From positions 17,877,397 through 17,941,396 of the forward strand of contig OZ020519.1 in the NCBI GenBank assembly GCA_963971425.1: a stretch of 64,000 nt of DNA. Direction: 5' to 3'. The translations under genes and the position numbers were made by a program. Origin of the DNA: Bryoerythrophyllum caledonicum (lineage: Eukaryota > Streptophyta > Bryopsida > Pottiales > Pottiaceae). Below, in pieces: positions 1 through 64,000 of this stretch. The stretch's first letter is position 1; each line of letters opens with the position of its first letter. Below the pieces are notes generated by a model, which worked only from the letters and a program-made list of their open reading frames with translations, did not search any database and was not told where the DNA came from.

Positions 1-1246
1 TGAGGGGTCCAATGTCCAACGGTTGTATACTTGTAGATGTCCTATGCATACTTTAGAAGTCCTTCTTAAGGTATGTCCTCAACAAGATATATAATTACAG
101 GCACTTTAAGGAAGTACATACTCATGAATCACTCACTCGTTGTTTACTAATGTATACTCTATGAGGGTATGAACATATAGTCCATCGTCATATCTTTATT
201 GAACACAAAGGTTAATATTTGAATGTTTTTATTGTGTGAAGCTGTCATGTCATCTTGGGAGCATGCATGCTTTGTACTTCAAAGATAGGCACATGGTATG
301 TCTAGAACAATGGTTATAGACATGGGTAGAAGTCCACTAAGGTTACTCACTTTTGGGCAAAAAAAATATACTCCAAAGTATATTTGTTTTAGAGCCCTTT
401 GTTAAATTGTTGTTGAATGCCAACCGTCCATTGATTAGGTGTAAAGAAATCATGGCCAATAAAATGTTAGGTGAACAGAAAATATCTTGAAGAAAGTGCT
501 GATTTGTTGGACTTTGTATTGTCATAACACATGTCATTTTATAGGTGGCCCAACCCTTTCCCAAAATGAGTACATTGCATACTGCAAAGACTGAAAATAT
601 ACCAAATATACTACGCAGTATATATGTTGAATCAAGGCACCAAAAACTAGGTTTTGAAGAAAATGATGGAAGAAAAAAGTTTTTTTGAATTTTTTTATGT
701 ACCAAGATAGATTTTTGTATACTAATGTAGGTTGGATAAGAATTTGGAGCAAAAAACAACATTAATTTCTTATTTAGGCTTCTTGAAAAAATAGCTTATT
801 TTCTACCAATAAAAGCCAAATTAAGTTTTGGATCTAGAATTTTCAATTATAATGTAGGAGCACATTATGGTACGAATGCCTTCCAAAAAAATTCGAAGTA
901 TTTTACCTCCTCAAACTCTGTAAAAAAGTATATTTGTCTGATTTGAGATACCTGTGACATGTTTGTAGTAATGATAGATATACTTCTATTGGCCACACCA
1001 TGGGCCGGAACTCTAATTTTTTACAATTCTCATATTGCTATTGAAGTAAGCAATTACATTTCATTAGAAGAATTCCAAAATCAAACCTACATTGGCACTA
1101 GGTAGCGAACGAAGGCTCGTGACTTGTCCCTACGCCATTTATGACAGGTTTTTCATACTAGCTTAGTCGACCAAGACCCACATATACACTTTGACTGGGA
1201 ATGTTGTACACATTAATGATGGTGACATGCGTGGTACCTCGTGCAG
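1..1246. other. No gene recognised (AT-rich flank)
   Basis: The stretch is mostly AT-rich and holds only short, compositionally unremarkable ORFs. I see no repeat boundary, RNA gene or promoter I could defend. Its last part (about 1120-1246) leads into the transposase-like gene; a possible splice acceptor GTGCAG ends at 1246. Confidence 0.5.
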
Positions 1247-3258
1247 GCTTTGTTGTACGATCGATTTAGGGTTGCGCATTCAGATGAGCCCAACTCCATG
1301 TGCGCATTTGAAAGACTGAGGCCGTGCTTCGTGAAAAAATGCAACGACAGGAATGTCTGTTGCTGTAGGTACCACGTGTAGCTTGACATATTGCGTCAAG
1401 CCCTACAGTCGGTCATAGACTCAAGTAGAGGTTTCCACGCTGGATATTCTTGCCAATGTAGATGCGTAGTATGTTCTAGTGAGAATGGTGTCCCATGTTC
1501 GGCACATTTGAAGAGCTTCGATGGAGTTACTAAAATGTAGGAGCTAGTTGTATGTCAAAAGGAGGAGAATGATGAATTTCACCGGCTAGAGTGTCTGATG
1601 GGAGAGTGTGGGAGATGTGGAGGACATACGTTGCCAATTTGCCCGCTGGAGACCTCAACGACGGAGTTTCGACTGAAGTGGCGCCGATTCGATATGCATG
1701 TGGTGGGAGTTGGTGACGACGGGAGACCTAAGAAGAGAATAGGGGAAGTGTACATAGAGACCCCCCTCAGCGATTTCTTTGACTATCTGCGGTCAAAATT
1801 GCACAAATTTATTACTCACAATTTTGTAGCAAGATGGCAAGACGTGCACTGTAGAGTAAGCATGGAGGAGCTGCCGCGGGATGTTATACTATCGCATGTG
1901 GATTTTGCAGAGAATTACACGTTTGAGATTCAAAATGAGATTCAAAGCATGCATTGGCAGTCGACCCAGATTACTATACTAGTCCACATTTCGTATCGAT
2001 ATGTTCATGATTGTGAGAGTATGGTGAAAGAGTCTCACTTTTATGTTTCAGACGATAGGACCCACGATACACTCTTTGTGCAACATTGTTTCATCAAGCA
2101 TTGGGAGTGGCTAACTCAACGTGGTAACCGGGTCCAACGCCACTGGGTGTGGAGCGACGGCCGCGCAGGTCAGTATAGCCTCGACTCTTGTATTATGTAA
2201 ACACATCTTAGGTTATGTTGACGATGTAGTTGTGAAGCCTCATGGTATCAACCGTAGAGTATTAGAGTCATTACGTGAGCATCCCTAGATGCATATATGG
2301 TCAGTAGCCAAATTGGGGGTGGGCAATTGGCTTTGTAGGACAATTCAAGGAGGCCCGCTGCATGTACTTTGTGAGTAGATATCTGAGTTTGACAGGAGGC
2401 TGCCAAATGGAGTGGAACTTCTTTGGAACGGGACACGGGAAGGGAGAGTGGGATGGGACAGGTGCAGTGGTGAAGAGGGCGTTGCGCATGGAGCAACTTC
2501 ACAACCCTTAGCGCAAACTACAAGATGCGAGGGACGCTATCGATTTCTTGGAAGAGAGGTTGGGGGGCTTGGTAGGGAGCTCGGTTGGCGACTCAAAAAT
2601 GGTGTCTGAGCGCTATTTTCATTTCATTGCAGTCAATGCAGTGGACCGCCGACATGGCCACGGCTGCCATACTATTCCAGGTTCTCGAAAGCTCCATTCC
2701 ATTCCAGGAGTGTTCGCCTTGGATCCGACGTCGTTGCTGGTACGTGACTTAAGTTGTTACTATTCATCGTGCTTGGATGGTAATTGGGCAGCATGTGAGA
2801 TGGTTGCCCAATTACCACAACTTCTAGCACAACAGGATGAAGGAGATGAGGACGCCTGGGACTACACTATGGATGAGAGCCTAGGAGAGTTGGTTGAAGT
2901 CGGCGACAACTTTGCCATTCCAGCGGACGAGGATAACAAAGAGGGTGTAGACTTCTACGTTCTCCAGTGCCAACGCCAAAAATCTGTCGTTCTGAAGAAA
3001 TTTACCTGCGCTTGGGGCGGTTTATTTGACGTGGGACAACATACAATTGTTGGAACCTACTATCAGAAGTGGGGCACAAGTCAAAACTCATATGTTTTCT
3101 TAAAAAACTCTCGTCTTGCCCATGTAGATGCAACTTTGGTAGTTGCATGTAAATTTCTAATGGTTCCAGCTTTACACAGGGTTAAAGGCGGTGACCATGT
3201 GTACCAACTCAGTGATGAGTCCATAGATGTCATTAGGACATCTCTAGAGAGTTTGTGA
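1247..3258 (+). pseudogene. Decayed transposase-like gene, RNase H-like family, one intron
   Basis: Seen: exon 1 is readable in one frame from about 1247 to 2168 and exon 2 from 2339 to 3258. Between them lies a clean GT-AG intron (2169-2338); its removal turns the motif SDGRA into SDGRA-GQFK, so the splice is well supported. Motifs in order: Cys-rich N-terminus (about 1325-1500), DFAENY followed by EIQSMHW (about 1898-1960), SDD..HD (about 2050), SDG-x-x-GQFK across the intron, WNFFGTGHGKG (about 2413-2445), and a Cys-rich C-terminal part with RDLSCYYSSC (about 2733-2770). Known: this motif order recurs in uncharacterised transposase-like proteins of animals and algae; the Asp motifs suggest an RNase H-fold nuclease. 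Odd: in-frame TAG codons at 1379, 1538 and 2509 break the frame, so it is probably dead. Inference: a cut-and-paste transposase remnant. I recall no curated family name. It ends 664 bp from the 3' end of the methyltransferase gene on the other strand. Confidence 0.72.
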
Positions 3259-3921
3259 GCGAGCTCCTTGTCAGGCTACAATATGTGTTTACATTCTTCG
3301 TAGAGGCAGGTACAATACATTACTATAGTATTGTAGTATATAGTGCAATATTATCATGACTGAGTACAACAAGGTTTTCTTGGGATTGTATATAGTAACC
3401 TAGGTTGGCAGATATCGGATTCAGGGTGGTTATAGGCAATTGTGGCGAGACATAGCGTATTACTGGAATGAGTATATTTTCATGGTCCTTGTATGATCAT
3501 TGATCTTAGACAAAGGCTCTAGAACAAAATGGCATTGGTCTAAAATGTTTTCATTTGATAACAATGCCTATCATAATTTAATCTCTTCATTTCTTCATTA
3601 AAGATTTTGTTTTGGTTGCATACGCGTAGTTTGAACCATTTCAGTATTACAGCACATATTTAGTATTACAGCACATATTTAGTAGTACAGAAGAAATTTT
3701 GAACTATGATTTGGTATTTTGTGTGGTATATTTGGAACACATGTGGTATATTTCACCCACATATGGTATATTTGTGGTATATTATATACACATTTGTACA
3801 TATATTCAATGGATCACATACTGTCCAAGGTAGAAGAGCACTTGACAAAATTATACAAAGAGAGTAGCTTTCAATGTTAGAAGTCCCAAATAATATTTAA
3901 ACTTACTCAGAAATTGAGACA
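3259..3921. other. Intergenic spacer between convergent genes
   Basis: No coding sequence seen. Short direct repeats occur: AGTATTACAGCACATATTT twice in tandem near 3641-3682, and several TGGTATATTT copies between about 3710 and 3790. The two flanking genes converge here, so it should hold both 3' ends; I cannot place polyadenylation sites. Confidence 0.5.
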
Positions 3922-5436
3922 CTATCGTCGATATATTTGATGGCGGCTCCTTCTGTCACGACAACCTTTGCTTCCACATACGCACCGAAAGGTAGGAACC
4001 AAACTAGTCGTGTCATGGAAATCTATCCCATAGTCCCATGTGAGCTCCTCACCCGCCAAAACTAGTTGATTGGTAAAGAAGGCGACGTGATAGTAGCCCA
4101 TTAAATGTGTCTCAATGATGACCGGGATCTGCAACAAATTTGCGTCATAGCATCAGCGGGGAGTATAAACAAACAAGAATTAAATGTAGCATTCATGTTT
4201 TTATATCATAGTAATCTGACTGAAACATGGTGTGCACATATGTCCATCCGAAATCACTTACCCGTGGTTTAAAAACCTACAGACATTTCCACAATAGGTC
4301 GCAACAATCGAGAGACATTCTGCATCGCTGAGCTGGTCTTCTAATCTCCACTTCGCATCCAAGTTTAGGGCATACTTACCATGGTTGCGCATTCAGGTAT
4401 CGAGATCCTCATTAGATATAACCTCTCCAACAAACTCGAAGACAAATGCGCCTCTTGGAAACTCTTCCAACGTCTTAATGCCCCATCCCTTTTGGTCGTT
4501 CACCCAAAAGACCTGCAAAAATAAGTGCAAAGAGATGTAAAAACTCGCTTGCATAAACGATTAGGCATAAATCATTTACAATACAAATGATTTTGAAGGT
4601 GGAAATGGATAATACTCATACATCATGTACGAAGCACCGCACCTGCAGTTTGCGTGTCACTCCCTTTTGCACAACACGATTAGCACAAAGGGAACTGCAT
4701 TGACAAGATGTCCCACATTCTTTTATAAAGGTCCGTGTTATATGTTCAATACAAATCCCCTCGAAATTATTAGAACAACCTGCACTATCACAGTATTCAT
4801 ACAAAGTCGTATCCATTGCTAAAGTCTCATTCAGTGCCTGCAAAAGAAGATTAACAGAGAAATCAAGAACTTCCATTGAGACGGCCAAAAACGAGAGCCA
4901 TTACTATCCACAAGCTATTTAAATGTTCATTGATGCATAACAACTATGTCTTACCATTTCAACACAGTGTTCATGAAAGAGGCCGTCTTTGGTATAGGGG
5001 GCACAATCCGCAGCAAAATAAGCACATGGGCATGTGTTCCTCCTTCCCACTCCGCACGCATAAACACACCTCTGGCAGCCACCCCCTTGCAACGCGGTCA
5101 TGTCTAGGTCTACACAAACAGTTCCACTTCATGAGCTCTCTAAAATATACTCAAAATCATTGGGTCCCAGATATGTGTCTTTTTTGACAACCACGTTGTC
5201 GTGTTGTAAATTACTACACTATGTAAAAAGATAATATAGATACAAAAAGTGTGGTCGTAGAGTGACCTACAGTTTAATTCAATGTGGGAACATTTGGAGC
5301 TTGTTAGCCTAGCTTGGATGTACTGCATCTCTTGTCTCTAGCTCAGGGGTAGGTAGGTGGCCAGTTGGCTGCTTATTTTCCTGCTCTCACTAGCAAGTGC
5401 CAAGCCGCAGCCGCTCGAACAGTTCAACGAGTTCAA

Positions 5437-5512
5437 TGAGACTCGAACTCGGAATCAGTCGGCGGATAACAAACGGGCTCTAACAGCCAACCAAGTCTGC
5501 AACTTGGCGATT
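5437..5512 (-). other. tRNA-like A-box/B-box module, antisense within the LTR
   Basis: Read on the minus strand, TTGGTTGGCTGTTAGAGC resembles a tRNA D-arm/A box. About 30 nt later GAGTTCGAGTCTC resembles the T-arm/B box (consensus GGTTCGANTCC). The same module, also antisense, occurs in both LTRs of the full-length element and, diverged, in the LTRs at 27.3-28.9 kb and 53.5-56.2 kb. It does not fold into a complete canonical tRNA by eye, so it is not called a tRNA gene. It could be SINE-derived or act as an internal RNA polymerase III promoter. Confidence 0.5.
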
Positions 5513-5704
5513 ATCATCGAGCCTGCAATAGTCTTATACTGCTACAGATAAGTCGTTTGTTTCTTAATTTGACTTTACTGTGGACCATCTTTTAGATGGA
5601 AAGGCATCTATGGCTACTTAAATCTGCTTAGCCGTTTCCAATTAAAGAAATGTCATTGAGTTAATGTTAGGGAAGGCAAGCTTCTTGATGAAGTTATCGA
5701 AAAA

Positions 5705-5714
5705 CATATAAAGG
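5705..5714 (+). promoter_or_regulatory. TATA box of the family 1 LTR
   Basis: CATATAAAGG lies about 84 bp upstream of the ATG at 5798 and is present in all three closely related LTR copies. A TATA motif sits in the equivalent place in the diverged copy (about 55650-55660). If it sets the start site near 5735, the LTR ORF would be the first ORF of the transcript. Confidence 0.6.
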
Positions 5715-5797
5715 GTAGATGGTTGCCGTGCCTTATGCATTACTTCAGGTCATTATTAGTTTGGATTGTTTCTTCTTAGTTTCTATAGGTTGATAGT

Positions 5798-6229
5798 ATG
5801 GCTTCTCAAGACCCTGATGATTGGGAGTTTCCTTTAGCTCACTCACCGGATGATCTAATTCAATTTTCTCAACCATCGACATCAAGGCGGCGTGAGCGAG
5901 AGGAAGCAGGGCCTTCTGAGCGTCGTGTTCAACCACGTACCGCTTTTGATCCTCAACAAGTTCCTTTGATAAGTTTAAGAAGTTTACAACCGGAGGCAAG
6001 AACTTTAGTAATCGTCTTGGAGGTTGGAGATGTGCTTATCGAAGGCCATCAAGTGGTGTTTGAAGGGTGTTTTCAAAACACTAACGAAGGTCAAATGGTA
6101 ACCCGCTTGTCCAATGACCTTGGTCACCGTCTTTGGCTTCAAGGCCCGCTCAGACACTTGGGTAGTGAAAGGCGAGCAAGTTACATTGTTGCTGTTCTTC
6201 GTGATATTCTTGACTTTTTACATGTTTAA
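5798..6229 (+). CDS. LTR-encoded protein, 143 aa, unknown function
   Basis: Not recognised. The ATG follows the conserved context TTGATAGT, and the ORF starts about 600 nt into the LTR in its sense direction. Seen in the protein: an acidic Asp/Trp-containing start (SQDPDDWE), a Ser/Arg linker with a basic patch (SQPSTSRRR, then GPSERRVQPR), then a compact part with a beta-like LVIVLEV segment, VFEGCF, EGQMV, GHRLWL-GPL and a C-terminal amphipathic helix (AVLRDILDFL). No transmembrane segment, signal peptide or catalytic motif seen. Near-identical copies lie in the other two LTRs, and a clearly diverged intact copy at 55159-55581 has about 90 of 141 aligned residues identical by eye. This argues for retention by selection. 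It could be a nucleic-acid- or Gag-binding accessory protein; that is a guess. Confidence 0.7.
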   Translation: MASQDPDDWEFPLAHSPDDLIQFSQPSTSRRREREEAGPSERRVQPRTAFDPQQVPLISLRSLQPEARTLVIVLEVGDVLIEGHQVVFEGCFQNTNEGQMVTRLSNDLGHRLWLQGPLRHLGSERRASYIVAVLRDILDFLHV

Positions 6230-7138
6230 TCCATCTTGGGGTTGAAGTTGAGACCATTTGTTGTTATTTTTCTTAATATATATTTGTAGTTAGTTGTTGT
6301 TGTTGAAGAAACCCGGTCTTTAGATTGATGACCAGGTAGTTAGTGTTTAAAAATGCAAAGAATAGAAGGGATAGAGGGATGATAAGAATTGATAAGGGGG
6401 AGAATTTGAGCAACCAATGGGGTTTAAGATGCCCATGTGGCCTTTGAATGGGCTGAGGTTAGTTGTGATTGGCTCCTTTTCCCGTTTTGGGGGTTGGGTT
6501 CTTCCTTACCAAGGAGGGGCTGGATTGCGGGGGCTCTCTCTGGTTGTTTTTGTTGTAGTTTGTTTTGGATTTTGAGTATGTTGTAGCCCTTGTTGTTAGC
6601 TCTCTATGAAGCTATCACTCGGTCTTAGAGCTCAAAGTATGAGTGAACGGCGCCTTGTCGAACACAAGGGGGTCTGCTGCCCCATGTTTTCATGAGCAGT
6701 AGGTTTGAAGCCTTGTAGCGAGTTGTACAAAGTATATCTAAATGACATCTTTGGTGAGTGTTTGTACACTGTAAATAGCTTTCCAAAGAGCTATCTTATG
6801 CTCTATTTCGAGCTTTTGTGAAGTCATAGCACTAGTTTGAAAGAAGAAGGGTCAGCTGACTTGAATTTTTGTAAGAAGTAACTTTAATTGCACATAGCGG
6901 CTGGCTAGATGAGTTTCTGGAATTGAAATTTGATGTGTATGTGGTGTATTTTAGTGGCTTTTCAAGTAGCTATAGCACGTCTCATTCCGAGTTTGTATGA
7001 AACCGTAGTGGTATTTTGAATTAGAAAGTTAATCAAGAGTTTAAAAGAGAGTTTGAGTTCGGTTTATACTTAATGAAAGGTTAGATAAATGATTTCAAAG
7101 GGAGTAAGGATATATAGGAGAAGGGTATGAAGTGGTTA

Positions 7139-7165
7139 GGGTATGTAAGGGTAAGGGTATGTGGG
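7139..7165 (+). other. Potential G-quadruplex in the LTR sense strand
   Basis: Four GGG runs are separated by loops of 7, 3 and 5 nt within a stretch resembling irregular telomeric repeats (TTAGGGTATG, AAGGGTAAGGG). The complementary tract is present in the other two LTR copies at 30109-30135 and 38772-38798. Confidence 0.45.
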
Positions 7166-8159
7166 ATTGAGGTTAATTAGAGAATTAATTATCTTAATCA
7201 AGGTTAATTGTATTAAGTAAGATTAACTAGTCTAATTGCAATTAATTAGCTTAACTAAGATTAAGTGGATTAACTAACGTTAATCATATTAGTTAAATAT
7301 AATTATCTTAACTATTAATTAATTATTATTAAGTGAAATTAGTTAATTTAATCAGAGTTTAATTAAGGCTTGATTTAGATTAAGGATAATTAATGTTTTG
7401 AGTTAAGTTTTTGGGAGACAAGTTCTACAAGACATCTGTATCATGTCTTATTATATATACATCGAGTTTAACTATACAAGTTGAAGATCGGAGGCCTTTC
7501 TCGTTTGCTGAATGAGGACTTATGAGTTAATATGGACTTGGACACAAAATTATATGTTCCATATTCTCTATTTCTCTCTCTAAACTAAGTGCAGCCAAGA
7601 ACCCTGCGTTTTCCTGAAGCAAAGACTCTCTACACGACAACGTCTATGGGAATCCGCTCAACACCATCGGATAAATTATATGACTTTTGTAATGCTTCTA
7701 CAACCTGCAAACATACAGGCAAAACGTATTGATTACACAACCACTGAACTCTTGTACCCGTGTACAATATATGATAGGAAACAATGAAATAAATACTATA
7801 GCTATGGTAACAGAGAAGTATACTTTGAAATTAATACATGATCCACGGTTTAGTAAAGTACATAATACATGGAGAACACAGAGGTAGTAATGTCTATATC
7901 ATATATAGGCTCCGCGTGGCCGAGGGCACCAATGCAATTCATGTAGGATCACGTACATGTGTTATATGGTTCGTCGCCATACATATAACACATGTACTAA
8001 TATGAGAACCTTGAACCAAGACTAACGTGAAAACTAACGCAGAGTGCCATTACACATTGGCAGGCCACAAAATGGGAAAATGCCTGACCCGCATATAGTG
8101 GCTACATAAATGAACACTCTGCAGAAAACAATACACTACTTCTTGCTCCTACTTTTTAC

Positions 8160-8515
8160 CTTTGCAACTTTCGAGTCGTCACCGTCGGTGTCCACTACGT
8201 CGTCACCACGTACAGACTCAAATCTCTTCCTCTTATTCCCCCCCTTTTTCCCTATACGTGTGAAGCTGACGTCTTCAGAAGGTCCAGCACCGCGTGTCCT
8301 CATCTTCATATTTCCTTTCCCCCTTGTTTGTGTTCCAACATTGTTACTCTCTGGAAGAGCACTTGAAACCCCTTTAGCTGAAAAAGCCCCATTCTTAGCC
8401 TTGGAAGACTTCATCTCCGCAATCCTGTCCTGACATTCAGCTATCAATCGAGCCTCCGCTAGAAGCATGTTCTCGTCATCCAACTCCTGAGTATCATCAT
8501 CCAATGAATTACTTG
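8160..8515 (-). CDS. Possible N-terminal exon of the SUVR-type gene (acidic/basic linker)
   Basis: An open stretch of about 118 codons has an acidic start (DDDTQELDDEN), a short helical segment (LLAEARLIAECQDRIAEM) and a basic, Ser/Lys-rich tail with possible nuclear localisation clusters (KKGGNKRKR). On the minus strand it is preceded by CTGCAG at 8521-8516 (acceptor) and ends at AAAG|GTAAAA (donor at 8159-8158). The donor is in phase 0, matching the phase-0 acceptor at 7705, so it could splice to the pre-SET exons. There is no ATG at its start, so a further upstream exon would be needed. No domain recognised; assignment to the methyltransferase rests on position, strand and phase only. Confidence 0.35.
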
Positions 8516-9205
8516 CTGCAGTCAGGATCCATCACGCATCAGTACACGTAGGTATACCAGTCGACGCTCATGTATATATACATTAGCTTTATAATTTGAA
8601 AGGCGATGCTCCTTAGATTGAAGCAAACAGCAGTATGCACAGACATTGTGCTTAATGAATGCTTATGTGTAGACTATTTGAGTGATTGTGAAATTCTAAT
8701 AATGAGCTTGGAAACACTTTACGGTAGTATGGAAATTATCAAAGCTGAATGGTTATAAGTTTTGTGGATTGAACTGGAATACTCTGATCAGTGGAACTGT
8801 GGATGAGATGATCCAATGTTTTTAATGCTCTTCTTAGATTGTGAAGGAGTGGCTTCTAAGAAGTTAAAGAAAATTGAAAGTTCAAAGGTAAGTTACTTTT
8901 GCCTCATGAGTGAGTTGCTACTCTTTCAATTATGTTGATAGAAGTTGGGAGAAACCTGAGGATGAAAAAAAGTTGGTTTGCTTGAATGGTGAGATATGTG
9001 TGAAACAATAATTGTTGCTTAAATGGACTTATTAATTGACTTGAGAAGTTCAAAGGTCACAAAGTGAGGTGAGGTCAGTTGTCAACTTATGTACACTTTT
9101 TGGCGTAAGCGTTCGCAGCACCTATCTTGAGGATGAAGTGGACGAGGATGAATCCCTCTCACCGTCGCCTAGTAGATCCCGAACCTAGGTTTTCCCGAAC
9201 CTATG
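8516..9205. other. No gene recognised
   Basis: Only short ORFs and mixed-composition sequence. I see no repeat boundary until the 16-bp motif at 9206. Confidence 0.5.
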
Positions 9206-9608
9206 GATAGGGTATTGACAGGGCCTGAACCCAAACCCTCCCTCTTCGTTCACCCTCCCTCCCTCATTCTCTCGTGATTGCCCTTTGGCTGCTACTGCTC
9301 GGTGAGGGTGGTTGTTGTTCGGTGTTGGTGGAAGGAATGTGGGTGCTGGGTGCGAGTTGTTTACGTATATGGGTGGGTGCTGGGTGCAAAAGTTAGGTGA
9401 TCTGGATATGTAGGTGATCTGATCGTTGTTTTTTGCAATGTTGTAGAGCTCTGTACGTGGTGTTCATGGGCGTGGGTGTGGTGTTCGGTGCGGTAGTGTC
9501 GATTCGGTGCGGTAGTGTCGAATCGGGTACACTGCCCGAGATCGTGAAGTATACAAGGTGATGATTCAAACCTAGATCTCTAAATCCTAGCTTCGAGTTT
9601 GTGGCGAC

Positions 9609-10223
9609 TTGGCGACTTGGTGTGTCGGGCTGCACACAACGAGCGCGGGCGTGACGGGCTTCTCGGCCTGTACCTTCTTGCCGGATTGCGAGTGGGAGTG
9701 CTCGTTCCCCCTCGGCGGCTTGCTGCCCGCATGCCGCGGAGTCGTGGGGTTCAGGGTTCGCTTCTCGAGCTTGTCGGTGGTGATAGTGCGGTCTTTCTTT
9801 TACATCTTGTGCTTGACGAAGACCCAGAAAGCCTCCGATTCACTAGACTTTGCACCCGGCGACCTGTGGATCCGACCTTCTTGTGATCAGGATGTTGTGC
9901 TGAAGGATAGCAACGGAGGATTATATTTCAGGCTAACCACGATTCGGGTACACGAGCGTTATGAGATCAAAGTCCAACCGAATAGTACTTACAAGGAGTT
10001 TGTGGTTGACATCGAAGTCCACGCATCTTGTAACACTGCTGGCTCGGGCATTGCTCCTCTTCTGATCACTTCGGACGATTGTAATGAGTACGCGGAGATT
10101 ATCATAAACAACTCATTGCCACCTCAGAACACAGAGCTTCCATATGTTAGACGTGGGGCAGATCGCAATGAAAGCGTGCTCATGCCGAGAAGTCATGTGT
10201 CTCGTCGTCATGTCATATCTTAG
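9609..10223 (+). CDS. Unrecognised open frame (about 204 codons, no ATG start)
   Basis: The frame is open but opens with TTG; its first ATG is near the C-terminus, so if real it must be an exon. The second half (about 9890-10200) is hydrophilic with mixed charge and reads like a folded domain; the first half is Cys/Phe-rich and less convincing. No family recognised. It sits between two copies of the 16-bp motif. Confidence 0.25.
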   Translation: MATWCVGLHTTSAGVTGFSACTFLPDCEWECSFPLGGLLPACRGVVGFRVRFSSLSVVIVRSFFYILCLTKTQKASDSLDFAPGDLWIRPSCDQDVVLKDSNGGLYFRLTTIRVHERYEIKVQPNSTYKEFVVDIEVHASCNTAGSGIAPLLITSDDCNEYAEIIINNSLPPQNTELPYVRRGADRNESVLMPRSHVSRRHVIS

Positions 10224-10681
10224 CAGGGCTTTCTCGTCTTGCAGTGTTGTACTTTTGGGGTTTCAGATACAATTTAGTCGGATAGGGTATTGACAGCGAA
10301 AGTTTCTCGGTTTCTGGTTTGAACACATGTGGAGTGGTTGTTTTCTTAGAGCGTGAATATGGACAACACGGACGTTCTTTCTGCTTCAGCGCTCATTGGT
10401 ACGTCCCATTCCGACTCTAGTGTTGTGATGCCGCATTTGTGGCATCACAGCTTTTTTTTGGCTTCATTTTTCTTAATCGATACCCTATCCGCCGATTTAT
10501 GGCACTATAATATAAGTAATAGTGCGTGATGATACCCTATTCCATCAACAGAGAGAATATGGATGATGACCTCAACTAGAAGCATTGTAACTCAGTCATG
10601 AACACATAACACTTAATCCATGGCAGAGAATATAGTTGCAAAGAAAACACAATAATTAAAACGAAGATGGAGAGTATGTTA

Positions 10682-10963
10682 CTATCTATGCCCCTTATGC
10701 ATGTCCAACCTTGGCTTTGGATGGCCATCAACAATGCCACGTTCATTCTTCCACTTGTCCCACTCAATCCCATCTTGAAGTAAGCACTCTCCAATGAGGA
10801 ACTCTTCAATCCGTGATGTAGGAATCCGTGCCTGCTTGCTAGTCTTCACAATGCCTTTTCCTTTCCGCACAAAATCTCTCCAAATCAAGTCATGATGAGA
10901 GAAGGGGGACTTTGGCGGATCTTGTATGGCCCATAATTGTGCCATATTGAAATTCTGAAACAC
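10682..10963 (-). CDS. Unrecognised open frame, possible exon (about 93 codons)
   Basis: The sequence is basic, with aromatic residues (LWAIQDPPKSPFSHHDLIW, then WDKWKNERG). It opens with GTG just after CTGTCTAG, a plausible splice acceptor, so it may be an internal or last exon rather than a whole gene. No homology recognised. It lies in the 16-bp-motif block on the opposite strand to the 9.6-10.2 kb frame. Confidence 0.3.
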   Translation of the reverse strand: MFQNFNMAQLWAIQDPPKSPFSHHDLIWRDFVRKGKGIVKTSKQARIPTSRIEEFLIGECLLQDGIEWDKWKNERGIVDGHPKPRLDMHKGHR

Positions 10964-11463
10964 CTAGACAGAAAATATGCACGATATGGAAGAGCACGAT
11001 TTCACATATTCTTCTGTCAGTACCCTATCTGAGACCTATGGTCGCAGTCTACGACCATTGACTGAAGCAAGCATAAATGGATTCTCACAATGCAAAGGCA
11101 GTACCCTATCCACACTTATTGAAGTTTTAGGACGATGAATCCGTGGAGAATTATAGACCATGAAATATGGTTCAAATTAAGTATTAAAATGTTGCATTTG
11201 TTTGAAGTTTTGAATAACACTTAAGTGCATTGAAGGGAATTGAACGAGTTTATTTTTTTACTTAAAAATTTTGTTTAAAATTTTCTTAAAACCTATAACT
11301 ATGATGTTTTATTCTAATACATCCAATAAACTCGAATGGTACAACAATTTCCAATAGTTTAACCAAATGAATGCAAGAGAATATTGAACATGCATGATAA
11401 TATTTGAGAAGCCTCTTGAGGTATAGAACGGTGCATGCAAAAATAAAAAATAGAATAACATTT

Positions 11464-11935
11464 TTGAGAGAGTAAGAATAATTTTATTTGAAATGTAAAG
11501 CAAAGTTAATGGAGAAGAAAAGGAAAAAGAAAAAAAGAAAAAAAAGATTGAACGAAATACGTGTAAGAGTATAAATAGTTCTATTTAAATTTTAAAGCAA
11601 TGTGGATGGAAAGAAAAAAGAAAAATAAAAGGATTGAAGGAAATATGTGTAAGAGTATAAATAATTATATTTGAATTGTAAAGCAAAGTTAATGGAGAAG
11701 AAAAGGAAAAAGAAAAAAAGAAAATAAAGATTGAACGAAATACGTGTAGGAGTATAAATAGTTTGCTTAAAATTTTAGAGCAAAGTGAATGGAGAGAAAA
11801 AAGAAAAAGAAAAGGAAAAAGAAAAAAAGAAAATAAAGATTGAACGAAATACGTGTAAGAGTATAAATAGTTCTAATTAAATTTTAAAGCAAAGTGAATG
11901 GAAAGAAGAGAAAAGAAAAAAAGGAAAAAACACAA
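11464..11935 (+). repeat. Imperfect A-rich tandem repeat, about 84-109 bp period
   Basis: The core GATTGAACGAAATACGTGTA followed by AGAGTATAAATAG recurs at about 11547, 11631 (variant), 11729 and 11838. Copies are separated by AAAGAAAAAG-type purine runs. Unit length varies, as expected of slippage in the purine tract. No coding content. Confidence 0.7.
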
Positions 11936-12341
11936 AGTACCTTATATGCTTATTTTGGTATATGAGAATGTATCCAAAGAAATGAAGTGAAATAAATTAT
12001 TTATAAGAACATGGATTTTATTATTCAAACTTAAAAACCTTCTGAATGAAAAATCAGTATTCAAAATAAAATGGAATACTTTATATATAGATTATTAATT
12101 TATCTTTTATAAAAAGTTAGGTTTAAATATTTTGAACGAAATTGAAGTACTTTGCGTTTCCTTAAATTTAACATGAAGGTAGTGAGCATTATAATGAAAA
12201 CCCCAAATTGTAAACCGTAAAACCTCAATTTAGAACCCTAAAGTTGTAGTGTGTGTACAAACAACCCTAATATGTGATATTCTACAATCCTAAGCTATAA
12301 ACTAAACGTGGATGAAGATATCAGGGATAGGGTACTGACAG

Positions 12342-13925
12342 TTCCATCACAACTCCCATGTCAATACCTTTGCAAAGATCTGACCCCACATTAGCGGTTT
12401 TTTTTAATGTGGTGATGGCTAAATTAGAGTTTATTTTAAAAAGTCAAAAAAATCTATCATTATTTGGGATTTTCAGTATATAATTAATTATTTGGAGAAT
12501 TTTGGAGAATGTGGCATCTCCCATATATGCACATGCCACCTCAACTAGTAGATAATAAATTATAAACCATATTTAGTGGACACAAGGGACACATGGGACA
12601 CATGGGCGCCACCTACCTATCATACAAAATTGGAAAGGGGGGAGACAAGCACTTTTCCCCAATTTCCGCCCACAACCTACCTCCTTCTTTTTTTCTAAAC
12701 GTAGGTTTGGAGATGGCTCCATCCCCTTCTCATCCTTCAAATAATTACTGCCACTTAGATACTTAGGTGCTACGAACCGTTGCCCCACTTTTCGTGAAAT
12801 TGATGTGTGCTGTTGTAGTGAAAATAAAATTGGTCTTGTTAATTTCTAACTAATACTAGTAGAGTCCAGTTCACATATTGGGCGTGTTTGAGATTGAAGT
12901 TAACTTTGTTGGAATTGTGTCGTTCTAATTTTATGAAGTCAATTCACGTCTGTGCATGCCTTTTTCACCATCCCATGAATAGACAACGTTAGTTTAGAAC
13001 TGATTACTGAGATTGATATTAGTGAAAAGGTGAATAATCTGAGTCACAAGACTGAATAGTGGTTGAAAAGAAGGTTGCTCTACTCATGTATGAGCACCTT
13101 AAGTTAGTTATTCTGAACATGATATATGGTTGGTAGATAATTATGTACTCCTTGTTTGGTGATGACAAGTCTAAAAGACCAATGTAGCCTTGAAAACTTT
13201 GAACTGATGGATAGAAACCATCTGCAAAATTTAATTAATCCTTTTCTGGTTGAAAATCTTAATTATGGTATGATCAATTTGAAATAGCAAGCCATGAGAC
13301 TAATCTTGTGTTTAGTAAAATTTTAAGAAGGAAACAAATAAGCAAACACAGAAGGAGAATCTACAAGAGAGTTTCATGAGAGTGTAGCATATACATTATG
13401 AGTTGAAGTTAATTCAGTGAGTGAACTAGTAGTCATACGAAGGAACCACAGAAGCAAGAAGAAGTCCTTGAACTGTTTGTCTAAAAATATTGAAGCAATG
13501 CCATGCTACAGTTTGTTTTCACTTGCATGTAAGTGTTTAAGTATGAGTTTTAAATGAACAAAGAAGGAAAACTATGAACTCCAATTTGAGAAGTTGTGGA
13601 CACATGGTGACAACACTTGAAGCAGATGAAGATGAAGACAGATCAACGATCCTTGGAAGTGGTGTAGAAGTACTTTTCACCACTTTCACCAGAGTTGGAG
13701 AGACAGATTGTAGACAAGGAGGAGAATTTGAGAGCTGCAGGAGTATGGGAGTTCCTGCACATGACTTGGCCAGACAATTTACAAGATCATGAGAGAGTTG
13801 TATAATTCATCAAGAACTCACACCATGGCAGTCGACAGGAATTCAAGGTGTATGAACAAGTGATACAATATACTTCTTCAATAGTATCTATGATACTCCA
13901 GTTGCCACAGAAAGGGAATACAATT
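12342..13925. other. No gene recognised
   Basis: Mostly AT-rich non-coding sequence. The last kilobase contains short purine-rich open frames (for example 13574-13792) that resemble debris of the old element interrupted at 14290. Nothing further could be supported. Confidence 0.45.
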
Positions 13926-14290
13926 CTGACCATTTTGGTGAAACATGAAGACCTTCAGGAGTACTTTGAAGACAATGCCTACTACCGAGCAGGCTAGAGA
14001 TTGGAGAAGGCCAAGATAGAGTGGAAACAATGGTTCATGTTGGTGAACTAACGATTTTTCTTGGCGGAGAAGAAGATTCCAACAGTGACAGATCAGCAGG
14101 TAGAGGCTGCAACTATGATATGGAAAGGAGAGCAGATTAACTCGGCTCCAGTGGTGTATGAAGAAATGAACTGTGAGATGACATCTAAGAAAGTTCAGAA
14201 TCCATTGGTAGGTTATACCTTTACTTACATTGAGACGATCTGCAAAACATTGATTCCGTATCCTATACCACTTGTGGTGATGGATGCTAC
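13926..14290 (+). pseudogene. Old element ORF, 5' part, interrupted by element A
   Basis: A broken reading frame (stops near 13990 and 14050, clean from 14061) encodes a hydrophilic protein part containing VEAATMIWKGEQIN and VGYTFTYIETICK. The frame runs into the target-site repeat GCTAC at 14286-14290 and resumes in phase at 19742 after element A, where the basic cluster KRRRQSRRG follows. Its layout (N-terminal globular part, basic cluster, coiled coil) resembles the ORFs of elements A and B, but I cannot show homology. Part of an older retroelement-type ORF. Confidence 0.5.
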
Positions 14291-14639
14291 TGTCGTACCA
14301 CGAATTTTCAATTTTTTTTCAATTAGTTACTTAGGAAGGGTATCACCGTACAACATTATAAAGTTTAGAGGTAAGTACTCCCCTAGTATTAGCTGTTAGG
14401 AAGAATTAGGGTAGGTAGAATACAGGGACTTTAGATAGGTGCTAAAAAGGACAAGTAGTGGTTTAAACCGGACCCTAACACCTTAGCCCAAGCGGGTAGG
14501 TGGAAGGCTTGGAGAGGACTTCAACCAATAGGAACTCAGAAGCCCCACCGGCAACGGCACGGAAGCTCACCAAAGCCCTAGTATAATAACCGGGTTGGAG
14601 GACTCCACATCACACCACTAGATAGCTGGAGTAGCTCCG

Positions 14640-16150
14640 AGTTGGAAGGGTGCTCTCGTAGGTCCGAGCTGGAAGGGTGCTCTCGCAGGTCCGAGCTGGA
14701 GGGTGCTCTCGTAGGTCCGAGCACGAGCACGAAGGAGAGTCCAGCCCGAGCACGAAGAAGAGTCCAGCCCGAGCACGAAGGAGAGTCCAGCCCGAGCACG
14801 AAGGAGAGTCCAGCCCGAGCACGAAGAAGAGCCGAGCACGAGCACGAAAGAGAGTCCAGCCCGAGCACCAAGGAGAGTCCAGCCCGAGCACGAAGGAGAG
14901 CCGAGCACGAGCACGAAGGAGAGTTCCAGCCCAAGCACGGAGCGGAGCTCCCCCACCGACAGCCAAGCACGAGCACGAAGGAGAGTTCCAGCCCAAGCAC
15001 GGAGGAGAGCTCCCCCACCGACATCCGGGCACCGACATCCGAGCACGAGCACGAAGGAGAGTCCAGCCCGAGCACGAAGGAGAGTCCAACACGAGCACAA
15101 AGGAGAGTCCAGCTTGAGCACGAAGAAGAGCCGAGCACGAGCACGAAGGAGAGTTCCAACCCAAGCACGGAGGAGAGCTCTCCCACCGACATCCGAGCAC
15201 GAGCACGAAGGAGAGTTCCAGCCCAAGCACGGAGGAGAGCTCCCCCACCGACATCCGGGCACCGACATCCGAGCACGAGCACGAAGGAGAGTCCAGCCCG
15301 AGCACGAAGGAGAGTCCAGCCCGAGCACGAAGGAGAGTCCAACACGAGCACAAAGGAGAGTACAGCTTGAGCACGAAGAAGAGCCGAGCACGAGCACGAA
15401 GGAGAGTTCCAGCCCAAGCACGGAGGAGAGCTCCGCCACCGACATCCGGGCACCGACATCCGAGCACGAGCACGAAGGAGAGTCCAGCCCGAGCACGAAG
15501 GAGAGTCCAAGCACGAGCACGAAGGAGAGTCTAGCCTGAGGACGAGGAGAGCTCCAGATTCAAGCTCAAGCACGGGAGGACTTACCGACACCCAAGCTGA
15601 AGGAGAGCCCCCATACTGACATCCGGGCACCAACACCCGAGTTGAGGTAAGTCGCAGGGCCGAGTTGGAGGGTGCTCTCGTAGGTCCGAGCACGAGCATG
15701 AAGGAGAGTTCCAGCCCAAGCACGGAGGAGAGCTCCCACACCGACATCCGGGCACCAACACCCGAGTTGAGGTAAGTCGCAGGGCCGAGTTGGAGGGTGC
15801 TCTCGTAGGTCCGAGCACGAGCATGAAGGAGAGTTCCAGCCCAAGCACGGAGGAGAGCTCCCACACCGACATCCGGGCACCGACATCCGAGCACGAGCAC
15901 GAAGGAGAGTCCAGCCCGAGCAAGAAGGAGAGTCCAGCCCGAGCACGAAGGAGAGTTCCAGCCCGAGCACGGAGGAGAGCTTCCATACCGACATCCGGGC
16001 ACCAACACCCGAGTTGAGGTAAGTCGCAGGTCCGAGCTGGAGGGTGCTCTCGTAGGTCCGAGTAGGAACACGAAGGAGGGTCCAGCCCGAGCACGAAGGC
16101 TTGGACACCTCCAGACGAGAGCACAAGGAAGGAGGGCGTACCAACACCCG
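14640..16150 (+). repeat. GC-rich minisatellite with 23-bp base unit and higher-order repeats
   Basis: The base unit (GAGTCCAGCCCGAGCACGAA plus GGA, 23 bp) repeats with variants. It is organised into longer units that add CCGACATCCGGGCACC segments, and near 15621-16030 into units of roughly 130 bp with GTTGAGGTAAGTCGCAG. As 23 is not a multiple of 3 and the unit lacks stops, long ORFs appear in several frames on both strands (up to 497 codons); these are artefacts. Element B has a different, shorter minisatellite in the matching place. Confidence 0.85.
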
Positions 16151-16266
16151 AGGGAGGAGAGCTCCAGAACCTGGGAGGAAGAGAGAGAGCTGAAGGGTCC
16201 GAGAGGGGAATTGAGGATCCAGGGCTAAGGTAAGAGAGGGAGACCAAGGGAGGAGGCCTTGTCAAA

Positions 16267-17196
16267 ATGACCTCCCTAACCAAGGAGATCTTTCCCATAG
16301 TCCCAAGGGAGCCACTCGAGCTCACCGAATTAAAGGAAGATCTGTTGCGGATGGGTTGCCTTTCTCTCTTGGACTTCTGTTGGAGTTTTTGCGTAGACTC
16401 CACGGTGCAGGAGCTACGACAAGATCCGCTACCAGAGCCGGAGGGAAGTAGCATCCGCGCTTGCCCAGACCGGTGGACCATGGGAAGATGGCAGGAGGTG
16501 TACGGATTTCCGCGACAGGGGGCGGGCTTCACGAGTTTGAAGAAAGAGGAGTACGCCAAGGTGCTCTTTGGTACCAAGGATGCCAAGAATGGCTATGCAC
16601 TGCAAGATTGTCAAGATCCTCGGGCGAAGAGGGTTTTCGCCTTCCTCGTACCAATCTTGCACCCGGAGAAACCAACCCGAGTCACGATCACTCTAGCTAA
16701 CACCCTCTATGGTGCCTATCTCGGAGAGCGGATGGTGAATTGGACGCTTATCATGAAGGAGGTAGTGATGAGGTTGATGAAGAGTGTCAATAGCACGAGG
16801 CGCTCCCCCATTTGCCCATACCTCATCCACCTCTATCACCACTTCAAGGAAACCACTCAGGAGGAGGCTATGGCGTACGGCACGCAGCTGATGATGAAGA
16901 AGTTTGAAGGGACGGAGTCGGAGCCCGAGCCGGGATCGGAAGGAGGAAGTAGCTCTTCGCAGTCAGAGGGAGAAGCTCTCCCACCTCCCAAGCGACAACG
17001 ATCGAGCCAAGGAGGAGCACCGTCCACCCGAACTCGAGCTGCTGCCCGGGCAGCCGCTACAGGCTTAGCTCAACTTGGAGGGAAGACTTACCGTGCCTCC
17101 GAGTTGGTGGAGGATCTGCGGGTGTATGTGGACGATGTGAACAAGACCTTGGTCAGTTGGGCAGCCTCATTGGCAATACCTCTTACCAAGGATTAG
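16267..17196 (+). CDS. Element A ORF, N-terminal part (plant transposon protein type)
   Basis: About 309 codons from an ATG just after the minisatellite. Residues about 75-205 form a helical domain (RWQEVYGF, YALQDCQDPRAKRVFAF, LHPEKPTRVTITLANTLYG, MVNWTLIMKEVVMRL, SPICPYLIHLYHHF). It recalls the 'putative plant transposon protein' domain found with plant LTR elements. Then come an acidic/Ser stretch, the basic cluster PPPKRQR (possible NLS) and an Ala/Arg linker. The frame ends in an overlap with the next ORF; the element B copy runs through here in one frame, so an indel near 17160 split an original single protein. Role unknown; Gag-like or regulatory are both possible. Confidence 0.6.
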   Translation: MTSLTKEIFPIVPREPLELTELKEDLLRMGCLSLLDFCWSFCVDSTVQELRQDPLPEPEGSSIRACPDRWTMGRWQEVYGFPRQGAGFTSLKKEEYAKVLFGTKDAKNGYALQDCQDPRAKRVFAFLVPILHPEKPTRVTITLANTLYGAYLGERMVNWTLIMKEVVMRLMKSVNSTRRSPICPYLIHLYHHFKETTQEEAMAYGTQLMMKKFEGTESEPEPGSEGGSSSSQSEGEALPPPKRQRSSQGGAPSTRTRAAARAAATGLAQLGGKTYRASELVEDLRVYVDDVNKTLVSWAASLAIPLTKD

Positions 17197-18227
17197 TCGC
17201 AGCGGCCAAGGAGAAGATGGGAGGAGTCGGTGACCCCTGCCTTATGGAACAGAAGGTGAACCGACTCACTTTGGAAGTAACCAAGATGAAGAGTCGGGCC
17301 TTGGAGGCCGAGCGGAGTTGCAAGGAGGCCCTTCTCCAAGCCAATGCCTCGACCTCGGCGTTGCAACAAGTGGAGGAGGCATTGCACGCCCCGGCGGAGG
17401 CAGTGATGAAAGCGAAGATGTTTGATGCGAGGTTGGAGAGGGATGGTCACATTTCCAGCAAGAAGGTAATTGCCTTCATGATGGAGCAAACCGTAAAGAT
17501 CGAAGAGACGTATGCTAACATGAGGTTATTGGTAAGCAACCTCACCCATATTCTACCCAAGTTCGTGGAGGATTCTGACAAGGATGATGACTCGGGTTCG
17601 GATGCGGATTCGGAGAAGCAAGACTCGGGTGACCAAGGACCTCCGCCGGGGAAGGGAGTGATTGATCTCGATAGTCCTGTCCTGCCTTCTCGAATTTCCA
17701 CTGTGGGAGTCCCCTCCTGTCCCTCCCCTTCAGATCTCACCACACAAGTACAGAGTGGGAGGAAGGATGGCTTGGATGCCACGATGGAGCCTCCGCGAAC
17801 GACTCTCCTTCGCCAGTTTTCCCTTGGAGACCCTGTCCGCGCGACACCGACAGTTACTCCTTTGCCGGGTATGTCTCCTTTTGGGAAGACCACGAGTGAG
17901 AGTTCGGCATACTTGCACCTTCCAGTACAACAAGAGGTCTTCATTGGGACTCCAAGTCTCACACGGACCCTTCCGCCCCGAATCGAGCCCTACCGAAGCA
18001 CGACTTCCGTGCTACTCGCTCCGGGTGGCCCGGATGCCTCCGTGACTTTGATGGAGGCCTTGCCGCGGGCATCCATGGCCGGATCGGCACCCTCTTCATC
18101 TGCGGATCTGTTATCACCACTTGTGACACTCGCGAAGGCTGCGGCGCACCCGACTTCCAGCAAGAGTTCGAAGAAGCGGAAGAGGAGGGAAGAGAAGAGA
18201 AGACTTGAGGAGTTGACCCGGAAGTAG
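17157..18227 (+). CDS. Element A ORF, C-terminal part (coiled coil plus Ser/Pro tail)
   Basis: Continuation of the preceding protein in another frame. The matching region of element B runs on in one frame. Seen: a long heptad-type coiled coil (about residues 25-90), a conserved segment (ISSKKVIAFMMEQTVKIEE, then NMRLLVSNLTHILPKF), an acidic stretch, a long Ser/Thr/Pro-rich tail and a C-terminal basic cluster (SKKRKRREEKRR). The coil and following segment are shared with the element B ORF and, diverged, with the ORF at 25.4-27.3 kb, so this module is common to at least two element families. No enzymatic motif. Confidence 0.6.
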   Translation: MGSLIGNTSYQGLVAAAKEKMGGVGDPCLMEQKVNRLTLEVTKMKSRALEAERSCKEALLQANASTSALQQVEEALHAPAEAVMKAKMFDARLERDGHISSKKVIAFMMEQTVKIEETYANMRLLVSNLTHILPKFVEDSDKDDDSGSDADSEKQDSGDQGPPPGKGVIDLDSPVLPSRISTVGVPSCPSPSDLTTQVQSGRKDGLDATMEPPRTTLLRQFSLGDPVRATPTVTPLPGMSPFGKTTSESSAYLHLPVQQEVFIGTPSLTRTLPPRIEPYRSTTSVLLAPGGPDASVTLMEALPRASMAGSAPSSSADLLSPLVTLAKAAAHPTSSKSSKKRKRREEKRRLEELTRK

Positions 18228-18443
18228 GGTCAGAATCTTAGTGGATAGGTCACTGTTCATTCGCGGACTAGGCCCCGCGTTGACTTTGGGTTTTGACTTG
18301 GTTTTGCCTTGGGTTTTGTGTAGTAAGTGACCTCTGACGGTGCTCGTCGTGTGGAGTGGTAGCCACCGCCGCCAAGAGTAGTTAATGCGCCGCCTTTTAG
18401 TTAGAGGGTATTGTTTGAGTTTGGACTCTTGTTTGAGTCCGTG

Positions 18444-18453
18444 GCAGTATAAG
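18444..18453 (+). promoter_or_regulatory. TATA box of element A
   Basis: GCAGTATAAG lies about 215 bp downstream of the ORF stop. The identical string with similar flanks (AGAGAGGRGTCTC) occurs in element B at 41991-42000, minus strand. Placement after the ORF is what one expects if the ORF sits in LTR U3. Confidence 0.5.
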
Positions 18454-19267
18454 AGAGGAGTCTCATGGCTTCCCTCTTCACTGCTTGATGTGTGTATTTG
18501 CTTTCAGTTGAATTCTAAACCTACGCTCTGAGAAGACCTTCGATGGTTGGAGAGCTCTGATTGCATACATGACTGTGAGTGCCATTTCAAGTAGTCCACT
18601 CCTCGAGTCCGTACTAACTAGCTAATCACTGTTTCCTTGTTCCATCAAAGTAGATTAGTCCGGGTGGGTGGGAATAACAGGTAAGGTGAGAAGATAGCTA
18701 GTAGGGGCGTGACTCCAGCTCTAACCATTACAGTCGTTTCCTTGTTCCATCAAGTAGATTAGTTGGGTGGATGGGAATAATAGGTAAGATTGTACGTGTC
18801 TAGGGAAAGACGAGGGGGGAGTGACGGATGTATGAGGGTCATAAGTGAGTCTTGAGTGACCTCCCGGCGTACCGGTTGGTGTCGGTTGTGAAGACTCATG
18901 TCACTCCCTGAAACATCCCACCTCCAGCTACATCGGAGGTGGAGGGAGACTGGGAGGAGGACGGATAGTGGGCGGGCAGGCCCCTTGCTCACTTACATTA
19001 CGCCGCTCCCAGCCTTGGAAACATGGGTCTAACATCCCTTCGGGGGGATCTCAGTGACACCATAACCATCCAAGTGAGTGAGTAGAGTTAGAAGGAGAGA
19101 ATGGGAGGTAGAATAGCTGTTACTTGTGTCCAACGCTAAAATCTCTATGAGTCCACGGACTACGTCCGGGGTGATATAATCCTTATCCGGGTACTTGTGT
19201 ACTCCAAATGTCTATAGTGTGCATAGTTGTAAAGATAACCCCCCCCATTAACCGGGGCTAAGTCAAA

Positions 19268-19509
19268 GTAGGTTCCTACTCGAAGGTCCCTATCTCCGAG
19301 CGAAGTAGGCTCCTACTCGAAGGTCCCTACCTCCGAGCGAAGTAGGCTCCTACTCGAAGGTCCTTACCTCCGAGCAAAGTAGGCTCCTACTCGAAGGTCC
19401 CTACCTCCGAGCGAAGTAGGCTCCTACTCGAAGGTCCCTACCTCCGAGCGAAGTAGGCTCCTACTCGAAGGTCCCTACCTCCGAGCGAAGTAGGCTCCTA
19501 CTCGAAGGA
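19268..19509 (+). repeat. 37-bp tandem array, about 6.5 copies, hairpin-forming
   Basis: The unit AGTAGGCTCCTACTCGAAGG plus TCCCTACCTCCGAGCGA (37 bp) repeats with few changes. GTAGG-CT-CCTAC is a perfect short inverted repeat in every unit. Element B has about one degenerate copy near 41126-41180, so copy number expanded in A or collapsed in B. Confidence 0.85.
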
Positions 19510-19741
19510 AAACACTCGTACGGAGAGCAGGGTGGTGGATGTAGATAACGCTCAGGCGTTGTAATCTAACCCTTTTTCCTTCTTTTCTTTGATGTAACTA
19601 TTGTGATATAGGTACCATTGTGTAAATATAAACTGGTTGTTAGTCGTTGTAGTTCACGGTGATTCTCTGTGGGAACGATTACCTTAAGGGTATCTTTGTG
19701 TTAAGATGTGAATAGTTGCCAACACGTACTACGACAGCTAC

Positions 19742-21183
19742 CCCTCTTGCGGCTGGTTCACCAGCAACAAAACGACGCAGGCAGTCGCGGCGAGGCCCGA
19801 TGCTTTCTTTACCTATCGATGTGATTGACATTTATGAAGAAACAGATCTTGATGATGAAGAAGTGCATGAGCTAAAGCGTTCACGCTACACGACTCCTAC
19901 TCCAGGTGCAACTTCTACAGGATGTACTACGCTCACTGTAACTTTAGATGAAGAAACTGAAGAACAAGCCAGCCACAACCGAAGGCACCCAAGTGAGTCG
20001 TCTGATTACGTTTCCCAAGAGCAACACAAACAACAAGAGTCTCAATGGAAGGTGGAAAGGGATGAGTTCACTAAAAAGATTGAAGAGCTCCTGACTCTAG
20101 GCAAGCATGCATATCAAAAGTATGTGCGTGATGCATCTTGATCACAACAAGAAATTGTGGATTTGTGACTTCTATTGCAAGAAAAAACAATAACAATTGA
20201 TGTATTTACAAGTGAAACTCAATTGTTGCAGAAAAGTATAAGTGCAGATACTGTAGGAACTCTGCCGCAGTTAGTGGAGGAGGTTGTTGCAAATAAGCAA
20301 AAAGTCAATTATTTGGAGCAACAGTTGAAGGGATATACGGACAAAGGGAAGAAACCAATGACAACAAGTGACTCTGTAGAGTTATTAAAGAGTAATGAAA
20401 AATTCCAAGTGACTATTCAACGTCTCAAAACAAAAAATGAAGATACGCTGGACAGATTGGAGGACTTGAGGGAGCTGGTTTGGCAACATGATATGAACAA
20501 TCCTCCGGCCTATTCTTTGTTCCGCGCATATAATCTTCAAAAGAACTTGACATGTATGATCCTCGAGATAACTGAGGGTGAAACTATTCAGCACGATGAT
20601 TTTGCAATCCTTTGGGGAAAGGCGCAAAACTATTATCTCATGCAGCACGTGTTGTGTGAGATGTTGGTAAGAGGTCATTTAGTTGTTGCAAATCCAATAT
20701 CGTTACTTCTACCTGTGGGTGATCTAGGAGCTGCGTCATTATTGAATTACTGTGACCTAGAAAAGCTTCTAGCTTACAAGCGTTCTAAAGATATTATTGT
20801 GGGTTTTTGATCGGATTGTGAAGATCCCTGACTATACGAAGGTCATCACCGAGGAGGCTCCGCGCAACTTGACACGCGAGATTCGACAATCCTGATTAGA
20901 GTTGTTGGAAAAATTGTTTCATGATCTGACTAATCCAGAGTTAATGAAGCAAGTTTGTGACTGTGTCCGCGGACGTTTAGGAGTGGTGAAGGGAAGTGGA
21001 TTTTTGGCTTTGCACTATTCTTCTGCAGCGGTGAGAATGATAACTCGAGTGGAAGAAATTGTTCGATATCTGAAAGAAGGCAAGTTGAAGTTGGTGAATT
21101 ATGCTGAATCTACTGTGATTGAACTACCCACCGCCACTTTCACACCTCGCATGGATCCTTCCACCTCTTCAACGTGTACTTGA
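19742..21183 (+). pseudogene. Old element ORF, 3' part (basic cluster plus coiled coils)
   Basis: Continues the frame broken at 14290: basic cluster KRRRQSRRG, acidic DLDDEEVHE, a Thr-rich linker, a coiled coil ending at a stop at 20139, then a second coiled-coil segment (20175-20810) and a last open piece (20902-21183, LEKLFHDLTNPELMKQV...). Several stops lie between the pieces, so it is not intact. The open pieces lie in the same orientation and overall order as the element A protein, without clear sequence identity. A Ser/Asp/Glu-rich stretch at about 23412-23525, beyond the CACTA insertion, may be its acidic tail. Confidence 0.5.
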
Positions 21184-21932
21184 GAGGCAGTTATATGTTA
21201 TTGTAGTGTTATCTGGATAGCTATCCAAATGTAGTTGAGATCATTAAGGCTCTAGAAATTGATTTTGTGAATGTCAAGACTTTTTTCAGGCGAATGAAAA
21301 GTTATTGTGCCAGGATGGACCTAGAACTTGCGGAACATGATCTCAAAATGATGTTGGTATTTTTTCATGATATGAGTTAAAATATTATTCTGCTTGTTGG
21401 AACTGGACTTAGTGCAAGTTTGTGTTGGTGTACATGTTATTTCATCAGCTGATTGGTTATCTTGCTTGTAGTTTGGAATATGTCATCAATTTTGGTGATG
21501 CAAATAAGATGATTAGGGCTAGTGATATTATGAACGTATATTATGGAGATAATTTAAGCTTTTCAACTTAAGTGTAGAAGTTACTACAACTTGTTGATTT
21601 TGACATGTATAAGTGGAGATAAATAACAAATTAAAATGTGTTAACAAAAAGTGAAAGGAGGACATCGTTGTCAAGTTAGGTCATGATATAGAAAATGTGA
21701 ATTGTGTCAATACAGACACATATCTGTGCGTACAGATGTTCATGCTCTCAGATGAATAATGCATAAGGGATGAAAAGTTCAACGACCGTTTCTTGGATGA
21801 AATTGCGGCGAATGAGGACTCTAGATTCAAATGAATAAGGGCCGTTAAAATCAATGCATGGAAGTGAAAAAGTTGATTAGTGGATGCATGCATCACCTGC
21901 ACCATCTTCCTCGCAGGAACTCATGATGGAGA

Positions 21933-23293
21933 CACTATAAGAAACCCGTGATTTTTGTGACGTTAGCTGTGATCAAGTGTGTTTTTCAAAACATGTTTTT
22001 GCGAACGGGCCGAGCCTTGGGCTCTCGGATTCTGGTGGATGTTGCACCAAACATGGAAAAATTGGTGGAAAAACGCAGAGATGTTAGCATAAACGTATTT
22101 GTTTTGCGGGACGTCCTAGTGAACATAGTCATGTTTTAGACAACGTCCTCAGAAAGGTGACAATGCCACGTCGGCAGGGGGGTTTCAGCTTCACTGTGAA
22201 TAACTTCGAGATTGTTACTGCAGCCTCCCGTAAAACATTGTCCAACGGTTAAAACACAGTGGAGATGGGCTGACCCCTACAAAAATAAAAACGTGGATGT
22301 CGTTACTGACATCACAAAAAACGTGGATGTCCTTACTGACATCACAAAAAACATGTTTGAGCCACGTATGCAAGGTAGAAATTGGATTCTTTTTTAAATG
22401 TTTGTGCCACGTATGCAAGGTTGAAATTAACTGCCACGTAGGTGAAGAGGATGTTGGAACAGACGTCTGGATGGACGTCTACTGTGACATTTGAATGTTT
22501 ATGCTAACACCATGACAAATCCAAAAATCCCATATGGATTGTCACCACTTGTGCATCCCATTGTATATATATATAAGGCCTTCTCTCCTGTCTCATCACA
22601 CTTGAATCAAGAGTGATTTACTTTCGTCCATCTATTTGGATGAATTTGAATTACCCTTCAAACTTAAAGTGATATGGTACTTTTTGATGACATGGCGCTT
22701 CTTTTTGGTGACATGGCACTTGCTTTTGCTGACTTGGTGCTTGCTTTTGGTGACTTCCATCTCAACGAACGTCACAGAAAACGTCATAACGAACGTCACA
22801 GAAAACATACCGTGTTAGAAATGACGTCCCAATTTACACTGTCCACAATTAATTATTGCATTAAACTATGTTGATTGGACATGCCACGTCATATTTTAAA
22901 AAGTGACACATCATATTTTAAAGGTGCCACATCATAAAATGGCGGGTCCACGTATGCAAGCCTAGTCACAATCTAATGCCACGTCATGCGCCACATCATG
23001 GGCCACATTACCAAGGGCCCGGATGAAAAAGTTGGGGATGTGGCACTGCCCGTCCATGTGGCGATGACATGGACGCGACGTGGCAACCACATGGCAGATT
23101 TTTAACACCTTCAACCCCCAAGTTTTTGTGACGTTTTAAAAAACGTGGGCTTGTTTTTTGAGATTTTGGCATGTTTTTCGCATGTCAATTATAACGGATT
23201 TTTTTGGACGTCAACGTTGACGTGCCGGATGCTGCACAAAACATAATTGCACGTTAGTTGCCCTGTCACAAAAAACACGGGTTTCTTATAGTG
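21933..23293. mobile_element. CACTA-type non-autonomous transposon, copy 1 (1361 bp)
   Basis: Terminal inverted repeats of about 30 bp start CACTATAAGAAACCCGTG; the right end reads CACGGGTTTCTTATAGTG. Flanked by the 3-bp duplication AGA (21930-21932 and 23294-23296), the size expected for CACTA/EnSpm elements. The interior has no transposase; the short frames in it are not credible. ACGT-containing subterminal words (GCCACGT, ACGTCC, GACGTC) are dense at both ends. Copy 2 at 50835-52207 is nearly the same; copy 3 starts at 61810. Confidence 0.92.
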
Positions 23294-23296
23294 AGA

Positions 23297-24840
23297 GACT
23301 ACTGAATTGGAATTCTCTATTCCTGATGACACCAAACATGTGAGGATGCCACTGATTTAATGCATGGAACAATTGTTGAGGGCGGCGATGCTACAACCTT
23401 AGCAAGCAGTAGATGATGAGACAGAACAAGAAGACTCATACGGTTCTAGTCTATCTGGAAGTAAAGACCAGAGTCAAAGTGGGAGTGAAAGTGACTCACA
23501 TGGAGAATATGAAAAAACAAAGTGACAAGGAGGGCCTTTGTATGAGTTTGCTTTGGTTGGTGAAATGTTATTCAAGGTGCATGTGGTGATTGCATGTGAT
23601 TGACTTCAATTGTGATGTACAATATTTGAGTGATTTAGTGTTGTGAACAGATGGTGACTTGAGAAAAGTAGCCATGTTGCTTTTGGCTTGAAAACTTCAA
23701 GTCCAAACTTTATTGATAAAGCAAAAATAAAATGATTATTCCGAGTGAAGTACAGTGGATAAACTAATTACCAAAGTTGAAAATTTGGTTGTTCAATTAT
23801 TAGATGAATTAAGCTAGAAATTATATAAATAATAAAATAATTATGAAATGGTTTCAAGAAACAGAAAACATGATAAATACAACAATTAGTAATTAAGAAA
23901 GTTTAAAATTTTACTTTAAAAAAAAATTATTAAAAAAAAATTAGTGTAGAAAAAATAAGAAAAAATAAATAAAGAAAGAACGAATAGTCTAGACCTTGGA
24001 AAAAATATAATAAGATAAAAGAATTGGAATTCTGAAGCAAGATGGTTTTGAGGAATTTGAAAAATATAAAATATAAACATATATATATTAAGAGAGAACA
24101 CAGTAAGTAATGAGCGAAAAGATAAAGAAAGAAAAATAAATAAAATTAGTAAGATAGCAATTTGTAATTAGTGGTGAAGTTATGACCAAAACTACTAACA
24201 TACTAATTGAGTGATGTGAGAATTAACAAGTGCTAATTTTTCAAGAAGAAGAAAATATAAGCTGATGTATCTTCATGAAAAGGACATTAGAAGATAGTTG
24301 TTGAGTTGGAAAAAGATAAAGATAAAAATGAAAATATAAATTATGGAATGAAGTGAAATAATTAGGTCACAGAATTTGATGGACTTAGAAGAGTTGAAGA
24401 AATATATGACTAAGTCAAGGAAAGAATATTGAAGAGATTAGAAAATAAAATTTGAAGATTGGCAAAATTTATTTAAATATTTTTTAAAAAATTTATAAAA
24501 AAAAATGCTTAACTTTTCAATTTTGTAAGAAGACAAAAGTATACAAGAATGTAAAGAATATGTGTTCAATTCAAAGAGATCATAATATGAAGTGACATGA
24601 ATAAAGAAAGTTTGCAAATTAGTGAAGATGATATTCTAATGATCAAGACTTTGAGCAATAAATTATAAAAGTGATAATTAAAGAATATGGATATGTCAAT
24701 TATGGTAAAGTGCAATCTTGTGGAAGGAAGACTATACCAAGATAAAACTTAAAGAAGACGATGAAGACTTGTAAAACTATATTTGAAGACATGAAGATTC
24801 ATCAATGTCATTTTAAAGATCAGAATAGGATTTTCACTTG
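23297..24840. other. AT-rich tract, old element remnant
   Basis: About 23297-23525 holds an acidic/Ser-rich coding remnant (stop TGA at 23522) that may be the tail of the old element ORF. From 23.7 kb onward the sequence is very A-rich with no credible coding frame. Confidence 0.45.
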
Positions 24841-25190
24841 ATGAGGGCATTGTGGGACTCTGTTCCCACATGGTGCCGGAAGTTAACCTTAAAATCCGGC
24901 AAAAACAAAAAAAATTAGTTAAGTAGTTACGATAGTTTGTGCTAGAATAAAACCTATAGTCAGTTTGTAAGAGTAAAGACGGATGGACCCGGCTGCAAAC
25001 CCTAATTGAGCCTAAAGCCGCAAAATACAGAGCCGGAGTAGTTAACGGAAGTTCGGAATAATCTGTCATCCGGAGTTGTTACCATCCGCAGTCATCATGA
25101 GCCGTACTAACGGCCAGACTACTAAAGGCTATGATGCGAGGGGAAACTCTTTTCTTTTCGTTACTTCTTCGGGTATTCCACTCCAGCGCA

Positions 25191-25246
25191 CTCTCTCTCT
25201 CTCTCTCTTGCTCTCTCTCTCTCTCTCGCTCTCTCGTTCTCCTAAC
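25191..25246 (+). repeat. (CT)n microsatellite
   Basis: Nearly pure CT dinucleotide repeat with single T or G interruptions, located in the 5' region of the old element upstream of its ORF. Confidence 0.9.
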
Positions 25247-25370
25247 TGCTAGCAATTAGGGTTTGGAGCTTAGACGGTTAGAACGGACGTGCGTCTATTA
25301 GGGAGGGTTTTTGTGAGGTTGGTGCGTGCAGGGACAACATTGAGAGAACGTGAGGAAGTAGGCAAGACTC

Positions 25371-27310
25371 ATGAAGACGGTACCTATGGCGAAGAAGAAG
25401 AAGACGGACAGAGATGGGCGTGGACGGAGGGACGAAGAGTTGGCTGCGGCACTTCCACCCTTGACACGAGTTATTCTGGATATTCCAGCAGACCTAGACA
25501 AGTACAACATGCTGAAGGAGAGTTTGAAGACCATGGGGTGCAAAGGCCTGCTCGAAGTCGCCTAGGGCATCCGGGAGGAGGTCTACGTCAAGGAGCTTGT
25601 AGGCACTCCGGACCCGAAGTACGAAGGGTTGCTACGAGCCTATCCGGAACTCTGGGAGTTCCGGAATGGACCTAAGCATACGACTTTCGCGCCGGCTACA
25701 CCATGGTGGTGGAACGGCGGGACGAGTTCCTGGTGGAGGAGTTCGAGGGACAAGCCGACCCGAAAGAAGGCTACAACATGCAAGACCTTCGGCACCGAGA
25801 TGCCCAGTTGGTGCTTGGGTTTTTAAATCCTATTTTCCATCCGGGAAGGCCGAGGCGGGTGGTGGCAAAGTGGGCCTGTACTTTCTTCGGAGCACTCCGG
25901 GGAAAGATCGTCGTGGACTGGGGGACGTTCATGAGCGAGATGATCAACCGTCTCGTGGCCAACCTCCAGAAGGTGAAGAAATTGGCAACACCACTGGCCT
26001 CGTATGTGGTGCACCTCTACTATCACCACCAGCAATTCACTCCGGCGGAGATGAGACGGTACGACGAAGTACACAGCCTCCAGAAGTACGGAGGTGAAGA
26101 GTCAGAGGAAGAATCTGGAGAGGCAGCGGAGCCCGTGCCAGAAGCAATAACCGCGGATATTCCGGAAGGCAGGAGGACTTAGAAGAGGCCTCGGGGAAAG
26201 GAGCAAGTGCCGGAGAGTCCGGACATCCGCAACTCCTGCGCATCGTCCGGCGAAGACGAGTCTTGACCTTCAGCGGAAGCGAACCGGAAGAAGAGGAAGA
26301 TTGACCCGGAGGACGCCAAGGGTCAGTTGAAGGAGATGGACGATCTCCTGGGTGAGGTCGGCTGGAGAGTGGGCGTCCTCAAGGAGATCAACTACATCGT
26401 CACCACCGGAGTAGAACAGATCTTCCAGAGTCTGGGAGTCAGCCGGCTGGAGGAACTCCGAAGCAGGGAGACCGACACGAAGGCGTTGCACCTTCAAATC
26501 TCCACCATGTAGAAGGCCAATACGGAGATGGAGAAGAATGTAAAACAATACCTTTAAGAGACAGCGCTGGCGGTGGTGGGCCGGAAACAGGCGGAGGCAA
26601 AGGCCAACGCATCCGCGGTTGCCCTGACAGAGGTCCGGAAGGCCCTGGAGTTTCCGGTAGACATGGTCAACCGGAGTCAACTCTTTACCAAGCTGGTGGA
26701 GAAGGAGAAGAAGGCGACTAGGGCCAACATCATCCGGTTTCTCCTGGATCAAGCGGAGAAGATGGGTCAGACCTGGGAGCAGATGAAGCTGCTGGTCGAG
26801 AACATCATCCACATGGTACCGGAAGACCTGGCAGCACATATATCGGAAGACGTGACAACCCTGGAACGGATCACGGCCCCTCCGGAACCACCACAGCCCA
26901 AGACAACTTTAGCTCCGAGTCACTCGACACTCCGTCACCTCGGACACCGGCGGAGGGCATCGTATCTTCCAACCCTAGTAGGGTGAGATACTGAAGAAGC
27001 TGTTGGATTTGCTATTGCCACCAAACATGCGCCTGCTAGATCCTCCGGCAAAAGACGACCCCCAGGTACCACCAAAGTCTGTATCTCAGAGATTGGCGTC
27101 CGGGCCAAGGAGTCCCTCCGGAAGCTCAGAGACTTGGTCCAGGAGATCGGATCAGCTTCGGAGCCGGAGCAACCAGCGCCTCCAGTTCCGGAAGGATCAC
27201 CGGAACAGCCACCTCCACCTCCGGCTTTACGAACTCCAGCGACCGGACCGTCGACTCGGAAGACCAACATTTCGCCGGCAACAGCGAAGAAGGCGAAGGG
27301 CAAACAACAG
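25371..27310 (+). pseudogene. Decayed coiled-coil retroelement ORF, related to elements A and B
   Basis: Reading starts with MKTVPMAKKKK and runs with a stop at about 25563 and a frameshift near 25690; it then stays in one frame from 25703 to 26986 with stops near 26180, 26266, 26510 and 26557. Matching blocks to element A: YNMQDLRHRDAQLVLGFL (versus YALQDCQDPRAKRVFAFL), HPGRPRRVVAKWACTFFG, VVDWGTFMSEMINRL and YVVHLYYHH, then the coiled coil and NIIRFLLDQAEKMGQTWEQM. A Pro-rich tail follows in a further frame (27134-27310), broken by the LTR that starts at about 27311; the remaining codons and a stop lie at 28916-28998. The surrounding sequence is rich in CCGGA words. Confidence 0.6.
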
Positions 27311-28915
27311 TATTGTGATGCAATACAGTTCATAATATAAAAAGTAAGATTGAGAAGAAAAATGGAGAATTTAGCTGGTTAAGGTAATTGTGGAGAATAA
27401 ACGGTTTTTTCTTCAATTACCTTACCAGGCCAGAAGCTTATCTTAGAGGATCTTTACTACATCTTGTCACTAGCTCAGGGCTTAGGAGCGTCCACCAACT
27501 GATTTTCCTACCGATTCGAGCAATCTTGTGACCACGCGAGCGCCAGCCGCTCTGAGAAGCCAAGGAATCAAACCTGGACCGGCGAGGTGCAACGAAATGC
27601 TTAGCCAACCGAACTAAGCCCCGGTCGATGACAGTTCGTGAGCTCTAATGATATTTAAGCCATTCTTTAACTCTTCTAAGATCAAAAAACTTAAACAGAG
27701 TGCTATGGTATTATCGTTTGTAGCAGAAATAAGAAATGTTAAGTTTGGTGGTTTGGTGGTTAGTTTAAGGGGAGAAATTTAGTGCGAAAACTTGAAGTAG
27801 AATTATAGGTTAGGAAATATAAGTCAAGCTAGGCTTATGCGGGAAGATATGGATGAGATTTGGAGATAAATCGACTTTGGTGTCCAAGTGTAAGTAAAAA
27901 GGTAGGCTAGAGGGGCATGGGCTGATTTAGGCCGTTGACTTTCCTTCCCTCCTCCCTCGGCCTAAGCCATCTTCCTTTTGTATAAAAATACGTTCGGATT
28001 TTCTAGTGTGACAAGTAGAGTTTTTTGAGTATTGATGTCAGTTTTTACAATGTTGTAGAACTTGTTCATGGCTTTTTAACAAGCTATCACAAGCTCTAAT
28101 CAGAGTTGTGTAAAAGCTATGGTGTGGATTTGAATAAAAGAGGGTACTACTACCATGAATTTTTGAGAGCAATAATCTTGATTTCATGTAGAAATTTGTA
28201 CACAAAGAGTGAGATAGTGAATTTTTGTCTGTATCAAGGTGATTGTATTAGCTTTTCAATGAGCTATTACAAGCTCAAATCCGTGTTGTTATAGAGCCAT
28301 GGCACTTGATCCATTGAAAGGATGTTCGCCGAGGAGCGATTTTTATTCCACAAGCTTTTAGCAGCGACTTTGAGCAACCATAGATCATTAAATAGAGAGC
28401 CAGTAGAGTTGAGTTGAAACTTTTACCACTTGTTTATCTTTTTTTGGCTTTACAGAAAGCTATTACAAACTATATTTCAAGTCGAATTGCAGGAGTTATG
28501 CTAGTTTGAGTGGGAAAGAATTGGCTTCCTTGAACAATTTAAAGCAGTAACTTTGACTCTTCATAGAAATAGTTATAAAGTTTATTTCGTATTGAAACTT
28601 AGCAAATATGAACTTTACTGTATTAGCTTTCTAGGAAACTATTGCATGCCTGTATAGAGTAATTAATGAAGTAGAAGAATCCAATTTAGTGAAGAGGGGT
28701 TCTACAACCCCAAGTTTACACAGCTTTTATGTTGACTACTTGCGAGAGTTTATCAAGATGAGTCAAGATTTTGAAATTTTGATGAGGATCAAGGCTTTAC
28801 CTACCATAATCTACTGAAAAAGTTTATATTTGTAGCACCTCTTTTCTCTTTTGACTAAAGTTGGTAGCAGCCCAGAACCCCGTGTTTTCCCAAGGCAAAT
28901 TCTCTCTCCACAACA
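27311..28915 (+). mobile_element. Solo LTR related to family 1, without the LTR ORF (about 1.6 kb)
   Basis: The right end (CAGAACCCCGTGTTTTCCC ... CTCTCCACAACA at 28915) matches the family 1 LTR end; the left end near 27311 aligns with the family 1 start (TGTGATGCAATACAG versus TGTCGTGTTGTAAAT). It shares CTAGCTCAGGG-type sequence, an antisense tRNA-like module (about 27560-27628), a TATA motif (TGTATAAAAATA, about 27978) and four AGCT hairpin repeats (about 28067-28668). It lacks the 143-aa ORF. The flanking duplication is not exact (ACAG versus GCAG), so the left boundary is approximate. It interrupts the tail of the preceding ORF. Confidence 0.65.
27560..27628 (-). other. tRNA-like module in the 27.3-28.9 kb LTR
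   Basis: On the minus strand GCTTAGTTCGGTTGGCTAAG resembles a tRNA D-arm/A box and GGTTTGATTCC, about 35 nt later, a B box (consensus GGTTCGANTCC). This is the most tRNA-like of the copies. It is antisense to the LTR, as in family 1. Confidence 0.55.
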
Positions 28916-29630
28916 GCAGGCTCCGGTGGAGATCTTCTCCTCACACAGAAGTGGGAGAAACTGGGGACCGGGTGCTCCGACTTAGGTTAGTTTAGGTGTA
29001 GCATTTTTTTTTTTTTTAGATTCCGGATCAGTAGCGATTAACGATGGGGCTCCAAGTTGAGCCGGCTGTTGAGGGAGTTGGCGGCCAGTTTTCGTAGTTA
29101 GACAGGAACATCCGGAGTCCGGAAACTTTTCCGAGATTATAAGATCTGAGATCCAATCTGGAACTTTTCCGGATTTCTCGGATCTTTTAGATAAGATCTA
29201 GCGGATTTTCTGTAGGGGTAGCTGCGAGGAAGGCTAAGTTTAGAAGGAACTTAGTTAGTATTTAGTAGTCAGGTTTTGGAAAAAACCTCTTATTTTGTTC
29301 TTCTCACCTTGAAATATACGTTGCTCCTTCGTACTAAGACTTGCTCCCTTGTAGTTTTGGTGTGGCGTGTAGAACTTTGTGAGCGACAGATCCATTCTTG
29401 TATGTGTGGTTGCGTAAGTATTCTTCCGGGGTTGAGTAATACACTTGTTTTGCTAGAGGGAAACCGGTCAAGATCCGTGTCAGGAGATCGCCTGGGAGAG
29501 CTGGAGGACTATTGCAGTGGTGTTCCTGGTAGTCTCCAGAGTCCGTAAGTAGCCAGGAGGGGAAGAGATTAACTGCAGAGGTGTTCCTGGTAATCTCTAG
29601 GTCACGGAAGAATCCGTTTTAAACTGGATT
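28916..29630 (+). other. 3' part of the old CCGG-rich element
   Basis: After the last codons of the broken ORF (stop at about 28998) the sequence is non-coding, with repeated CCGGA words and a possible TATA (GATTATAAG, about 29125). It runs to the CCGG target site at 29631-29634 and continues at 40742. Confidence 0.5.
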
Positions 29631-29634
29631 CCGG

Positions 29635-32131
29635 TGTCGAGTAGAGAGTCTTTGCTTCAGGAAAACGCAGGGTTCTTGGCTGCACTTAGTTTAGAGAGGG
29701 AAAGGGAGAATATGGAACATATAATTTTGTGTTCAAGCCCATATAAACTCATAAGTCCTCATTTAGCATACGAAAAAGGCCTCCAATCTTCAACTTGTAT
29801 AATAAAACTCGATGTACATATAATAAGACATGATGCAGATGTCTTGTAGAACTTGTCTCCCAAAAACTTAACTCAAAACATTAATTATCCTTAATCTAAA
29901 TCAAGCCTTAATTAAACTCTGATTAAATTAACTAAGTTCGCTTAATAATAATTAATTAATACTTAAGATAATTATATTTAAATAATATGATTAACCTTAA
30001 TTAATCCACTTAATCTTAGTTAAGCTAATTAATTACAATTAGACTAGTTAATCTTACTTAACACAATTAACCTTGATTAAGATAATTAATTCCCTAATTA
30101 ACCACAATCCCACATACCCTTACCCTTACATACCCTAACCACTTCATACCCTTCTCCTATATACCCTTACTCCCTTTGAAATCATTTATCTAACCTCTCA
30201 ATAAGTACAAACCGAACTCAAATTCTCTTTTAAACTCTTGATTAACCTTCTAATTCAAAATACCACTACGGTTTCATACAAACTCGGAATGAGTCGTGCT
30301 ATAGCTACTTGAAAAGCCACTAAAATACACCACATACACACCAAATTTCACCTCCAAAAACCCATCTGGCCAGCCGCTATGTGCAATCAAAGTTACTTCT
30401 TACAAAAACTCAAATCAGCTGACCCCTCTTCTTTCAAACTAGTGCTATGACTTCACAAAAGCTCGAAATAGAGCATAAGATAGCTCTTTGGAAAGCTATT
30501 TACAGTGTACAAACACTCACCAAAGATGTCATTTAGATATACTTTGTACAACTTGCTACAAGGCTTCAAACCTACTGCTCATGAAAACATGGGGCAGCAG
30601 ACCCCCTTGTGTTCGACAAGGCGCCGTTCACTCATACTTTGAGCTCTAAGACCGAGTGATAGCTTCATAGAGAGCTAACAACAAGGGCTACAACATACTC
30701 AAAAATCAAAACAAACTACAACAAAAACAACCCGAGAGAGCCCCCGCAGTCCAGCCCTCCTTGGTAAGGAAGAACCCAACCCCCAAAACGGGAAAAAGAG
30801 CCAATCACAACTAACCTCAGCCCATTCAAAGGCCACATGGGCATCTTAAACCCCATTGGTTGCTCAAATTCTCCCCCTTATCAACTCTTATCATCCCTCT
30901 ATCCCTTCTATTCTTTGCATTTTTAAACACTAACTACCTGGTCATCAATCTAAAGACCGGGTTTCTTCAACAACAACAACTAACTACAAATATATTAAGA
31001 AAAATAACAACAAATGGTCTCAACTTCAGCCCCTAGATGGATTAAACATGTAAAAAGTCAAGAATCTCACGAAGAACAGCAGCAATGTAACTCGATCGCC
31101 TTTCACTACCCAAGTGTCTGAGCGGGCCTTGAAGCCAAAGACGGTGACCAAGGTCATTGGACAAGCGGGTTACCATTTGACCTTCGTTAGTGTTTTGAAA
31201 ACACCCTTCAAACACCACTTGATGGCCTTCGACAAGCACATCTCCAACCTCCAAGACGATTACTAAAGTTCTTGCCTCCGGTTGTAAACTTCTTAAACTT
31301 GTCAAAGGAACTTGTTGAGGATCAAAAGCGGTACGTGGTTGAACACGACGCTCAGAAGGCCCTGCTTCCTCTCGCTCACGTCGCCTTGATGTTGATGGTT
31401 GAGAAAGTTGAATTAGATCATCCGGTGAGTGAGCTAAAGGAAACTCCCAATCATCAGGGTCTTGAGAAGCCATACTATCAACCTATAGAAACTAAGAAGA
31501 AACAATCCAAACTAATAATGACCTGAAGTAATGCATAAGGCACGGCAACCATCTACCCTTTATATGTTTTTCGATAACTTCATCAAGAAGCTTGCCTTCC
31601 CTAACATTAACTCAATGACATTTCTTTAATTGGAAACGGCTAAGCAAATTTAAGTAGCCATAGATGCCTTTCCATCTAAAAGATGGTCCACAGTAAAGTC
31701 AGATTAAGAAACAAACGACTTATCTGTAGTAGTATAAGACTATTGCAGGCTCGATGATAATCGCCAAGTTGCAGACTTGGTTGGCTGTTAGAGCCCGTTT
31801 GTTATCCGCCGACTGATTCCGAGTTCGAGTCTCATTGAACTCGTTGAACTGTTCGGGCGGCTGCGGCTTGGCACTTACTAGTGAGAGCAGGAAAATAAGC
31901 AGCCAACTGGCCACCTACCTACCCCTGAGCTAGAGACAAGAGATGCAGCACATCCAAGCTAGGCTAACAAGCTCCAAATGAACATTTGTGTTATGAGTTA
32001 CGTTGAGCTAAGCTTTGAAGACAATGCAATATCAGAATCAAGACATTGAATTAAACTGTAGGTCACTCTACGACCACACTTTTTGTATCTATATTATCTT
32101 TTTACATAGTGTAGTAATTTACAGCACGACA
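29635..32131 (-). repeat. 3' LTR of the full-length element (2497 bp)
   Basis: TG...CA ends (TGTCGAG ... CACGACA as written on the + strand). Same structure as the solo LTR at 5197-7639. It is 57 bp longer than the 5' LTR because a 5-bp segment is replaced by 62 bp at 31981-32042, most of which copies integrase sequence in inverse orientation. TATA at 31557-31566; antisense tRNA-like module at about 31763-31835. Confidence 0.95.
31042..31473 (-). CDS. LTR-encoded protein, 143 aa (3' LTR copy)
   Basis: Intact copy of the protein described at 5798-6229, with a few substitutions (for example LSQP for FSQP, RSSYIAAVLREIL near the end). Same position relative to the LTR start and TATA box. Function unknown. 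In the 3' LTR it could be expressed only if that LTR's own promoter is active. Confidence 0.7.
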   Translation of the reverse strand: MASQDPDDWEFPLAHSPDDLIQLSQPSTSRRREREEAGPSERRVQPRTAFDPQQVPLTSLRSLQPEARTLVIVLEVGDVLVEGHQVVFEGCFQNTNEGQMVTRLSNDLGHRLWLQGPLRHLGSERRSSYIAAVLREILDFLHV

Positions 32132-32135
32132 TACA

Positions 32136-32143
32136 CCCCCTCC
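32136..32143 (-). promoter_or_regulatory. Polypurine tract of the full-length element
   Basis: On the minus strand GGAGGGGG lies four bases before the start of the 3' LTR, the expected site of plus-strand priming. It lies about 30 bp after the pol stop codon. Confidence 0.7.
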
Positions 32144-32173
32144 AAACCTGCACATCCTCCGTGATGTGCCAAT

Positions 32174-33151
32174 CTAGTTTGGCTCTCCAATGTCGTCATC
32201 TTCATCAGTGTTGATTTCTTGATCAGCATCCTCTAGTTGATCTTCATCACTTGATTCTGATATTGCATTGTCTTCAAAGCTTAGCTCAACGTGACGCCTC
32301 TTGAATGCTTTGATTCTTTTTCCTGCCACCGGTATCCTTAATTGAGTGCCATCCAACTCACGAAGTGAATACGTGCCGTTTTCATGGACTTCCAGTACCA
32401 CATAAGGTCCAAACCACCTTCGTGCAAATTTTCTGACAGTGCTGTGCTGATGCTCCAAGCTACTGTCAAACATCAACACCCAATCCCCAGCTTGAATTGG
32501 TTTTGTTCTTAATCTGTGAGTCTTGTCAAATCTTTCCTTGTTTTTCAGCCTTGCTGCTTTTAGCCTTTCTAATGCTGCTCTTTGATTTTCAGGTAACCGC
32601 TCAAGTTGCTCTATCCGGAGCTCCAATAACCTCTCCCTTGATATTCCATCATTCCAATCTAAAAACGTCCATGTCGGTATTGAAGTCTCTGTTGGCATGA
32701 TAGGTTTTTGGCCTAACATCAACTCTGTTGGCATATAGCCTGTAACTGTGCTATGAGTGGTTCTATCAGCCCATAATGCAAATGGTAAAAGTCTAGGCCA
32801 CTGTTTTGGTCTCCCTTTACATGCTTTGACCAAAGCGTTAATGATGGGAGGATGCCCTCTCTCACTCTTACCATTTGCCTCAGGATTGTAAGCTGTTGTA
32901 AGTCTTAACTTCACTCCGTATCTTTTGAAGAACTCGACAGCTTCGGCAGCATTTAACTCACCACGATCTGCTCTCATCCTGCCGATACTACCATATCTGC
33001 TGAAAATGTCTTCAAGTATAAATCTACAAATTCCTTCTGTAGATTTGGTCCTCAAAGCCCTTCCTTCAACAAAGTTTGAGAGCTCTTCTCTAGCCAAAAC
33101 AAGGTATTTCATGCCCCATAATCCCAATGGCATTGCAACCAAGTCAATCAC
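32174..33151 (-). CDS. Integrase core and C-terminal domain (end of pol)
   Basis: Same frame as the upstream pol ORF, separated from it only by a TAA at 33212-33214. Catalytic triad residues are visible: VIDLVAMP (D), RADRGELNAAEAVEFF (D) and NPEANGKSERGH (E). Then come a helical linker and a GPY/F-like module (RWFGPYVVLEVHENGTYSL), followed by an acidic tail (SESSDEDQLEDADQEIN). No chromodomain seen. It would insert the element cDNA. The true start is the pol polyprotein, not an ATG here. Confidence 0.88.
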   Translation of the reverse strand: MIDLVAMPLGLWGMKYLVLAREELSNFVEGRALRTKSTEGICRFILEDIFSRYGSIGRMRADRGELNAAEAVEFFKRYGVKLRLTTAYNPEANGKSERGHPPIINALVKACKGRPKQWPRLLPFALWADRTTHSTVTGYMPTELMLGQKPIMPTETSIPTWTFLDWNDGISRERLLELRIEQLERLPENQRAALERLKAARLKNKERFDKTHRLRTKPIQAGDWVLMFDSSLEHQHSTVRKFARRWFGPYVVLEVHENGTYSLRELDGTQLRIPVAGKRIKAFKRRHVELSFEDNAISESSDEDQLEDADQEINTDEDDDIGEPN

Positions 33152-33211
33152 CCACTGAAAATGTACTGCAAGTGGATAAGTAGGATGTAACTCATCTCTG
33201 TGTCTTATTTT

Positions 33212-35647
33212 TTATTGCAGTTGACACTCAGTGCAAGAACCAACAAATTCCTCTACATCTTTATACAAGCCCTTCCACCAGTATCGTTCCTTGATCTTGT
33301 AATATGTGGCCCAAACTCCTCTATGCCCTGCCCAAAGAGTATCGTGAAACTCTTTAAGAACTTGATTCTTCAACTCCAAGTCGTCAACTACTCTCAGAGG
33401 CACCCCATCATCTCTTTTTGGCCTTTTCCATAATAGACCATCTCTGAGAAGATAATTATAGGCTTGATGTCTAATATCTTTAAACGTTTTGTCTGACCAG
33501 CCTTCTTGCCTTCTCAAAGTGCTCAAATAGATGCCAATGTCTTTTAATTTATCTTGATATAGCTCTTCTTTGAATAGATGAATGTCACCACTTGTATCTG
33601 CTCCATCTACTGCCAAAACATAGCCATAATCTTCATCGTCATCTTCCTCACCAATTTCTTGTGCCTTCATCTCGTCTTCACACATATACCTGGCTCTGGA
33701 TAGCATATCAGCTACTGAGTTTTTCTTGCCAGTAATATGAACTAACACAGGATTTAGTGATCGAATGTAGGCTATCCACCGTAGCATAGCAATGTCTGGA
33801 GTAGAACAATTGGCAACCATACCAATCAATGGCAAACAGTCAGTCTCCAAGATGACATTTGCACCTATCAAGTAGTTTCTGTCTGCTTTTAGTGCCGTTA
33901 GTGCCCCTAAAAGCTCCCTCTTCACTTGTGGATATGCTCTTTGACGCTCTGTAAGAATCCTTGCTCCAAATCTTATAGCAAATCTTCTTCCTTCTGCATC
34001 GTCTTGGCCAATAGCCCAACCTGTAGCAATTGGGCTAGTATCGACTGTCACAATTACTGGTCTGCCACTATCATATTCAACTTGTCTTAGAGTTGGTGAA
34101 GACTTCAAAATGTCCTTTAATCCTTCCATTGCTAGCTCTTGATCATGCCCCCATCTAAACTTCACTCCCTTTCTCAAGAGTTTGTATAATGGATCAGCCA
34201 CATGAGCAAAATGTGGTACCCAAATCTGATAAAACACACATGCGCCTAAAAACCTCCTTACTTCGGTAATGCTACTACATGCTTTCATTCTAGCAATAGC
34301 ATCTACTTTCTCAGGGTTAGGTTTTCTCCCATATCTTCCGCATAAGTGCCCAACTACCACAATTTCTCCCACACCAAACTTAGACTTGTCGATGGACAAT
34401 GTTAAATCCACCTCTTCAAGCCTTCCCAGAATCATCTCCACATCTGCAATATGGTCTATCACAAATCTCCTGCAACCATCTTCATCCTTAGATAAATCTC
34501 TTGCCTCTTCCTTGCAGCCCTTGATTGGTATATCATCAACAAAAGGTATTGTCTTCTCAGGTACAAAGTCTTTTAAAATGCGGTTCATGGCATTTTGCAT
34601 GTGAGCCACTGAATTTGTGGCACCTTGAGGCAATGTGCACATCCTTACAAGTCCCAATGGAGTCTTCATGGTTGTCAAATCCCTGCTCTCATTTGCAAGT
34701 TGGAATTGATCATAACCTGAATATAAGTCTCCAATAGAATAGATGGCATGTCCTGCAAATGCTTCAGCCACTTCATCCACAACCGGTCCAGACCCTTTGT
34801 TTCTGATAGTAACCTTATTAGCCGGCTGCATGTCTTGTATGAATCTTAATGCCCCTGATTTCTTCGGCACTGTAAACCAACGGTTGGAGTATGGAGCCAT
34901 AGAAGGTTCAAGTATGCCCATTTGTACCTTCTCCTTCAGTAGACTCACCAACTTTGGCAACAAAGCCCTTGGCACTGGTATTGGCTTCAAATCCCATGGC
35001 ACATGTGGCACAGTAAAAATAACCATTGGTGCAATTACATTAGGTTGCACACATCCAATTTCATCTGGTGATGACGCAAATGCTTTGCCATGTTTAGAGA
35101 GCATGTCTCGGAATCTCTTCTTCTCTAATTCATTCAAGAATTCACCCCCTCCAATCTCTAGCTTGCCAATTGTCTCATTAGTGAATTTGTGCCCAATCTT
35201 CCTTGATTCTCTCAGTCCCGGTTCCTTCTCCGCCTGTTTAATGTGATCATCAGTGTCAGGTGGCAATTGTGTTGCAACGGGCTTCACTTTCTTTGCCACT
35301 GTCTTGTATTTGGTGTTAACATCAGCTTCAAAGTATGCACCATGGCTCTCAACCAATCCAATAGTTCTTGCTGATTTTAAAAGCTCATCAAAGAGCTCCC
35401 TTGAATGAACATCAACTACAACATCACTAGGCGTTGGCCTTTGGTCAAGTACACCTTCTAAAACCTTTACAATGTCATCAGAAAATCCTTCTTCTTCTAT
35501 CACTCCAATAATATTCTCGTCATCCAATACCACACCCATTTTTTTGAATTTTTCTCCAATTTTCTTAACTGCCTTCTTTCCTACTGAATCCAAATCTTCA
35601 ATCCTCACAAAAGTTACAAGGCTATCTCCTGTAACATTTAAAACCAC
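33212..35647 (-). CDS. Pol: reverse transcriptase, RNase H and integrase zinc domain
   Basis: The frame opens upstream of 35647 (no ATG; it overlaps the end of gag in the -1 frame). RT: LPQGATNSVAHMQNAMNRIL then the catalytic FVDD (usually YVDD). The segment VPHFAHVADPLYKLLRKG is the usual RT-RNase H linker. RNase H: TVDTSP, VKRELLGALTAL and LETDCLPLIG, with HITGKKNSVADMLSR near the end. Integrase zinc finger H-x3-H...C-x2-C: HDTLWAGHRG ... CTEC. The frame stops at TAA just after the finger and continues into the integrase core, so this is one polyprotein interrupted by a stop. I see no canonical slippery heptamer at the gag-pol overlap. Relatives are normally made as one Gag-Pol precursor by frameshifting or readthrough. 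Confidence 0.92.
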   Translation of the reverse strand: MVLNVTGDSLVTFVRIEDLDSVGKKAVKKIGEKFKKMGVVLDDENIIGVIEEEGFSDDIVKVLEGVLDQRPTPSDVVVDVHSRELFDELLKSARTIGLVESHGAYFEADVNTKYKTVAKKVKPVATQLPPDTDDHIKQAEKEPGLRESRKIGHKFTNETIGKLEIGGGEFLNELEKKRFRDMLSKHGKAFASSPDEIGCVQPNVIAPMVIFTVPHVPWDLKPIPVPRALLPKLVSLLKEKVQMGILEPSMAPYSNRWFTVPKKSGALRFIQDMQPANKVTIRNKGSGPVVDEVAEAFAGHAIYSIGDLYSGYDQFQLANESRDLTTMKTPLGLVRMCTLPQGATNSVAHMQNAMNRILKDFVPEKTIPFVDDIPIKGCKEEARDLSKDEDGCRRFVIDHIADVEMILGRLEEVDLTLSIDKSKFGVGEIVVVGHLCGRYGRKPNPEKVDAIARMKACSSITEVRRFLGACVFYQIWVPHFAHVADPLYKLLRKGVKFRWGHDQELAMEGLKDILKSSPTLRQVEYDSGRPVIVTVDTSPIATGWAIGQDDAEGRRFAIRFGARILTERQRAYPQVKRELLGALTALKADRNYLIGANVILETDCLPLIGMVANCSTPDIAMLRWIAYIRSLNPVLVHITGKKNSVADMLSRARYMCEDEMKAQEIGEEDDDEDYGYVLAVDGADTSGDIHLFKEELYQDKLKDIGIYLSTLRRQEGWSDKTFKDIRHQAYNYLLRDGLLWKRPKRDDGVPLRVVDDLELKNQVLKEFHDTLWAGHRGVWATYYKIKERYWWKGLYKDVEEFVGSCTECQLQ

Positions 35648-35730
35648 ACGACCTCTACTATTTACATTGGGGAATGAAACTGTTGAGAAACCCCTTGCAC
35701 CCGCGGACCCCCATCTTCCACGTGTGCAAT

Positions 35731-38247
35731 CTAGAAACCCTGAAAGTTTTCGGAGTCATCGATCATGGGTGCTTCTCTAAGTTGGGCTCTATGTCTCTCA
35801 TGATTTGGTTTCACAGTGAGAAACTGCACTGCTTTCTTCCCATCACAACTCCGAATCCTAGCATAGTGTGAGCCGTCATCTAAAACCTTAGTTCCCATCC
35901 TTGTAGCAGTGATATATGGTTGTCCCAAAATAATCGGATACGTACCATTGTTCTGCACAAAGAAGTTTTGTTCAACTTCAACATCTCCAATCTTGGTCTT
36001 CACAGCTGGGCATGCACCGTAAAGACCCCCTCTCTCATTATTTGCTGCTCGCAAAACCCATCCATGGTTGATGTCAATGGGCCACTTACCCTTTTCATAG
36101 ATCTTCCTTGAGATTATGTTAATCTCAGATCCATGATCAACAAGAGCTAATATAGACTCATCCAAGTCTCCAAGCTTCACACGTGTCTCTGTTGTAGCTC
36201 TGGCCCAGAATGGCTGAGTATAAGTTCGCATTGTTTCATCCTCATGTTCTCCCCAAAACTCTCCACCCATACAACATGTCATTGCAATCTCTTCAGGAGA
36301 AGCATCAGCCTTTGCCTCCTCTGGTTTCTTCGCAATGAATTCTAAGGAAAACATCTGCAAGACCTCGTCTTCCATTTCTCCATCCAGAAGATTAGAAACA
36401 TCTTCCACATCCTTCTCGCTCGAGCTTGTAGAATCACACATCATGACAAACACTTGCCCAATCTCTTCTTCTTCATCTTTGGTCACGTGAGTATCTATCG
36501 CCTTTGCCATCACTGTCTCTGCTGTCATTTGCCTCTTTCTCTTGATAACATCTATTATGAGCTCGTGAAAGTCTTTCTTGGCGATACCAAGAGCCTCTCT
36601 CAAAGTGAATTCAATCTTTGCATCAAGAATCCTCTCTTCAAGAATGCCCTTCATATCAATTGAAGATTCAATATCGGATTGAAGTTTGTAGGCTGGTACT
36701 TTACCTCTTCCCTTTGCAGAATCTTCCTTCTCTTTTCCCTTCTTACTGCTCATCCTTTCCTCCCATTTGTCCTTTGGTAGTGGTGCATTCCCTGAATGTA
36801 AGTTAGAAGGTCCAGCGTCTTGCTTCTGGCGAGTGTGATTTGCTGGCCCTTGTGTTGGAGTAGTATCTTTGTTGCCTGAGGGCTTCCTCTTGCTTACTGG
36901 CTCCGTTGTCTCTTCTTCTTCATCTCTGCCACGTTTAGCTTCGACCAACGCATCGCTAGGCAAATCGATCCCTTGCTCATTCTCCAGATATGCCCTGATG
37001 GTGATCGCATCTACCGGATCATCCCATCCAGTAAGCTGTCTGATAGCTTGTGCTCCTCTGACCATCAGTTCTGTGGGTACATGAGATAAGATTTTCACCT
37101 TATCCTGCTCGACCTCAATGCTATAGGTTTCTGCTTCTTTGCCTTTCGAAGAACTGCCATTTTTCAACCGCTCATCCATCAACTTCTTCATGCCCCCTCT
37201 TCCAAAGTTGGTGTTCAAAACTTCTTCCGTCGAAGCATCTCTAATCCTTCCTTCTTTGAAAGAAATAATGCCATTCTTCATAGCATCTGCATACGACGTA
37301 CAATCTCCACGCTTGTGGCTTGGATCATCACACCAAATGCACCTCATGACAAAATCCTTCTGCCCTCCACTAGGTTGAGAACCACTCGTTTTGGTATTCC
37401 TCATAAGCGTACTCATCTCCACCTTCAATTCCTTGATGCCCTTCATAAGCTCTTGAATCGTAGCATCATCCACCGTTTTGCCCTTTGAGGAACTTAGAGG
37501 AGTAGAAGTAGGCTGGATTGATGTTGAAGCTTTGTTTTCTACTATCGGTAAAGCTTCTATCCTTGCTCCAAGTCCTCTTGCCTTCACACGTTGTTGTTTG
37601 GCAATAATGCTCACCCCTTCTTCCAATCTCCTCCAATTAGTGGTAAAACCACCTTCGGTAGTACTATCTGAGAGAAAAAGAAGCAATCTGTCTTCTAATG
37701 CTTCATCCGCAGCTTGTAGAAAAAGCTCAGACTTCCTCACCTCCAGTAGACGCTTCTCAACCAAAGGTAACTGTCCAAATTTCTTCTCAAACTCTCTGAG
37801 TAATTCGTTAGGCCCCATGTGCTTGCCAGGCCGTTGTTCCACCCAATCAAGAAACCCTCTCTTGGACATCCTCTCAGTATCTTCATCAAAGTACTCATCT
37901 CTGAGTCTTTCTTCAAATGCAGCCCATGAGGGCACATCTATACCTTCATGCAACTGTCTGACCCTCTCCCTAATCTCAGGTACAACTGCAAGGTGGAAAG
38001 TCTCAATCATCCTTTCTCCAGCTACTTGATAAATCTCCATCTCGCATCCATAGACCCTCAAAAACTTGGAAACATTCTTGCCATCAAACCTCCCTAATTT
38101 GTTGATGACAGTCTTCAAAGCCTTCGTAGCTCCTTGTCCCGATGTATTAGCAGCTTGTTGGCCCATAAGCATCTGCATGGCCCTCATAAACTCCTCTGCA
38201 AGATTCTGACCACCTCCACCACCTCGAGTTCCTCCAGAATCATCCAT
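35731..38247 (-). CDS. Gag-like protein with zinc knuckle and retropepsin-type protease
   Basis: 838 codons from ATG about 50 nt after the 5' LTR. Order: Gly-rich start, helical Gag capsid-like region (about residues 20-230), zinc knuckle CIWCDDPSHKRGDC (C-x2-C-x4-H-x4-C, about residue 305), a long charged low-complexity region with several Lys/Glu tracts, then a protease domain. The protease has DHGSE (about residue 715) in place of the usual D-[ST]-G-[AS], with IILGQPYITATR as the second conserved block. Joining the protease to Gag rather than Pol is one of several known arrangements. Intact frame. Confidence 0.88.
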   Translation of the reverse strand: MDDSGGTRGGGGGQNLAEEFMRAMQMLMGQQAANTSGQGATKALKTVINKLGRFDGKNVSKFLRVYGCEMEIYQVAGERMIETFHLAVVPEIRERVRQLHEGIDVPSWAAFEERLRDEYFDEDTERMSKRGFLDWVEQRPGKHMGPNELLREFEKKFGQLPLVEKRLLEVRKSELFLQAADEALEDRLLLFLSDSTTEGGFTTNWRRLEEGVSIIAKQQRVKARGLGARIEALPIVENKASTSIQPTSTPLSSSKGKTVDDATIQELMKGIKELKVEMSTLMRNTKTSGSQPSGGQKDFVMRCIWCDDPSHKRGDCTSYADAMKNGIISFKEGRIRDASTEEVLNTNFGRGGMKKLMDERLKNGSSSKGKEAETYSIEVEQDKVKILSHVPTELMVRGAQAIRQLTGWDDPVDAITIRAYLENEQGIDLPSDALVEAKRGRDEEEETTEPVSKRKPSGNKDTTPTQGPANHTRQKQDAGPSNLHSGNAPLPKDKWEERMSSKKGKEKEDSAKGRGKVPAYKLQSDIESSIDMKGILEERILDAKIEFTLREALGIAKKDFHELIIDVIKRKRQMTAETVMAKAIDTHVTKDEEEEIGQVFVMMCDSTSSSEKDVEDVSNLLDGEMEDEVLQMFSLEFIAKKPEEAKADASPEEIAMTCCMGGEFWGEHEDETMRTYTQPFWARATTETRVKLGDLDESILALVDHGSEINIISRKIYEKGKWPIDINHGWVLRAANNERGGLYGACPAVKTKIGDVEVEQNFFVQNNGTYPIILGQPYITATRMGTKVLDDGSHYARIRSCDGKKAVQFLTVKPNHERHRAQLREAPMIDDSENFQGF

Positions 38248-38277
38248 CTTTCCCTCTTAACCAAATGCCCTAAAGCT

Positions 38278-38297
38278 CTCTCAGTGGAAGCACCAAA
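38278..38297 (-). promoter_or_regulatory. Primer-binding site region
   Basis: Directly inside the 5' LTR the minus strand reads TTTGGTGCTTCCACTGAGAG. TGGTGC would pair with a tRNA ending GCACCA. The wording resembles the primer region of some plant gypsy elements. I cannot name the tRNA. Confidence 0.55.
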
Positions 38298-40737
38298 TGT
38301 CGAGTAGAGAGTCTTTGCTTCAGGAAAACGCAGGGTTCTTGGCTGCACTTAGTTTAGAGAGGGAAAGGGAGAATATGGAACATATAATTTTGTGTTCAAG
38401 CCCATATAAACTCATAAGTCCTCATTTAGCATACGAAAAAGGCCTCCAATCTTCAACTTGTATAATAAAACTCGATGTACATATAATAAGACATGATGCA
38501 GATGTCTTGTAGAACTTGTCTCCCAAAAACTTAACTCAAAACATTAATTATCCTTAATCTAAATCAAGCCTTAATTAAACTCTGATTAAATTAACTAAGT
38601 TCGCTTAATAATAATTAATTAATACTTAAGATAATTATATTTAAATAATATGATTAACCTTAATTAATCCACTTAATCTTAGTTAAGCTAATTAATTACA
38701 ATTAGACTAGTTAATCTTACTTAACACAATTAACCTTGATTAAGATAATTAATTCCCTAATTAACCACAATCCCACATACCCTTACCCTTACATACCCTA
38801 ACCACTTCATACCCTTCTCCTATATACCCTTACTCCCTTTGAAATCATTTATCTAACCTCTCAATAAGTACAAACCGAACTCAAATTCTCTTTTAAACTC
38901 TTGATTAACCTTCTAATTCAAAATACCACTACGGTTTCATACAAACTCGGAATGAGTCGTGCTATAGCTACTTGAAAAGCCACTAAAATACACCACATAC
39001 ACACCAAATTTCACCTCCAAAAACCCATCTGGCCAGCCGCTATGTGCAATCAAAGTTACTTCTTACAAAAACTCAAATCAGCTGACCCCTCTTCTTTCAA
39101 ACTAGTGCTATGACTTCACAAAAGCTCGAAATAGAGCATAAGATAGCTCTTTGGAAAGCTATTTACAGTGTACAAACACTCACCAAAGATGTCATTTAGA
39201 TATACTTTGTACAACTTGCTACAAGGCTTCAAACCTACTGCTCATGAAAACATGGGGCAGCAGACCCCCTTGTGTTCGACAAGGCGCCGTTCACTCATAC
39301 TTTGAGCTCTAAGACCGAGTGATAGCTTCATAGAGAGCTAACAACAAGGGCTACAACATACTCAAAAATCAAAACAAACTACAACAAAAACAACCCGAGA
39401 GAGCCCCCGCAGTCCAGCCCTCCTTGGTAAGGAAGAACCCAACCCCCAAAACGGGAAAAAGAGCCAATCACAACTAACCTCAGCCCATTCAAAGGCCACA
39501 TGGGCATCTTAAACCCCATTGGTTGCTCAAATTCTCCCCCTTATCAACTCTTATCATCCCTCTATCCCTTCTATTCTTTGCATTTTTAAACACTAACTAC
39601 CTGGTCATCAATCTAAAGACCGGGTTTCTTCAACAACAACAACTAACTACAAATATATTAAGAAAAATAACAACAAATGGTCTCAACTTCAGCCCCTAGA
39701 TGGATTAAACATGTAAAAAGTCAAGAATCTCACGAAGAACAGCAGCAATGTAACTCGATCGCCTTTCACTACCCAAGTGTCTGAGCGGGCCTTGAAGCCA
39801 AAGACGGTGACCAAGGTCATTGGACAAGCGGGTTACCATTTGACCTTCGTTAGTGTTTTGAAAACACCCTTCAAACACCACTTGATGGCCTTCGACAAGC
39901 ACATCTCCAACCTCCAAGACGATTACTAAAGTTCTTGCCTCCGGTTGTAAACTTCTTAAACTTGTCAAAGGAACTTGTTGAGGATCAAAAGCGGTACGTG
40001 GTTGAACACGACGCTCAGAAGGCCCTGTTTCCTCTCGCTCACGTCGCCTTGATGTTGATGGTTGAGAAAGTTGAATTAGATCATCCGGTGAGTGAGCTAA
40101 AGGAAACTCCCAATCATCAGGGTCTTGAGAAGCCATACTATCAACCTATAGAAACTAAGAAGAAACAATCCAAACTAATAATGACCTGAAGTAATGCATA
40201 AGGCACGGCAACCATCTACCCTTTATATGTTTTTCGATAACTTCATCAAGAAGCTTGCCTTCCCTAACATTAACTCAATGACATTTCTTTAATTGGAAAC
40301 GGCTAAGCAAATTTAAGTAGCCATAGATGCCTTTCCATCTAAAAGATGGTCCACAGTAAAGTCAGATTAAGAAACAAACGACTTATCTGTAGTAGTATAA
40401 GACTATTGCAGGCTCGATGATAATCGCCAAGTTGCAGACTTGGTTGGCTGTTAGAGCCCGTTTGTTATCCGCCGACTGATTCCGAGTTCGAGTCTCATTG
40501 AACTCGTTGAACTGTTCGGGCGGCTGCGGCTTGGCACTTACTAGTGAGAGCAGGAAAATAAGCAGCCAACTGGCCACCTACCTACCCCTGAGCTAGAGAC
40601 AAGAGATGCAGCACATCCAAGCTAGGCTAACAAGCTCCAAATGTTCCCACATTGAATTAAACTGTAGGTCACTCTACGACCACACTTTTTGTATCTATAT
40701 TATCTTTTTACATAGTGTAGTAATTTACAGCACGACA
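38298..40737 (-). repeat. 5' LTR of the full-length element (2440 bp)
   Basis: Read on the minus strand it begins TGTCGTGCTGTAAATTAC and ends CTCTCTACTCGACA. It carries, in sense order, the antisense tRNA-like module (about 40424-40499), TATA (40220-40229), the LTR ORF (39705-40136), AGCT hairpins and the G-rich tract complement (38772-38798). It drives transcription of the element. Confidence 0.95.
39705..40136 (-). CDS. LTR-encoded protein, 143 aa (5' LTR copy)
   Basis: Identical by eye to the 3' LTR copy except Ala to Thr in EEAGPSE, from the single C/T difference seen between the LTRs. Because it lies downstream of the 5' LTR TATA box and upstream of gag, it would be the first long ORF on the element's genomic RNA, with a leader of more than 1.4 kb between it and gag. 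Function unknown. Confidence 0.72.
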   Translation of the reverse strand: MASQDPDDWEFPLAHSPDDLIQLSQPSTSRRREREETGPSERRVQPRTAFDPQQVPLTSLRSLQPEARTLVIVLEVGDVLVEGHQVVFEGCFQNTNEGQMVTRLSNDLGHRLWLQGPLRHLGSERRSSYIAAVLREILDFLHV

Positions 40738-40741
40738 CCGG

Positions 40742-40893
40742 TCGAGGCCGGAGTTTTCCACCAAGATAGAAAAAGCCTGATACGTAGGTTTAGACGGAGT
40801 AACCCCTCGTGAATGGTAGCGTTAGATCCGAAGCATCGCAATCTTACTTATCGGAATGTCGTTGTAGTCCGGACTTGTCTCTGTATGACCGTG
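40742..40893 (+). other. Fragment of the old CCGG-rich element between two insertions
   Basis: Non-coding; CCGG-rich wording continues that of 28916-29634. It ends at the insertion of element B. Confidence 0.5.
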
Positions 40894-41990
40894 TGTCGTA
40901 GTACGTGTTGGCAAGTATGCACATCTTAACAAAAAGATACCCTTAAGGTAATCGTTCCCACAGATAATCACCGAGAACTACAATGACTAACAACCAGCTT
41001 AGTTATACACAATATTAAACATACCACAATAAATACATCAAAAGAAAGAAAGGAAAGGGTTAGAGTACAATGCTTGAGCGTTAACTACATCCACCACCTC
41101 GCTCTCCGTACGAGTGTTTTTTCCTTGGTAGGAGCCTACTTTGCTCGAAAGGTAGGGACTTACTTCGTCTTAGTCCCGTTTAAGAAGGGGGGAGGGTTAT
41201 CTTTACAACTATGCACACTATAGACATCCGGAGTAGACGAGTACCCGGATAAAGATTATATCACCACGGACGATTGTCCATGGACTCACAAAGATTTTAG
41301 TATTTGACACAAGTTAGGACTGCTCTTCCTCACATTTTCTCCTTCTAACTCTACTTACTCACTTGGATGTTTATGATGTCACTGAGATCCCCTCGAAGGG
41401 GAGTTAGGCCGGTGTTACCGAAACTAAAAGAGACGTAATGTAAGTGAGGAGGGGCCTGCCCGCCCACTATCCGGAGCTCTCTAAGTCTCCCTTCACATCC
41501 CATGCGGCTGGAAGTAGGATGCTTCCGGGAACGACACTAGCCTTCACAACCAACGTCAATCTGACGCCGGAAGGTCACTCAAGACTCGCTATAACCCTTT
41601 CACGCCCGTCACTCCCCCCTCGTCCTTCCCTAGACCCTTACAATCTCACTTGTTATTCCCACCCACATGGACTAATCTACTTGATGGAACAAGGAAACAA
41701 CTGTAATAGTTAGAGTTAGAGTCACACCCCTACTAACACTCTACCCACCTCACCTGTTATTCCCATCCACCCGAACTAGCTCTACTTGATGGAACAAGGA
41801 AACAATGAGTCGAAGGTTAGCACGAACTTGAGGAGTGGACTACTTGAAATGGCACTCACAGTCATGTATGGAATTTGAGCTCTCCAACCATCCAAGGTTT
41901 TCTGAGAGCGTATGTTTAGAATTAAACTGAAAGAAAATATACACATCAAGCACTGAAGAGAGGTGCCCTGAGACCCCTCTCTTATACTGC

Positions 41991-42000
41991 AGCAACCACA
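41991..42000 (-). promoter_or_regulatory. TATA box of element B
   Basis: GCAGTATAAG on the minus strand, identical to the element A copy and likewise downstream of the ORF. Confidence 0.45.
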
Positions 42001-42204
42001 TACTAACGTCCAGAGCAAACAATGCCTTCTAACTAGAAACGGCGCATTAACTACACCCGGCCGCGGTGGCTGCCACTCCACACGACGTGCACCGTCAGAA
42101 GGTAACTCATTACACAAATCTCAAGGCAAAACTAAGTCAAAACCAAAGTCAACCGGGGGCCAAATCCCGGACTGAACAGTGACCTACGAACTAAGATCCT
42201 GACC

Positions 42205-44176
42205 CTACTTCTGGGCCAACTCCTCTCTCCTCTTGCGCTTTTTGGAACTCCGGCTTAAAGTCGGGGTGGGTGCAGCCGCCACAAGTACCACCAATGGCGC
42301 AAACACCTTCGTAGAAGAAGTGGGCGGGGCAGTAGTTGCCCTCGGCAAGGTTTCCCTTGAAGGCAAGGAGGTATCCGAGCCATCCGGGATGAGTGGAATG
42401 GCAGTCATGCCCGGATGAAGCTCGGATCGTGTCAGGAGGCCCGATACCTGACTTAGGGTTCCCATGATGACATCCTGTCCGAATATCGGTCCTGGAGTGT
42501 ATAAGTAAGAGGAACTCTCACTTGCGGTCTTCCCAAGGTGAAACCCGCTCTGCAAAAGGGCAACAATCAGTGTAGTACGAGAGGGGTCATTGTGTGACAA
42601 TTGGCGAGGACGCACGGAGAGTGGAGGCTCCATCGCAACACTCAGGCGTTCCTTCCAACCACTCTGCATCTGGGTGGTGACCTCTGAAGGGGACGGTCCC
42701 ACCGGTATCGTCAAACTCGGGAGTTGAGGAGGCAAATTTGGGCTGTCGAGGTCCACTACTTCCTTCTCCTTCCGTGGGTCGTGATCACCTAAGCCATGCT
42801 CCTCCGGATTGGTCTCCGAGCCCAAATCTCCATCCTTATCTAAACTGTCAGAATCTTTCACAAACTTAGGAAGGATGTGAGTGAGGTTGCCGACCAACAA
42901 CCTCATGTTAGCATAAGCCTCCTCCAACTTAACGGTTTGTTCTACCATGAAGGCAATTACCCGTTTGCTGGAGATATGACAATCTCTCTCCAACTTGGCA
43001 TCGAACATCTTGGCTTTTGCTACTGCATCCGTCGGAAAGTGTAACGCCTCCTCCACCTGCTGTAATGCTGCCACCAAGGCGTTGGCTTGTAGAAGAGCCT
43101 CCCTGCAATTCCCCTCCGCCTCCAAGGTCCAACTCTTCATCTTGGTTGTATCCAAGGTGAGTCGGTGGACCCTCTGCTCCATGATGCGGAGGTCACCAAC
43201 CCCTCCAGTCCTTTCCTTGACCGCAGCAACCAATCCCTCACGCGGAGGATTACCCACCAAACCGCTCACGTGTTTCAGAGTTCTATCCATGTCCTCCACA
43301 TACACCCGAAGTGCCTCTAGTAACTCAGAGGCTGGGTAAGTCTTCCCTCTGAGTTGAGCTGGCCCCGAGGTTGCGGCAAGGATTGTTGCTCGGGTCCGGG
43401 TGGCAGGTGCTCCGCCTTACTTGTCTCTGTCGCTTGGGTGGTGGCAAAACTTCCTCCTTTGATTGTGATGAACTGCTCCCTCCTTTCGATCCTGGCTCAG
43501 ACTCCGACTCCGTCCCCTCAAACTTCTTCAACATGTGTTGTGTCCCATATGCAATGTCTTCTTCAGGAGTGGTTTCCTTGAAGTGATGATAGAGATGGAT
43601 CAAAAAGGGGTAGATGGGGGAGCGTTTAGTGTTGTTGATGCCCTTCACTAACCTGAGCACCACCTCTCTGATGATGATGGCCCAATTCACCGTTCTTTCT
43701 CCAAGGTAGGACCCATATACGGTATTGGCGAGGGTGACTGTGACTCGGCTAGGTTTTTCAGGGTGTAAGATGGGTACCAGGAATGAGAAGACCCTCTTGG
43801 CTCAGGGGTCCAGACAATCTTGTAGTGCATAACCACTCTTGACGTCCTTGGTGCCGAATCGCCCCTTAGCATACTCCTCCTTCTTCAGACTTGTCCATCT
43901 TGCCCCTTGTCTTAGAAAGCCATATACCTCCTGCCATCTTCCCATAGTCCACTGATCCGGGCAAGCCCTAATGCTATCTCCTTCTAGTGTGGGTAGAGGA
44001 TCTTGTTGGAGTTCCCTCAAGGTGGGCTCTATACAAAAACCCCAACAAAGTCCCAGGAGAGAATGACACCCCATGCGAAGGAGATCCTCCTTTAGTTCAG
44101 TGAGTTCTAGAGGGTCCTTGGGGACAAGGGGAGAGATATCCTTGGCCATAGAAGTGGCTGGGTTGCCTGAGTTCAT
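42205..44176 (-). pseudogene. Element B ORF (plant transposon protein plus coiled coil), broken
   Basis: Starts with ATG at 44176 and follows the element A protein block by block: ELTELKEDLLRMGC, RWTMGRWQEVYGF-like, YALQDCLDP, LIHLYHHFKETTPEE, KKFEGTESESEPGSKGG, PPPKRQR, then the coiled coil (EAEGNCREALLQANA) and ISSKRVIAFMVEQTVKLEE. Breaks: TGA near 43799 where element A has Arg (DPRAK), and a frameshift near 43435 just after PPPKRQR. Downstream of that it reads through the point where element A has its own frameshift. Comparison of the two copies shows the ancestral protein was a single chain of roughly 650 residues. Role unknown. Confidence 0.65.
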
Positions 44177-44394
44177 GCTGCAAGGACTGGTCTAAGCACA
44201 TGAGGAAAAGGGACCCTCGGGTGAACACCCCTAGAACCTAAGTGACTCTCTCTCTCTTGCAAGACCCCCCCTTCGTTCGGGCTGGAGCTCCCTACTCGAC
44301 CCCGACTATCCCCCCCTTCCTTTGGACACTAAGACCATCAACAGGGCAACAACACCGTCCCAGACGAGGAGTACGAATACGGGAACTCGACCGG

Positions 44395-44700
44395 TAAGGT
44401 GAACAACAAGAAGAACACGAACAGCCAGGGGAACATCAAGAAGAACACGACAAGCAAGGTGAATAGCAAGAGGAACATGAACAGCAAGAGGAACATGAAC
44501 AGCAAGAAAAACATGAACAGTTAGAGGAACACAACGAGCAAGGTGAACACGACAAGCAAGGTGAACAGTACGACAAGCAAGGTCACCTCTGGATCTCCCT
44601 GCTCGGTCCGGGCTGGAGATCAGGTAAGCACCAAGATCACGACGAGATCACGATGAAGAAGATCAGGACGATCAAGATGACCACCAGGGTGAGCAAGGTC
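44395..44700 (+). repeat. Degenerate minisatellite in element B
   Basis: Variants of GAACATGAACAGCAAGAG and GGTGAACACGACAAGCAA recur with about an 18-24 bp spacing. It occupies the same place (5' of the ORF) as the unrelated GC-rich array of element A. Confidence 0.65.
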
Positions 44701-44923
44701 TCCTCCGATGCAACCTGCTCGGTTGAGGTTCGTGGTTTGGGCTCGGCCCTAGGCTTCCCCTTAGCTCTATTAAGGTTTTGAAATAACCTTTTATTCTTCC
44801 TACCTTAATTCTATCTAATGGCTAATATTAGTTCTAGAATAATTCTAAAACTTGCCTATTATGGTTAACTATAACCACCTTATCTTCCTAACTAATTTTT
44901 TTTTGAAAATTCGTGGTACGACA

Positions 44924-47240
44924 CCGCATCCAGAAGGCCATCCGGATGTCGTAAAAGCTTAAGTCTAGGAGCAACAATCCACTTACCAGTTAGTAGAGTA
45001 GGGAGAGTGGTGTTCGGTCACTATAAGTTCCGAGCAGTGGGTGTTTAGCCAGTTAAAGTCACAAGGCAGTGGGAAATCCAGCCACTTACACAAAACGAGA
45101 TCAGTGGACTTCGGCCACTCGCTTCAAAACTCTAGGAGACTCTTCGAGAAGGAACAGAGACAAATCAAACGACCCTCCGGACTTCCGAAAGATATTTCCG
45201 GACGCCATTGAATAAATTCCGGACTCCAGAAGGATCCAGATCCGTAATACATAAGTAATGAGCATATCTAACCTTTAAACGATTGTTGTGGTAGTTTAGT
45301 AATTGGGAGTATTTAGAAAAGAAAATAAGGTCTCTGTGGAAACAAAACCGGAGCGGTTACTTTGGAAGCATTAAGTGTCGATTGGGTGCATTCCGGAGGA
45401 ATATTGTCTCTACAAACTGCAACAGGCATCAAGTCTAGAAAGTCGAGGGCTATGTAGACAGATTTTTTAGTTTTTACGTACGGTTTCTGAATTTTAGTGA
45501 AATTAGTCTACATAAATGTTCTAAAAGATGTAGAAGTATGAATAGTTAGAGTATAATGAAGTTGCAATCCTTAAAGGATTAGAGATTTGAAAAGACATTG
45601 GTCTACATGAAAGGTTTTAATTCTACAATGGAAGTTACAATTGTAGAAAAACTATCTTTTAACTGTAGAACTATATAGTCAGGAAAAACAACTATTTCCT
45701 ATGCCACACACAATGTTTAGAATTCGAGCGTAAGAGTGTGTGAGTCCTAGCCTAAGAGAAAGCTAGTATGTTAAGATTGGATGATCCTAAGTGATTTGCA
45801 CTCAAGAGAAGAGTGAAATTGTCTGTAGGATGTTTTGATTATATGTGATTAAGTGATACAAAAATTGTATACCTTTGTGAACTGCTTTTAAGAATAAAAA
45901 TTCAGAGTCAAATTATCTTACAAAGAAGGAATTTATTTGTAAAGAAAGTCTTGCAGTTTAAGTGTAAACGACGAATTGCTATAAGGATCATGGTTTATTA
46001 CAGTGGTATAATGTCGTAGCATGTAGGTTGGTAGGAATGATTCACGGATTGTGATCCTACGACCTAAATTATAAAACTATTTAAGTAGAATAAAAGGTGA
46101 TTTGTTCTACAGATAATAATAGTATAAATACAATTGGTGTACAGACTGTAGGAATTGTAGCATCATAAAGAGCTCTGAGCTATTGTCTTAGGATACTGCC
46201 TACACATACATGTGGTCATTGTAAGAGTAATCCTTAGTCGCTTCGAGTGTGGTGAGGCAAACCTAAAATTATATGATGGTGTGGAGACATACAACGTTAT
46301 TGGGAGCGGGATTTAGAAACTGAGTATGGTGGACTCCGCTGGCTAATAAGTATTTCTTACACCATAAAATGTATGACTGTTGCCTTGGAATTGTAGAATT
46401 CTAAGATTTATAGTGACAATTATAGAATTTAATGATAAATTAGCGTAGATTGAGCGATTGTTTATACAAGGATAACCCAATAACATAAAAATCTAAAGAA
46501 CTCCTTACAGAAATTAGAACTTTATCGAGTGACCTTAGTCATTAAACACTAGGCGAATCGACTCTCCCTAAGAAGAACAATCATACTACAGGGTTCTTGG
46601 GTTGTGTTCTTGAATCTTCACTTATAGAACTTTTTACAGTTACAATGGTGCCTACCACCAGAGCCCACCTAACTATGGTGGGGGATCTTAAGACCTAGTT
46701 GGATACCTAGAAAGTCCTTGGAGGGATGACATGTCGATTGTCACTAAGGCACGTGTAGAGAAGCACTTTATGTAGACAAGTATTTACCCTTGAAAGGAGG
46801 AAGTAGTTTTAATACACTAACCTATGTCTCGTGACCATTGGCTTAGTAAAGAGAGTAATAAGTTCCGATTGGTTTGCACTTGGCATTTTTTGAAACATAG
46901 TTACAGAAGAGGTGGCTTTCTAATAAAAAAACTCAAGTAACCCTTATGGTAGAGGCACCCAATTCTGATCACTTAAGCCAGTGCGGGACTCAAATGACAT
47001 TGTATGTCAAAAATATTTATGTAAAAATATGCGGAATTAGGAATGAAAGTCAACAAATATTTTTTCAAATTTAATCTCAAAGATTTGCAATTGATATAGA
47101 ATTTAGAAGCCCAAAAACCACCGGAGCCCATTATCAAACTCTAGAGTAGGTGAGATTTGGTGCCCTCCTTTGCCCAATGCCAATAAGTGAGAGCGAGTGA
47201 AAGAGAGAAGACATGCGATGGATAACCAAGTCATGGAGGT
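44924..47240. other. Old element remnant and AT-rich sequence, no gene
   Basis: To about 45450 the CCGGA-rich wording of the old element continues. Beyond that the sequence is AT-rich with no open frame I trust. Words such as GGTAGAGGCACCCAATTCTG (46949) recur at 47621 and inverted near 47490, marking small repeats. Confidence 0.45.
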
Positions 47241-47261
47241 ACCCAATGCCGATCGGCCTTG

Positions 47262-47817
47262 TTCAACTTTCGAGGCAAGGCCACCAATGAGAGGTCAATT
47301 GAGGTGGAGCAACCCAAAATTGCACACTTTGTAACCCAATGTCGATCATGATTAGGATTTTCACATTTTAAGGTATTGGTCTTGGGTCGCTTCATGCACC
47401 ATTTCATGCATTTATGAATTATATGCACCATTCTATACATACTCTACTGATTGAAATTGGGTGGCCTTTTGGAATTGGGTGCCTCTACTTTAAAGGATCA
47501 AATACATATTTGTCTCCTATGTACATTTGTTCATAGACTTTCAACATGGTAAATGTACAAAATTCCAAGGTAGCTAAAATTTGAAGAACCCTTTCAATTC
47601 CTTTGTAACACCAGCTAAGGTAGAGGCACTCAATTCTGATTGGCCACCCAATTCTAATGAATAGAATATGCATGGCATGGTGCATGCAGCGACCCAAAAT
47701 CGATAACTCAAAATCTGAAAACCCGAGTCATTATCGGCATTGGATCATGAAGTGTGCAATTTTGGGTCGCTCCACCTCAATTAAGCTCTCATTGGTGGCC
47801 TTGCCTTGAAAGTATTG
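47262..47817. repeat. Inverted repeat of about 75-80 bp, possible small transposon
   Basis: About 47264-47340 (CAAGGCCACCAATGAGAG ... GAGGTGGAGCAACCCAAAAT) is repeated in inverse orientation at about 47740-47817 with roughly 90% match by eye. The loop is about 400 bp and has no coding content. No target duplication identified. Confidence 0.6.
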
Positions 47818-47857
47818 AGCTACGGTTGGCATTATTGGCAGTTCTACGGGAGGCCTT

Positions 47858-48668
47858 AACACCTCAGGCACTCTTGAACGAGGGTAGGTCCTCCCGGTCT
47901 CACCGGGAAACACCACCAACACCACGCCGACTGTCTAAGAATTTCACTCTCATGGAGAACACAGCCAAGTTCTCCCGAGATGTCACCAACAATGTCCAGC
48001 ATATGGAGATGGAGCTTCTGGAGGCAAGGAGTCTTTAGAGGGTTCTCCGGAAGGTAATTGGAGTGGAAAAAATTGTAGACATCTTGGCTACAGCCCGGGA
48101 AGACCGGGAACAATTGATCAAAGTGAAGAAAGATCTCCGGACATCTCAGAAGGAGCATTTGGACACGAAGGTCAAGGCTCAAGAAACCATGGTAGCACTG
48201 ATCAAATTACTTGCTGGGCAAACGAGTGCCACCATGCCATTGCAAGCCTAAAGCCCACCCCGGAAGAAGAGAAGGTTTGTCTATAACAATTCTCTTTCTT
48301 CATAACAGGATGATCCACCCACTCAATGTCTAGTGAGTCGAGCAGATTCTCCATCTTCGAAGGAGTGGGGTTTAAAAGTCTATAAGAGATAACAAGGCCT
48401 CCCGTCAAAACCTCCCGGGAAGGAACCAATTTACCTTTCTTTCTCACAAACGGATTATTTGGTTGAGTCTTTGGTAGCTACGCTTGTTGATCCAGTGGAA
48501 ACTCCTCATGTATCGTTAGATAATTCCAATCTACTAATAGATACTCCCAATCCTCCGGTAGACCTCCCGGTTGAGACTTCCAATCTTTTGGTGTTTTCTC
48601 TTGACCATGTACACGTGGATACTCTCAAACTTCTAGTCAAATCCCCCTACGGATCAACCGGAAGATAA
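47858..48668 (+). pseudogene. Decayed coiled-coil ORF of a retroelement
   Basis: A run of charged helical sequence (MENTAKFSRDVTNNVQHMEM, VEKIVDILATAREDREQLIK, TKVKAQETMVALIKLLAGQ) with stops near 48037 and 48249 and a frame change, then PPRKKRR and a tail rich in Pro/Asp/Val. It recalls the coiled-coil part of the element A and 25.4-kb ORFs, but no block is long enough to prove it. CCGG-containing wording also fits those elements. Confidence 0.4.
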
Positions 48669-50170
48669 TTCTACTCATCCGGATGAGTCTTCCGGTTGAG
48701 TCTTTGATATATGTTATGTGTTATTGTTGATTTATCTTAACAGTTGATAGGATGTTGTTAAAGTTGCTAGATCTAAATTCTAGGGTGAGAGTAGTGATGT
48801 CGATGGGGCACCATTGTGCACCTGGTCACTACCACTTGAGTGATTCCTTTTGCTACTTACTTTTGTTAGGGAATGTTTTACTGGTCTCGGACCGGGAGTC
48901 TTCCGATTTATCGGTCAGCCGGTAATTCGACGGTGACTAGGCTGCCTTTGATTTTAGGATCTAGATGCTATTTTATCCTTTAGTGGATCTAGTTTTGGAA
49001 GGTAGCTATTGACATTTGTGCACTCTCTGGATGCCATTTCCACCTTTTAGAGATCTAGTTTTAGAGGGTAGCTAGTAGCTTTTGTGTAGTAAAGAGCCTT
49101 GGGCCCTTGTGTTAAGTATTCTTCTCTTTGTTTCTTTGCTTGTGTCTTGCCTTCATAGCTTGTGTCTAGAGTCATTGTTGAGCTTGTGTGAGTAGAGAGG
49201 GAGAGGGTTGAATCCTCTTAGTGAGTCTTTGCTAGAATGTGCTAGGTTGTGGCTTGTTGAATGTTATGTGATTGAATGTGAGTTGAGGCTTCTAGAGGGA
49301 GTAAAATATCCAAGCTAGATGGTGGAGTAAGATCCACGATCTACTTTAGACCCTTGACCGGTAGGACCGGGAAGAGTTGCTTATCAGATGGAATCCGGAA
49401 AGCCTACGGATATTTATGATAGCCTTCTTTAAGTGGAAAGTGTTTGGATTGGTGGAGAGGAGCGGTGATATCCCCCCTCTTGGTACACCGGGAGAGATCC
49501 CGGCTAAGCTTGAGTCCGGAGTATTTCGGGGTTCCTATCCTTATAGTGGATAAGGTCCCTTGATCCCCGTAGAAGGTTGTCTTGCTTATGTGATTTGCTT
49601 AGCATTAGACTCTTGTGATTCTTGTATCTTCCTTGTTGATTCATTGGTTGTGGTTGTAGTTGGAACCCGGCTTTGCGTTACCAATTTATCGGGACTATTT
49701 TCCAGTAGATTGTGAAGGCTGGTAAACTAGCTGCAATCTTTAAACTCTTTCCAGGTGTAGAGTTAGATTGTGGATATTGTGGCCTCTAGACTGCGAGAAT
49801 GGAGGGCAGTGACTTTTTGGGCACTATAGAATAGAGTTTAAACTAAGCTGATGTAGAATAGAATTTAAACTAAACACTTGTGGTTATTTGTTACGGGTCA
49901 CTGAGGTACCGGGGAAGCCATGCTCCGGGATGTGCTAAAGTATTGAGTGTGAGTTGTCCTTAGATTTAGAGAGTTTGACACACGATAAAAATCCTTGGTA
50001 ACGATCTGGATAGGTGGGCTTGCTTAAGGCTAATTTTGGTTAACTCTGAGAATTACGAACTACTAGACTACGACACCTCTTATAGACTTTTACACCCCAC
50101 TTCTTGGAAGAGGGAGAACTCGCTCAACTCACTGGACATTGAGTGGGTGGATCATCATCTTCTAAAGAAA
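48285..50170. repeat. Inverted repeat pair of about 100 bp, 1.7 kb apart
   Basis: About 48285-48393 (GATCCACCCACTCAATGTC ... AAAAGTCTATAAGAG) recurs inverted at about 50070-50170 (CTCTTATAGACTTTTACACC ... GAGTGGGTGGATCATC). Between them, 48.7-50.0 kb, I see no gene; two loose repeats of a CTAGTTTTRGARGGTAGCTA word occur near 48990 and 49070. Confidence 0.55.
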
Positions 50171-50289
50171 GAGAACTGGTATTCGGTACCCCCTTCTTGC
50201 TCGCTGGACTCGCTTTTCTCTTGGGTCTCAACAATACCGCCTTTTTGCTCGTAATACCCGCTTTTCGCTCGTTGGTACCCTGCTGCTGG

Positions 50290-50470
50290 TTGATACCTTG
50301 CTGCTGGTTGGTACCCTGATATTGGTTGGTACCTTGTTGTTGGTTGGTACCCTGCTGCTAGTTGGTACCCTGCTGCTAGTTGGTACCTTGCTATTGGTTA
50401 GTACCCTGCTGCTGGTTGGTACCTTGCTGCTGGGTTGGTACCCTGCTCTTAGTTGGTACCGGGTTGATAC
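50290..50470 (+). repeat. 18-bp tandem array with GGTACC core
   Basis: GGTACCCTGCTGCTAGTT and variants repeat about nine times. 18 is a multiple of 3, so the array yields a Leu/Val/Gly/Thr-repeat ORF that is not a credible gene. The GGTACC palindrome recurs in each unit. Confidence 0.8.
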
Positions 50471-50834
50471 CCTCCAATATCCAGTATCCGGTTGGTACCC
50501 GGTACTAGCCGGTTTATCAACCGGTGCTTTTATTTATTTATTTATTTTTCTTTTCTTATCTTTTCCTTTTCATTTTCGTATAAAATTAAATTTTTAGTCT
50601 TTCGAAGTAAGAATTTAAATTTTCTACAACGAATAAAGTAGAAAGAAAATCTAAACAACTAAACTGAAAAGAAATACTAATAAATAGGCTATCTACTTGA
50701 TGAAGACTTTGTCTAGCCAAATTAGTTTTTAGTGGTGAATTGGGCTTTTGTCTTGGAGATCCTTCCCAGCATTCTTTTCAGGTTTTACCAGTATAACCCT
50801 AGTGGTTTTAAGGCCCGATTATATCACCACTATA

Positions 50835-52207
50835 CACTATAAGAAACCCGTGATTTTTGTGACGTTAGCTGTGATCAAGTGTGTTTTTCAAAACATGTTT
50901 TCGCGAACGGGCCGAGCCCTGGGCTCTCAGATTCTGGTGGATGTTGCACCAAACATGGAAAAATTGGCGGAAAAACGCAGAGATGTTAGCATATACGTAT
51001 TCGTTTTGCGGGACGTCCTAGTGAACATAGTCATGTTTTAGACAACGTCCTCAGAAAGGTGACAGTGCCACGTCGGCATGTGCTTTCAGTTTGACTGTGG
51101 CTTCACTGTGAGTAACTTTGAGATTGTTACTGCAATCTCCTGTAAAACACTGTCCAACGGTTAAAACACAGTGGAGATGAGCTGACCCCCTACAAAAATA
51201 AAAACGTGGATGTCGTTACTGACATCACAAAAAACGTGGATGTCCTTACTGACATCACAAAAAACATGTTTGAGCCACGTATACAAGGTAGAAATTGGAT
51301 TCTTTTTAAAATGTTTGTGCCACGTATGCAAGGTTGAAATCAACTGCCACGTAGGCAAAGAGGATGTTGGAACAGACGCCTGGATGGACGTGTACTGTGA
51401 CATTTTAATGTTTATGCTAACACCATGACAAATCCAAAAATCCCATATGGATTGTCACCACTTGTGCATCCCATTGTGTATATATATAAGGCCTTCTCTC
51501 CTGTCTCATCACACTTGAATCAAGAGTGATTTACTTTCGTCCATCTATTTGGATGAATTTGAATTACCCTTCAAACTTAAAGTGATATGGTACTTTTTGA
51601 TGACATGGCGCTTCTTTTTGGTGACATGGCACTTGCTTTTGTTGACTTGGTGCTTGCTTTTGGTGACTTCCATCTCAACGAACGTCACAGAAAACGTCAT
51701 AACGAACGTCACAGAAAACATACCGTGTTAGAAATGACGTCCCAATTTACACTGTCCACAATTAATTATTGCATTAAACTATGTTGATTGGACATGCCAC
51801 GTCATATTTTAAAAAGTGACACATCATATTTTAAAGGTGCCACATCATAAAATGGCGGGTCCACGTATGCAAGCCTAGTCACAATCGTATGCCACGTCAT
51901 GCGCCACATCATGGGCCACATTACCAAGGGCCCGGATGAAAAAGTTGGGGATGTGGCACTGCCCGTCCACGTGGCGATGACGTGGACGCGATGTGGCAGC
52001 CACATGGCAAATTTTTAACACCTTCAACCCCCAAGTTTTTGTGATGTTTTTAAAAAACGTGGGCTTGTTTTTTGAGATTTTGGCATGTTTTTCGCATGTC
52101 AATTATGACGGATTTTTTTAGACGTCAACGTTGACGTGCCGGATGCTGCACAAAACATAATTGCACGTTAGTTGCCCTGTCACAAAAAACACGGGTTTCT
52201 TATAGTG
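50835..52207. mobile_element. CACTA-type non-autonomous transposon, copy 2 (1373 bp)
   Basis: Same terminal repeats and interior as 21933-23293, in the same orientation. Flanked by a different 3-bp duplication, ATA (50832-50834 and 52208-52210), so it is an independent insertion and not a segmental copy. Differences from copy 1 are scattered substitutions and a few small indels. No transposase. Confidence 0.92.
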
Positions 52208-52210
52208 ATA

Positions 52211-53530
52211 ACACTAATTAACTAGTTAAGCATTCACCTACTTTCACTAATTATTTTATAACCTACTTCTACGTATTATTGTACTAAATACTTTACCGGT
52301 TATCTAAGCTAATAATGACAATTTTAGCTAATTTTTTTGGTAGGGGCAACCAACTGGGAGTTTCAGACTTCCACAAAAAGCTAGGACACTTTCACAAAAC
52401 ATGTATAATTCTTAAAGAGGCACTTATATGATCTATTGCTAAAGATCCATAGATGGAATTTAATGCTTTTGTATAATCAAGAATCAATTGCATTTGTAGC
52501 TACAAGGTTTGTCATTGCAATAATTTGATGCTTTTGTAGAATCATGGATGTTATTTGATCCACTTTTCTTGACCAAGAGACATACAAGACCACATGAATA
52601 TATGACAAGTGTGGACAATGGATTTTGAAGACCCACTTAGATATCCAACATCTCTTACTTCATCTTCTTGTTTTTAAACATATTCTTTGGCTTAACTATA
52701 TTATTGTTAGAGCCAAGAGCCATGAGCAATGGCCAATGAGCATAGATTATTTGAGCAGTGAGAGATATTTTAGGATTTGCCTCCAAATATAGAAAAATTC
52801 TCCTAAAATAATTCCATTTAAATAAATTTATCAATATTATTATTTTTGGATAATTTTTTATGCATATATTCATGGATTTAAAATCGATGTTGGAATTTTA
52901 GGATCTTTTGGGATTGACTTGAAGTACCATTAGTCTTCTATATTACGCATAGGTTGAAAGTGGTCAAGGGTGAGTTATAGAGATAGTAGTAGTTGGAAAT
53001 CTAGAATTTAGTGTAGTAGGGTATAGGGACTTTTGGTCGGGGCCATGGACTGCTAAGAGAGCTCTGTATTTTCTGATGAGGAGTGTTGCAAGGAGTTATT
53101 GTCAAGGAAGGGTGTATGGGAGTAAGTGCAGGCTGGTCTTATCGGGAGTCCCCACATACCTTGGATTTGAGTCTAAACGTATAGGTTATGGTAGAACGAA
53201 TGTTGAAAAGGACTCAAGGGACTAGATCTACGGAAGTGAGGTTTGAACACTGTTGATAAAAGAGACGATATATGACGAAGTAGGCTGAAAGCATGAGAAC
53301 TTGGTATTGGCTTACAGATCAAGGGTAGATCCGTAAAGAGGTATTATGAAAGCATGTGAACTCCGTGTTGGCTAATAGATCTAGCCCCCTCTCGAGCGTT
53401 TCAAGTTGATCTAATCCATATCTAGCTCTTCGTTAACAGAAGGAGGGCTATTGTCCACACAAACTCCTTTGTACACTTCAACCCAGTACCCACTCTAGCT
53501 AAGATTGAAAATTTCAAGCATCCAAGCGTA
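52211..53530. other. No gene recognised
   Basis: AT-rich to about 52.9 kb, then mixed sequence with short repeats such as GAAAGCATGNGAACT (near 53287 and 53346). No coding frame or repeat boundary supported. Confidence 0.45.
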
Positions 53531-55158
53531 CCGTTGTCGAGTAGCGAGAGTTTTTCTTTGGAAAATCGCGGAGATCCTAGCTGCTGCTAGAAATGATTTG
53601 AGAACAAAGATTGTCTCCAAATAAATCTCTAGTCTTGACCACCAAATCCTCTTGTGTTCAAATCTTTAATCTTCATTCTTCAATCTTCAATCTTCAAACT
53701 CCTCCCCGTTGGCCTATCATGTCGTGGCTCTAAAGGGTTAAGGGTAAAGGTAGGTGATAAGAAACCACGGCCTCGGACGGGTAAAACGGGACGGCCAAAC
53801 CACGAGCTGACCGTCCGAAAGATTGGCTCCTAAACTTCAAACCCACGGTGACCAACAATCGCGCCTCACCGGTGGGAACAACCTAAACACGACCGTGTGG
53901 GCAATTAACCCCACTTCGCCGCAACAAAGTTTACGAAGCAGAATTGAAAAACAACTAGCCTCCAAAACCGGCTGGGAATAACAAATAAAGACAACGAGCC
54001 TCCAAAGCCGGCTAGGAATAACAAAGCCACAAGCCACAACACGCGAGTCTTCTAGTCTTCTTATCTTCAAGTCTTCATGTCTTCTTATCTTCAAGTCTTG
54101 AAGTGTTCAAAAACACAAAAGACCTCTCAAAGTTCTTGTCCACACTAGCTGCGAGCTTCCGATCAATACCACAAATGATTTGAGCCGCCAAATGCCAAGT
54201 ACTATAGCTTTTTGGAAAGCTGGTGCAATAAGCTGATACCCTCCAAAATCTCAGGTTATTCTAAACTACCTTCTAAAAGTTATGGAGGTTCAAAGTTTGT
54301 GCCTTCTTATGTCGATGACAGCAAACCCTCTCCAACTTCGGCGGCTATAACTTCTATATTACTATTCTAAATGAGCCGTATAATAGCTTTATAGAAAGCT
54401 AATTTAATAAGCTACAACTCCTCTAAATTTCACTTCAAACTAATCTACTCACTAAAAGTTGTGTAAGCTTAAAACTCACGCCTCCCCACTTCCAAGACGG
54501 CAGAACTCTCCTCTACTTAGATGGCTATAACTTTTTCATAGCGCATCTAAATGAGTTGAGTGATAGCTTCTTAGAAAGCTAATACAATGAGAAATGCTTC
54601 TCTCAAATTTCAAGTCCTAACACAAAGTATCGAAGCCGTGGTGAAGGCCCGAAGTTGCTGCTCCTCTAATTGGGTAGCGGCCAACTACTCCTCACTCAAT
54701 CTCTCATAACTTTTGCGTATGAACTCCAAATTGAAAAAAAACACCGCTCAAAGAAGCGCAACTTCACAAGGAACAACTTCACAAATTTTCATAACATTCT
54801 CATGAAAAACGAGTACACACCGCCCGATCTCCTTCTCGGGAATTTTCTCACAGCACTCTCTACACACCAAGAAGAAAAGAGAGTCGCCCCCCCTTATCCT
54901 TCCACATCAGCCCATGTCTAAGCCACATGGGCATCTAAAGCCTATTGGTTAACTTCCAAAAGCACTCTTAAGTCTATCAAGATAAGATAGGAAAGAACCC
55001 CAACCATTGGGCTTCAAAAGGTGAAGTTCCAAAAGAATTCTAAGACGGTCAAACCTTTTCTTAGTTTCTTTTCTTTTTCTTTCTTGGATCTTGATCTAAC
55101 ATAAACATAAACACATAACAAACTCCTATATTAACAACTGAATGGATTCTACCTTTAT

Positions 55159-55581
55159 CTAACCGAATAAAAACTCTAGAATTTGACGGAGCACCGCAGA
55201 AACATAACTCGTTCTCCGTTCATCGCTTAAGTAAGTCAGCGGCCCTCGAAGCCAAAGACGGTGGCCCATCTCATTAGAAAAGCGACTCACCATTTGGCCT
55301 TCATCGGTATTTTCAAAACACCCTTCAAACACCATCTGACGGCCACCCGTCAATGAAGCTTCAGCCTCCAATACAATCACTAGAGCTCTCGCGTCCGGTT
55401 GTAGATTCACAAATGCAAATTGCCGCAGACTTGGATCTGGACGTGGTTGAACACGACGCTCGGAAGGCCCCGCTTCATCTCGCACTCGCCGTCTGGAAGT
55501 TGATGGCTGAGAAGATTGAAACGGATCCTCCGGTAATTGCGATAACGACAACTCCCACTCATCTGGGTCTTGAGAATCCAT
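55159..55581 (-). CDS. LTR-encoded protein, about 140 aa (diverged homologue)
   Basis: ATG at 55581 in the same context (TTGATAGT before the ATG) as the family 1 copies. Conserved blocks: SQDPDEWE, SQPSTSRRR, EAGPSERRVQPR, LVIVLE, VFEGCFENT, EGQMVSRFSN, GHRLWLRGPL, AVLRQILEFL. The differences fall mostly in the linker after QPR and around LEAEASLTGG. The frame is intact in a solo LTR that is otherwise well diverged, which supports a selected function before this copy was stranded. Function unknown. Confidence 0.7.
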   Translation of the reverse strand: MDSQDPDEWELSLSQLPEDPFQSSQPSTSRRRVRDEAGPSERRVQPRPDPSLRQFAFVNLQPDARALVIVLEAEASLTGGRQMVFEGCFENTDEGQMVSRFSNEMGHRLWLRGPLTYLSDERRTSYVSAVLRQILEFLFG

Positions 55582-55828
55582 ACTATCAACTCTAAGCAAT
55601 CCAAGCTATTGGCTTGAAGCAAAACATGTGAGGCAAAGAAACTATCTTCCTTTTTATATCTCTCAGTAACTTCTTTAAGAAGCTTGCCTTCACTAAATTA
55701 CTCAAATAGCCATAAATAATTCTATTTACTAAAAGTAGCCCGCATCAAAAGATCTGGCTAAAGGACAAGGTCGCGACATTGTACAGTCCCTCAACAGTTG
55801 TATAAAGCCGCCTTAAGTCCACTAATGG

Positions 55829-55903
55829 TCGCCAAGTTGCGGACTTGGTTGGCTATCAAGGTCCGTTGATTGTTGCCTGCCGGTTCCGGGTTCGAGCTTT
55901 ATC
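55829..55903 (+). other. tRNA-like module in the diverged LTR (antisense to the LTR)
   Basis: ACTTGGTTGGCTATCAAGG resembles an A box and CCGGGTTCGAGCTTT a B box. The segment aligns with the family 1 module at 5437-5512. Not a complete tRNA by eye. Confidence 0.5.
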
Positions 55904-56179
55904 AAACTCGTTGAACGGCCTCGATAGTTGCAACTTGGTACTTGCTAGTGAAAGCAGGAAATAAGCAGCCAACCGGCCACCTACGCTTCCCTGAGCTACA
56001 GTGACAAGATGCAGGCTTCCAAGTTATACTAACAAGCTCCGATTATCCCCCATTGAACCAAACCGTGGATTTTTCAACGACCCCAACCTTTTGTATCTTT
56101 CTCCTCATATTCTATCCGATGTCCAAGGCAACATCTTTAATATTTTCACACAATATATTAATTTACAACACGACACCGT

Positions 56180-57749
56180 GGACCAAGCTTAGGAGAGAGA
56201 CTCAAGAGCACGCAGTAACAACCATCCCAAGTTCAACCAAAGATCAAGACAAAGACCTGCGCTCGAGATCTAACCTGCAAGTAAGCAAGATTTGCACTCA
56301 AACAAGCAAGATCTATACTAAAGATCCGCACTCAAGCATACAAGATCCAGCCTATACCAACACCTCATTCAACAGGCACATGCAAGAACAACAAGACCTT
56401 GACTATAATAGCACAACCACATTGGCTGAAAACCAAAGACCGACGTCCACACAACAAATCCAGGCTACAGCCCCTCTCTATACTCTTTCATCTTGTCCTT
56501 TCATTTGCATTGCTATCATCTTTGTTTTATCCCTTATTGAATTAGTCATTGTTGTATCACATCCACTCCATAAGCAGAGTCAAGGTAAATTAGATGTTAC
56601 AGATTTGTCGCGGAAGCACTGCACACACAATTACAATTTAGACATTCACAATCCACACATCAATAGCATACCCCATAGACACAGTGAAAAGCCGTTAGAG
56701 GTCACATATTGCATGTGAAAGCTCTGTCGAAAAATTTATAGAGTAGAATTGCACTTCCACAGTACTAGATCAACAACCCGTATAGAATTCTATTGCACAT
56801 CTAGTCACGAGCCGCCTTGCTGTAGGTCCCAAAAACCCTTTCTTGATAGATCCACAACTTGAGTTGAGCACACATCCCCCCAAACGCTGACGTTAGTATT
56901 GCAACCACTAACAGTTGTAATTTGAAGTACATAGCAAGGAGTTAGTCTGTCATCTACACGCTTACATAACGCCCCTCGGTCCTCATGTCCAGAGCTCATG
57001 GACATGATGAGTCCAACAACCCATCGCAGATCACGGCACAAGAACACAAGAGCACGAGCGCCAATACAAGCTTACCGCAAGGCACACAGACGGCGATCCA
57101 CCCCTGCATCAAGAGCCGGGGATCCAACTACGTTGCTCCAACACAGACATATAGACTTGTGTACCACTGCATGGAGATTCACCAAGAAGAGTGAAGAGCC
57201 TCGCGCTCGTCCTGAACTCTAGTAGAGAAAGCACTCCAACATGCAAGACAACCCCGACCAAGCTCATCAACAAATATTGTGCCCCATAGCGCCCCATCTA
57301 TAAGGAGCATTGCAGCACATAGAAGGGAGAAACATTGCGACGACAAAAGGGAGGAACATCGCAACAACAAAAGGGAGGAAAACTTCAACAACAAAATGCC
57401 TATGACCTACCACTCCGCCCCACTGACCCCCGCAACCTACCTGCCCCTCGTGCCTCTACCCAGCGTCTCTTCCTAGCAACCCTCCCTAACATCCTACCCG
57501 TCCCATGACCCTACCTAATAATCTGCTTCAACAATCATGCCCACCCATTCTCCCCTACGACCTTCTCCAACGACCTTTCTCTAGGACCTATCAACCTCCA
57601 CAATCTTTCCAGCAACCTCAACTCAAAGAACCATGGAGGAAGAAGGTGCTCATCAGTGGTACCCTCCTCAAATGGTATGTTCTCTCCCTCTGCATTTTCA
57701 ACCGATCATCTTGCCCTAAAGACACTACAAAAAAACTAGGGTTTGATGC
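56180..57749. other. No gene recognised; possibly 5' region of the LINE
   Basis: A 221-codon frame (56053-56718) starts inside the LTR and has low-complexity content, so it is not credible. 57330-57400 has a short tandem of AAAGGGAGGAA-CAACAAC words. From about 57500 the sequence is Pro-codon and C-rich on the + strand, like the LINE that follows. Confidence 0.4.
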
Positions 57750-59251
57750 ATGGCCAGTAGTAAAAGAAACCTGCAGTTCAGAGAAATGATGGACATTGAT
57801 GGAGTTGTAAACAAAGTATTAACCCCAAAAGAGAAAGTACTAAGAAAAAATAGAGAGGATACATGTAGCAACAAGAAAAGCAAAGGGGCCAACGAAGAAG
57901 AAGGTACGTCCCCTCTCCTTGATCCTATAACCATGACGTTTAAGTTTTGGCTAGGGTTTGAAGTAATGGAGTACCTTGCAATTGAAGAAGGACTAGACGA
58001 ACTTATCTATGATGAAAAAGTGGAGGGCTTCATGACTGAAGGATTCCAGGAGCACAAGGCGAAGGAATTCAAAGTAGCAATGGTGGCGTTTAGCCAAATG
58101 TAGCAATGGTGGCGTCTAGGTTCAAAGTAGCAATGATGGCGTTTCCAATATGACATTGAACCTCCTTCCTCCCTTTTATTGCATGATGATGTTTATAAGA
58201 TGATAATCCATAGACTTGAGGTGATGGGTAGTAAGCTAGGTTCAAATGATATGGACCCTATTTACATTCAATGTCATAGTGCCAAGAGAGGTGGACAAAA
58301 GGATTTATGGACCGGGATGCTTAAGCTACACCTACTCAATATAAAAATCCATGCTCTTAGGATACTAAAAGGCAATTTGACCTTTCATTCACACTTGATA
58401 ATCAAAACCTCATTGAAAAAGTGTTTTAATCATATCCTCAAACCGCTAGCTCCTCTATCATTTCCTTGCAAGTGAGGAATGACACATTGATAGGTACATC
58501 CTCCCATCAACTCTTCAAAGACATCCCCTACAATAGCTTTAAGTGCGGCCAAGTCTATGAGATCACGGAGGTGACCAAGGTGGAAGGAGACATGTTTGCC
58601 TTCATTGCCGCCACCACTCCTCTTCAAGCCTCCAAGATCCAACGACAATACATCACCACTCATCAAAAGATTATCAAACAAGACAAATCTACACCGGTGG
58701 ACGGATGACTCCCAAAGTTAAGGCTAAGAAAGTTGCCATCTCTCACCCTTTCTCCTTTGCCTCTTCTCATCAATATGCAAGACACTTCTAACACTATTCA
58801 AAAAATCATGGATGAGAATAACATTAACTCCATATGGTTTCATAAGGAAGTTGATGGTATCATAATCGCAAAGCTAATGTGGAGTGTACTAACCCATTAG
58901 TGTATAAGCAATTTGTTTAGAAGCACTTTGGCATTGGTGACAACTATATGGACTTTGCTCCACCTTGGAAGAGTTTAAAGGGTAGGCAACCCTCCACCAA
59001 GGAGCAAATCAAGGCCTCTGGGGCTTAGCGACATTAATGCCGCAATGGTCAACACCGTTGCAACTTTCAAGATACAAGATGCCCCCGCCGCCATCACCAA
59101 GAAGGGATTAAAGGAAGTTTTTGAGGAGAACAACAAGAAGATACTAGAAGAAAGTAAGAAATACACTAATACACTACATTGTGAATTGGTGGACCAAATG
59201 GACAAGGTAGAAAATGCCATGAATGCTTGCATTTCAAGCCATGAATGGTAG
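57750..59251 (+). pseudogene. LINE ORF1-like region, broken into frames
   Basis: Open pieces: 57750-58103 (acidic, one helical part), 58179-58475 joined by a frameshift near 58470 to 58466-58708 (blocks IYIQCHSAKRGGQKDLWTGM and KVEGDMFAFIAATTPLQ), and 59045-59251 (a coiled-coil-like helix, LKEVFEENNKKILEESKKY). Orientation and position just upstream of an APE-endonuclease ORF suggest ORF1 of a LINE; I recognise no RNA-binding motif. Broken, so inactive. Confidence 0.45.
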
Positions 59252-60109
59252 AATTCCACAAAGACTTCAGGATAAGCCTCCAAACATGTGAAGACCTACG
59301 ACAACACGGTAATTTATACTTACCATCTAGAACAAAACTCATTACATGTCGTACTTTACTCTGTACATATATCACTATTCTACTAGTATTACATATGTAT
59401 CACTATATAGTATGGATCTCAATACTACATGCAAATATTATATTGTTTACTATCCTCATATTCAATACATTATACGTTATATGTATATACATATGTCATA
59501 CAACTATTGTACCATCTACCACCTAAGTATAAAATACTATATATTTTATACAAAATACAAATATACCACCAAATACTATATCAAATTTGTATATCAAATA
59601 CCGTTTCCAAAGATAAACACCAATATACACAATATATATATGATCATACAAATATACACAATACACATAACATTACATCAATAAATACGCAAATACCCAC
59701 ACTAACAAATATACCACCTAATATACATACACAAACAAATACACAAGGACATACACAAGTAACTACACAAAAAAATGCACAAGAAAACACACAAAACACA
59801 CAAGAAAATATGCGAAAAAACTCGTCAATAAAAACACACAAAGATATACAAAACACACAAGAAAATATGCAAAAAAATACACTAGACAATTTACAAGGAT
59901 GTACACAATCAAACACACACATACCTACCCAAAAAAATAAACCAAACACCACCCACACTCAAAAAAATCACTATAAATACAAAACTCAATAACAACACAT
60001 ACTTCATCCAAACAACCAAACATACAAAATTAAAAACAAAAATAATCGAAAAATATATTATTATATTAATAAAACAAAACATTCACCAAAACAAAAATCC
60101 AAACAAAAT

Positions 60110-60372
60110 CCAAATGAAAACCCAAACAAAAATTCAAACAAAAATCCAAAAAAGAAATCTAAACAAAAATTCAAACAAAAATCCAAACAAAAACCCAAAC
60201 AAAAACCCAAACAAAAACTCAAACAAAAACCCAAACAAAAACTCAAACAAAAACCCAAACGAAAATCCAAACGAAAACCCAAACGAAAACCCAAACGAAA
60301 ACCCAAACGAAAACCCAAACGAAAACCCAAACGAAAACCCAAACGAAAACCCAAACGAAAACCCAAATAAAA
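60110..60372 (+). repeat. 12-bp tandem array (ACCCAAACAAAA / ACCCAAACGAAA)
   Basis: About 20 units of AAACCCAAACRA. The first half carries CAAA and the second half CGAA, a clean switch within the array. It encodes Asn-Pro-Asn-Lys/Glu repeats on one strand and Phe/Gly-rich repeats on the other; neither is a credible gene. The preceding kilobase (59.3-60.1 kb) is rich in ACACAA/ATACAC words. Confidence 0.85.
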
Positions 60373-60599
60373 TCCCTACTCCACTCATTGACCTCCCTAT
60401 GCAACTCTCCAAAACTCACATCAACATCATACATCCATACACTAATTCCCTAGAACAAAACAAAAATCTAATACAGCCAATAGATACAATACACAATGAA
60501 CTTTACAAATTCATATCCAACCAACATCCCCCCTACCCCAGCACAATTTTAAAATAAGTTTCCTTATTTTCTAGATGAACTAATACAAAAGCTACTTCA

Positions 60600-61809
60600 A
60601 TGCCTCGAACCTCTACTAGCCTACTCACACCTCTCAATAATAAATACACTCTACTCTACCCCCAAGCACTTACATCTAGCCAACAAAGCACCGCCTTTGT
60701 TACATGGAACATAGCCACACTGAACACACTACTCCTGAACATACAAAACCTACTCAATGAATACCATATACCACCATCCCTCATTTCTATACAACAAACA
60801 AAAATAACTACCACAGAATCCACAAAATACATAGAAAGACTCTTTCCCAATTATAAATTAATCTTCAACAACACCATGGCGCTTACTAGATACACACAAC
60901 AACAACAAAGACTCCCCACACCCGCTAAAGGCAGAGTAATAACACTTACCTACAAAAACTACGCATTCCCATGCGACCTAACAAAAATCCCAACTCTAGC
61001 AAATATTTCACCTTACCTCCAAATTGTACAAATCACCAACAAACCCTTACAACCATGGCTATGACCATACATAAATATGAACTCACATGAAGATGACAGA
61101 GGTCTAATAATCGGAATACAACCCAACATTGTTAATCAAATACAAAATTACCGAGATCATGAGCACATCCTATGTAGAGAATTCAACAGAGATATCGCCT
61201 TAATAGGGCGTAGACACGATCACAACATAACACCCCTCCAAAACTTAGATCATCAATGGCGAAACTTCACCGTAAAGCTACAAATAAAATATCCACACAA
61301 ACACACACTTTTCTAGGCAAGGTGGAATCAACTACACAAACGCTAGTTTGATAGACAATCTCTTTGTAAACACATCACAGTCCCACCAACTCACCTCAAT
61401 AACAGACACTAGTAGCAACCTCAACTCCGATCACTTCCCCATTCAACTACACATTCCAAATAATAAACTACTTAACAATGGACCACCAACTACAAACCAA
61501 AACCGCGCTAAAGTACTAAAACTATCCTAGAAGACAATTTGGAAAAATTCCACATTGCCTTCTTTGGAAACAACACACTCACTATCAAAAACCTCACTAC
61601 AAGACTTGGAAATAATGATACGATACTCTCACACAGGAACAATGGCAAAGCGCATGCAACACCATGGATACACTCACCGACGTATTCTCCATCACACTAG
61701 AAGAAACATGCAAAGCACCATCCAATCCCAAACTAACGCCTAGAACCACTCAACAAGGTGGTTTTTAACCACAAAAATTAGCTAAACAATGGAAAAAATA
61801 CCTTGAAAC
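60600..61809 (+). pseudogene. LINE ORF2: APE-type endonuclease domain and linker, truncated
   Basis: Endonuclease blocks in order: FVTWNIATLN (about 60692), LISIQQTKI (usually QETK), FPNYKLIFNN, HILCREFNRDIALIGR (about 61160; relatives usually have GDFN, here REFN), RQGGINYTNASLIDNLF (about 61316) and SDHFPIQLHI (about 61425). The linker before RT follows (about 61640-61800). Breaks: TGA at about 61062 and a frameshift at about 61312, then more. The ORF is cut off by the CACTA terminus at 61810, so no RT remains in view. The endonuclease nicks target DNA for target-primed reverse transcription; this copy is dead. Confidence 0.75.
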
Positions 61810-64000
61810 CACTATAAGAAACCCGTGTTTTTTATAACGCGTTAAAAAACATGCATGAACGTAAAAAATAACATGTTGTTGCGTCAATGTTGATGTCACC
61901 TAAAATCCGTCTAGATGAATAGGCCAAAAACATCGAAAAATTTGTCGTAACATGGTTGTCAACCTCTTGACATCCAACTGAACGTGGCTTGAAATGTGTG
62001 GGAAAGGGCTCCACGTGGAGGGGGGCCCATGTCCACATCAGCTATGTTTTCCTTTAGGCAGCGCCACACGAGATTTTTTTCATCCAACTTCCATTTTGAG
62101 CGGGCAGTGGCGTGGAATTTAATAATTGCTGACTTAGACCCGAAGAATTATGACATGGACAACCCACGTCAGCTGAGGTCATGCTTTTAGAGTATTTTTC
62201 GTCCACATAAGGCTGTTACTTTTGACGTTCGTTTTTACATGCTCGTGTAACGTGTTGTTCATGACATCAATCCTGGCGTTGGCGTGTTCTGCCAATATGT
62301 TGTCATTGACCTTTTTTGTGCTGGAGTTCATGTTCACTTGAACATCTAGCATGTTCTTGGGGACGTTTTTCTAAATATGCTTCTAAGAAACTGCTATTCT
62401 ATGTAATGTGCTCTTTAACGTGGGATGAACGTGTGACAATGTTAGTGAAGATGTACAGCATTGTCAACCGTGACGTGAGGATGAACATGCCATCAACGTG
62501 GCTTTCACATTCCAAGTAACATAGATGGTGGTCAAGCGTGGAACACCGTTGCTACATTTGTTGCCTACTGCAACACAAAGCATCCTATATATCCTTATGT
62601 TCTACCAATCCTAGTATAACATACGAAATTGGTAAACGAGTAAACTTGCAAATTTGCAACAAGTCGTAGGCGGGTTGATGGCTCACCTAGTGCTTCGATA
62701 TCTGCGTGAGTTCAGGTGTTTGACACATTAGAATGCAAAATTGAGCTTGTTATCAAAGCTCAACGACTTCACTTTTCCTCTAACATGGAAACACAACATC
62801 TAACATCGACACATGAAAATAATAGGACCTCCCTGTGAAAAACAAACGCATCTAGAGGCTACTCTTACCCATAAGGTAAATCAAATGTACTGCCTCTGTT
62901 GTCACTGACGTTACAAACTGTCATCTGTGATGTCAAAATGACGTCAGGATTGACCAGAGGTTGTCCTCTCAAACGGTTAGAAGTCCCAAACTATACCAAC
63001 TCTAGCGGTTTTGAGGAAGTACACTTGTCAAATAAAGGATTCATATATGCCATGCATACCAGGGGCTCTGAAAGGCTGCCAAAGAAAAATTCAACAGACT
63101 CCACCTCCGTTGTGTTTGCTTCACCCGCCACGTCGACGCCGTCACATCAAGGAAAGACATCAATAATCCCTTTGTGAGCATAAAATACACGGGAGAATGA
63201 GGTACTAACATGTAAACTTGCAAATTCTTGAGCTCACCCTTGCTGCTGCAATAGCCTCTCCGCGGTGGCAAACACTAAGCTTGGCTATGGCTAGGGTTTC
63301 CTAGCCATGGTTGAGGTCAGCTATGGCTGGGGTTAGCCGGCTATGGCCAAAGCTCCCCCTGCCATCGTTCTTCTTCCCTTTGAGCTCTCCCCTTGCCGTC
63401 TTGATCTGCCGCATATCACCTTCCTTGCTCCCAGCTAGCTTCGTTGTCACCGCTCCATGGCTCCCGCCATAGTTGCCGTCATAGCCGTCGCCGTAGCCGT
63501 CGCCATAGCCGCCGCCATAGCCGTTGTTGCTTTGCTCCAACACCTTCAAGTTGCCTCTTTCTACTCCTTGTTCTCCTAATCTCTCTCCTCTCAGCGTTGT
63601 AGTGAGCTTCGCCGCTCCCCACCTCCCACTTCTATAACCTAAGTTCGCTTTGCTCTCAGCTACACTTCCAAAAGTAAAGTGTAAATGATGTGGAGGTTGC
63701 TTTCGTGTAAGTCGCACTTCGGCTCTTCCTTCCTTGCGACATATTTCATCCGCTACGGATGAAAGCTGCTCATTTTCTCAGTTTTTTGCTTTTGGGCAGC
63801 AGACTGCAGTCATTCTACAGTGAAATTAAATGCAATTGTGGGTGACGTGGACATTCCGTGTTTCCTTGACGTTATAGTATGACGTGGTCATGTTTCTTTT
63901 GACGTCACCAAAAACTTGCATGTCTATGGTGACATCAACGCGTTTTGTCTTTAACAGGAACACGTTAGATGCAACGTCAAACTAAATTCGACGTATTGTA
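61810..64000. mobile_element. CACTA-type transposon, copy 3 (one end in the window)
   Basis: Begins CACTATAAGAAACCCGTGTT, matching the terminal repeats of copies 1 and 2. The first 100 bp resemble the right-hand terminus of those copies read inverted. The interior differs and no matching second terminus is present up to 64000, so it runs off the window. ACGTG/GACGTC words are again dense. Open frames inside (for example 62899-63177, and a Gly/Tyr-rich one at 63301-63717 minus) are not convincing genes. It interrupts the LINE linker region. Confidence 0.7.

Follow-up and report, generated by a model that had tools for sequence, protein, structure and literature searches.

Does an LTR of a plant Ty3/gypsy element carry a protein gene of its own, and if so, what could such a gene do for the element? 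LTRs normally hold only control signals. The window, a stretch of 64,000 nucleotides from the moss Bryoerythrophyllum caledonicum, holds four LTRs for which a preliminary description had reported an intact sense ORF of 140–143 codons just past a TATA box. All four were confirmed, with the ATG 77–91 nt past the box (Table 1). Two of the LTRs, 29635–32131 and 38298–40737, are identical at 2435 of 2440 aligned bases and belong to one full element; the four LTRs therefore represent three insertions, not four. The target duplications of both solo LTRs are 4 bp long.

Table 1. LTRs, LTR ORFs, TATA boxes and internal features of the elements in the window.
Feature	Position	Strand	Remarks
Solo LTR, B-type	5197..7639	+	TG...CA ends, TSD ACGT both sides
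TATA box (TATAAA)	5707..5712	+	91 nt ahead of ORF ATG, solo B-type LTR
LTR ORF, 143 aa	5798..6229	+	in solo B-type LTR
3' LTR, full B-type element	29635..32131	-	99.8% to 5' LTR, TSD CCGG
LTR ORF, 143 aa, 3' LTR copy	31042..31473	-	full B-type element
TATA box	31559..31564	-	91 nt ahead of ORF ATG, 3' LTR copy
Integrase part of pol	32174..33133	-	rve E 1.7e-4
Pol part, RT + RNase H + integrase zinc-binding, 775 aa	33212..35539	-	RVT_1, RT_RNaseH, Integrase_H2C2
gag-protease ORF, 838 aa	35731..38247	-	DUF4100 match; begins 50 nt past 5' LTR
Putative primer-binding site TTTGGTGCTTCCACTGAGAG	38278..38297	-	immediately adjoins 5' LTR
5' LTR, full B-type element	38298..40737	-	TG...CA ends, TSD CCGG
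LTR ORF, 143 aa, 5' LTR copy	39705..40136	-	full B-type element
TATA box	40222..40227	-	91 nt ahead of ORF ATG, 5' LTR copy
Solo LTR, D-type	53535..56175	-	TG...CA ends, TSD ACGG both sides
LTR ORF, 140 aa	55159..55581	-	in solo D-type LTR; 62% identical to B-type protein
TATA box	55653..55658	-	77 nt ahead of ORF ATG, D-type solo LTR

The elements have the features of the Ty3/gypsy group, namely TG...CA ends, a target duplication and, after the 5' LTR, a putative primer-binding site (PBS) that is identical after the LTR in locus L082, present in L111 and found as a near copy in L093. The domain order gag-PR-RT-RH-INT is seen in L082 and in the interrupted window copy, with a weak match for PR (gag-asp_proteas, E 0.073, in the L082 homologue of the gag-protease ORF). 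The motif LALVDHGSEIN in the window gag-protease ORF is presumably protease-like, and a literature search on DUF4100 gave no paper. The pol frame of the window B element is broken between 33212 and 33133. In L082 the 1173-aa pol runs without interruption in the order RVT_1, RNase H, H2C2 and rve, the rve match (25.5 bits) falling under the curated cut-off of 32.6. Neither the L082 pol nor the window copy gave a Pfam Chromo match at E <= 1, as a chromovirus would; a weak SH3_Tf2-1 match was seen instead.

The length of the ORF is by itself suggestive of a gene. In LTRs A, B5 and D the longest ORF that begins with ATG has the length of the LTR ORF, and dinucleotide shuffles reached that length in 1, 1 and 6 of 300 trials, respectively. 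Since shuffles sometimes reach it, the decision lies with tests of selection. A comparison by eye had matched about 90 of 141 residues of the 55159 copy, which is close to the computed identity of 62% to the 39705 protein. The surrounding LTR had been described as much less alike, and this holds downstream of the ORF only, where, up to the gapped 3' end, the B and D LTRs match at about 32–59 of every 100 columns. Ahead of the ORF, the block at LTR positions of about 64–263 has 72–75 matches per 100 columns and is as alike as the ORF itself, the blocks of which have 54–79. Such conservation ahead of the ORF is what would be seen if the LTR held conserved non-coding DNA in which a frame is open by chance.

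Homologous ORFs were sought throughout the 437-Mb land-plant assembly, the best 150 copies being scored per query. Whether the ORF is mostly broken across the genome, a point raised in the preliminary description, was answered in the negative among these best-scoring copies: stops are absent from 132 of 150 copies found with B as the query and from 119 of 150 found with D, counts that ignore frameshifts and come from top-scoring copies, which are biased to intact ORFs. Within that sample, most copies carry the extra conserved ORF, as in elements with additional ORFs (aORFs). Older variants carry a broken ORF at six of seven type-C loci and two of three type-E loci, which we read as decay after insertion.

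Four more lineages (G, H, I and J) have homologous ORFs that are 33–45% identical to those of the window. At least six element lineages thus encode, at the LTR and in its sense, a protein of 140–153 residues. In B and D, the LTR ends, target duplications, putative PBS and gag-pol order support a location within the LTR, and in lineage G both LTR ends were traced in locus L096. In H the ORF lies upstream of the PBS and gag, with the LTR start not fixed. In I and J, whose LTR starts are likewise not fixed, it lies between the end of integrase and a CGACA end that is followed by NCGN. Paired copies of the ORF repeat at near-constant, element-length spacings in G, H, I and J. A related family, F, appears to be without the protein: tblastn at E up to 10 found no homologue in L093, which covers a whole F unit, or in L095, with nothing below E 0.2, in a family that is decayed and known from these two loci only. 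The F LTR in L093 is 1750 bp long, with its end and the PBS at 4348. Because family F appears without a homologue, the LTR protein is probably accessory and not core.

Selection was measured as dN/dS from Nei-Gojobori counts, on copies picked by ORF similarity or from stop-free rows, a choice that favours intact ones. The ratio is 0.28 between B and D and 0.065–0.17 in all ten pairs among G, H, I, I2 and J, well below 1 between lineages, as the preliminary description had proposed to check. Between the B/D group and the G–J group, dS is near or past saturation, and dN/dS is 0.15–0.39 or not computable. Bootstrap upper limits of pN/pS were 0.29–0.51 in the seven pairs tested. The gag-PR frame and the 775-aa pol part, compared between the same types, gave 0.15 and 0.07. 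Among 57 unique B/D ORFs, the N/S ratio is 2.77 for private changes, those carried by a single sampled copy (neutral expectation 3.03), 1.89 for shared and 1.22 for fixed ones; private and fixed changes differ (p 0.001), and shared and fixed changes differ in the expected direction but not significantly (p 0.13). Private changes are near neutral and fixed ones are not, which places selection on the lineage that replicates, with insertions left to decay. Purifying selection is thus on element lineages and not on single insertions, the pattern expected of a protein that the element uses.

These results bear directly on the non-coding reading. In seven lineage representatives the sense frame is the sole open frame and the other five hold stops. 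One antisense frame also has a low pN/pS (0.27–0.55), always above the sense value (0.20–0.40), and it holds 4–12 stops in every representative. Codons 1–48 have a lower pS (0.35–0.38) than the rest of the ORF (0.56–0.65), so a constraint at the nucleotide level may overlap the start of the ORF. Together with the conserved upstream block, this is what speaks for non-coding conservation. The low dN/dS, the single open frame and the contrast between private and fixed N/S speak against it, and this already disfavoured reading is very improbable.

A second reading holds that the LTR captured a host gene and that the conservation reflects recent host ancestry and not a function for the element. The protein is small and is unrelated to the gag or pol of L082 (no blastp match at E <= 1), as a captured protein might be. 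On the other hand, the proteins of B/D and of G–J differ at 55–67% of residues, yet constraint is found within each group, and the ORF is tied to element sequence at the loci whose surroundings were read (B, D, G, H, I and J). There is no match in Pfam or NCBIfam, though with the best 150 candidates scored per search a host homologue beyond them may exist. Host capture appears improbable.

If the ORF is a gene of the element, its place on the RNA depends on where transcription starts. The TATA box upstream of the ORF is common to A, B and D; B and D have none of the other TATA-like matches in common. The start had been placed near 5735; the TATA box itself lies at LTR position 511 (window 5707), and a start near 5735 is then expected from it. 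With one copy inspected per lineage, TATAWA stands 70–91 nt ahead of the ATG in four of six lineages (B, D, I and J), G has TTATAA at -66, and H has no TATA box closer than -204. The earlier proposal of a first place on the genomic RNA for this ORF is thus supported in part. G, H, I and J have the motif AAGGTGACG at -95 to -121. In the I and J copies the stretch from the expected start to the ORF is free of ATGs, as are the last 100 nt before the H ORF. ATGs in B (-63) and D (-46) coincide with the expected start, and G has one beyond it (-28); in these copies the ORF may therefore be preceded by a short upstream frame. A T-rich region of the poly(A) type behind the ORF was considered and is unsupported: the T fraction is 0.31–0.47 in the first 120 nt, and only in H does it exceed every other interval of its flank.

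Downstream, the stretch from the ORF to gag holds 29 further ATGs in the B element of the window and 17 in L082 (D); gag would therefore need another route to translation. No conserved splice donor that would remove the ORF was seen by eye. These ATGs give room to another reading, in which the ORF belongs to U3, genomic RNA starts further downstream, and the protein comes from the 3' LTR or from a separate transcript, internal or spliced, in the manner of mouse mammary tumour virus (MMTV) Sag. A start near the 3' end of the LTR would skip most of them, and an LTR of 2.4–2.6 kb gives room for it. Against this stands the shared TATA box, which sits upstream of the ORF. A Sag-like arrangement is unlikely, though it is the alternative to which we give most weight.

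MMTV Sag is also the closest precedent. It is a protein encoded in a retroelement LTR that is unusually long because of Sag, and its expression goes through transcripts whose splice acceptor immediately precedes the ORF in the 3' LTR (available text of PMC3026287). Both cases are protein genes inside a long LTR. They differ in host and element class and in expression: the moss ORF comes after a TATA box and is predicted to stand at the head of the genomic RNA, whereas Sag is made via splicing.

The preliminary description recognised no family for the protein, and neither did the searches: Pfam, NCBIfam and PHROGs, viral contigs and prokaryotic genome contigs gave no homologue, and PDB sequences, searched with one protein and with 4-member and 8-member profiles, gave a best E of 0.36, judged to be chance. 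AlphaFold on the four window proteins returned a poor model (mean pLDDT 53.5) with a weak strand-strand-strand-strand-helix pattern at residues 69–142. The N-terminus of the protein is acidic, its linker is basic and rich in Arg and Pro, and the C-terminal part may form a small domain. Foldseek against the PDB gave 74 matches up to E 10, the best at E 1.3. Three of its chains are the BAZ2A TAM domain with DNA (E 4.5–6.7), which were judged to be at chance level.

It could be argued that the protein is a cofactor of the particle or of integration, for example a partner of Gag or a targeting factor tied to the preference for insertion at CpG, and not a regulator of expression. Insertion sites read NCGN in 22 of 24 genomic 5' flanks, the other two having NCGN on the opposite side, and the BAZ2A chains point the same way at their chance-level E. 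Neither the sequence nor a reliable fold match pointed to DNA binding, and a cofactor role seems doubtful, somewhat more so than the Sag-like arrangement.

Accessory coding sequence also overlaps the 3' LTR in lentiviral Nef and foamy virus Bel/Bet, whose reading frames extend into the LTR from outside and whose expression uses spliced RNAs. Among plant elements, aORFs are known from Athila, Grande, RIRE2, Retand, Tekay and Retrosat2 (ORF0). The likeness lies in an extra conserved protein of unknown function, as in sunflower Tekay (PMC11728184, in part). The LTRs of Retrosat2 exceed 3.2 kb, and its ORF0, which precedes gag-pol, has a higher Ka than ORF1 (PMC3485330, in part). The difference is one of place. 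The review by Vicient and Casacuberta puts aORFs in the internal region, and its available text lacks the phrases "in the LTR", "within the LTR" and "inside the LTR" (PMC7264820); ORF0 of Retrosat2 is placed upstream of ORF1, and "within the LTR" is absent from the available text of PMC3485330. Here the ORF is part of the LTR itself, at both ends of the element and in solo LTRs, and not of the internal region. Among the top-ranked titles and beginnings of abstracts in a literature search, none reports a plant retrotransposon gene inside an LTR, and the "inside the LTR" passages in the available parts of PMC11302176 and PMC4031123 are unrelated. CERV of the C. elegans element Cer1 is needed for export of genomic RNA and has no relatives beyond its host group (PMC10309623, in part). 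As an extra retrotransposon protein without outside relatives, it may serve as a model for the role favoured below, with the difference that CERV has 517 aa and comes from a spliced five-exon mRNA with exons common to gag (same source).

Taken together, the between-lineage dN/dS and the mostly stop-free top copies support the main claim of a conserved protein gene in a Ty3/gypsy LTR, and we consider it highly probable that the LTR of this plant group is a promoter and a gene in one, encoding a selected, probably accessory protein. RNA polymerase II would start about 25–30 nt past the TATA box, placing the ORF first or nearly first on the genomic RNA, in the predicted R/U5 region. A solo LTR could then make the product as well, and the product would be present before, and independently of, gag-pol. 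A tentative suggestion, which we hold with less than even confidence, is that it acts in trans to aid expression of the element's own RNA, either by counteracting silencing by the host or by promoting the nuclear export or the translation of a genomic RNA with a long leader. The layout of the protein would suit such a role; this functional part of the explanation is weak because the structural model is poor. The fuller proposition, that every LTR, solo ones included, is a promoter-plus-gene cassette with its gene in R/U5, and that the first protein made, which has no known relatives, acts in trans, is in our judgement evenly balanced.

LTRs are treated as control DNA and are usually masked, so that a selected gene within them is easily missed. 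Should transcription begin at the TATA box, the first product of the element would be an accessory protein that solo LTRs could also supply, and an element stripped of its internal region would still provide it. The protein family offers a direct handle on what a plant retrotransposon employs beyond gag and pol, for which the F family, apparently without the ORF, provides a natural comparison.

The preliminary description had claimed a conserved protein gene inside the LTRs of a Ty3/gypsy-type group, just downstream of a TATA box. In the ORF map of the window, all four LTR ORFs that it had placed are present, intact, and in the LTR sense, and the distance from TATAWA to ATG is 91, 91, 91, and 77 nt in the four LTRs. 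One full B-type element accounts for two of the LTRs, and the remaining two are solo, with TSDs ACGT and ACGG. A PBS-like sequence directly follows the 5' LTR of the full element, and a gag-protease ORF of 838 aa begins 50 nt past it; pol carries RT, RNase H, and integrase in a frame that is interrupted in this copy. L082, a native D-type copy outside the window, has uninterrupted ORFs of 894 and 1173 aa with the same domains. A domain search found no chromodomain match in the L082 ORFs, and the LTR ORF gave no blastp match to gag or pol of this copy at E ≤ 1.

Features of the window and tandem arrays of the assembly (G000)
Feature	Position	Strand	Remarks
5' LTR of full element	38298-40737	-	paired with 3' LTR, TSD CCGG
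3' LTR of full element	29635-32131	-	same element, TSD CCGG
Solo LTR, B type	5197-7639
Solo LTR, D type	53535-56175
Codons 1-48 of LTR ORF (example)	39993-40136
Short conserved block with inverted repeat GCCCAT...ATGGGC	39480-39510	minus	LTR 1228-1258 of B type, 3' of ORF
Another repeat family, two copies	16267-18227; 42205-44176	opposite strands	long ORFs; 75-85% alike in stretches
GC-rich tandem repeats	14578-15747		start-to-start spacings 69, 230, 253 bp; yield long antisense ORFs of low complexity
Tandem arrays	C3:36519032-36571120; C9:11202073-11238420; C15:712407-755869; C6:21231799-21381062

The assembly searched comprises 437,360,962 bases in 894 contigs. Each protein search scored the best 150 of about 1,050-1,200 candidates, and copy numbers are therefore lower bounds. 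Among these best-scoring copies, as counted from the tables, no internal stop was found in 132 of 150 matches to the B query, 119 of 150 to the D query, and 44 of 53 of G type (a further lineage), fractions that are biased upward by the choice of copies and leave frameshifts uncounted. The ORF is fully intact in 74 of 82 oriented B/D sequences and carries a stop in eight; the 82 are the four window copies (three of them also L001, L009, and L014) and 78 loci taken from ranked lists, many near-identical, with 57 unique ORFs. Older variants, located by codon-exclusion patterns, mostly have broken ORFs (6/7 loci of C, 2/3 of E). LTR-internal-LTR units also form tandem arrays of near-constant unit length (8610, 8982, 8606-8607, and 7852 bp), one of which, of the related family F, holds 20 RT motifs; tandem plant LTR elements are already known (PMC11899658).

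Related elements were found by an RT-motif pattern excluding the codons of B and D. One of them, G (L094), carries in its LTR an intact ORF of 152 codons, with 38% identity to the D protein (tblastn E 2e-20). Among the best 150 scored, the G protein as query had 53 matches in its own lineage, about 74 in lineage H at 64-70% identity, and 23 in lineages I and J. The frame from ATG to the C-terminal end is open in 34/34 loci of these four lineages, which were picked from stop-free rows. Both LTR ends were read in G; in H, I, and J, the ORF is placed in the LTR by its position relative to PBS and gag, or to integrase and LTR end, and by pair spacing. Eight LTR proteins of seven lineages share 30 invariant alignment columns, including LQ..AR.LVI.L, F.G.F, GH..WL.GP, and IL.FL.

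The expectation of a dN/dS well below 1 holds between lineages. By the Nei-Gojobori method it is 0.28 for B versus D (810 pairs), with a minimum of 0.19 over codons 67-144 and a maximum of 0.59 in the linker (codons 49-66); comparisons of G, H, I, I2, and J with one another give 0.065-0.17. Between B/D and G-J, where dS is near or beyond saturation, six of ten comparisons give 0.15-0.39 and the other four yield no computable value. Seven pairs were tested by pN/pS, a ratio free of any correction, which came to 0.20-0.40 (upper bootstrap limits 0.29-0.51). Of five alternative frames run as controls, four give 0.86-3.5; the fifth, antisense, gives 0.27-0.55, exceeds the sense value in 7/7 pairs, and contains 4-12 stops in every lineage representative. 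In the same B-D comparison dN/dS is 0.15 for gag-PR and 0.07 for a 775-aa part of pol, and thus the LTR protein is under less constraint than either.

Within families dN/dS is 0.35-0.61, a value explained by splitting changes by frequency. N/S is 2.77 for 211 private changes (3.03 would be expected under neutrality, given the mutation spectrum of these changes), 1.89 for 107 shared changes, and 1.22 for 108 fixed B-D differences. Private and fixed changes differ (Fisher p 0.001; p 0.09 for codons 1-48 only), and the difference between shared and fixed changes is not significant (p 0.13). Decay hits insertions, and lineages are spared. As a separate observation, B-D pS is 0.35-0.38 in codons 1-48 versus 0.56-0.65 elsewhere in the ORF; this lower synonymous divergence is a hint that a DNA or RNA signal may overlap these codons.

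Family F is represented by a tandem array (C6) and one further copy (C15). Its LTR is 1750 bp (L093), and no homologue of the LTR ORF is detectable in the whole 7.9-kb unit of L093 or in L095; tblastn still picks up decayed copies from other lineages. In the unit read, both the gag and the pol frame of F are broken, which marks it as a decayed family. Over an integrase segment of only 97-169 residues, the F C-terminus has 68-75% identity to other lineages, versus 65-79% among those others (H left out), so that F is not clearly an outgroup. Identity between B and I is 78% in integrase and 35% in the LTR protein; between B and D it is 79% and 61%. LTR protein and integrase segment thus seem to diverge on unlike scales, a lead only, given the short segment. 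Such a mismatch would follow from LTR exchange between elements, or from a fast branch.

B and D LTRs have in common a block at LTR 64-263, the surroundings of the TATA box, and the ORF; 3' of the ORF, good alignment is confined to a short stretch at about LTR 1214-1261 and to the last bases. The GCCCAT...ATGGGC inverted repeat is common to both. A poly(A)-like region directly 3' of the ORF was unsupported when tested. With one copy per lineage, TATAWA precedes the ATG by 91 (B), 77 (D), 70 (I), and 73 nt (J); G has TTATAA at -66, H has no TATA-type sequence nearer than -204, and AAGGTGACG lies at -95 to -121 in G, H, I, and J. Transcription generally starts 25-30 nt past a TATA box. Given such a start, no ATG lies ahead of the ORF in the I and J copies; in B and D, ATGs at -63 and -46, respectively, are borderline relative to the predicted start, and G has an upstream ATG at -28. 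The stretch from the ORF to gag contains 29 ATGs in the window element, versus 17 in L082, all of short frames, and gag translation would therefore need another device.

Target duplications are 4 bp with a central CG (window LTR flanks; L001-L038, L082-L085). Of the 42 sequences that precede an LTR start, 18 come from the internal end of the element itself; NCGN is found in 22 of the other 24, and the remaining two have it on the opposite side. For G, I, and J, one flank each at a candidate LTR end (CCGT, CCGT, ACGT) is concordant. CG occurs at about 3% of window positions. It seems that CpG is required by the integrase; among the matches listed in a literature search, no paper dealt with such a requirement.

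In line with the preliminary description, which recognised no family for the protein, database and structure searches gave no family, sequence, or fold match. In B and D, residues 1-24 are acidic and 25-50 basic, followed by a C-terminal part of about 80 residues. The protein would be an early product, acting in trans ahead of gag-pol. For such a product, help in expression or counter-silencing may be the best-fitting role, CERV of Cer1 being the nearest functional analogy. Among LTR-encoded proteins, Sag of MMTV is the known case and accounts for the long LTR of that virus. Plant aORFs are placed in the internal region in a review of them, in contrast to the present ORF inside the LTR. Among the matches listed from open-licence PMC literature, none describes a plant element that carries a gene within its LTR, which leaves absence in print unproven.

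The assembly contains plastid rbcL and accD genes, by which it is probably that of a land plant, of bryophyte-like character. Because two differing rbcL types are present (C821 versus C894, 92.4% nucleotide identity), it probably includes DNA of a second plant. Lineages I and J may come from this plant, since contigs with numbers higher than C15 hold all 23 of their matches, a distribution that likewise suggests a second plant; the ten of these contigs from which loci were taken measure 17-101 kb. If I and J do come from it, the LTR gene would be older than one species.
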